A stretch of 64,000 nt of DNA. It comes from Bactericera cockerelli. Taxonomy: Eukaryota > Arthropoda > Insecta > Hemiptera > Triozidae. Below, in pieces: positions 1 through 64,000 of this stretch. Positions within the stretch are counted from its first letter, which is position 1. The number at the start of each line of letters is the position of its first letter. The DNA is taken from the NCBI GenBank assembly GCA_024516035.1, contig CM044964.1:21987306-22051305 (forward strand), read 5' to 3'. The position numbers and the translations under genes were made by a program. The notes beneath the pieces were generated by a model. That model saw nothing but the letters and a program-made list of their open reading frames with translations, did no database searches and was not told where the DNA came from.

Positions 1-1172
1 GTTAATGGTAGATTACTGACGACATATCCATGCCGGATCTGCAATCCGTTTTTTCGGATTCGCCTTCGTAACTGCACAAAGTGATTTTTTGCAACTTTCC
101 GAAAAAGTCCGACTTTGGCTTATTCTTCAGGTCAGTACTTTTTTCCTGTTTAAGATGAGTTGATTCTGAACAATTTTGCAGAAAGCCAACAAAATTGCGA
201 TGTTTCTAGCTACACTACTTTGTTTTTTACGATTTGGTTTGTCATATTTTTTTACACCTGAACAGAAAAAAACACACAAAAAAACTTTTTTACTAAATAA
301 AACACTCGACATTTGTCCGAACAAATTTTGGCACAGACATGGGCAAGTTTGATAAAAGTTGGCGGCCGCACCGAGGATGCTAAAAAATAATTTTACGATT
401 TTTTATCACGTGATCTTCTGGGAAAAATTATTAGATGTTTGCCAAAAACTCTTCAAAAATCCTAAGAGTTTTCTAGCTGTAGACTGTGTAAGGGCGTCTT
501 GTATTGTTTACAAAAATTGTTTACATTGCTTTTTTTGAATACCGCGGTCTCACATGCCTTCATCAGCCAGTTTAAGAAAATTCAAATGATAAATTTCGTG
601 CTTCTCAGATTGTCAGTGGTGTTAGCTAGATGTGGTAGTGCTAAGAGTGCTATTCGCATGACCGTGGTTCAATTTTCGGCGGTCAATATTATTTTAAATA
701 TCAAAAAAATCTGATGGAACATTTTATTCATACCTGTATCTGACCTGTTGTAACACCAACAACTTATGGTTTTTTTGGGGGTAATACCATCTGTAAATTG
801 AGTTATATCAGATACTATTGGTATCACAATACACATAATTCTTATTCATGTAAGCCCCTGAGAGACTGCCTTGATAATGTAACGAGAGAAAAAAAAACTA
901 GGGAATTTTCCAAACGAAAATAGAGTTTATGAAATAAATCCAGGTAAATAATTATGTAGGTAGGTTCTTTTATCATAAACAATACTAATTAAATAACAAA
1001 TATTTACCGATTGCCAACTCTTAATAGAAGTCTTGAAAAAAACAAGATCATATTTTGTAAAATTAATAAACTTTTGCAGTCTTTATTATGTTTTATACTA
1101 TTTTGATATAAACAAAAAGGTATTTAAAAAAACATTTTGTGTTAGTATGTTCAATGAGAAACGATTAGACGC

Positions 1173-1235
1173 GCACGATTAGCTCAGTGGTACGCTAGTC
1201 CACCCGGTCCGAACGCCAGAGCCAGCAAAAAATTC
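1173..1235 (+). repeat. tRNA-like SINE head fragment
   Basis: It contains an A-box-like stretch (GATTAGCTCAGTGGT) as in SINE family F at 33108, but diverges after about 50 bases and has no good B box. It sits inside the loop of the foldback element. Confidence 0.35.
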
Positions 1236-1378
1236 ATGACTACAAAACAAAAAAGACTGTTGCCATTTTTATTTAGCCATAGTACACACTATGGATTCTC
1301 CTCACCCAAATTTTTGAAACCAATGGTGACTTTAGTACCTTAGTTCTAACTCAGAACTGTCCCTCTACCTCCTTGCCT

Positions 1379-1424
1379 TTCTCTCTCTCTCTCTCTCTCT
1401 CTCTTTCGCTCTCTGCCTCTCTGC

Positions 1425-1455
<31 letters not shown>

Positions 1456-1458
1456 TCC
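1379..1458. repeat. CT microsatellite
   Basis: About 80 bases of CT/CTCTG simple repeat with a few interruptions. It gives an artefactual RE-rich reading frame on the minus strand. Confidence 0.95.
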
Positions 1459-2436
1459 CTTCTCAATTCCCTTAGAGGAAACTGTTGGAAGTGGCGTCCA
1501 CCTTCCTGGATGCAAAGGTTGAACCTCTTTACCATGTTCCGTCGAATGTTGCGGAAGATTCCAGGTTTTTCTGTCAGGTCATCGAATGCCAACAGGATTC
1601 TTGCTACCAGATTTCGTAAACTATGTTTTTCACGTGATCCCAAATGTTCCTGTTGGCAACTCCATATGCTAAATGCGTATCTGCCATTTCAGCATCCGAA
1701 TAATAATAATTATGTAACTTGTACTAAAAAAACTCAAGAAGTTTAAAGATAATATTTCATAGAATGCAGAAAAATATGCTTGAAAACTATCATCGAGAAA
1801 CAAACAATCATTCATTTGACTGGCCTTTAATTAATTCCAAGGAAAATAATTATCAGACATAAATAGCTAATTACTCTTTGAGTACAAGACGACCCTACAC
1901 GGTCAACACTTTTAAGATTTTGAACATCATTTTTTGAGACTTACCTGGTTTGTTTACCCAGAAGATCACATGATAAAAAATCATAAAATTATTTTTTAGC
2001 ATCCTTGGGTTGGCCGCCAACTTTTATCAAACTTGCCCATGTCTGTGCCAAAATTTTCTCGGGCAAATCTTGAGTGTTTCAAAGTGTAAAAAATTTACAT
2101 GAGAATTTTTTTTCTATTCAGGTGTCAAAAAAGATGCCAAATCAAACCGTAAAAAACAAAGTAGTGTAGCTAGATACATCGAAATTTTGTTGGCTTTCTG
2201 CAGAAATGTTCAGAATCAATTCATCTTAAACAGGAAAAAAGTTCTGACCTGAAGAATAAGCCAAAGTCGGACTTTTTCAGAAAGTTGCAAAAAATCACTT
2301 TGTGCAGTTATAAAGGCGAATCCGAAAAAACGGATTGCAGATCCGTCCTAGAAATGTTGTCAGTAATTTACCATTAACGGGTGTAAACGTTTTCTTGGTC
2401 CACCCTGTATATATTATCTATTTATTTATTTTTCAG

Positions 2437-2666
2437 CTCCGAGGTCTCGACAGACCCGCGTATCCCGAATCGATTTTCAACTTCACAATCGACGCCAGAG
2501 CCACGGGGGGACTTGGCAACATTGTAATCGATATTGTTCACGGCAAGAAGTCGCTACCCCCACACCATCGAGCCGCTAGGGGGCGCTCTGTACAAGGTGT
2601 CGCTACACACGTACCAGCCCGGGAAGTACCGGATCTATGTCTACTTCAATGGCAACACTGTGAAAG
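2437..2666 (+). CDS. Filamin exon 1 of window: filamin repeat before the linker (frame broken)
   Basis: The acceptor is TTTTTCAG ending at 2436 and the donor GTAC begins at 2667. The first part reads LRGLDRPAYPESIFNFTIDA and continues with the B-C strand region up to KKSLP. From about 2562 the filamin reading continues one base over (HTIEPLGGALYKVSL... YVYFNGNTVK) and ends in phase 1, joining exon 2 (GSPF). The switch falls in a run of five C (2557-2561); four C would restore one open frame. Either a base was added by sequencing error or this copy carries a real frameshift. The continuous filamin similarity on both sides shows it is one exon. Comparable by position to vertebrate repeat 15. 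Confidence 0.88.
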
Positions 2667-5600
2667 GTACTTTATTGCGTCCGATAAATTTCTAATATTA
2701 GAAATTGGAAGTCATGAGAAGAAGAAAAAGGAAGAAGAAGAAAAAAAAAAAAAATGTATACTGTCTCGTTTAGGCAAGTGCCCATGTGGAAAGTATTTTC
2801 ATTAAATTTTTATCGTTCTCTTTCTGTATGTATTTATGATTTTATTTGTGTTGAAGCACAAGGCCTCTTCACAATTTTTGTGGGTAGCGCAGCATTACTA
2901 AGAGCCTCCTGTACTTTTCGAATTCTATTACATAAATTTCTTTTTACTCCGGTCATTCCGCCACCGGTCGTTACTCATACAAGTAACTACTCATTTTTCC
3001 TCACGAGGAACTATGAGTGGACCACGAACATCCAAGTACAGAGCAGAAAAAATCCTGCCCCGCTGGGAATCGAACCCAGGTCACCATGTGTGCAATGCCT
3101 AGCGCGCTAACTCACTCTGCCACGGTGACTACGTAGAAATTGGAAGTATTGTGTTCGTTTTTGTAAAAAATAAAAAATATGTTTTTTTGCTCCGATTTCA
3201 GCAACTATTGAACGAGATTTTGACGAAATTTTAGGAGACATTCTCTAGATGGTCTCAATTTAAATAGATCAAATTTGCACTAGCGGTTCTTGGTGATCAT
3301 GCGCCTGACCACTAATTTTTTAAATAAACGCTTATATCTCGTGAAGGGTACACCCGATTTTAATGAAATTTGAAATTTTAATAATTTTTTTTTAAATGAA
3401 ATGATGAATTTTTGTACTAGTGTTTTACATATTTTTTAAAATAAATTTAAAATTGAGCTCTGATATTTAAGAAAAATCGAAATTTTAGACAAAGAAGTAA
3501 AAAAATACGGTATTCGACTTGCCGATACAGAATTTTTTGTAGTCTAGAATGTAGGGAAAACGGTATTCGCCTGTTGGTTACCTTGTACTAAGGAGTGTTA
3601 TTATTACTGACTTGTTGCAGGTAGTCCGTTTCCTCTGAGAGTCGGGACCCGGGATCAGATCCAGAAAGAGAGAGAAAAACATCGTAAGTATTTAGTTTGG
3701 ATTATCCTCCTGAGACCTGAGTGTTATTTTTCTTTTTACTGGATATAGACCGAACGTTCTAATTGTAGAACATTGAGTTTTACTTTATACAGACCTGAAG
3801 GTTAGAATTTTTTTCCATGCATTTCCATGCTGAGTATTTTTTTTTTTTTTTTTTTTGAAAAAGAAATGTGTAAATGTCAATAACAATGTGATACTAATCC
3901 AATAATCATATAAATCTGGGTGGGAAAAATTAAAAATATGTATCAGGTCTGTATGAAGTAAAAGTCAATGTTCTACTGGTAGAACATTCGGTTTATGTTC
4001 AGTAAAAAAAATTAAAGACACTCAGGTTTATATTGAGGAGATTTCAATGTTCTACCAGTAGAACTTCAGGTCTCAGGAGGTTATTATTTAGTATTTAATT
4101 TGATCCCACTCATCCTTCCCCTTACCTTTAAAAAAATAAAATAATAATAAAAAAGTTAGTGTTGTTGTAACCAGCTTGGCGGTAATGATGGTCTCCAGCC
4201 AACTTTATTTCAATGGTTCATCCTGAACCACATATTTTTCCATGTGCGATTAACCTTCATGAGAACTTGGCCTTTTTTATAAGCCATTAAATCCTTAGGA
4301 AACTGCAAGCTAGCCTGGCTTGTAAGCGTTGGATAGTCTGTTCTCAATTTATAGTCCTCTAGCGAGACACTGATCTTCTCCCTGTTTAACGTCCCCCAGC
4401 CAGAAGAAAGGTAGTTGTGCCACGGAACCGTTTTCGTATTACTTCAGGGCACATTACCTTACAATGTCCCGCTTACCTACGCCAGTGTTTTAGATTAGTA
4501 TTATAATTTCAAAATTTAAGTAAATCATATTTGGGGCAGGGGGGGGAGGTAGTGTGGGGGTAGAAAGGTTGGGGTGGGGGCAAAAGATAGAAAACGTCAA
4601 AGAAAATCAATTGACATAAAAGAATCGAACCCACGACCTATGGTTACAGAGTTATTGCAAATTCTCGCTTATTTCTCTAGGCCACACTTTTTACATCTAC
4701 CTACTCACACTAATTATTGTTTATTTTCAGACTCCTTCAAATCCGGAAAGCATGACCGGAGCTCTAGCTTCGACAAGTACGACCGATATTTCGACAGCAA
4801 ATTCAACAAAAGCTCCAGCTTCGACAAATCTAGCTATGACAAATCTAGCTTCGACAAATCTAGCTATGACAAATCTGGCTTCGACAAATCTAGCTTCGAC
4901 AAATCTAGCTTCGACAAATCAAACGGAACGGACAGTAGCAACCGGTTTGAGAGCAAATTTAGCAAATCCAATGGGACGGAAACCAGCAACCGATTTGAGA
5001 GCAAGTTTGAGCGCACCTCCGCTTTCGATAGCTTTGACAGCCACAAGCCGTACGGTTCCTCTTCTGCTTTGCTGAGTGAGTACAATAATAATCATGCTCA
5101 ATAATCAGCTCGAAATTTACGAAAATATGAACGTGAAGTGTGTCAGGTCTCATAAACTAGATTTCAGATTTAAGCAAGGACCGCAAGGTTATGCCTTGGT
5201 AGGTGGGTTGGTCATTAACTTTAAAGAAAAGGATAACTGCCCATACCTGTGGCTCCGATTTTCGGCCTGAATCGATGTACGCCAATGCCTTGTGGCGAGT
5301 AAGGGTAGGAAAAATAAATAAATATTTTTTATTATTATTATTATTATTTATTTTTTTTAACATTGCCCCTTGGTCCACTAGATATTCTATTGAGTTTTTT
5401 TTTCATTTTCTATGTATGTAGTTCTAAAAATTGCCTATAAAGTATTTCATAAAAAAATAGAATAAATAATAGTAGGTAGTAAATATTGTTCATCATCATA
5501 GGGTGACGTCATCGTGGACGATGGTAGCCAGACAGTGGAGGAATGACTCAGCACTTCTACCACTGTCTTTACAAGGAGGCTAAAAATTGATAAAGGCCCC

Positions 5601-8600
5601 CAGAAGCAAGCCAATGCTGGTTTACTCCCTGTTTATAGTCCCCCAGCCAGACTGCTTGTGTACTCCCTGTTTATACTACCCCAGGTAGACTGATGTCCTT
5701 TTACATTATTGGCCAATACATTGCTAGAGACATTGCTCAGACAGTATTTTCTGCTCATAAATACAGCTGTTAATTTTTTATGAACATTTTGTTGGTCTAC
5801 TCCCTGTTTATAGTCCCCCATCCAAAAATGTAGTTAGAATGATGTTTATTGCTTCCTCTATGTTTCAGACGGCTACCACGAGAGTTCTCCCTCTCCCACT
5901 CGCTTCTCGCCACTGCACAACACTTCCTCTTCTAGTCCCAACTATTTTCGAACCATCACTTCCCCAGTACAACAGACCTCCAGCTTTACCTCCCATCACA
6001 GTACCTCGCACAACGTGAAAGTGAGTATCAAACGATTTCTCCTTTTATTTTTAATTTTATTAAAAAGATGAATGTTTTACATTCTATTTTCTTTCTTAGC
6101 CATGAAACAGTAGCTACTGTAGACGCTTGTGGTCTGTGTTGTAGCTTGTCCATCCCGTAGTATGCCTACCCTCTGATGGGCGAGAGGTATACTTTCCATT
6201 TATGTGTTTTGTCGAAACAAGCGCACCGGAAAGTATCCCTTACAAACAATAACAATACCATCACCTTATTTATACTGCCCGATTAGGACTACTAAGTCCC
6301 ATTACTCCAGCAGTAAGCCTAAGACGTATTATTAAGTGATAAAATTCCCAACTGGGAGGATAACTTGTCTTGTCCCGGCTGGGTTTCGAACCCGCGACCT
6401 CTGGAATCTTTGGATTCACACAGTGCCGCCTTTACCACGAAGCTACCAGGACAGACAGACTGGGAACAACTGTAACCAAAGTTAAAATACACATTTTTTG
6501 TCGCTCGGGGCATCGAACCCAGTCTCTTCCGCATCGCAAGCGAGTGCTTAACCACTGAGCTAATCGTGCTCTCTAAATATAAGCATCCAAACAATCATAT
6601 TAATTGAGAAAATATTGGGAAAACAAGTGGTAAGTAATTACTTGAGCCAGCCTCATAACTTCGAACCCGCAACCTCCAGGTCAGCAACCAATGCTCTTAA
6701 CCACTGAGCCACGGATGTTTGCTGAGTCATGGACTTTGAACTTTTTTTTGTTGTTGTGGGTTTAACGTCGCTTTCAACTGCATGATTATATCACGACGAG
6801 GGTGTTACCCTCCATTCGCAGATAACTCAGAAACCTGCCACTCACATTAACCTCACCCAACTCAGTTGGGTCGAAATACCAACATCACAAAGTCTTCATC
6901 TGGTTGGACGTAGCTTAACTTCGGTGGGCCTACGAGAACCGGTGCATTCAACGCGCCATCGACGCTAGCGCTGGCTAGACCTAGGACTTAATTTTGTCTA
7001 TTAATTTCGCTCTTAATATTAGTTATTGTAACTTGTAACCAGTCTGGAAGGGGGACTATAAATGAGGTAGTTGAGCAGCATTGGCTTGGTTCTGGGGGCC
7101 CATGTCAATTATTAGCCTCCTTGTAAAGACAGTGGTAGAAGTGCTGAGTCATTCCTCCACTGTCTGGCATTGTTCACGATGACGCCACCCTATGATGATG
7201 AAACTTTTTCACGTGACCATTTTTTCTAAATGAAAAAAAAAACCCCGTTTCTCTGCCTCGAACCCCAGGTCCCCGTCAACGGGTTCACCAGCTACCGCTC
7301 CGCGCAGGACCGCTCCCCCCTCAACTCTCCGCCACTGGTGAGGGGCTCCCCCCTCTCCCCCCTCCACAGTCCCGTCTCCCACTCCTCCTTCACGTTCAAC
7401 ACGCACAACCACGTGATCGACACGTCTAACAACGTGCGAGGTAAGTGTACTACTTAGGCCCGAATATCTAGGTTATTGTAGGATTACCTAGTCAATTATT
7501 TATTTATTTTTATTTAGAAACTCTTTATTAGTAGGTACATATACCTATACAGTAGGTAGAACATACAAATAATGGTACACATTAAATATAAAAATTGACA
7601 ATATTAATAATATAAACAAGAAAAAAAAAAAAATATTTTAATTTAATTTTAATTTTCATAAATGAACGGGGTAAACCCATGTTTATTTGATATAAATATA
7701 GTTAAGATACATAAATATATAATATAGATATATAGAAAAATACAATAAAATTGTTTGATCTTATAAATATAGTTATATTTTATGATTATAACAAAATATT
7801 AAGTTTCCAATATCTTTCTTAATTTATCTTTTATTTCATTGATCGAACAAGAGAAGGGATGTATAGATGAATCAGAATTAGAATCAGAATCAGAATCTTA
7901 TCATTCTATTAAGTGGTTTGTGGAAGGTATAGTTCTTTGAGCAGAAATCTAAGTCAAAAATGTCTTTGTTCCGAGTATTTCGGCCTGTATTTCGAAATCG
8001 AATATTTTCTTTTATTTCAGGCAATAATACTTACATATTATGTCCTAACTAAAGTTATCCTTTTCCATATTTCGGACCCTAATATCCACTTAAGCAATTC
8101 AAGGATAATATATTAGGTTTACAGTAAGATGGATCTAACCTTGCTAAATCAAGCTTTCATTTGTCAGGTAAGTACTACTTAGGCCCGAATTATGAAACAG
8201 GATGAAATATCTAAGATAGTGTAGGATGACCTAGTCAATGTTATCCTGTTTCATAATAGGGCCATAATGTCCACTTAAGCAAGTACAATTCAAGGATATT
8301 ATTATTTTAGGTTCACAGTAAGATGGATTCAACCTTGCTAAATCAAGCTTTCATTTGTCAGGTAAGTACTACTTAGGCCCGAATTATGAAACAGGATTTA
8401 ATATCTAAGATAGTGTAGGATTACCTAGGTTTACAGTAAGATGGATTCAACCTTGCAAAATCATGCTTTCTTTTGCGTGTATAAAAGCAAGGATTGCTGC
8501 AAGGTTGCGTGCTATTCCCCTTATTATTATTTTATTCCCTCTTCTGTTTATTTTATTCCTTTAAGTTAATTTAATTCTAGTTCTGATTATTATATTCTAA

Positions 8601-11600
8601 TTTTGATTATTATATTCTAATAATTCTGTTTATTTCATTCCTTTTTCTCACAGTGTCCACCAAATCATCGTCCACGTCCAACTCGAAGAACTCGTGGGAT
8701 TTTTTAGGCAACAAGTCCAACTCTCTGTTTGACACCGGGAGCCTGATTGCGGGGGACGCTCTCCAACTGATGCCAGTGTACCGCAACAGTACTCTGAGCT
8801 TGAACTCGGAGGCGCCACTGAGCCAGATTAATGTGACAGTTACCTGTGAGTATACACACTAACATATACATATACATATATACTACAGCTGATGCCAGAG
8901 TACCGCAACAGTACTCTTAGCTTGAACTCGGAGGCGCCACTGAGCCAGATTAATGTGACAGTTACCTGTGAGTATACACACTAGCATAATTATACATATA
9001 TACTACAGCTGATGCCAGAGTACCGCAACAGTACTCTGAGCTTGAACTCGGAGGCGCCACTGAGCCAGATTAATGTGACAGTTACCTGTGAGTATACACA
9101 CTAGCATAATTATACATATATACTACAGCTGATGCCAGAGTACCGCAACAGTACTCTTAGCTTGAACTCGGAGGCGCCACTGAGCCAGATTAATGTGACA
9201 GTTACCTGTGAGTATACACACTAGCATATACATATACATATATACTACAGCTGATGCCAGAGTACCGCAACAGTACTCTTAGCTTGAACTCGGAGGCGCC
9301 ACTGAGCCAGATTAATGTGACAGTTACCTGTGAGTATACACACTAGCATATACATATACATATATACTACAGCTGATGCCAGAGTACCGCAACAGTACTC
9401 TTAGCTTGAACTCGGAGGCGCCACTGAGCCAGATTAATGTGACAGTTACCTGTGAGTGTACACACTAGCATATACATATACATATATACTACAGCTGATA
9501 CCAGAGTACCGCAACAGTACTCTGAGCTTGAACTCGGAGGCGCCACTGAGCCAGATTAATGTGACAGTTACCTGTGAGTATACACACTAGCATATACAAT
9601 TATACATATATACTACAGCTGATGCCAGAGTACCGCAACAGTACTCTGAGCTTGAACTCGGAGGCGCCACTGAGCCAGATTAATGTGACAGTTACCTGTG
9701 AGTTGAGTGTGAGTGTACTTACTTACTGACCTACTTCAATCAATCAATAAATCAATGTGTTTCTTTGTGTTATTAAATCACAATTTTAGTGGGTAGCGCA
9801 GAATTGTAGGAGTTTTCCATATCTTAAATATCCCAATATCTTATTTTTGCCTGTAATTCCCCCACTGGTCGCTGCTAACATTATCCCAAGTACAGAGCAG
9901 AACAAATCCTGTCCCACTGGGGATCGAACCCAGGTCACCGTGTACTTACTTACCAACTTACTTACATACTTACTTATCCGTGGCTAGGGCCTAGTCGACA
10001 AATGCCTGCTCCACAGAGGGCCTCCATTGATTTCGGTCTTGTGCTCTTTCTTTCCATGTTCCTGGATCCATTCCCATTCCTGTTATATCCATTTCAATAT
10101 TATCCTGCCATCTTGTTTTTGGCCTTCTTCTGTGAGTATTTCATTTCCATTTATGTCCTGTGATCCTGAGGGGGACGTAGGGCATATACAATATTTTTTA
10201 TTTTATTTTTTCAAGATTTTATTCATATATATTTTTTTTTTTTAAATGTTTAACAACTTTCCAATATTAACATTCCCGCCCCATCTTCACAATCAACACC
10301 CCGCACTTTCTTCCTCATCCCCCTCATTCTTATTGACACGGCTCTGATAATAGACATCTGGACTTTTACCCTCAACCATCCTAGTGTTTGGGATATGGTT
10401 TGTTCCATCGTATACACTGCCGTAACGCACCAGTTAGGCTATTGAAGTATATGCTTTCATTTGCAAGCACGATAATTTCACAATACCAGCAAGTTGGATT
10501 CAACCTTGCTAAATCAAGCTTTCTTAATGTTCACTTTAGGAACTTTAGTTCGGTTTAATTGTTCTATCCACTGTCCATTTCAGCCCCGTTCAAGCTTTCT
10601 TAATGTTCACTTTAGGAACTTCAGGTCGGTTTGATAATTTTTCTATCCACTGTCCATTTCAGCTCCGTTCAAGCTTTCTTATTGTTTACTTCAGGAACTT
10701 TAGGTCGGTTTAATTATTCTATCCACTATCCATTTCAGCTCCGTTCAAGTTTTCTTAATGTTCATTTTAGGAACTTTAGTTCGGTTTAATTGTTCTATCC
10801 ACTGTCCATTTCAGCTTCGTTCAAGTTTTCTTAATGTTCACTTTAGGAACTTTAGTTCGATTTAATTGTTGTATCCACTGTCCATTTCAGCCCCGTTCAA
10901 GCTTTCTTAATGTTCACTTTAGGAACTTTAGTTCGGTTTAATTGTTCTATCCACTGTCCATTTCAGCCCCGTTCAAGCTTTCTTAATGTTCACTTTAGGA
11001 ACTTTAGTTCGGTTTAATTGTTCTATCCACTGTCCATTTCAGCCCCGTTCAAGCTTTCTTAATGTTCACTTTAGGAACTTTAGTTCGGTTTAATTGTTCT
11101 ATCCACTGTCCATTTCAGCCCCGTTCAAGCTTTCTTAATGTTCACTTTAGGAACTTTAGTTCGGTTTAATTGTTCTTTCCGCTTTTCGTTCCAGCCCCGT
11201 CAAAAACCAACGTCCCTGTTCGGTTGTCCCGCAGCCTGGATGGCACCAAGATTCACTTCACTCCCTCCGAGATAGGAGAACACTACATAGATGTGAAGAT
11301 CTATGACACCAGAATCACCGGCTCACCTTTTCGGTAAGCTTTGTGGCAGTCAGATGTATTCTGTCCCGGTAGCTCAGTGGTAAAGGCGGCACTCTGTGAA
11401 TCCAAAAACTCCAGAGGTCGTGGGTTCGAAACCCAGCTGGGACTTGACATGTTATCCTCCTACTTTGGATTTTCACCACATTATAATATGTCTTGGGCTT
11501 ACTGCTGGAATAATGGGACTTTAATAGTCCTAATCAGGAAGTATAAATAAGGCGATATTATTATTATGTACCAACCTCAGTACTTGATCGATAGGGCAGC

Positions 11601-14600
11601 GGACTTGTAACCTGGAGGTCGGTGATTCAAGTCCCGGTTTCAGCGTAGATTTTTAGTAAAGCGAGTTTGAGTATGCTTTGAGCTTCAACCTCGCCCGGTG
11701 TTTACTTTCCACTAAAGAGTGTTATTATTATTACTATAATGGTATGAGTCTCATATTATGTTTAATAATAATAACGTCTGACTGGTAATCCAGAGGTCGC
11801 GGGTTCAAAATTATTACTATGCTTTTTTTTATTTCATGTTTACAGGAGTCACGCGTACAACGCCCAAGCCATCAAGGTAGCTCCTATACCCGACGGAGTT
11901 GTGGGACACCCTGTAGAATTCGAGAGTGAGTTATGATTTGTTTATAATATAAGAAGTTAAGTTAACGTGTATGCTTTACCTGTTTGTAGTGAAGCACAAG
12001 ACCTCTTTAAAATCCTATACCCGACGGAGTTTTGGGACACCCTGTAGAATTCGAGAGTGAGTTATTATTTGTTTATATTATATGAAGTTAAGTTAACGTA
12101 TGCTTTACCTGTTTGTAGTGAAGCACAAGACCTCTTTAAAATCCTATACCCGACGGAGTTGTGGGACACCCTGTAGAATTCGAGAGTGAGTTATTATTTG
12201 TTTATAATATAAGAAGTTAAGTTAACGTATGCTCTACCTGTTTGTAGTGAAGCACAAGACCTCTTTGAAATCCTATACCCGACGGAGTTTTGGGACACCC
12301 TGTAGAATTCGAGAGTGAGTTATTATTTGTTAAGAAGTTAAGTTAACGTATGCTTTACCTATTTGTAGTGAAGCACAAGACCTCTTTGAAATCCTATACC
12401 GAGTTTTGGGACACCCTGTAGAATTCGAGAGTGAGTTATTATTTGTTTATAATATAAGAAGTTAAGTTAACGTATGCTCTACCTGCTTGTAGTGAAGCAC
12501 AAGACCTCTTTGAAATCCTATACCCGACGGAGTTTTGGGACACCCTGTAGAATTCGAGAGTGAGTTATTATTTGTTAAGAAGTTAAGTTAACGTATGCTT
12601 TACCTATTTGTAGTGAAGCACAAGACCTCTTTGAAATCCTATACCGAGTTTTGGGACACCCTGTAGAATTCGAGAGTGAGTTATTATTTGTGAAGAAGTT
12701 AAGTTAACAAACATATGCTTTACCTATTTGTAGTGAAGTACAGGACCTCTTCAGAATTTTTGTGGGTATAGTATAGTATAGTATAGTATAGTAGTGCTTT
12801 ATTTAGACTGTCGGCTCGAGACAAGAAGTCCCATTACGCTAACAGTATAATATAGCACCTCTTTATTTATTGTAAATTTTTACATGATTTTTCGTCTTTT
12901 CGTAAGTCATGCAGCATTACTTCACTTTTCGAATTCCATTTCTTTATACTTTGTTAATGCCGCAACTAGTCGTTACTCATACAAATAACAACTCACTTTT
13001 CCTCACGAGCTATGAGTGGATCCCAAACATTCAAGTACAGAGGAGAAAAATAATCTTAGCATAACCTAGGCAACCAGAGGTTTCTTCCGTAACCTAGGCT
13101 ACGAGAGGTCCTTCCGTAACCTAGGCAACGTGAGGTCCTTCCGTAACCTAGGCAACCGAAGATTATTCTTTTTCTTTCTTTTAACCTTTGGATTCTCTTC
13201 GGTTTCAGTCGACGGGTCCGAAGCCGGTTCGGGTAACCTCGAGATTCTAGTGAACGGAGGTCACGTGACGAGCTTCGTGCGTAACCTAGGCAACCAGAGG
13301 TTCCTGGCCTCGTTTGTACCTCATGAGTCCCGCGTCCATCTGATCGACATGAAGTTCAATGGCGAGTCCTGCCCAGGTAAGAAGTGATAACTTATAGGTT
13401 CCTTTTAAAATCTTGCAAATTTTATTTTTGTCTACTTATTCATTTATCTTAATATATAAATGTCAAAGTCACTGACTGACTGACTGACTGATCATCACTG
13501 TTTCTCCGAACTGGTAAGTCCTAGGAAGCTGAAATTTGGTAGGTAGCTTTGTCTTATAGTCTAGATGTGCAATAAGACGGGATTTTTCGAAATTCCCACT
13601 ACAACACCTGCCATTGGCGAAAAAGGACTTTTTGCTTTCACGGCCATGCCTCGGCCCGCTAGTTTACTATACAATAAACGGATTACACAAGATTCTTTTC
13701 TAACTATTACATTCAATGGTTCCCTAGCTATTAAAATTGTCATTAGTCTTATTTTAATCTTAGAAGCCAAATAAAAATGGCTTAAGATGGGTCCTCTGTA
13801 AACAAAAAAAAAATATGAAAAATAAAACAAATGATTTATTTATTATATAATTATTATGTCTAGCAAAATTTAAATCTAAAATATAAACTTTTAAAACATC
13901 GCGGAGTACCGGACAACAGCTAGTAGTTCCTCTTGTTCGTTTAACGTCTGTATAACACCCAGGTAATACGAGACGGGGTTTTTAACCTCCATTCGCAGGG
14001 ACCTCACAAATCATTTGCGGAGCACCGGACAGTTTCTATTTTAAAGTTGGCTCGTCTTGAACCACATATTTCTATGTGGTTCAAGACAGTGGCGGCTCCT
14101 GACTTCAAGACTAGGTGAAGACAAATTATGCCCAGAAGTATTGAAAAAATAAAATTATTAATTTATCAGATCTTAGTTCTTATGGTCTCATAAACACAGC
14201 CCATTGTAAGTTATGGCTGTTTCCCTGCAGAGCATGATTTTCTCTCATACCAGTTTTGCACCATATAAGTTTTTATAGGTACTTTTTTTGGAGAACACTT
14301 GGTACTTAATAAATAAACAAGGCCAGCAGAACAATTTGTCAACACTTGATCTGGTACACAGCCATTCATTTTTCATAAGCCATTCAGGCTTGAACTGTAT
14401 GGCTGTGGGGCAGGCATTTGCTTTACTTTTTTAGTGGTGGTTATAGTAATTGGAGAAATTGGAGATCCAGTAATCATAATATCTTTCTTATCCTCATTAC
14501 TTCTTAATCTGAATGGGGTTACTTTTAATGTTTGAACCCCATGATTTTGTGGGGATCTCATTGTTTGAAATATTGTTATTGATTATTCATCTTAATAAAA

Positions 14601-16080
14601 AATATTTATTCATCTTAATAAAAAATATTAACTAAAAGTTGGTAAAAAGGAATTAAAATAAAAATATTAGGATTATACCTCAGTAGTTAGAACTAGGAAG
14701 GAAAGAAAGTTAGTTGAAGACTAAAAATTACAATCCAAAACTGGAAGAAAATCCACCACCAGATTACAAAATAAATCTAAGAAAACATACTTACTACAAA
14801 TATAAAATCAGCTTAAATTTGTGTTACCATTGATGTTTAAATGACTAGGTATTTAAGAAAAACACAGATATTGCCTTATAATTTTAAGTACTTCACTGGA
14901 AGCTGTGTGCTTAGCTACCTGCAACCTGCATAATTATAATGTTATTTCTGACACTGAAAGAAGTACATAGCTACTTCATATTCAACTTATTATGAAAAGC
15001 ACAGGTGGGAATAATGTTTCTATCCTGTATCAAATACTGGGAAATAACTTTATTAACTAGTTACACCAATTAAAAGTCACTTGATAACCGTTGAAAAGAT
15101 TTGAAAATGGTCTAATAAAATTTAAAAAGTGCTCGACAAGTGTTGTTTACATTCTAAAGATAAGAGATACAATGTTGCCAAGTTAATTTCATTGCTAAAT
15201 TTCTACAAACTTCAAGAGCTATATTTTAAATTTAAAGAAATCCCTCAAATCATGTAAGACGTATTTATTTATTTAAAAAAATAATACTACACCGCCTGAA
15301 CAGAATTTTCTCTTGAGAATTTCATTTCAACACGTCTAATTTCATGATTTTTTTTAAAAGTGGTTCCATAGTCAGGATCTTAAACAGGACCACCATTGTC
15401 CCTATTTAAAAACTTCTTGGAACAACTAGATACCAGATTATCTTATTTGGCTCAATTTCGGTACCTACATTAAATAATAAAATTATTTCCGAGATTTGAC
15501 TTCAATCGAGATGTAATTTTTAATACTACATATAGGTAGTTGACAAGATACATAAAATATAGTTAAAATTTATTGGTATCGGCTATCGTTTAGGAACTAT
15601 GTACAAAACTAGAACCCAAAAAATGAGAAATAATATCCAAAATTCCTGACACAAAATCCTGCTTTCCTAGCGCCTACGTTATTATTATTATTATTTTTTT
15701 TTTTTTTTAATATTACAAGATTGTGCTAGATATGGGAGGCTAAATCATTGACTGGTTTCCTAGGTCTGGCATAATGCTACTGGCAACAATGTTAATATCA
15801 AAAACACATGACATCGCACATGGTATGTGGCTTCGTGACATTTCGTATGAGGTCGTGTAGATAATGTAAACTGAATACAACTGAAGACTGTCCTCAGTAG
15901 CATATTACATAGATGTAGTTCTTGCCTAATATTTCATGATACCTACTTGGAAATACTCAACTCTGATTGGTTGATTCAAGGACAACTGAAGACAATTTCG
16001 AATTGTCTTCACATTTGGTGTTCTCCTTGGAAAGTAACATGAAATGTTAAGCAGCATTGATCTATTTTACACAAAGCTTA

Positions 16081-16113
<33 letters not shown>

Positions 16114-19100
16114 CTTTGAGTTGGATCAATTGTGCCATGTTCAAGGGATTATGAGTAGTGTTTTCACTGTTCAAAATTAGGTGAAAATGTCTTCAGTGTC
16201 TTCACCCGACGAGCCGCCACTGGTTCAAGACATCTGTATACCTTTGGTAGATTGCTGTATATTAGCAATCTAGTAAAGTTAGATAGCCGCGATTTTTAAT
16301 TTTTAATATAAGAATAAATTGTTTCTCTCTCTCTGATCAGCCATCGTGAGGACTTGGACTTTTTCTTTATAAGCCTTTAAAACCTTGGAAAACTACAAGC
16401 TAGCCTGTCTTGTTCGGGTTAGCTAAACAGTTCTCTGTTTATAGTCCTCTAGCGAGACTCCCTGTTTAACTACAAGCTAGGCTGGCTTGTAAGGGTTGCC
16501 TAGACAGTTCTCTGTTTATAGTCCTCTAACTAGACACTGGTCTTTTCCCTGTTTAACGTGCTGCAGCTAGACATCGACTCTTACATTGTGTTAAGTCACT
16601 CTTATTCTATGCTAGCCAGGCGCGGCCGATGCAAAGGAGCTACGGAACTGCAGCAAATCAAGACGAAAAGGAACGAAAGATGTTTTATCTCAAGTCTGAG
16701 CTCGTAAACAGTGAAAATTATCACACATTTCTGGATAAATGAGTGCACAATTATTATGATTGGCATGGTAAACAAACTCAAACTCTTTAGATAAAAGAGC
16801 GACTCTGTAAATACCATTTTAGTCCAGTTTATGTGGCAGCACACACATAACATTTTTCCACTGGGCCGCCCCTGATGCTAGCAACACAAATGTCGGTTTG
16901 GTTTGAACCATCACAGCTCTCTACATTCTCTTCTCAAACCTTGACCTCATAAAGTGCAGTTACAAAATGTCAATGCACAACTGTAACTGATGCAGTTCGT
17001 TACCTGTTACTTAACAGACAAGTATGCGCGTGGAATTTATGCACTTTTAAAGAGCAGTGTATTTTATTTTCAACATTATTCATACATCTACAGTATTCTA
17101 CAGGTTTGTGTTGGCATAATGGGACTACCTGTCTTGCGCTGACAGTGTAAATTAAGCACTACTTATACCTACCAATGTAGTTCTAAGGTTATAATAAGTA
17201 CATATATTGAAAGCAAATAATGCTATATTAACCGTAGATTTATCCTGCCATCTTGTTTTTGGCCTTCCTCTGTAAGTATACACACATATACTATATACAC
17301 TGTGGTAACGCAACAGTTAGGCTATTGAAGTACTTGTATGCTACTTGTATAATCCAGCCCCATCTTGTATATCATTATGGGGTTCGGTGGAAGAGAAAGC
17401 CATAAGCTTTGACCTCGCTCCTTGGTTCCCTACATATTGAGTTCTTTTTATTGCATGCCCTGTGTTGCAGTATGTATCATGTAGTTTCCCAAAAACTATT
17501 AAAAAATAATAATAATCATTACCTATGTCTGTTTACAAGTCTTATGAGAGAACTCATATCTACCTACCAATGAGAGAATTCCACAGCGTTGATGAATTTC
17601 TAAGAAATATAAATAATGTCGTAATAATAATAATTGTAGAATATTTTTTTTAATATTTATTAAACATAAAACATTTCATCGAAAACTCCAGTTTTTGGAA
17701 CCGCTCCCAAAAATATTGATAGTGTATTGTATTGCAGTAGTGACCATATTAAATGTTTCATTGTTTCAATATGTGTCACTGAATTTAAACAACGTCCAGC
17801 GAGGTTACGACTTGGATGGGTGAACATTCAACTTAGTAACCTCGTGATGCCGACTATTCTCGGTCACATTCAGGCTGGGTGAGGTTAATGTAAGCAGCAG
17901 GTTTGCGAGTTTCCAGCCAATGGAGGGTAAAACCCCGCCTCAAATGACCTAGAGGTTAAAATATGTATAGTTTGTGTACCACCAATTTCTATGAACATTG
18001 TGTACAGGGTCAAGATAAAGGTCTAACCATTCGAACTAATAAACGCCTGGTAAATATTTTTTGATTATGCAATGTGCGTAGCACACATCATTCCTCATCA
18101 ATTTAAGGAGCCTTTCAGGTGATTATTGTAAGTTCTTCCGTCCCATTTGGAGGGTGAATTTTTGTCACATCTACTTATAAATTGAACTGTTCAGCCTATA
18201 CATATACATATTACTACAGCAACAACCATACCTACGTCTTTATCCTATTTTTGTGAGCTTAATGTTAATCACAGATTGAAATTTACCTAAAATCTGTGAT
18301 CTGTGGCTCATTTCATAAGAAAAAACTTTACACTTCACACTTGATTAATTACAAAAGCTAAAGTGTAAAGTATTTCCGTTTTGAAACTTTACAAGTCACT
18401 TTACGACTTCCCTTCGCACTGCCACTCAAACAACCATTCCTAAAGTGTAAACAAATGAAATGAAATGGAAGAGAATGCCGTTGGCATTAGCACCGCCCTT
18501 GACCAAGTTTTGTTTTATTTCAATTTCTATGTAAATATTCTATGTACCTACTTTATTGTAAATAAAACTTGATCCCACCTGTTTAATAATAATAATAAAA
18601 TAATGAAAAATTAAGGTTTAGACTGGGATGGGTGCCCATTCAAACTCGAACCCTCGTGAATACTCGTAATGCTGAGAATGCCCGGCCCAACTCAGGCTGA
18701 ATTCTTTATTAGAAAAAAAAATATATGGGTACAAACATAATAATAATTATGTAATAACGAAAGGGCGGGGTTATTTTCCTAGTCAATTATTAATTATTAT
18801 GCAAATTCGATCAAGTTTAAATTTACTACAAGACTATAATTATACAAACAAAGAATATTTACAATTACCTATAGAAATAAAACTTTATCAAGGGTAGGTA
18901 CTGCTAATGTCAACGTCAATCTCTTCCACCCAACCCTTTTACTACCACAGACCGATACATTCACCATGAATCAATTCGACGTCAGATTCTGACCTCTAAT
19001 CAAAGTCGGTAGTGAAAGGTCTACTCAATGGTTCAACTTTTGAAAGTAAAAATACTCCGCACACAAGCGGTTAGTTCACTTAGAATGATGAAGGATAATA

Positions 19101-22100
19101 TAATATGGAGAATGAAAGTGACACATACCTCAGTTCATCTGGTAGATATAGAATACGAAGAGAAATTTCACTCACTTATAACTGGTATATAATAAGTATA
19201 TAAATTGTATATACGGCCATGTGCTTTATAGCACTCGGATATGTGAAATTGTGGACGTATAAAGTTAAGATGCTTTGGTTGTGTTTGAATTTCGTTCTGT
19301 TGCAAAGTACGTGTTTTAACAATAACACTCTAGTGGAAGGTAACCACCTGGCGAGGTTAATACTCAAAGCATTTTCTACCACCTAACCCTTAGAGTTTTA
19401 ATATTATGTGGTCACAAACTCAAATTAATGAGGAAAAAAATCATGCACTTGGTGGGATACGAACCAACGGATCCCTACGCTACCTGGATCACCAGACTAG
19501 CGCGTTAACCACTTGACTACCAGTGCACGTGTAGGTACTCTGCTAGTTGTACTCTGCGACTCAGGAATGGCTGCAGCCATGTTACGACACGAGGCATGGC
19601 CGTAGATTTATTTTTCCGAATTTTACTCTACACTAATGAGGCATTGTCGTACATCGTTTTGGCCCTGAAATCGGTGCCACGGCCCATTGATTGAGCGGTG
19701 CCGACAAAAACATTGTAGGTATTCAAAATTTGCTGACAGTTGTTTGTAAAGGATACCTTTTTTTTATGGCTTTAACGGCAGGATTCTCACACTGTGAGCT
19801 CTTCCACCCAACCTTCCTGTGCCTTCGTGTTGACCCAGTACCTAAATGGGAAGTATTGTGCCTCTTCTCACCCATCAGAGGAGAAACATACTACGGGATG
19901 AGCTGGCTACAACACAGATCACAGGCGTCTACAGTAGCTCCTGTTTCATGGCTACGAAATAGAAAGGCTGTGAAACACTAATCATAAAGAACCGATCTCA
20001 GTAGCTTGATCGATAAGGCGGCGAAATTGTAACCTGGAGGTCGGTGGTTCAATTCCCGTGGTTTCAGCGTAGATTTAGAAAAGCGAGTTTAAATAGTTGT
20101 GATATCACGAAAGTGATTAACACAAAAAATATGATAACTTGAAATAGAAAAACGTTGATTGGTCACTGAAGTTAAGAAACGTCAAGCGAGTCTAGGACTT
20201 GGATGGGTGATCATTCCAATTCGAAACCTCGTGATGCAGGCGATTCCGGTCCCACTCAGGCTGGGTGAGTAGCTGGTTTGTGAGTTTCATTAACACAAAT
20301 ATGATAACTTTAACTAGATGATCTTGAGAAAAAATAAATCGAACGCAAGTCACCGTGTGTTCAAGCCTTCTATGGTAGTTTGCTACACTTCCACCATGAC
20401 TTGTATGTAAATGTATATATTATGTACCTTTCTATATAATTATATAACATAATATATATTAATGTGTTTTTTTGTGTTATTATATCACAATTTTAGTGTG
20501 TAGCGTAGAATTATAGGACTTTTCCGTATCTTTAATATCCCAATATCTTATTTTTACCTATAATTCCTTCACTGGTCGCTGCTCACATTAAAGCAGCTAC
20601 TCATTTTCGCTCACGAGGTATGAGTGGACCCCGAACACCCAAGTACAGAGCACAGAAAATCCTGCTCCGTCGGGTATCGAACCCAGATCACCGTGAGTGA
20701 AATGCCTAGCGCGCTAACTCATTCGGCCACGGTGACTACTATGTACTTTGTATAAAGCTATACAATAGGTACAGGTACATATATATGTACCTATTGTATA
20801 GCTAAAGTTCCACCTTGGCAGGAAGGGTTATTCACTCCTGAGATAATGAGATCGTACCAGCCAGCGTAGGTATGTCAGAACTCACACAGGAAGCTTGTTC
20901 CTTACAGAATGGAATATATTATTGGGATGCCATAATGAACTACCTAGAGTTAATTGAGAACTCTGTTGTCTACCTGAAGCTCGTAGTGGTGTGTGATTCA
21001 CCTCGCTGAGCGTTGCTTAACTTGGGTGATCCTCCGAGAACCGGTGCATTAAAGGAATCTCAAAATTAAAACAGCCATTCTGAAAACCCTGCAACCATCA
21101 TCAGGTTTTATAATAATAATAATAAATACGAGAACCGGTGCATTAAAGGAATCTCAAAAGTTAAACAGTCATAAATAAAAGATTAGCTGCTCAAATAAAT
21201 TGAAAGTTATCTTATTAATTTATTTACCTATTGTATATTTTTTTTTTTTTAATTTTATATACAGGGTGTCCCACCAAACTTGGACACCTCAAATTACTCG
21301 GCCCCTGAAAGAGTTTTTGAAAAATAAAAAAATCTAGGGTACATGTGCTAATTATGCGGTTTCAGTCATGAATTTTTTATTATACAGGGTGGTTCAAAAG
21401 TCAGAAATTGAGGTGTCAACTTTCGATTTTTAAATGGATCGACCTGAATTTTATTTGATAATTTTACTTCTAAATGGTTCTTGAGTACTTTTTTAAACAA
21501 AAATTTTACATACAGGGTGGTTTTTTTTCGACCAATTTTTTTTCTAAATCTCGAATAACTCAAGTTTGTTTATTTTTTTCGATAACAAGAATAGAGAGTG
21601 TTTGTGTAATGAAAACACGCACTTTCAATTGGCATCAAATTTTTTTATACAGGGTGGTTCACAAGTGAAATAATGACTTGATTTTTTTTAAAACTGAGTT
21701 TTTTTAATTTTTTATTTGGGATTAATAATTCTAACCTAATTTTACACATTTTTTGTTGATCATATCGAAAAACAAAACTAAAGTGTTGTACTGGGTGAGA
21801 CATAATTTTTTTGTGACACCCTGTATATGGGCAGTCAAAGAGACGTAAAATTAAATATAAAACTAAATGTGTAAGAAAAACTTCGATTTTTAATTGTATA
21901 AAAAAGTTATGGTGTTTTAACTAATATTGTCACATGGACCACCCTGTAGATATTTTCTTAAAACATCATATGGGTAGTCGAAATTGTCTAAAATTCAACG
22001 AGGAGTCCAAATCTGAAAGAAAAAAATTAATTTAAAAAGCCATTTTCAATTTTGTGTCTACACCTACCTACTTTTTATTTCTAGTTTTAAAATCATTCAG

Positions 22101-25100
22101 TGTGTACACCAAATTGAAAATGGCTTCAAAATTTGTGTTTTTTACTTGTTTTTCCCCACGATTCGAAGTCTTCGTTGAATTTTATACAACCTCGAGTACC
22201 CACATGATAGTTTAAGAGAATATCTACAGGGTGGTCCATGCGACAATATTAGTTAAAACACCATAACTTTTTGATATCATTAAAAATCAAAGTTTTTCTT
22301 GCACATTAATTTTTATATTTAATTTTACGTCTCTTTGACTGCCCATATACAGGGTGTCACAAAAAAATTATGTCTCACCCTGTACAACACTTTAGTTTTG
22401 TTTTTCGATATGACTAACAAAAAATGTGTAAAATTAGGTAAGAATTATTAATCCCAAATAAAAAATTAAAAAAACTCAGTTTTAAAAAAAATCAAGTCAT
22501 TATTTCACTTGTGAACCACCCTGTATAAAAAAAATTTGATGCCAATTGAAAGTGCGTGTTTTCATTACACAAACACTCTCTATTCTTGTTATCGAAAAAA
22601 TTAAACAAACTTGAGTTATTCGAGATTTAGAAAAAAAATTGGTCGAAAAAAAACCACCCTGTATGTAAAATTTTTGTTTAAAAAAGTATTTAGGAACCAT
22701 TTAGAAGTAAAATTATCAAATAAAATTCAGGTCGATCCATTTAAAAATCGAAAGTTGACACCTCAATTTCTGACTTTTGAACCACCCTGTATAAAAAAAA
22801 TTTCATGACTGAAACCGCATAATTAGACCATGTACCCTAGGATTTTTTATTTTTCAAAAACTCTTTCAGGGGCCGAGTAATTTGAGGTGTCCAAGTTTGG
22901 TGGGACACCCTGTATAGGTAAATAGGTATGTTTGTTCATTTCTGCAATTGAATTTTGTTTTTATAAAATAAAGAGTATATACCTATTGAGAAAAAAATTG
23001 TGTTAATCGCTTTCGTGATATCACAACTACTCAAACTCGCTTTACTAAATCTGCGCTGAAACCGGGACTTGAACCACCGACCTCCAGGTTACAAGTCCGC
23101 CGCCTTATCGATCAAGCTTCTGAGGTCGGTTAGCTGCTCCAAGAAATCGGGCAGCTTTCTGTTGATCAAATACCTGAATGTGATCGAAACGTGATTGAGA
23201 AAGTTGCTAAAGTTGCTCAGCTAATGAAAGTAAGTTCTCATCGATATGTCTGCAATTAAATGGCTATAGGCAATAGGACTGGTGAAAAAAAAAAAAACAG
23301 GTAGACACACCATATTATGTAGGTAAATGGTTATAGGCAATATGGTTGTTGGAAAAAAAATAATAATAATAAAAAAAACGGAATATAGATAGAACCACAT
23401 AGGTAAATGGTTATGGGCAATATGGTTGCTGGAAAGAAAAAAATGTAATATAGATAGAACCACATAGTTTATAGGCAATATGGTTGCTGAAAAAAAAAGA
23501 AGCCATATATTGTAGTTAGGTATATCGTATACCTGATCATAAATACACGAATAGGTACATACACTTATACATAGGTAAATGGTTACAGGCAAGAGAGTCT
23601 CTGCAAAGCTTGTTGAGTTTTTTCATAGACAAGTTCAATGAAAAAAGTAATAGCTTCAAATGATTCTATTACTTCCGATACCATCGGAGAAAGGAGGTAT
23701 CAAAGCATTGTGATCACGTTCGGTGAAATTTTAAATTAATATTTATCCTCTCGCTCAAAAAAGTTTGTCATCATATTTCTATTAATCACTTTCGTAATAT
23801 TACAACTACTCAAACTCGCTTTATTAAGTCTACGCTAAAACCGGGACTTGAACCACCGACCTCCAGGTTACAAGTCCACCGCCTTTTCGATCAAGCTACT
23901 GAGGTCGGTGGAACTGACAAATAACATTTAATCAAAGAACAAATCATCAATAACACCAACCTGAACAAATTGGACAACAGTGAAACAGTCAACAATGAAG
24001 TAGCGAAAACACCAAAGTAGATTCAATGACAACAATAAAAGTGAGAGCCTTATTGATGAAACTACTGAGGTCGGTTTTAAGGGGCACTTGCAAATGTGTG
24101 TTTTTTTTTTTTGTGAATGACTGATTCTATAGAAAATATACCAGAAAAAGCCATTTGCGCCATCAAAATCACGTGAAACACCTTAGCGGACACGTATTTG
24201 TGACGTCACATTTACCGAGTTGCATTTTTCAGTCTACATGTTCTTATGGGGCTCTTTTTCCTGTAGTCCAGAGATCCTGAGTTCGATTGCCGGTTGGAAT
24301 ATCCTTCTTCGCGAAATAAGTTCGCGAAGAAGTTATATGTCACTGAGTAAAGACTTTCATCTTGTTTCATAGTTTCACACAAAATGATCGGTAGATCGGT
24401 TCATCTGATTATTTAGAAATCGCAGGTCGGATCTCTAAACATTCCTAGACCTATCTGCAACTACCCATCGTGTTTGAAAACGTTTGCAAAAACTTTCAAT
24501 GTCCAATTCTCGACGGATGCAATTCCTTATTCGTTTGATGACCATTTTTTTTGTGACTTGAAAATTAAATTAATTAACTGACTCTTTGATAATTCTATTG
24601 ATGAAATACTTTACTTGTAGAAGAAAAAAAAAATTGGTTTCAAAAAATATATAGACTCGTATCATCATCATAGGGTGGCGTCATCGAGAACGATGGTAGT
24701 CAGACAGTGGAAGAATGACTCAGCACTTCTACCACTGTCTTTACAAGGAGGCTAAGACCAAGCCATTGCTGGTCTGCTCCCTGTTTATAGTCCCCAAGCC
24801 ACACTGCTGGTCTACTCCCTGTTTATAGTCCCCCAGCTAGACTACTGGTCTACTCCCTGTTTTCAGTCCCCCAGCCAGACTGCTGGTCTACTCCCTGTTT
24901 ATAGTCCCCCAGCCAGACTTTAAATATCAAACACAAACACCACGGCCGAGGTTTGAAGAACGCCAATACAAAGAAAGAGACATCTACTATACTCGTATAG
25001 TAGATATTAACCGACCTCACAGTAGCTGGATAGATAATGCGGCGGACTTGTAACCTAGAGGTCGGTGGTTCAAGTCCCAGTTTCAGCGTAGATTTAGTAG

Positions 25101-28100
25101 AGCGAGTTTGAGTAGTTTTGATATCACGAAAGTGATTAACACAAATATGATAACTTTATTTTAACTTGAACATCATAATAATTTCTCAAATAAAAGAAGA
25201 AACAAGAATTATGTATAACTATATCTGGTTGTAGAAGAATCACAGAAATCAAGCAACGTCCTGTGAGGTGAGGACCTCGTGATACTGGCATTCCGGCCTA
25301 AATTATCAGGCTGGGTGAGGTCAATGTGGGTAGCAGGTTTGTGAGTTTTCTGCGAATAGAGGGTGAAACCCCGTTCGTATAATTATGACCAATGACCATG
25401 CAGTTGAAAAACGACGTTACTCTGGATAGACCCAAAAAACCGTCAGGAAGACCAGGAGACTTAGAATCAGAAGGTTGGGGGTTCAAGTTCCGGTTTTATT
25501 ATTATTATTTGTTTACCAAAATCGTGATGTAACAATTACTTAAACTAGCATTGCTAAAAATTCCATGCTTCGAACTCGAAGCACCGATCGAGCCAGCGTC
25601 GATGGCATGTTGAATACACCGGTTCCCTTCAGAACACCGAAGTTAAGCGACATCCAGCGTGGTTAAGACTTGGATGGGTGACCATTCAAATTCTAATTCT
25701 CGTGACGCTGGCTTTTCCCGGCCCCACTCAGGCTGGGTGAGGTCAATGTGAGTAGCAGGTTTGTGAGTTTCCTGCGAATGGAGGGTAAAACCCCCGTCGT
25801 GATATGACCATGGCAGTTGAAAGCGACGTTAAACCCCACTTAAAAAAAAAAAAAAAAAAAAAGCACCGATCTCTCGGTTACAAGTCCGCCGCCTTATCGA
25901 TCAAGCTACTGAGGTCGGATATACAGGGTGGGGCAAAAGTCTGGAAACCCCTGAATATCTTTTGAAAGGGCTTTCTCAGTAAATTTAAAATTGTGCACTG
26001 TAAATTTAAAATCTACTGTAAAGCTGGTAAGTGGTAAGGAAGGAATAAAAAGGTAAAAGCTATTCAGGGGTTTCCATACTTTACACTGCATACCTACACA
26101 TTGGCATATGGACGCCATTTGAAAACAGTTATTGTTAAAACAATAAAATTTGCACCAAAGTATTTGTTATTCAAAGACCTTTCACAAAATGTATCGCAAG
26201 GTGGGTTTTCGTATTTAAAAATATGAAGTTGGCCTCCTTGGTCCCGACATGGGGGCTCGTAACAAAAATCGGCCCCATTCTAAAATAAGTTCTAATTACC
26301 ACAGATTACCGCAAACAGTTTTAAATTTACTGAGAAAGCCCTTTTGAAAGATATTCAGGGGTTGCCAGACTTTTGCCCCACCCTGTATACAAGCACATAA
26401 TACCATGTTAACTTCGTACCTCCTTGTAAACACAGTGTAATTGTATGTTCGATAACGTAAGATAAAAAATGTAACATATAATATGTTACAAAATAAATAA
26501 ACCATTAAGTTCCAGTGAACTTTAAATTACGCAGTCGAGCGGAGAAAAGTTAATTCAGGTATAAACAAGTTGGCAATATTGCAATAGAGCGGAAAAAACA
26601 TTTTGTAAACTTTGTCAACATTGTTTAATTGCTGAAACTTTAAGGGCCATATTACGAAACAGGATTAGATTTATTTGTTTATCGTATGGCTTTATTACAC
26701 ATCTCAAATTGAGAATATATATTTATGTAATCGGGAAATCTGATGGTAGTTATTGTCTGATCGCCAAAATTGTTAGTACTTTAGCCGCATGTCAATGCGT
26801 TGCCCAGGGTGAACCACGAGGAGGCGTACTAACATTTCACGTATGTACTGACATATCTAACAACAGGATTAGATAATCATAGTGGACACTATCCCTTAAC
26901 ATTCACCTTGACAACAACTGTAGAGGTCATATCTGAGGCGGACTGTGTAGCTGTATATTGGCTCTGTGGCGTAACTGAGCTGTGGTCAGCCTTGGTGACG
27001 GAAAATCTTATTTTAGAATACCTGTCGGTCAGCTGATAAAATCTAAGGGTCAGCTTAGGTTTACTAATCCTGTTTCATAGTACGGTCCTAAATATCTAGG
27101 ATTTGTTAGTTCAAGCCACTATCAAAACAGCTAACAAAAATACATTGTGATTGGTTGAAATTCCCAGCAGAGGGCGTGTTAAGGGATAGTGTGGGCTATC
27201 ACGAATGCGAACCCTCATAAATTGGGAACATTGAAACCTTGAATGGTCATCTATCCAAGTCCTAACCTCGCTGGACGTTGCTCAACTTCAGTGATAGAAC
27301 GAGAACTCGTGCTTTCAACTTGCCATCGAAACAAACTTCTTTTTCGCATCGCTTCTATAGTAATAATAACACTCTTTAGTGGATGGTAACCACCAGGCGA
27401 GGTTAATGCTCAAAACATTTTCTACCACTTAACCCTCAGAGTCTCATTATTGTGTGGTCACAAACTCAAATTAATCAGGAAAAATTCATGCACATGGTGG
27501 GATTCGAACCAACGGATACCTATGCTACCTGGATTACCAGACTAGCGCGTTAACCACTTTACTACAAGTGCATGATTATTTTCTGGCACCTATACCTGTT
27601 TTCTGGAGTTCCTCTCGCCAATATAAACACCTGTTACACATTTCTCAACGAAAACCGGTTGTACGCCAATCCCACCCTGTATGGAACCTGTTCCCCTCTT
27701 AAGATATCCTTCCCCTCTTATATTACAGAGGTCGAGGGGAATTCTTGAGAGAGGAGAAATCTAGTGGAGGGTTTTATTTCAACTTGGTCTTGTGCGGTTC
27801 TGGTACTTTCAGAAGAAATAGAAGAATTTCAAGAAATCAGTGTTGTTTATTGTTTCTGCGTAGTCCTGGTACCAAGCAGGGTCTCGATCTCTCGGATCTC
27901 CAGTGCTAGTACCATAGTACTAGATTATGTACTTTTTTTAAAAAATAAATGGTAGATAGTGTGCCCTGGAACCGCTTACTTCTGAGTTCAGAGCACTTTA
28001 CCTATTACAGTATGCAGTGTATACACTACACCCATTCCATTCCGGCAACAAAAAAACTGGGTCAGAATTTTCTACACCGGGTAGAACATGAACCCGCAAC

Positions 28101-31100
28101 CTCCGGGTCAGTAATGCTCAACCACTGAGACCTCGTATTATGTACTGAAGCACTAAACAACTCGGTTCAGTTCTTGATAACGTGGTTTCTCTGGTTGGTT
28201 TATTGCTTGACAGGAGCGATCAAGACACCAAAGCACCTATAAACCGAGTCTCTCTCTCTCTCTCTCTCTACGTTGGTTCAGAAAGACCAAGTACCGACCG
28301 TGGTTGTAAAACTGCCGTTCCGTGAATGTCCTCAGAGTTTTACTGGTCGTTTTAGAATCGAAGACAATGTTCAGTGCTATCTGAAGGTCCTGTTTTTTGT
28401 TTTTTGTTTTTTGCTCTGTTCCATTCAGAATAGTTCACAACTTTCAGAACTCCATGTATCAAGAATCACACCTGTTCTAATATGACCATGCAGTTGAAAG
28501 CGACGTTAAACCAAAACAAACAAAAAAAATCCCACTTAAAATTCTATGGAACTTGGAAAACCCTGGCGTATAGCTTCTGAGTTTTGACAAAGTCTGTTTA
28601 TATGTCTAGATTTGTCCCTACAAACTCCCTATGAGCCTAGCGTTCCATGCGGGCGTGCCAGGCAATGTCGAATCCAAAGTAATTAGTCTGAAAGTCGGTG
28701 CGGTGGGGCCAAGAACAATATGTGTCTAAGTTTTATATATATTTTTTTCTTTTTTTTTAAGAAGAGTGTTTCACAACCTCACATTATCATCACTCACATA
28801 CTCATTCATACACACATTTACTACAAGAAAATGTTGGGTTTTTATTCAAATTCATTAAAATTCATGACATTTATAATTTTGGGGACTTTAATAGATTGTA
28901 ATTTTGTATATTATGTGGAATTTGCAAAAAGATTTTGTGGGTTATTTCTTATTCTATCTGTTATTTGGGATTCTAAATGTAAGTTGAGATAATATATGTA
29001 TCGCGGCTTGTTCTTAATTATGTTTTTAATTAGGGCCATTTTGTTGTTGAGAAGCCTTTCTCAACAACCATTCAGGTAGATTAGTTATTTAGGATAGAAT
29101 CCGTTGAACTTCTGAAAAAGATACTGGAAAAAGGAGTTTGGTGGTTCCCAATCCCAAGTTAAGCAAATAATTAGAAAAGCGAGTAGTTGTGATATTACGA
29201 TTGTGATCAACACAAATATGATAACTTGTTTTTTTTTGGCGTTGCAAAACCAGCGTTTGTAGAAAATCTCGTACGTTCGCGGTTCATTCTTAAGAAGTTT
29301 CCGAGATTTGCTCGAGTACTCATGCGCGGATATAGCCCTGTTGTACTGGGGGGGCACAATCGCACTATATACCTAACTAGCAAGCCGCTTCGCAAGCCTA
29401 TCGCACACACACACACACACATATGTCAATATTTTTCGTGTCACCCATCCATTTCTTGTCCTTACTGGAGTTCAAGAATGGCTCATCAGAATTTCGCGAT
29501 CAATATGTTAATATGTCAAAACATTCTCGCTTTGAGTTGATAGGTAGTCAGGACAAATTTCGAGAAAAATGTCATTCAGGTCAAAAAACGTAAATAATTT
29601 TTGTTTATCCATCCATTTTATGTCCTTACTCAACGTAGCTCAAAAAGGCTCATCAGAATTTCGTGATTGATATCTCAAATGAAAACTTGAACTTTTACTT
29701 AAAACTTTCTCTTTTTGAGTTGATACGCCGCCGCCGTGGCGCCGTCACGATAAATTTTGAGAATTTTTTTTTTAATTTCGGTCGAAAAATGTGATTTTTT
29801 TGTGTCACTCATCCATTTTTTGTTCTTACCCCGTGTAGCTGAACCCTAGAGATTAGAGATATATTCCCTGATCCAAATGGACCTATAGGTAAAATTTAAG
29901 GTTTCTCGGACAATCTGTGTGGATTTGACAACTTTATTATTTAGTTATTTCTTATTTTTCTTAGAATTGGGAATTATTTTGGGTCCCGTGCCCCCCTAGC
30001 TTATTGAGATCTTTTTTTTACGGGATTAGTCTTAGAATTGGGAATTATTTTGGGTCCCGTGCCCCCTAACTTATTGGGATCTTCTTCTTAACGGGATTAG
30101 TTTTAGAATTGGGAATTATTTTGGGTCACGTGCCCCCCTAGCTTATTGAAATCTTTTTTTTTACGGGACTAGTCTTAGAATTTAGAATTATTTTGGGGCC
30201 CGTGCCCCCCTAACTCATTTTTTATTGCGGGGTTAGGTATAATGAAATTTGAGAAACACCGCTTACCGAAAAAATCTGGGGGGGCACGTGCCCCCCGTGC
30301 CCCCCCCCTATATCCGCGCATGCGAGTACTACAAAGAATCGCCTCAAGACATTTCTTGGTTTGTGCGCATGCGCAGATCGCTTCTATAGAGATCTGGTTC
30401 TTATTTACAGGCGGTGGAGTTTTTGGTTCTTCGGTACTGATTCAATCTTTAGTCTCGTAGCGGTTTTCGAAGCGGTATCGCATTGAGTTCGTGAATCGTG
30501 TTGACGTGTGTTTTGGCGTGTATAGGTTAATCAATCGGTTAGGTGAAAAGTTGATTACGTTGATGTTTGGCGCATAGCTAATTTCCGCTTTTTTTGGATT
30601 TGTGATTAGTTTTGATAACGCTCCTTTTGTTGATGTTTGTTCGATAGTCGACGATGTAAATTACATGCGAGGTGTGTTGGTTTCATTGACGAATTCTTGA
30701 AATTCTCGAAGATAATCAGTGAGAAATTCAATTCTCCGGAGGTTCTCGAAACCATTTTTGTATAGGTATTTAATCACATATTTTTTTGTTTGTTTTAATT
30801 ATCCAGTTCGTCGATTTTTGTGTCCGTTTACTATCTCATTAATCTGTAAGTTAAATTATTTGTTTGACAAAAAATCTGTCTCGACGGATTACTCAATAAA
30901 TAAGTACCAAGTTTGGTCGGTGAATTTTTTCCACTAAGATTACGTAGGGTACTAATTTCCGGTGTGATTTTTTTTTTTTTTTTTAACCGTTAAGTAATAT
31001 TCTGTGTAATTTGACATCGATTGACGTTAAATAATATTTCTCATGATAATTTATTCGACGATTTTTTATTGATGATAATTTACTGTCCATCATAACCGTA

Positions 31101-34100
31101 TAAGCTTTTTGCCTTTCAATCCGCGATATTTTTTTTTTTTTTTTTAGTGAAGTGGTTTTTTGTGAAGTGAGTTCTTCGTTTTCTTCGTCATGTGTGGATT
31201 TGGAATTACCAAGGTGAAGTGTGAGGTATTGAGCTGAACTAGTGGCTTACCCTTGTGTTCTACTGTTACCTGAGGTGAGCTATTATACAGGGAATCATTA
31301 GCTTTATTTAATTATTTGCTAGGAAAATATAAATAAAAAAAAATTGGAAAAATAAATACATCTTGTTTACAAAAAAAAAATACCTACATAAATATGAAAT
31401 AATATAAACAGTATAAATGTTGAATTATAAAACAGGATTAATGTTATGATAGTTAAGCCAGTCTATCTCAAGTCAGGATAAAGTGCGCTGATGTGATTGG
31501 TTGAAACTCCGACTTGAGTTGTCGGGTTATCTTAACTTTAATCATGTCTCATAATTCGGTCCCAAATAAATCTCCTCCTAATTAGAAACTAGTGGTCGCC
31601 CAGCATTCTGGCTGATATTCTACAAATAACAAGTAGACCAGCAGTCTGGCTGATACTCTACAAATAACAAGTAAACTAACAGTATGGCTGATATCATACA
31701 GATAACGAGTAGAATAACAGTCTGGCTGATATTATACAGATAACAAGTAGACTAACAGTATGGCTGATATCATACAGATAACGAGTAGAATAACAGTCTG
31801 GCTGATATTCTACAGATAACAAGTAGACCAATAGTCTGGCTGATATTCTACAAATAACAAGTAGACTAACAGTCTGGCTGATATTTTACAGATAACAAGT
31901 AGACTAACAGTCTGGCTGATATTATACAGATAACGAGCAGACTAACAGTCTGGCTGATATTCTACAAATAACAAGTAGACTAACAGTCTGGCTGATATTC
32001 TACAGATAACAAGTAGACTAACAGTCTGGCTGATATTCTACAGATAACAAGTAGACTAACAGTCTGGCTGATATTATACAGATAACGAGCAGACTAACAG
32101 TCTGGCTCATATACAGATAACGAGTAGACCAGCAGTCTGGCTGATAAAAATAAAAGATAACGATTAGACCAGCAATCTGGCTGATAAAAAATAAAACATA
32201 ACGAGTTGGTGCAATGATGGCATATGTCATAGGCTGTCATGGGATACCTGAAACTCCTTAGCATAACTTGGTCTAGCCAGCATCGATTGAATACACCACT
32301 TCTCATTCAGTCACTGAAGTTCAGTAACGACCTGCGAGGCTAGCACTCGGATGGGTGACCATTGAAATTCGAATCCTCGTGAATACTCATGATGCTGGAT
32401 ATTTCCGGCCCAACTCAGGCTGGGTGAGTTTAATTTGAGTAGTTAATCCCGTTTGAGCAGGGTCGACGTTGTTCAATCTCATAGTTGAGGTTGGTTGGTT
32501 TTGGTATATTTTTTTACGGCTGGATGCCCTTCCTAACGCCAACGATTTTATTTGATTTAACGTCCTGGATTAGGACGGAGTTTTTACCCTCCATTCGCTG
32601 GGAATCGTACCAGCTACCCATATTAACTTCACCCAGCCTGGGTAGGGTCGGCATTGCTAGTCTCACACGTACGGAGGGAACAAAATTTTCTGTGTGAAAA
32701 GTCTGCTCCGACAGGGGTTCGAAGTCAGGATCTCTGGACTACGGGCAGTAGTCACAACCGTTACGCCATGGAGGCTGGCTTTTTAATTCTATCACGGACA
32801 GTGATAGAATTAAAAAGAAAAACAACAAAACAGAGTAAAGAAATTGAATATCATTAAACATACACATGAAACCAGAAACATCTCTATCCATATTCTACAA
32901 GTTTGTGTTGAAAGTTGAGACCTCGGTAGGTTGTGGGGACCCGTTTAACTTTCTAAACGTGTGGAACTCCCTATGAGCCTAGCATTCCATGCGGACGTGA
33001 CAGGCAATTTAGAATCCAAAGTAATTTGTCTGAAAGTCGGTGCGGTGGGACCAAGGCAATCGGAATTTAAATAAATAGTTTTTGAAAGATAGGTAAGTAA
33101 GTAAAAAAAAGTAAGCGATTAGCTCCGTGGTTAAGCACTCGCTTGCCATGCGGAAGGTCGGGGTTTGATTTTGATCCCCCGTGCCGACAAAAATTTGTAT
33201 TCTTTGGTTACAATTGTTTGTAAGAGAGACCTTCCGGTGCGCTCGTGTTGACCCAGCAGGCCAGCACCTAATTGGGAAATACTGTGTCACTTCTCGCCCA
33301 TCAGAGGGGAGGCATACTACGAGATTGACAGGCTACAACACAGACCACAAGCGTCTATAGTAGCTCCTGTTTCATGGCTCCGAATTAAAAACGGCTGTGA
33401 AACATTCATCTGCAAAAAAAGTTATTATATCTGTGTTAATCACTTTCGTGATATCACAACTACTCACTCTCGCTTTACTAAATTTATGCTGAAACCGCGA
33501 CTTGAACAACCGACCTCCAGGATACAAGTCCGCCGCCTAATCAATGAAGTTACTGAGGTCGGTACAGAAGTAGTTGAAAAGTTTCCATATCTGTGTTAAT
33601 CACAATCGTGCATTGGTACTCAAGTGGTTAAAGGCGATAGTCTGGTAGTCCAGGTATTGTAAGAATCCGTTGCCGTTGGTTTGAATCCCACCCAGTGCAT
33701 GAATTTTTCCTCATTTCTTTGAGTTTGTGACCACATAATAATAAGACTCTGAGGGTTTGGTGGTAGAATATGCTTTAAGCATTAATCAGGCCTGGTGGCT
33801 CTACCTTCTGCTAAAGAGTATTACTTGTTATAAAGCTTTGTTGTATAATAAACATCTATAATTTTTTTTGAAAAAAAGAGAGCATTATTATAATCTTATA
33901 ATAATTTTTTTTGAAAAAAAAGAGAGCATTATTATAATCTTATAATATTTTTTTTTTGAAAAAAAGAGAGCATTATTATAATCGTACTTACTAAATATTT
34001 GCCGTACTTGGGACTCGAACCACCGACCTCCAGGTTACGAGTCCGCCGCCTTACTGAACTAAACCGTAGAAAGTTGTTCAATTCCCGCTCTCAAAACAGC

Positions 34101-37100
34101 TGTCCAGAATGACAAGACAGGTCATATTTCAAATGTTTGCAGAATTGCCAAACCACAATTTCAATTATTCCATTCAATTAAGTCGAACCTTATCTAGGTG
34201 GTGACCTTATCCTCTATATCACTATGAATGACATCAATCTTAAAATGACTTAAGACTCAGAAATGACCGAACGCAGACTAATGATATAATTACAAAGTTA
34301 CTGACTATCAAAGCTAGGTTTAGCTTATACCGATAACAACAACAATCTTTGGTTAAAATATTTAAAGAACTCCTAACTATAAAACAAACACACCAAATGA
34401 TTGCAAAAAAAGGGCACCTAAGATCAAAGAGTTACCTAACAGAGAGGATCAGTTTGAGAATCCAGAGGGGCAATGCTGCCAGTGTGTTATCAGCATTGCC
34501 AACTGAATAATAATAATTCAGTGTTTTATTTATAAAAAAAAAAAAAACAAATTTTCTTCAAACCACACCAGATACTTGGAATAACTATTGCAAATACTCC
34601 GACAGTTGCAACACTAAGAACTCTGAAATATCACACCAAATACGTTGGCTGGAAGTTGAAATCAACAGAGTCACAACCAAACAAAGATTCTGAAAATTTC
34701 ACACCAAACACTTGGGTATGTGGGAATGAACAAAGTTAAGAAATTAAGACCTAGATATTACCCACAAACCAAACTGAACACTCGGTAATTGCCAAACCTC
34801 GCAATCAGAGATCACGAGGTTAGAAATTTCATCATGATGGAATTGAAATGATTAATTGAATAATAATTGATTGATAATGATCAATACTATCACACAGATT
34901 CATGGGAAGTGGACCACGCCAATCGGCGAAGATGGAAGTAAAAAAACGTCGCCGGGATCTGAATGACAGATATCTTCCGCAAGGTCCTGAAATATAACTG
35001 CAAAAAAGAGTATGCAGGCATCTTTTAAATAGCTACAGGATGTTTTGAGTGTTTAGCTAGTTAGTTACCTACCGGCCTTAGGTGTGTTCCTTATTTAGTT
35101 AGGTAGATAGTTACCTGCCATTATTTAGATAATTTAGGTGTACAGGGCCTTGTCCCAAAAAGCACTCTCACTCTCATAATCCCCAAATCTCCCTTTCAAC
35201 TGAACTCTGAATGGGTTATTTGGGTGAACAGCACACTCTGATTGGTTTATTTGAAAGAAAATCGACGGAGATTTGAGGCGAAATTAATAAACATATTCGA
35301 GATCTTAGGTCATGACTTAGCATTAGTTTTCCCCACCTGAGTATTGTCTTAATCAGATGTAGACTTAGCTCCACGTAGGGATTACAAAAACGTCTATTAA
35401 TTCTCCCCTGAGAGTGCTTTTTGGAATGAGACCCAGATGCTCATTCCATTTTCAACAAAATAGGTGGAAAATTAATAATAATAATAGACCTTCTTTAGTA
35501 GAAGGTTACCACTAGGCGAGGTTAATGGTCAAAGCATTTTCTGCTACCTAACCTTCAGAGTCTTATTATTATGTGGTCACAAACTCAAATTAATGAGGAA
35601 AAATGCATGCACTGGGTAGGATTAGAAACATCGGATCCCTACAATACCTGGATAACCAGACTAGCGCCTTAACCAATTGAATACCAGTGTACTAGTGTCA
35701 ATTCTCAGAGTTGCTAATACACTCAAACTACTGACAGAATTTTGTTACTTCAGAAGATTCGGAAGCGAAATTGGAGACCAAAAGTCCAACAGAAGAAATT
35801 GAAATTTGCTTCTTTTCGAACAATGATATGGAAAATCTAGACAGGAGACATTGGAAATCGATTCTTTCCGAGCATTGAAATGGAAAGACCTAGTAACATT
35901 GAAATTGAAAATCGAAACCAAATTTTCTTTTGTTCAATATGTTGTTTCCATTTCTTTTGTTCCCTTCCTCTCACTTTTTTTGTTGTCATTGAATCTGCTT
36001 TCGTGTTTTCGCTACTTCATTGTTGACTGTTTCACTGTTGTCCAATTTGTTTATGTTGACGTTAATATTGATGGTTTGTTCTTTGATTAAATGTTATTTG
36101 TCTGTTCCACCGACCTCAGTAGCTTGATTGATAAGGCGGTGGACTTGTAACCTGGAGGTTGGTTGTTCAAGTACCGGTTTGAGCATAAATTTAGTAAAGT
36201 GAGTTTGAGTAATTGTGATATCACGAGGGTGATTAACACAAATGTGATAACTTAACTTTATTTGTCTGTCCAAGTAGGTCAGTGGTCAGTGCGTCGGTCT
36301 GGTAAACCAGAGGTCGCGGGTTCGAATCCCAGTCGGGACATGACAAGTTATCCTCCCATTTGGGACTTTGACCATATAATAATACGTCTTGGGTTTACAG
36401 CTGGAATAATGGGATTCATTTGTCCTAGTCGGGCAGAATGAATAAGCCGATTTTATTGTTAATATTTGCAATTTCTTTTTGATTTTGTTTTTGTGAATGA
36501 TGGTTTTGTTGATGTCATACATTTCGAGAACTGAAGAAGTCACCGTGGCAGAGTGAGTTAGCGCGCTAGGCATTGCACACACGGTGACCTGGGTTCGATC
36601 CCCAGCGGGGCAGGATTTTTTCTGCTCTGTTCTTGGGTGTTCGGGGTCCACTCATACCTCGTGAGGAAAAATGAGTAGTTACTTGTATGAGTAACGACCA
36701 GTGGCGGCATTACCAGAGTAAAAAGAAATTAATGTAATAGAATAATTCGAAAAGTACAGGAGGCTCTTAGTAATGCTGCGCTACCCACAAAAATTGTGAA
36801 AAGGCCTTGTGCTTCACCACAAATAAAACCATACATACATTTCGAGAACTGAAGTACCTCATCTGCATAGGAAATATGTAGCATTCAACTGCCTCAATAG
36901 AAAATGGCGGACACCTTGCTAATAGCATATTGTTTCCGCCATTGGGGAAGTATTCCACATGAGATGCCCAAAGAGCATTGGGAGCTATTTGTTGCTGTAC
37001 TAGTTGTAATTGTTCTTATATTTGGATGTGTTTTGACAATTTCTTTTTACTGTAGATATATTTTGAATCTTATTTTATTTGAATTATGTTTTAATGTTTA

Positions 37101-40100
37101 GACAGGATCTTATATTTGGATGTGTTTTGACAATTTCTTTTTACTGTAAATATATTTTGAATCTTATTTTATTTGAATTATGTTTTCATGTTTAGACAGG
37201 ATTGATTCCTATTACCTGTACAAGTCAAACCACCGACCTCCACGTTACAAGTCCACTTCCTTTGGTATCGAGCTACTGAGCTCGGGTGTCAAAATGGAGA
37301 GGAAAGTCTCAGGGTCACCAGAATTATCTCATTACCAGAAATAGTTCAAGAATTAAGAAATCCTGACTTCTCTAATTCGAGCAAACGATTTAAATTTGAC
37401 TTGAGGAGAAATTAGCCCTCAGGGTTTAACTATAATACAAAGTGACCCAGCAGTGGCGTGGCTCAGTTATCCTGATTTGAGATTTCATCTAGAGAATGTG
37501 TGAAAGGGAATGAGCCCGCAATGCCGGCGGCATACCCTGGCGGGGGTCATAATTATGGCGGGATAGTCAGGACATGTGTGTGGTGGGTGGGTGTGAGTGG
37601 GTGGGTGGGTGGTGTGTGTGTGTGTGTGTGTGTGTGGTGTATGTGTGTGTGTGCGGGTGGGTGGGTTGGCGGCTGGGTGGGTGGGTGTGTGTGTATGGGT
37701 GTGTTTGATGGACTGGCGAAGCGGTGGCTGTAACCCGCTAGTGTCCCAATAAAGGGTGGGGTTATTTTTTTATTTATTTTTTGTAATAGATTATTTTCCA
37801 TGGCAATCTCTTCCACCCAACCTCTTCTTATATCATGTGAGTTATGTCTACGCCACTGTAAAGGTTCTCTCATAACAAGTCATAAGTGACTTGTGTTACC
37901 GGAGATACAGTTATATTTAGTTTAACTGTTTCCTACTTATGGATTCAGATATTTGACTCGAGTCTTGAATGGATAATAGCTATAAAATGAGTCGGAATGG
38001 ATAATAATATGTAAATGAGTATTATGCCACGCGGGCACAATATTCGAGGATATTAGGAATCTGAGGAATTCAGGGTTTTATTCACTTAGGGTTTTTTTTA
38101 CTTCTGATATATTTCCAATATATAAATAGGAAGTTTTGTGTTCGTTTTTGTAAAAAATATTATTATTGCTCCGATTGCAATTTTTTTCATATTTCTGGAC
38201 TTCTGATAACCCCCTGAGCTACTTTGGTTTGTGTCTGTCTGTTTTTTTTTTTTTTTTCTTTCTTTTTCTTTGCTTATCGTTTTAGCTATAGGGTAGGTAT
38301 CTGCGAGTATGTATTGGTGTAGATTTTCTCTGCGCTATGCACAGAAGCAGGAAAAAATGTCTTTGGTTTAAGCTCTTGTAGGCGAAAGAAAAAGAGTAAT
38401 CACTCGAATTCGAATCCTGGTGACAATGGCTATTCCTGTCCATACCAAACTGAGTGAGGTTCACGTGAGTGACTCAAATAGCTAATTAGGTGATGGAGGG
38501 TATGATAACTGAAATAGCGATAAAAGAAGTAGCACGCCTCTTTACCTCTAGGTAATGAGTTCAATTTCCTCCCAGAGTGACGTGCATTAAGTTAAAAAGT
38601 TATCATACTTTTTAAAGTTATCTTATTTGTGTCTCCAGCCAACTTCAGTTGAAAGTAGGCTCTTTTTGAACCATATATTTTTATGTGCGATCAACTATCG
38701 TGAGAACTTAGGCTTTTTCTTTATGAGCCATTAAACCCTTGGGAAACTGCAAGCTAGCCTGATGGCTTGTTAGGGTAGGCTAGTCCGTTTGCTGTTTATA
38801 GTTCTCTAGCGAGGTCTAGCCTTCAAGAAAGAATTTCACCAGGTGAGCTGGTTCAGAATTGCAGTGAAGAATTCTTCAAGATTTTTTTGCAGAAACTGTG
38901 GGCTAGTATCCCACGTGGTCACGTGAACAGTGGGACGTTTGGCGTGGGGACTGTTGAATGAATGATAGATAGGTACACGGTACTACACGGTGGATTAGTG
39001 ACCCGGGTTCGACCCAAGGTCACGGCTAAACTGTTAGCGTAATGGGACTTCTTGTCTCGAGCCGACAGTCTAAATAAAGCACTACTATACTATACTATAC
39101 TTCTTTTTTGACGGACTTCGAGACTTGTATTCTGCAGATATAATTTCTAACGTCGCTTTCTCTGGCATATATTATTTTTTGATCGTCAATATTAGCTATG
39201 TCGATGCTACCCACTAAAAATTGTGACATACATAATAACACAAAAAAATAACTCTTTTGAATTTCATAATTTTCCACGGATCACTTACGTATATTATCAT
39301 GATTTTTATTATTAACAGTTTTGAACAACATGACAACTTTCATAACCTTGGTTTTCAGTGCAATGGATGTGCTTGTATGTCTCTTACTAGTTTTCCAATG
39401 TGAGGTTTAATGCTCTTTGTTAATTACTAGGGTTAAGCTTATTTCTTTGCTTAGACTTCATATTTAGAAGGGTAGAGAAGCCTCGTTCACACAGGTATGT
39501 ACTGCTGAACACCATCAAAAAGCACAGGGCCATTTTTCGGATAGTTTGGTAGGCTAAAGACTTCTTGGACCAAAATACTTCCAAATCAACGACTTCGAAC
39601 GTGTTTTTTTTTTTTTTTTTTTTTTTTCTTTCTTTCTTTAGGGACCACCTCGTGTACCACTTGAAACCTTCTCGCGGACAGTGGTCCGTGGACCATAGTT
39701 TGGGAACCCCTGATTTAAAGAGAGGACTGTAACACGCTTGCTCCTTGCCCCTATGTTACTTTTTGATTCACCCTGTATACTCGTACAAGTGAATATTACA
39801 CTTATCAGCATGCGGTACCTGCACTAATGCACTATCTACACTGCCTGTGTATCTATGTTTAGCAACTGGTAGGCCCTAGTGCTAGTGGTGAGTGTCTTAC
39901 ATAAACTTACCTATTCACTTACCGCAAGCTAGGACCTAGGTACGTACTCCAGGCAGTTCTAATTGATAACTGTGTTGATTACCGACTTACGCGACTGGAG
40001 TCTTTCATAATAAATTCAGTCAATGCCTGCTTGACTAATAGGTAAGAGGTAGACTCAATTGCAATGCGTATCATTTGACGTTATTTTACTGCATTTAACG

Positions 40101-43100
40101 GTAGAATGATATCGCCTTATTTATAGTGCCCGATTAGTACTGAGTTCCATTATTCCAGCAGTAAGCCCAAGACGTTTTATCATGTGGTCAAAATCCCAAG
40201 TAGGAGGGCAACTTGTCATGTCTCGGCTGAGTTTTGAACCCGCGACATCTTGATTACCAGTTAGACGCCTTGACCACTGAGCTACCGGGACAGAATGACT
40301 GTCATCAGTATTATGAATATGTAGTCTTTGGTAGTCAAGTCAATGCCCTACCAGGGCTGGCTGAGGTTAATGTGGGTAGCTGGTGTAGTTCCCAGCAAAT
40401 GGAGCAAATTAAACCCCCGCCCTAATTATCAACGGGTTAAATCAAATAGTATCGTTGGCGTTAGGAAGGGCATCCAGCCATAAAAATGTGCCACAACCAA
40501 CCATCATCAACCATGAGCTCTGTTCGAGCCTAAGTAGATTTGGGAAAATGAAAAGTGAACGGAGAAGGAGAGTTACTCAAGTGGTTGGCGCTAGTCTGAT
40601 AGTTCAGGTAGTGTAGGGATCCGTTGGTTCGAATCCCACCCAGTGCATGCATTTTTCCTCATTAATTTGATTTTGTGACCACAAAGTATTAAGACTCTCA
40701 GGTTTAGGTGGTAGAAAATGCTCAAAGCAATTAATTATATTTTTATGCTGTATGGTTAGGTCACTACACCATATCCACTGCCAAATGTAGAAAAAAAACT
40801 AGAGTTCCAGGATATTTCAGAGCATTCAATATGCGCGTTCGGACTGATTGGTCGCTCTGGATATCACGTAACTCCTGGATATCCGTACAGAGCACTCGCG
40901 CCTGCCTATGTGGATCAATAACCTGCCATATATGAGGCTCGAACCTGCGTAACCTGGTCTGTGACGTCAGAGTGTATGGTCTGCTGACGAGACGGGTACA
41001 CACGACTTGGTGGAGTAGTGAATCTGATGAGACGGGGACACACGACTTGGTGGAGTAGTGAAGCTGATGAGACGGGTACACAGGACTTGGTGGAGTAGTG
41101 AAGCTGATGGGACGGGTACACAGGACTTGGTGGAGTAGTGAAGCTGATGGGACGGGTACACAGGACTTGGTGGAGTAGTGAAGCTGATGAGACGGGTACA
41201 CAGGACTTGGTGGAGTAGTGAAGCTGATGAGACAGGTACACACGACTTGGTGGAGTAGTGAAGCTGATGAGACGGGTACACAGGACTTGGTGGAGTAGTG
41301 AAGCTGATGAGACAGGTACACACGACTTGGTGGAGTAGTGAAGCTCATGAGACGGGTACACACGACTTGGTGGAGTAGTGAAGCTGATGAGACGGGTACA
41401 CACGACTTGGTGGAGTAGTGAAGCTGATGAGACAGGTACACAGGACTTGGTGGAGTAGTGAAGCTGATGAGACGGGTACACAGGACTTGGTGGAGTAGTG
41501 AAGCTGATGAGACGGGTACACAGGACTTGGTGGAGTAGTGAAGCTGATGAGACGGGTACACACGACTTGGTGGAGTAGTGAAGCTGATGAGACGGGTACA
41601 CACGACTTGGTGGAGTAGTGAAGCTGATGAGACGGGTACACAGGACTTGGTGGAGTAGTGAAGCTGATGAGACAGGTACACAGGACTTGGTGGAGTAGTG
41701 AAGCTGATGAGACAGGTACACACGACTTGGTGGAGTAGTGAAGCTGATGAGACAGGTACACAGGACTTGGTGGAGTAGTGAAGCTGATGAGACAGGTACA
41801 CACGACTTGGTGGAGTAGTGAAGCTGATGAGACAGGTACACAGGACTTGGTGGAGTAGTGAAGCTGATGAGACAGGTACACACGACTTGGTGGAGTAGTG
41901 AAGCTGATGAGACGGGTATACACAGGACTTGGTGGAGTAGTGAAGCTGATGAGACGGTTATACACACGACTTGGTGGAGTAGTGAAGCTGATGAGACGGG
42001 TATACACAGGACTTGGTGGAGTAGTGAAGCTGATGAGACGGGTATACACAGGACTTGGTGGAGTAGTGAAGCTGATGAGACGGGTACACAGGACTTGGTG
42101 GAGTAGTGAAGCGAGACAGAGGTTGTGTCGGTTGTGTTTACATAAACTCTACGAATGTACCTTGCATAAAAAAAAACGATTTCATGTCAACGTCAATGAC
42201 ACTTCGCATAGTACGAGGTTTGGCTATTAAGTTCGTAGACGCGAGCCGCTACGCAAAAGCTGTCCATGCTAGGAAGATATGATGAACATGTTTAGAAAGT
42301 TTGAAGTCTTGTGTTTTGATTGATAGCTGTCACATGCCTGTACTGTAATTAGTTCTGTTGTAATAGCCCGACGCGCAAGACACCTTTTTTAATTTTGCCG
42401 GAATTATGACTGATACAAACGTTGAGCAACGAGTGATTATTGAATTTTACGTAAAACTTGCTGGTAAAACTTTTTCTTTGTTAAAGACAGTGTACCAGGA
42501 GTCATGTTTGACAAGATCAACGCTTTATAAGTGGTTTAAACGGTTTCAAGGTAGTCAGGAAGATGTTGAGGACGATCCACGTCCTGGTCGCCCCCAAACC
42601 TCAAAAACTGACGAAAACATTGAAAAAATTGGTGTTATAATTCGTTCTGACCGTAAATTAACTCTAGGACTAATGGCTGATACACTTAAAATTAATAGAT
42701 AATGTGTGAGACAAATTTTGCACGAAAATTTCAACATGACAAAAGTTTTCGCAAAAATGGTGCCATGCGCCAGTCCACAGTGCCTTCTCCGTGAAGACGT
42801 TCCTATCCAAGTACAACATCCCAGTGTTGGAACACCCTCCTTAATCACCCGACTTGGCCCCGTGCGACTTTTACTTATTGCCAAAAATCAAATCAACCCT
42901 GAAAGGTACCAGATTTGACAGCGTAAATGACGTTAAGAAAAAACCGGCAAAAGTCTTGAAAGGCCTCACGCAAAATGACCTCCACCACTGTTTCGATCAA
43001 TGAAAAATTTGCTTAGAACGTTGTAGGGATAGAGGAGGGGTGTACATTGAAGGCGATAACTACTAAAGTTGGGTAAGTTAAACACACATCGTTTTATGGA

Positions 43101-46100
43101 AAGAATCTACGAATTTAATAGCCAAACCTCGTAGCTTGATCGATAAGGCGGCGGACTTGTAACCTAGAGGTCGGTGGTTCAAATCCCGGTTTCAGCGTAG
43201 ATTTAGTAAAGCGAGTTAGAGTAGTTGTGACATCACGAAAGTGATTAACACAAATATGATAACTTTTTTTAAAACATTATGTCAAAACTATTCAATAAGA
43301 TTAACTGTTTTGTGAAGGTTTTGCGTCCTCGTGGCCCGTATAACACATTAAATGAAGAGAAATTCATGCATTAGGTGGGATTCGAATTCAAGATCTCCGT
43401 ACTACCTGATTATGAGGCTGTGGTTCAGACCACGCAACCACTAATGCATGCATAGGTAGACTTAATGTGATGTGAATCTTCCAACACACCATGCAACGTG
43501 AGAAAACTTTCTCAGCCAATTTCAAGTACTGATACGGAATCTCTTGACCCATTGCTTAGTAGGTACCTACTTACCTATTACACTCTGCCGCGCTGTCTCT
43601 TTCTTTGTATAGGCGTTCTTCACACCTCGACCGAGGTGTTTGATTTCTTCAGAACTGAGTCCTTAGTTAACTTAGTATACTTACCTCAGTAGCTTGATCG
43701 ACAAGGCGGCGTGTAACCTGGAGGTCGTTGGTTCAAGTCCAGATTTCAGCGTTAATTTAGTAAAGTGAGTTTGAGTAGTTGCGATATCAGGAAAGTGGTT
43801 AACACAAATATGATAACTTAACTTAACTACTTACCTATTTCTTCAGAAGAGAGTACTTAGTTAACTTACCTAAGTAGCTTGATCGATAAGGCGGCGTGTA
43901 ACCTGGAGGTCGGTGGTTCAAGTCCAGATTTCAGCGTTAGTTTAGTTAAGCGAGTTTGAGTAGTCGTGCTATCACCAAAGTGGTTAACACAAATATGATA
44001 ACTTATTTAGTACTTACCTTGTACCTTGTAGTCAAGTGGTTAGGGTGCTAGTCTGCTAATCCAGGGATCCGTTGGTTCGAATCCCACCCAATGCATTTTT
44101 CTAATTTATTTGAGTTTATGACCACTTAATAATAAGATTCTGAGGGTTAGGTGCTAGAAAATGATTTGAGCATTAAATACCTAGCCTGGTGGTTACCTTT
44201 CACTAAAGAGTATTAAAAAAAACGCATAAACATGAAATATAATTTATTATACATATTTAAAAAAATAATACTGCGTAGGTACCCAGTACATACCATTGAA
44301 ACTATCAACAATTTGAGAATATCATTATCTAATAAATAAATAAATAAAAAGTGTTTTTTTTAATTTGTCCAAGTTTTTATCCCTTCGACGGCATTGTTCG
44401 AAAAACGATCTGAGAACTTTTTAGTCTTAGAATGTCTTCTATAATTTATCCTGGAAGTATCTGAAAGGACACCTTGTGTATATCCTGCATCGGACCATCA
44501 TCCTGTTTCTTCTGGTCACAGGAAGTCCGCTGTTCCTTGTTTGTAAAGACGGGATGCGTACGATGACCCTACATATTCAGGTCCTGAAATTATTAGTATC
44601 TAGGGTTGGGTGGAAGAGATTTCCATAAGACCATTGCCCTTTAAAAATAATAATACTCTTTAGTGGAAGGTAACCACCAGGCGAGGTTAGCATTTTCTAC
44701 CACCTAACCCTCAAAGTCTTATTATTATGTGGTCACAAACTCAAATTAATGAGGAAAAAATCATGCACTTGGTGGGATTCGAATCAACGGATCCCTACAC
44801 TACCTGGATTACCAGACTAGCGCGTTAACCACTTGACTACCACCCTTTAGGTAGCACAGCATAATATAAATGTTTTTCCTTGTGTTATTTCTTTGTATTA
44901 ATCAAAGAACTTTTTAACAGTAGAGTAGGTACTGATTTTCCCCATAATTCATCCATTGGTTACTGCTTCTTATCAATGCAGCTTCTCATTTTTCCTCTCA
45001 AGGTATTATGAGTACTATGAGTGACCTCGAACATCCAATCAAACCTGGGTCACCAATTGTGTAACAACTCACTCGGTTACGGTGACAACTTTTTAGCATG
45101 TTACACGGGTTCAGCCGTCAGGAATGGTGCCGAAGAAGGGCGAAACACCATACCCTGACGGTGACTCCCGCATACGCTTCACACAACATCTGCAGCTGCA
45201 CTGAGAAAAAAAATTATCGAGGACATTCATCCTTAAGGATATCTTACTAGCTAACAAGGCTGATTCATCCTCGTTTAACGATAACTTACTAGCTAACAAG
45301 GATGTCCTCGATAATTTTTTTTTTTATCAGTGTGTGAAGACCGTCATAAAGATTTTCCTCTTCATAAAAAACGTTGAGAAATTTGAAAAAAATTGAAATA
45401 GGAGCAAAAAAATATTATTGTTTTTTACAAAAACGAACACAATATTCCCGGATTTCTAATATTAGAAATTTCTCGGAAGTAACATACTTTTAAATGGTGG
45501 ATGGGATGCGCCGAATGCCGTCCCATTTACCTTTTTTTCACTATCCGTCCCGGTAGCTCAGTGGTAAATGCGGCACTCTGTGAATCCAGATTATCCAGAT
45601 GTCGTGGGTTCGAAGACCAGCCGGGGCATGACAAGTTATCATCCGATATGGGATTTTTACCACATAATAATATGTCTTGGGCTTACTGCTGGAATAATGG
45701 GACTGTAATAGTCTTAATCGGGCAGTATAAATAAGGCGATATTATTATTATTATCCTTATTTGTCTAATTTTCTTTGTCTGACTTTTGGTTGCTCTCTCT
45801 TCTGTTCGCAGGAAGTCCGTGGTCCGTCGCCGTGATGACTGGCTCGGGGCTGGGGCCCAAAATGTCGGTCATAGGCGAGACTGTGCGTCTCGTGCCCGTC
45901 AACCAGACGTCGGTTTTTCAGATTTCCGCCTTGGGGTTTCACAGAGACGATATTCAAGCGACAGTGATTAGTAAGTGCCTCAATTGTCCTCAATTTAGAT
46001 CAATAATACTTTTTTTTCGTGTTTAAACAGTAATTATAGGAGTTTTATTGTTAGTTACAGATCAGTATAATCAGTATAAACAGAAAAGTGAGAAGTTGTA

Positions 46101-49100
46101 CTAGATGTACATGAATATGAGAACATACCTGGACAGCTGTTTCGAGCTTATTTGCTCTCATCAGCAGGTAACAGTTCTGAATATCCATGTCATCAACTAA
46201 TTCTTCTGATGGCAATGCTCCCAACACGCTGGCAGCATTGCCTCTCTGATTGTCATGCTTATTTTTGTTACTAGGTGACTCATTGATTGTGTGTTCCCTG
46301 TCTTCTCTATCATCTTTTTTTCTATCTCCTGAATCCATTTCTTTCCCTCGTCACACCACGTTCCCATTGTCTCCACTGCCATCACAACAAGCTCTACTCC
46401 TCTTGATTTTATCATTGAGTACTTTAAGTGTTTCCTTTGAAATTTCAATAATATTTATTTCAATAAAGAGAGAGATGGCCAGCGCCGATGACGCTTTGAA
46501 TGCACTGGTTCTCGTAGGATCACCGAAGTTGAGCAACGTCCAGTGAAGTGACGACTTCGTGATGCTGGTATTCCGGCCCAACCCAGGCTGGGCTGGGTAA
46601 GGTTAATGTGGGTATCAAGTTTGTGAGTATTCTGCGAATGGAGGATAACACCCCCGTCGTGATATGCAGTCGAAAGCGACGCTAAACCCAAATTAAATAT
46701 GGATAGATTAAGAGCTATTTTTTTGTATTATTATGTCACAAATTTTAGTAGGTAGGATTGAAATTATACGATATCTAATGCTAATGAATACATCATATAT
46801 CCAACCAACCATCACATTCTCATCTCGTAAAGCCGCCATTGGTTGTTGCCAACTCTACATCTACCTATTCTACCCGAATTGTCCTCACGAGGCTAGATCT
46901 TATTGTATAATCTCCGTGCTAATTGAAGCACATAAATATAATAATAATAGCACTCTTTAGTGGAAGGTAACCACCAGGCGAGGTTAATGATCAAAGAATT
47001 TTCTACCAATTAACCCTCAGAGTTTTATTATTATGTTGTCACAAACTCAAATTAATGAGGAAAAATTCATGCACTGGGTGGGACTCGAATCAACGGATCC
47101 CTACGCTACCTGGATTACCAGACTAGCGCGTTAACCACTAAACTACCAGTGCAGAGTATTTAACCAGAGTATTTCCCAATCGCCTGGTCACTTGTATTTG
47201 TGATACTAAAAATAAATTTTAAATAATAAGTAGCAATTAAGATAGACGTAAGTAGTTAAGGTAGAGTTAAGATTGACGTTCAATTCAATTATTTATTTAT
47301 TGTACAAAATGTTACATGGACATGTGGTACAAAAGTCAATATTAAAATACGTTGTGACGTTGTGTACTTACAAGTTTTGTAATTTTCCACAATAAAAAAA
47401 TACATTATTATTATTAAAAAAAAAAAAAATACATTATAACCACGGCCATTTTTCCCACCCCTTTTCTCAGGCCCATCCAAGCGATCCCTAGCCACCCAGA
47501 TCTATTCGGAAGGCTCCGGCGGCGCGTCCGGAATCTACCGAATCGAGTTCCTGCCCACCGAAGTGGGCAGCCATCTCGTGGAGGTCACCCTGGCTGGGGA
47601 CAAGCTCCAAGGCGGCCCCCTCGTGGCCAAAGCGTACAACGCGGCCCTCATCAAGGTCTCGGACGTGACGGGCGGCATCGTCGGCACGCCGTGCCAGTTC
47701 AAAGGTGAGTTCAATATATTTTTTTTTTAAGTAGTCACTGTGGCAGAGCGAGTTAGCGCGCTAGCATTGCACACATGGTGACCTGGGTTCGATTCCCAGC
47801 GGGGGAGATTTTTTCTGCTCTGTACTTGGGTGTTCGGGTCCACTCATACCTCGTGAGGAAATATGAGTAGCTGCTTTAATGTAAGCAGCGACCAGTGGCA
47901 GAATCTTAGGCAAAAAATAATACAAGAAATTGTAAATTAAAGTGGTAAAGTCTATGATTCTGCGCTACCCACTAAATTGTGACATAATAAACACAAAAAA
48001 AGCATTATTATTTTTATTAAATTATTTTTTTTTTTTGGTTGAACTCAGGAAAAAAATCTTTTAAAGACACCCAGGACAATCCGACTTGGGGTGTGGGATT
48101 TCCACCCACTAAAAACCCTCTAAAGAGTTCAATATAATTGGACAGAGTTTTTTTTACTCAAAATCAATCCCCTAAAATTTTCCTGGCCATGCCTCAGCCG
48201 CTTCATCAGGCTGAGACATGGCCGTTATCGTTTTATTGCTGTGGATATCATCAATTTCTTCTACCCAACAAAGGGTTGAGTGGAAGAGATTGGCAACCCT
48301 TGCTTGGGTGGAAGAGATTGCCAACACTTTGTTGGGTGGAGGGGATTACCAACCTTAAGTTGGGTGGAAGAGATTGTCAACCCCTTGTTGGGTGGAAGAG
48401 ATTACCAACCCTAAGTTGGGTGGAAGAGATTGTCAACCCCTTGTTGGGTGGAAGAGATTGTCAACTTGTTGGGTGGAAGAGATTGTCACTTGTTGGGTGG
48501 AAGAGTTTGTCAATCCTTTGTTGGTGACGAGATTGCCATAGGCATAACTCAGGAATAACCCCTTGCACTCTTCAATTTCACTCTGTCACCTCATTTTTGT
48601 CCTCTAATATAAATCTCTTCCAATTGTCCTCATTTCATACCTCAATTGTCCTCATTTAACCTCAATTGTCCTCATTTAACCTCAATTGTCCTCATTGCAC
48701 CTCAATTGTCCTCATGTGGAGCCGGAGAGGGTCAGCTCGAGATCAGCGTGAATGAGGAGAAGTGCCCAATCACGTGACCGTCATAGGAGGCGGCAAGTGT
48801 CTGGTGTCCTTTACGCCTCAGCACAGGTGAGAGAAAATGGAGGTGTTCTTGTTTTCCTTCAGAGGAGAGAGAAGAGAGAGTTTTGGGAAATATATAGAAA
48901 AGTTATGAGAAATATATTATAGAATATATGTAGGTAGAGACCTTTGTCTTGTGTCCTTCACGCCCCAGCACAGGTGAGAAAATGAGGTGTTCGTGTTTCT
49001 TGAGAGGGAATAAAGAGAGAGTTTGGAAAATATATAGGTAAAGTATGAGAAATATATCTAGGTAGATAGTTTTGTCTTTTTTTTTAGTAAGCTCTGATTG

Positions 49101-52100
49101 GTCTTGTGATTTTTTATAGTTTTGTCTTGTGTCTGTCACTTTCAACACAGTTGAGAAAAGAAATGAGTGTTTCTGTTTTTTTGACCTGAGTTTTGGGAAG
49201 TATACAGGGTTTGTCCGGAAAGTAATAGGACTCATTTTCTTTCGCCACGACTGTACTTCGGAGCGTGCGCGCTGCGACTGGATTCGGTAGAGTAGGTTCC
49301 TAGCTAACGAATGAGCGGCTGGTCGGTTGTCTCCGAGTACTTGGAGAGTCAGGACAGGCATTTTCGCGCGACGCAATTCTGTGGTGCTAGACGAAAGTGC
49401 AGCGTTCGTTAGAGGAGAGGTACGCGATTAAATTCTGTGTGAAACTCGGTAAATCTGCGGCAGAGACGTTTGATATGATCAAGCAGGCTTACCCAGGTGT
49501 TGCTTTAGCAAGAGAAGGGTGTGTTTCGGTGGCACAAAGCTTTTTTGGAGGGCCGGGAAGAGGTCGCTGATGAAGACCGTGCCGGAAGACCTTCGACTTC
49601 GACAAACACCGACAATGTGACTCGTGTGCCCGAAGTTTTGAACTCAGACCGTCGATTAAGTATTCGTTTGATTGCCCAGAAGTTAAATTTATCAAAAATT
49701 GTGGTTCATGACATTCTGACATAGCATTTGAACATGCGCAAGGTGTGCGCGAAGTCTACAGTAGCTCCTGTTTCAGGGCTGCGAAATAAAAAAAGGCCGA
49801 GAAATACTCATCTTAAAAAAAGGCTAATACCTACATAGATCAATTTTGAGTAGTATTGTGACATCACTGAAGTGATTAAGAACAAGAAATAATGACATCT
49901 TTCAGATTAAAACTGTGAAAAACAACAAGCAAAAAACGCCCCAATTTGTAGATCTATGGAGTTGTGTAACTTAATTAGTAACCCACCACATAACACATAG
50001 TATTATGTCTGACTCTATACAATCTATAGAATCAATTAAAACCTACCTTTTAAATCTGTTGAGCTTAAATTAGTCATAGGCATTTTTTTTAAGTTATTAG
50101 TTTTAGATATATGTATAAGAATAGTAAGTTGTAATAATACTTTAAGTTAGGGCACATGTATTAATTGGGTAATAATAATAATAATCTTTTTTATTGTATT
50201 TTTACCTTTCGGTGTATACAATGTTTCTACTTACTTACCTACTAGCTTACAATTAAATAATTTCCCGTTATTTATTTAATCTGTCAACGGGTATTTCCCG
50301 ATGACAGATTAAACAAAATAAATAAATTAACACAAATATGATAACTTTCTGATTCCTGTTTATTCTATTTCAGCAAAGCTCACGTGATTGACATAAAGTT
50401 CAACGGAGAGACAGTGGAAGGCTGTCCTCTCCTGTACTCAATCTCGGACATGAGTCGGGTACAGGTTAATCTCAACCACCTCCAGCTGATCCCTGTGAGC
50501 GAAGTGGCCAGCTTTCACATGAATGTGGACAGCAACACGTCGGCCCAGCTGTCTGTGGCAGTCACGGGTAAGTGTGTCTCTTTTAGGACCCGTGAGACAT
50601 TCTAGGGTTAATACAATTAGGTGAAATCAGATAATAATGGGGGCCGTTAAACAGGAACAAGACCAGTGTCTCGCTAGAGGACTATAAACAGAGAATGGAT
50701 TAACCAACCTTAACAAGCCAGGCTAGCTTGTAGTTCCCGAGGGTTTAAAGGCTTATAAAGCAAAAGCCCATGTTCTCACGATGATTGATCTCACATAGAA
50801 ATATGTGGTTCATAGAACGAGACAATTTTTCTCGAGTTTGGCTGAAGACCATATTTTTTTCAACAAATACTTGAAATATATTTACCTATTTACATATAAT
50901 CATCTTCTTTTTTAATCACAAAGTTTCAGTAGGGTCCTGAGTGCGTTAGCATGTGTTCGACTCTAAAGACCATCACTCCCTCAAGCAGTAGCCAAGCTGG
51001 CTACAACATATCTTATATCCACAGATGATATCTTGATATCAGATGGATTCTATTACTCATCAGAATGTTCAATAATCATAATTGTTTATCGCTATTCAGA
51101 ACAACAACACCTATCACACAGGCCTATCCCTCCTATGACGCATCTTCTTGACATTCCTATGCTTCCTACTTAAGTGAGTCTTAAGCGCGTAGGACTGTTG
51201 GTCTTCAGAGACCCACACTTTTCCTGTTGGGTGAGGACTTAACGTGCCCCTAGCAGAGGAATATCTGCGAGACCAAAGAATTGACGTCTTCTTAATTAAA
51301 ATCAAAAAGACCCACTATCATAAGAGAATCCATAATAATAATAATATGTGCCTATCCAATAATAATAATAATAAAAATAATACTCCTCAGTGGAAGATTA
51401 TTATTATTATTAAACATATTAGATTAGATGAAGTTTTATTTACATAGAATATATAGGTACATACATAGAAATTGACAGTAATAAAACAAAACTTGATCAA
51501 GAGCGGTGCTAATGCCAACGGCATTCTCTTCCTATTTTGATTATCTTCCACTATGTTGATTATCAAGATAATCATGAGGTTAATGCTGAAAGCATTCTCT
51601 ACAATTCAACCATCAAAGTCTTATTATTATGTGGTCACAAATTCAAATAAATAAGGAAAAATGCATGCACTGGGTGGGATTCGAACCCTACGCTATTACC
51701 AGACTAGCGCGTTAACCATTTGACTACTTCTGCACGAAAAAATATGTATGCACTATTGCAGCGGTTCCCAACCTTTTTAGCTTGGGGCCCAATAATATTT
51801 TTGAAACAATTTTGCGGCCAACTTTGTACTTATTTTGCGCATTTTAATATTATTTTTTTAATATTAAATTTTAATATTTATTCTTGAGTTTCGGACCCAC
51901 TGGTTGGGAACCGGTGCTGACTATTACATAAATTTGCGATGATTCTGCTTTTCAATTCGCCTCTTGGTCTGTGCCATTGTGTTGGTTGGATCTTACAGTT
52001 CTTGAGTGTTCAGAGAATTACTAAGAACAATACAACCAACTGTTGTGTGACATAAAATAAAGAGCTGTATAGTGTGACGAATCGTGTTAGATGTGTTTCT

Positions 52101-55100
52101 CAGTGGTGTGTGTTGGTGTTAGAAAGAACAAGTTCTATATTGTTCATAATTAATTTTATAACTATGCAAAATATGAGACTCAGGGCGAAATTAATAAACA
52201 AATTCTATATCACAAGTCATTGCTAAGCGTCGGTTTTCCGGTTTCCCTATCTATCCTGAAAAGTACACACCGTATTTATAGAGGAACACGATAGACTATG
52301 ATGTTATTTAATGCATAATAAACATTATTATTATTACACAGTACGCAATTCGTGACTTGCGCCACAGAGGTATTATAAAAACGTCTATTAATTCCACCCT
52401 AGGATTCATTATCATGTGGACTAACTCATAGGCGCAAGATTGAAAGCTTGACTTGTTTATACCTATCATAGACTTTAAAAGGCATCATATTTAAAAGACA
52501 TAATAATAATAATATCGTATTATTTATACTGCCCCATTAGGACTATTAAGTCTCATTATTCCAGCAGTAAGCCCGAGACGTATTATTTTGTGATAAAAAT
52601 CCCAACTGGGAGGATAACTTGTCTTGTCCCGGCTGGGTTTCGAACCCGCGACCTCTGGTATCTCTGGATTCACAGGGTGCCGCCTTTACCACTGAGCTAC
52701 CGGGACAAACAATATGTTATATTGGATTTCAAACTTTTTGAAATTATGTATTAGAGAGATACTGAACGTTGCATGTGTTATCATATCTTGTGTTAATCAC
52801 AATCTTGATATCGCAATTAAGTACTCAAACGCACACTGCTGCTCTCAAGTCTCCGTTAAGCAACCACCGAACTCCAGGTTACGAGTCTACCGCCTGATCA
52901 AGCTGTACTATTTTACAGTCAAGTAGTCAACGCGCTAGTCTGGTAATCCAGGTAGCGTAGGGATCCGTTGCGTTGGTTCGAATCCCACCCAGTGCATGGA
53001 TTTTTCCTCATTAAATTGAGTTTGTAACCATAATAAGACTGAGTTTGTGAATAATAAGACTCTGAGGGTTAGCTGGTAGAAAATGCTTTGAGCAATAACC
53101 TCGCCTGGTGGTTACCTTCTACTAAAGATTTTTATTATTATTAGTATTATTACTTATTACCTATAAATAGTTATCACATTTTTCTGTTAGATAAACTTAA
53201 AATATCATTGACTTAAAGACTTATCAAGTCATATAGCGCACGAGAAGACGAATAAAGACTGATCGAGCTACCTAATAAATGTCATTTACTGAAAGATGGC
53301 TTGAATAAATACGACAAAAAATAGCTACCATCTGAAATGTTACTTGTCACATTACTGCTCTTACTAGTTGGTATTACACAGGTATTTCACTGTATAATAC
53401 TTATATAAAAAATAGTACATATACAGGGTGTCCAAGTTTTATTTGTAAAAAATTTCAGAATCAACTCCAGGAGACATTCTAAGACTAAAATAATCTTAGG
53501 TAATTTTTCGAAAATTCAAAAATCATCATATCATCATAGGCCCGGGTGGCGTCATCGTGAACGATGGTAGCCAGACAGTGGAGGAATGACTCAGCACTTC
53601 TACCACTGTCTTTACAAGGAGGCTAATAGTTGATAGTCTGGCTGGGGACTATAAACAGGAATCAAAAATGAAAAGAAAAAAATAAAATAAAAAAAATCAC
53701 TTGAATGAAAAGTTTTCACCTGAGAAATGAACTTTAATTTGTTGAAAAGAAGTGAAAATGTTTAATGAATATTGAGTAATAGAATAAATAGAATCGTTGG
53801 CGTTAGGAAGGGCATCCAGCCGTAAAAATTGTGCCAAAACCAACCAACCTCAACCATGAGGTTGAACAACCTCGACCCTGCTCAAGCGGGATAAGACCGA
53901 GTAAAATAAGAAGAAGTAAATTTACCAAGGAAATACCTTCTAGATACCTTATATTTATGGCTGTATGGGTTGTTTTTTCCCAATACCAAAAAATTAAATA
54001 TACCTTATATTTTGAACCTATTATTTGCTTTCAAAACTGAGTTATTATTTTGGTCATATCTCCGTTCGACGGCATTTTTCGAAAAATGATCTGAGAATAT
54101 TTTAGTCTTAGAATGTCCCCTAGAATTGATTCTGAATTTCCAAAAGGAACTGGGACACCTTGTATAGGTATTTCATTAAATATACTTACCTATATGTATT
54201 ATACAGGGTGAGCATAAAGTCTCACCCCACCCCCCGTATCTCGAGAATGGCTGTAAATACAAAAAAACGCAAAAACCCATGTTCCTTAATTTTTAGGGGG
54301 ATTAATTTTCAGCCAAATTTTTTTTCCTTCATGGCCCCAGTCAGGCTGGGCATGGACCAAATTTAAAATCTTAAATAGAATGGTATGTCTTGTGGCATAA
54401 TGTTTTAAAGGTCTCATAGAGAAAAGTTCAATACAACAAATTTCAGTGAGCTACGACTTACCGTTCTTGAGATACATGGTCGGACGTCCTGCGTAATATC
54501 CATATATTTTGACCTATAACTCGTTAACCGTAAATTATAGAAAAATGAAATTTGTTGATAATAACTCCTTATGACAAGCCCTGTCGAAAAAGGTATAACT
54601 CGACATACTCTTTTGATATTAGTTTCTGGTCGGTTTCGTCAGCCAGCCGAACGAACAGTCCGAAAAATTTTAACGAAAAAAACAAATCAAGTTTTAACTT
54701 GTTCGAAAGCCATAAGGAGTTATTATCAACAAATTTCATTTTTCTGGAATTTACGGTCAACGAGTTATAGGTCAAAATATATGGATATTACGCAGGACGT
54801 CCGACCATGTATCTCAAGAACGGTAAGTCGTAGCTCACTGAAATTTGTTGTATTGAACTTCTCTCTATGAGACCTTTAAAACAATATGCCACAAGACTTA
54901 CTATTCTATTTAAGATTTTAAAGTTGGTCCATGCCCAGCCTGACTGGGGCCTTGTAGGCAAATTTTTTTTGGCTGAAATTTAATCCCCCTAAAAATTAAG
55001 GAATACGGGTTTTAGCGTTTTCTTGTATTTTCAGCCATTCTCGAGATACGGGGGGTGGGGTGAGACTTTGTGCTCACCCTGTATACCTACCTATATGTAT

Positions 55101-58100
55101 TATATACATACCTATATGTATTACCTATATACCTACCTATATTATCTACTTACCTATATGTATTGTATACCTACCTACATATATTATATACCTACCTACC
55201 AATTTTATGTACGAGTATATCGTGCTTAAACTGACCTTCACAAACTCTCGTGCATTGCAAACGTAATAATAAAAAAATAATAAGACCAAGATGTTTTAAT
55301 GTCGGAACACGGACCAGAAACTTGTGCAGAAATCAGAAGATGCAATCTAACATCATGCTGCCCTGTAGAGAAATTCCTACGTCACGTCAGTTGAAGAAAA
55401 AAAATTGAAATCGGAGCAAAAAAATGTTTTTTTTTTAAATAAATCGAACACAATATCTCCGATTTCTAATATTAGAAAATTTTCGGAAGTAACATACTTC
55501 CAATTTCTAGTATTAGAAATGTTTCGGAAGTATCTTTACGAAATCTACGCTGAACTCGGGACTCGAACAACCGCGACCTCTAGGTTACAAGTCCGCCACC
55601 TTATCGATCAAGCTACTGAGGTCGGTTGATTATATTAATATTTTTTTTTTTTTTTTTTTTTTTGAATGAATCTACGGGGGTTGACCCCATTTATATTATT
55701 CAATAAACTCCATTGTTTTCAGGTCCATTTATTATATTGTCATAAAACACAAGATAATTTATTTTTTATCCGTTTTAAAAAGAAGGAATAATTTATTATT
55801 TATAATATTGCTTTTTCTTTGTGTTATTTCACAATTTTAGTGGGTAGTGCAGAATCATAGGACCTTACCACTTTAATTTACAATATCTTGTGTTTGTTTT
55901 GCCTAAGATTCTGCCACTGGTCGCTGCTTCACATCAAAGCAGCTACTCATTTTTCCTCACGAGGTATGAGTGGACCCCGAACATCCAAGTACAGAGCAGA
56001 AAAATTCCTGCCCCGCTGGGGATCGAACCCAGGTCACCGTGCGTGCAATGCCTAGCGCGCTAACTCACTCTGCCACAGTGACTACTAAATTTGTTACTAT
56101 AATATTGTTAATTAAACGCCATGTTTTTCAGGTCCCACGCTGGAGCTCCCGGTCAAGGTCACGGGTAACGTTCACGACGGATTCACGGCAGAGTTTTCCC
56201 CCCAGGAGGTGGGCGCCCACAACATCTGTGTCGACTACAACGGTCACCCTGTATACGGCACCCCCTTCAATGCTAAGGTGTACGACGCTCGCAAAGTTCA
56301 CGTGGGATCCATACCACAAGGTAATGGATAATTTGTATTCAAAGAATTACCTACTTATTTATTTATTTTATTTATTTTATTTATTTTATTTATTTTCTTT
56401 TTTTTATTTATTTTATTTATTTTATTTATTTTAGGTATATTATTTATTTTTTTATTTTATTTATTTTATATTATTTATTTTTTTATTTTATTTATTTAGA
56501 AACTCTTTATTAGTTGAACAAAATTATATACAGACAAATAATTGTAAAAATTAAATATAAAACTCACAATATTAATAATATAAACAAGAAAAAAAAATAT
56601 AAATATACATATGTCCTAACTAAAGGGCGGGGTTATTGCCTATGGCAATCCCTTCCACCCAACCCTCCTATCAGAGATTCTAAAGGGTTGCACATGCGCA
56701 CAACATCTGTGTCGACTACAACGGTCACCCTGTATACGGCACCCCCTTCAATGCTAAGGTGTACGACGCTCGCAAAGTTCACGTGGGATCCATACCAAAA
56801 GGTAATAATAATAATAATATCGCCTTATTTATACTGCCCAATTAGGACTATTAAGTCCCATTATTCCAGCAGTAAGCCCAAGACGTATTATTATGTGGTA
56901 AAAATCCCAAATGGGAGGATAACTTGTCTTGCCCCGGCTGGGTTTCGAACCCGCGACCTCTGGATTCACACAGTGCCGCCTTTACCACTGAGCTACCGGG
57001 ACAGACGAATGGATAGTTTGTATTGAAAGTAATTACCTATCAGAGTTTCTAAAGGGATGCAAATTGAAACTGAAAATTGTTCTCTTACATCAAGATGTCT
57101 CATTTATCCAGGTTTCACTTATAAAGAGGTTATTTTCCCTTGGAGAGAGGCAAATTGAGCCTGGAAATTATTCTGGTGTCTCATTTATCTAGTTCTCTTA
57201 TATCAAGGTTCCTCGTTTATCCAGTTCTTTTATATCAAAGTTTCTCATTTATCCAGTTCTCTTATATCCAAATTTCTCTTGTAAAGAGTTTATTTTCCCT
57301 TGGACAGAGGCAAATGGAGCCTGGAAATTATTCTGGTGTCTCATTTATCCAGTTCTCTTATATCAAGGTTTCTCGTTTATCCAGTTCTCTTATATCAAAG
57401 TTTCTCATTTATCCAGTTCTCTTATATCCAGGTTTCTCTTGGTTATTTTCCCTTGGAGAGAGGCAAATTGAGCCTGGAAATTATTCTCTTATATCAAGGT
57501 GTCTCATTTATCCAGTTCTCTTATATCCAGGTTTCTCTTGTAAAGATATTATTTTCCCTTGGAGAGAGGCAAATTGAGCCTGGAAATTGTTCTCTTATAT
57601 CCAAGGTGACTCATTTATCCAGTTCTTTTATATCCAGGTTTCTCTTAGAAAGAGATTTTTTTTTTTTTTAAGTGGGGTTTAACGTCGCTTTCAACTGCCA
57701 TGGTCATATCACGACGGGGGTTTTACCCTCCATTCGCAGGAAACTCACAAACCTGCTACTCACATTGACCTCACCCAGCCTGAGTGGGGCCGGGAAAAGC
57801 CAGCGTCACGAGAATTAGAATTTGAATGGTCACCCATCCAAGTCTTAACCTCGCTGGATGTCGCTTAACTTCGGTGTTCTGAAGGGAACCGGTGTATTCA
57901 ATATGCCATCGACGCTGGCTAGAAAGAGATTATTTTCCCTTGGAGAGAGGCAAATTGAGCCTGGAAAATGTTCTCTTATATGTCAAGGTGTCTCATTTGT
58001 CCAGTTCTCTTATATCCAGGTTTTTCTTGTAAAGAGATTATTTTCCCTTGGAGAGAGGCAAATTGAGCCTGGAAATTGTTCTCTTATATCAAGGTACGTC

Positions 58101-61100
58101 ATTTATCCAGTTCTCTTATATCAAGGTTGCTCATTTATCCAGTTCTCTTATATCAAAGTTTCTCGTTTAACCAGTTCTCTTATATCAAGGTTTTTCATTT
58201 ATCCAGTTCTCTTATATCAAAGTTTCTCATTTATCCAGTTCTCTTATATCCAGCCCAGACAGCACAGTCAACTGGATGTATACCATACTGTTAGGTGGAA
58301 AAAGTCTACTTGCCCACCTGGAAATCAGCTGGAGATTTCCACCTTCCACCTGACCTCCACCTGGAAATCAACTGGAAATGAACTGGAAAGTAACCCAACT
58401 TTTAACTGGAAGTCAGTTGCCCAAAGTCAACTGGATTTGTTCCACTTATTTCCAGCTACTTATAGCGCTCTCTAGTGGTTGGGTAGTAACTCACTACCAC
58501 AATGTTGACATACCTATTTACCTATACTGTACATTATACTACATAATAATCAAATGCTACGCTCTTGGTTTTGAGGTCGTGGGTTCGAATCCCATTATAT
58601 GCATTTTTTTTGCAAATAATAATAATAGTAATAAAAATCTAGAAACAAATGTATATTAGGCATAAATTCAATTTCAGTTATTTAATTTAGAGGCCACACA
58701 TTCAAATCTCATGAAGAATATTTTTTTTGTATAAAAATAAAGTAATAAATTTTAAATAGGTTTTTTTAACACATACACACACACAAATTTGGGTATAATT
58801 TTTTTTTTTTATAGAAATTTGGAAAGAAAAAGAAAATAACTAATCTGTTTTAAACAACACAATTCAAATAAGACTCTTTAACATGATTATATTTTACAAT
58901 AAGAGTGTTTATTATTAATAAAAAAATTGTCACAAAAGTGTAAAATGCACTATTAAATTTCCACCATGTCACAAGACCTTGTACCAATGTATCACAAGTA
59001 CTTCCTAAGTAGGTATAATCTCTATATATTATAATACTCAAAGTTGTGCATGTCTGGCTGCCTATGTCCTCTTGGGGTTACAATACGAAACGGTACTTTC
59101 ACTGAGAGTTCACCCCCCCTAAGCCACCTTCAACATACTAGAAAATTATCAAAATAAAAATATGTAATACAATTTTCAAGTGCACTGGTAATCAAGTGGT
59201 TAACGTGCTAGTCAGATAATCCACTTAGCGTAGGGTTCCGTTGTTTCAATTTTTTCCTCATTATGGTTGTGACCACATAATAATAAGACTCTGAGGGTTA
59301 GGTGGTAGAAAAATGCTTTGAGCATAACCTGACCTGGTGGTTACCTTCCAATTAAAAATGTTATTATTATTTTCATTAGGACACCGGCCATGAGAAAAAA
59401 CCTTAATGGTGACAAAATGCCAGGTTTTAGCTAGTATAGAAATAAAATAATGATATCCAATTATAAAATATGCTCATACCATGTACATAATCACAATAAA
59501 ATAATAATACTATGTAAATGGAAATATATTTCTTCAGTGAAACCAAAAACAACAGAGAAATAAACTAATAGCCAGCAGAAAATGATGATGAGGCATTGAA
59601 TACACCAGTTTTTATGAAATAGCCAAAGTTAAGCAATGTCTAACGTGGTGGAACATGGATTAGTGAATGTTATTATGTATTTGTAATCCTTCATGACAAT
59701 TTACATACTTCTGTGGCTAATTAGAATTGCTGGGTTGTTTGCTTTGAGAATTATTACCAAAAAAGCATTGTTATACTTAAATTAAAACAAAATTGACTTA
59801 ATTGTTAAGACTAGTGAAATTATAAAACACAATAGTGTGGAACACTTTTTTTTAATAGATATAAAATGAACACAAAATTTGAGGGGCTTCATAGTAATAA
59901 GGTGGTTTAGAAAGCTGAATAGTTAATATTATTATTAGAGACAGTGCACAGAAGATTGGCTAATTAATTTTGAGTCAAATAATCAGGAAGCATGTAAAAA
60001 AGTATACACTACATCATCTTTTTAGTGTGGCAGAAGCACGTACGAGTGAAAAATTCATTTTATAATAAAATATTATGTATTGCATATCTAAAAAAAATCC
60101 AAAGAATGAAAATTTTCATTATCTAGCACCATACATCAGATAATTCAGCTGTTTACTTGCTTGACCCAGGACCTTTTTTAAGGTACAATTCCAAGTGAAT
60201 TGATGGTGTTGAACCCCTGTGCTAGTTTGACTGTCCAGTGTCCAGGAACAGTAGAGTGCAGAAAGTTCATTATTGTCCAAGTGCATGGAGTATTGTCCAA
60301 TGAAGAATGTTATCCATTTTTAACTTTTTGTTGTCCTTTCCTTTTCTTCTGTCACGATTCACGATTTAGAATTTTAGACAAACCAAAGAACTCCTTCTGT
60401 GACATCTCAAAATCAAATATGGAGTTCAGTAAGAATTAACACTTTCTCGAAATCAAATTTGAAGTTCAGTTAGAATTAACACTTGCAGTAGTTATAAAAA
60501 TGTTCAAAAACTAATTGAAATAGGTACCAATTATAAAAAGAATTAAAACAACTCACAATAATCGAGAATCACAAAAACGGAATTTATCTAAAAAATTATT
60601 CAAAGATTAAAGATGGCGAATGCAACAAGAACACTCTCGGTAAAGTTCGTGTGAAACCCGAATCTATCCGAGAGCGCGTTTTAACTGAACTGGAGAAATG
60701 TGGAGCATCTCCAGCTGACTGGTCAACTGACTAAATTCTATTTATGTCCTAGCTGGAGAGATTCGTTATACTTCTAGCTGACTGCCCAGGTGACTGAGTC
60801 TAGATGGATTTTTGTTGGAAATATCCAGGTGGCTGGTCAACTGATTTAATCCATAATGGAAAAATCCAGCTGTCGGGACAGCTGGAGGTCCAGTTGACTT
60901 TATACACCTGGATATTTCCACCTTAAATCCAGACTGGAAGTCACCTGCCGTGCTGTCTGGGAGGTTTCTCTTAGAAAGAGATTACTTTCCCTTGGAGAGA
61001 GGCAAGTTGAGCCCGAAAATTGTTCTCTTATATCAAGGTACCTCATTTATCCAGTTCTCTTATATCCAGGTTTTTCTTATAAAGAGATTATTTTCCCTTG

Positions 61101-63928: not shown

Positions 63929-64000
63929 GTGAGTCATCAAGGGTTAAAAAAAATCTGAAAAGAACCACGGTGCTTTGAAGGGTTAAGTCTGTAGTAATTA

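Follow-up and report, generated by a model that had tools for sequence, protein, structure and literature searches.

Why do the edges of several exons in one gene recur in the introns beside them, and does their number call for a process aimed at splice boundaries? The window (here the whole stretch of DNA analysed, 64 kb in length) raised this question when a sequence-only reading of it described copied exon edges at exons 5, 6, 7, 8, 9, 12, 14 and 15.

The filamin gene and its repeated exon edges

Splice-bounded open frames over the whole window placed 16 exons of a filamin gene on the + strand, and the Pfam filamin repeat PF00630 (filamin/ABP280) was matched with 103.6 bits in exons 7-11 and 107.9 bits in exons 13-16. 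A protein search with exons 2-11 as query, under length limits that left out longer filamins of any phylum, returned 24 proteins, and the seven organisms named were a tick and six insects (Halyomorpha halys, Polyplax serrata, Periplaneta americana, Anopheles coluzzii, Nesidiocoris tenuis and Dendroctonus ponderosae). Protein identity over exons 6-10 was 72% to Halyomorpha (159 aa), 61% to Periplaneta (163 aa) and 60% to Polyplax (163 aa). For exon 9 alone Periplaneta came top at 85%, and Halyomorpha, Polyplax or Nesidiocoris reached 84%. Judged from these comparisons, the nearest named relatives among the matches are insect proteins, and the DNA is probably that of an insect, perhaps one close to the true bugs. 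The protein joined from exons 6-7-8-9 is colinear with Halyomorpha filamin P0010. The exons with a repeated edge are:

8654-8845, + strand: filamin exon 6, donor edge repeated (splice-bounded open frame; its end matches Halyomorpha filamin P0010)
11195-11333, + strand: filamin exon 7, acceptor edge repeated (splice-bounded open frame; protein comparison)
11846-11925, + strand: filamin exon 8, donor edge repeated (splice-bounded open frame; protein comparison)
48717-48826, + strand: filamin exon 12, donor edge repeated (a single-base slip interrupts the frame; start without AG)
56132-56320, + strand: filamin exon 14, donor edge repeated (splice-bounded open frame; protein comparison)
62082-62285, + strand: filamin exon 15, acceptor edge repeated (splice-bounded open frame; protein comparison)

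One frame slip each was found in exon 1 (2437-2666) and exon 12, by eye at single-base runs. The slips, and the AG missing at the start of exon 12, look like residual consensus errors and could also be real damage. Exon 12 adjoins a 20-bp tandem array (48621-48715), and by eye this array holds the four other occurrences in the window of a 15-base word from the start of intron 10 (45978-45992). Within exon 3 there is an in-frame 15-bp coding repeat, SSFDK-like (4802-4920).

At 6 of the 16 exons a repeat in the adjacent intron spans the exon boundary. It is the donor that is repeated at exons 6, 8, 12 and 14, and the acceptor at exons 7 and 15. The repeats comprise 2 to 9 copies, and most units measure 76 to 171 bp. 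The repeated stretches, together with two that were set aside, are:

8040-8475, + strand: local repeat in intron 5, with 27 bp in common with 7439-7465, where the intron begins
8761-9703, + strand: exon 6 donor array, 8 units of 120-124 bp, 96-97% identity
10514-11200, + strand: exon 7 acceptor array, upstream of exon 7, 9 units of 76-79 bp
11882-12757, + strand: exon 8 donor array, 7 units of 121-131 bp
13062-13156, + strand: exon 9-like repeat, 3.5 units of 27 bp
48798-49057, + strand: exon 12 donor edge and downstream copy (48798-48917 against 48945-49057, 83%; spacing 147 bp)
56215-56325, + strand: exon 14 donor edge, first copy
56696-56806, + strand: exon 14 donor edge, second copy, 98% identical to the first; spacing 481 bp
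61746-62187, + strand: exon 15 acceptor edge, three copies, exon parts starting at 61774, 61945 and 62082; spacing 137-171 bp

Exons 5 and 9 thus dropped out of the series described by the sequence-only reading, and the other six stood. The repeated stretch beside exon 5 (7439-7465) contains 2 exonic bases and is otherwise intron that recurs at 8166 and 8360. The 27-bp units ahead of exon 9 resemble a piece internal to that exon, at about 13279-13305 (82-93% identity, 32-41 bits). Two weaker matches were excluded from the edge count as possible chance, one between the exon 10 acceptor region (45798-45819) and the upstream intron (44508-44529; 22 bp, 91%, 32 bits), the other between the exon 14 acceptor region (56102-56135) and its upstream intron (55693-55726; 34 bp, 82%, 36 bits). 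Both are perhaps older decayed copies or the product of chance.

The six repeats are built differently. The exon 6 unit takes in the donor with the last 85 bp of exon before it and about 37 bp of intron after it, and in each extra unit an AG stands ahead of the copied exon piece, which gives a potential mini-exon of 79 nt. All seven extra copies have three changes in common relative to the exon. At exon 7 the unit is nearly all intron, made up of the intron end, the acceptor and only about 6 first exonic bases. Units 1, 6, 7 and 8 of this array are identical, and the last unit carries 6 changes, clustered before the acceptor, as compared to 7 in the inner unit 3. The exon 8 unit combines the last 44 bp of the exon and the donor with about 80-87 bp of intron. 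In the second half of the array two unit types alternate, marked by 5- and 8-base deletions, and divergence is greatest in the last unit. By eye, the end of the intron part of this unit resembles a dispersed repeat found elsewhere in the window. Near 49120 exon 12 has a third, decayed donor copy in which the GT is changed (by eye).

At exon 14 the second copy is split by an insertion of about 200 bp and resumes at 57008-57039. Part of the 481-bp spacing of the two copies consists of sequence with matches to dispersed elements at other places in the window. The insertion is itself a dispersed repeat that arrived later and has seven other matches in the window. This element (56805-57006) has 82-90% identity to stretches starting at 6245, 11360, 36260, 40105, 45544, 52500 and 63175, and it is tRNA-like in appearance.

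Origin of the copies

The units, the edges involved and the divergences differ from exon to exon, which points to separate founding events, and the claim that one event cannot explain all of the repeats was borne out. Within an array the picture is different, as variants shared among copies, together with identical or alternating units, suggest that a single founding duplication was followed by amplification and exchange among the units, and not by further copying of the exon. Tandem duplication is also common here in general, since local direct repeats cover 13-18% of intron positions in the window (12 settings). Microhomology at the breakpoints was considered as a clue; by eye it followed no consistent pattern and was left unused.

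We have to ask whether the copies are real. Assembly artefact, which the sequence-only reading had held to be the main alternative, would mean that haplotypes or noisy reads were joined head to tail, and false exon gains are reported from some assemblies in the excerpted text of PMC9516828. The frame slips in exons 1 and 12 and the missing AG of exon 12 point to an imperfect consensus, which counts in favour of an artefact, as does the resemblance of exon 15 copy 1 to an alternative coding version (see below). However, the three large arrays hold 7-9 units with variants in common, which misjoined haplotypes do not readily give, and at exons 6, 7 and 8 these shared variants argue against an artefact. 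One of the exon 14 duplicates was interrupted by a later insertion, so this duplication would have a history and would not simply be an assembler join; for exon 14 at least, an artefact is unlikely. As an explanation of the whole set we regard it as very improbable. The false exon duplications of PMC9516828 are alike in that extra exon copies lie beside the true exon, and according to the same excerpts they stem from haplotypes or read errors, whereas the divergence of the filamin units and the later insertion argue for real copies.

It is likely, in our judgement, that the repeats are minisatellite-like tandem duplications across the exon-intron boundary, known in amphioxus as 'mirages', that arose in separate founding events and have been tolerated. 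At each of the six exons a separate local event would have duplicated a segment (most of them 76 to 171 bp) with one end in the exon and the other in the intron. The duplications at exons 6, 7 and 8 would then have grown to 7-9 copies and been homogenised by unequal exchange or slippage. Their persistence may reflect near neutrality, as the splice site beside the intact exon is kept and the same mRNA would still be possible, the extra copies leaving with the spliced-out intron. The sequence itself shows the repeats, the distinct units at each exon, the variants that copies have in common and the failure of the tested extra sites to keep the reading frame, whereas the mechanism of duplication, the neutrality and the unaffected splicing are all three what we infer from it.

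Splice sites and coding content of the copies

The extra splice sites were intact in 24 of 24 copies at exons 6, 7, 8, 14 and 15 and in one of the two extra copies at exon 12, or 25 of 26 overall. At first sight this fits a proposal made for this locus earlier, that selection retains redundant splice sites, and also a variant in which it retains frame-shifting mini-exons such as poison exons. The 25 intact sites, counted with the decayed third exon 12 copy, are in favour of such selection, and so is the presence of both AG and GT in the exon 6 and exon 8 units, which can be read as mini-exons of 79 nt and of 67 or 62 nt. The intact letters say little, however, as the splice dinucleotide columns of the three arrays would be invariant by chance with a joint probability of 0.48, about as often as the overall divergence predicts for young copies. 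In addition, the exon 8 units decay by deletions of 5 and 8 bases, which are not multiples of three. Extension of the exon to an extra site met a stop in all 24 cases tested (14 donors and 10 acceptors; exons 6, 7, 8, 14 and 15, with exon 12 left out for its broken frame), and among the sites tested only the exon-proximal ones kept the reading frame. None of the 13 mini-exons that the exon 6 and exon 8 units could give (79, 67 or 62 nt) is a multiple of three in length. The copies tested are thus neither replacements for the exon ends nor in-frame cassettes. Selection for redundancy lost its footing with these results, and we consider it extremely unlikely. The simplest view of the sequence is that splicing probably uses the exon-proximal sites and discards the extra copies along with the intron.

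The coding content of the copies agrees less readily with neutral duplication at one place. Exon 15 copy 1 (61774-61879) differs from the exon (62082-62187) by five changes in 106 bases, all of them synonymous and in third positions, and the five are clustered within six consecutive codons. This would be odd if the copy was never translated. It is the pattern expected of two translated versions; a former alternative exon, a second haplotype or chance could lie behind it. A codon comparison of copies with exons 6, 8, 14 and 15, which used the four of the six extra exon 8 copies that are without deletions and left out exon 12, gave 9 synonymous and 5 replacement changes when distinct changes were counted. 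We do not claim a general coding constraint on the copies, as one constrained and one free copy should give a mixture much like this.

Duplication at exon edges in the window and in other genomes

The sequence-only reading had put the edge repeats far above chance and had proposed a process aimed at splice boundaries. It had also named an equal density of local copies in non-exonic DNA as the observation that would count against this. By covered bases the edges were indeed not enriched within the window: 6 of 32 were covered, whereas rotation gave an expectation of 4.2-5.7 (12 settings, P 0.28-0.54). Counted by events, with each array collapsed to one unit, the outcome was different, since 6 of the 28 events run across an edge against an expectation of 1.1 (P 0.0009, a value that is optimistic, like the other event P values, because the window was chosen for the feature). 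The events were those of at least 45 bits, and their units were entered by hand, with a sum of 2343 bp as compared to a program estimate of 2595. Leaving out five pairs called transposon-like by eye, as was done in some rows, gave 6 of 23 events against 0.84 expected (P 5e-5). All six were found among the 13 events with units of at least 60 bp, and none among the 10 shorter ones (0.16 expected). Addition of 20 short arrays, hand-entered, partly rounded and partly overlapping, gave P 0.0004. When the DNA available for duplication was shrunk to 37, 20 and 12 kb, P rose to 0.001, 0.011 and 0.06, respectively. Over the whole range of assumptions, from 58.5 down to 12 kb taken as able to hold duplications, the six events compare with 0.8-2.9 expected (P <1e-4 to 0.06). 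An excess above chance appears by events and not by covered bases, and the proposed process has the event counts leaning its way and the covered bases against it.

A mutational process in this lineage with a preference for exon edges, where tandem duplications would begin more often than elsewhere, would account for the event counts. It might act through the repair of breaks or difficulties in replication at the transition from GC-rich exon to AT-rich intron, or through transcription-linked structures. The enrichment of events (6 of 28, and 6 of 23 without the transposon-like pairs) supports it, and persists if only 37 or 20 kb could hold duplications. Donor as well as acceptor edges are affected, and like structures are described for several amphioxus genes in the excerpted texts of PMC3087553 and PMC3902484. 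To the extent that six edge-crossing events among 23-28 exceed uniform placement, some edge bias may exist, and this weighs against purely neutral duplication. On the other side are the missing enrichment by covered bases, the P of 0.06 at an effective length of 12 kb and the selection of the window for the feature. Moreover, copies anchored in a conserved exon should remain recognisable for longer, which alone may be enough to inflate the count. For these last two reasons we treat the event-level excess as a lead and not as a result; a bias of tandem duplication towards exon edges is hinted at rather than shown, and a process of this kind, by whichever of the routes named, is in our opinion unlikely. 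The stronger form, in which a genuine bias in this insect lineage has its genes continually yielding spare splice sites and frame-shifting mini-exons beside their exons, on which alternative splicing and changes to introns could draw, and exon 15 copy 1 was once translated, we hold to be distinctly unlikely.

The reading that we prefer, tolerated minisatellite-like duplication across the boundary, has a counterpart described in lancelets. As excerpted, PMC3087553 describes mirage minisatellites in Adh3 and the globins BflGb6 and BflGb9, as tandem repeats over a 5' or 3' exon boundary with units of 10-72 and 150-160 bp, in which AG/GT is retained in many copies and RT-PCR suggests regular splicing. 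TnC (troponin C) and PGBD5 are added to the list in the excerpts of PMC3902484. The filamin case is alike in that one exon boundary is spanned, 5' or 3', the units measure tens to about 160 bp, splice signals occur in many copies and the units may likewise evolve in concert (PMC3087553, PMC3902484, in the excerpted parts). In its sequence the filamin gene shares the main testable structural features of mirages, namely the boundary span, the involvement of either edge and splice signals in many but not all units. Homogenised inner units, with the end units left out of the process, are a further mirage feature, and the filamin arrays have shared variants and identical or alternating inner units, whereas their end units are mixed, the last being the most divergent at exon 8 and not at exon 7. 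The two cases differ in their setting, as the mirages lie in amphioxus genes and the present repeats affect six exons of a single insect-like filamin gene. Likewise, regular splicing, haplotype length variation and somatic instability are features of the amphioxus mirages, whereas the filamin case is known from one assembled sequence.

Related structures have been reported outside lancelets. For human genes in segmental duplications, the excerpted text of PMC2812944 gives 162 alignments with repeats at boundaries and 27 intron modifications that were retained on inspection. Minisatellite expansion at exon-intron boundaries is common to both cases, but the human internal tandem repeats, which are variable, alter exon/intron annotation and form new introns (PMC2812944, same excerpts), whereas the exon structure of the filamin gene is apparently unchanged. 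Tandem genomic duplication is also described, in excerpts of PMC3443670 and PMC2891723, as a genuine route of intron gain that acts on AGGT-bearing exon segments. A short duplication bearing splice-like sites is again the common element, and the difference lies in its fate, as in intron gain an exon acquires an intron from the duplicated segment, whereas the filamin copies sit within introns that were already present and no additional intron is evident.

Among the matches listed, all openly licensed PMC papers, the name "mirage" is applied to amphioxus genes in PMC3087553 and PMC3902484 as excerpted, and nothing directly relevant was found on exon-edge repeats in insects. We claim no first, as boundary-spanning repeats have already been reported in human genes without the name (PMC2812944, in its excerpted part). 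The structure is already known in lancelets, and what sets this case apart is that an insect-like gene carries it six times. So many boundary-spanning repeats in a single gene of a non-cephalochordate would mean that "mirages" are no peculiarity of lancelets. A repeat-rich insect genome could also properly test the edge preference of tandem duplication, which bears on the origin of introns and alternative exons.

Repeats of other kinds are present in the window as well. Two large inverted structures pair with themselves, at 21258-22916 (1.66 kb, 92%) and at 54187-55099 (0.91 kb, 87%), and since both by eye end in ACAGGGTG they are probably fold-back elements. Inverted arms of 426 bp with 89% identity (1-426 and 1953-2378) enclose the region 1-2378. 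The stretches at 42367-42702 and about 49200-49750 look like pieces of mariner-type transposase. A tandem array at 40983-42112, well away from exons in the 32-kb intron 9, holds a 40-bp unit 28 times (95%).
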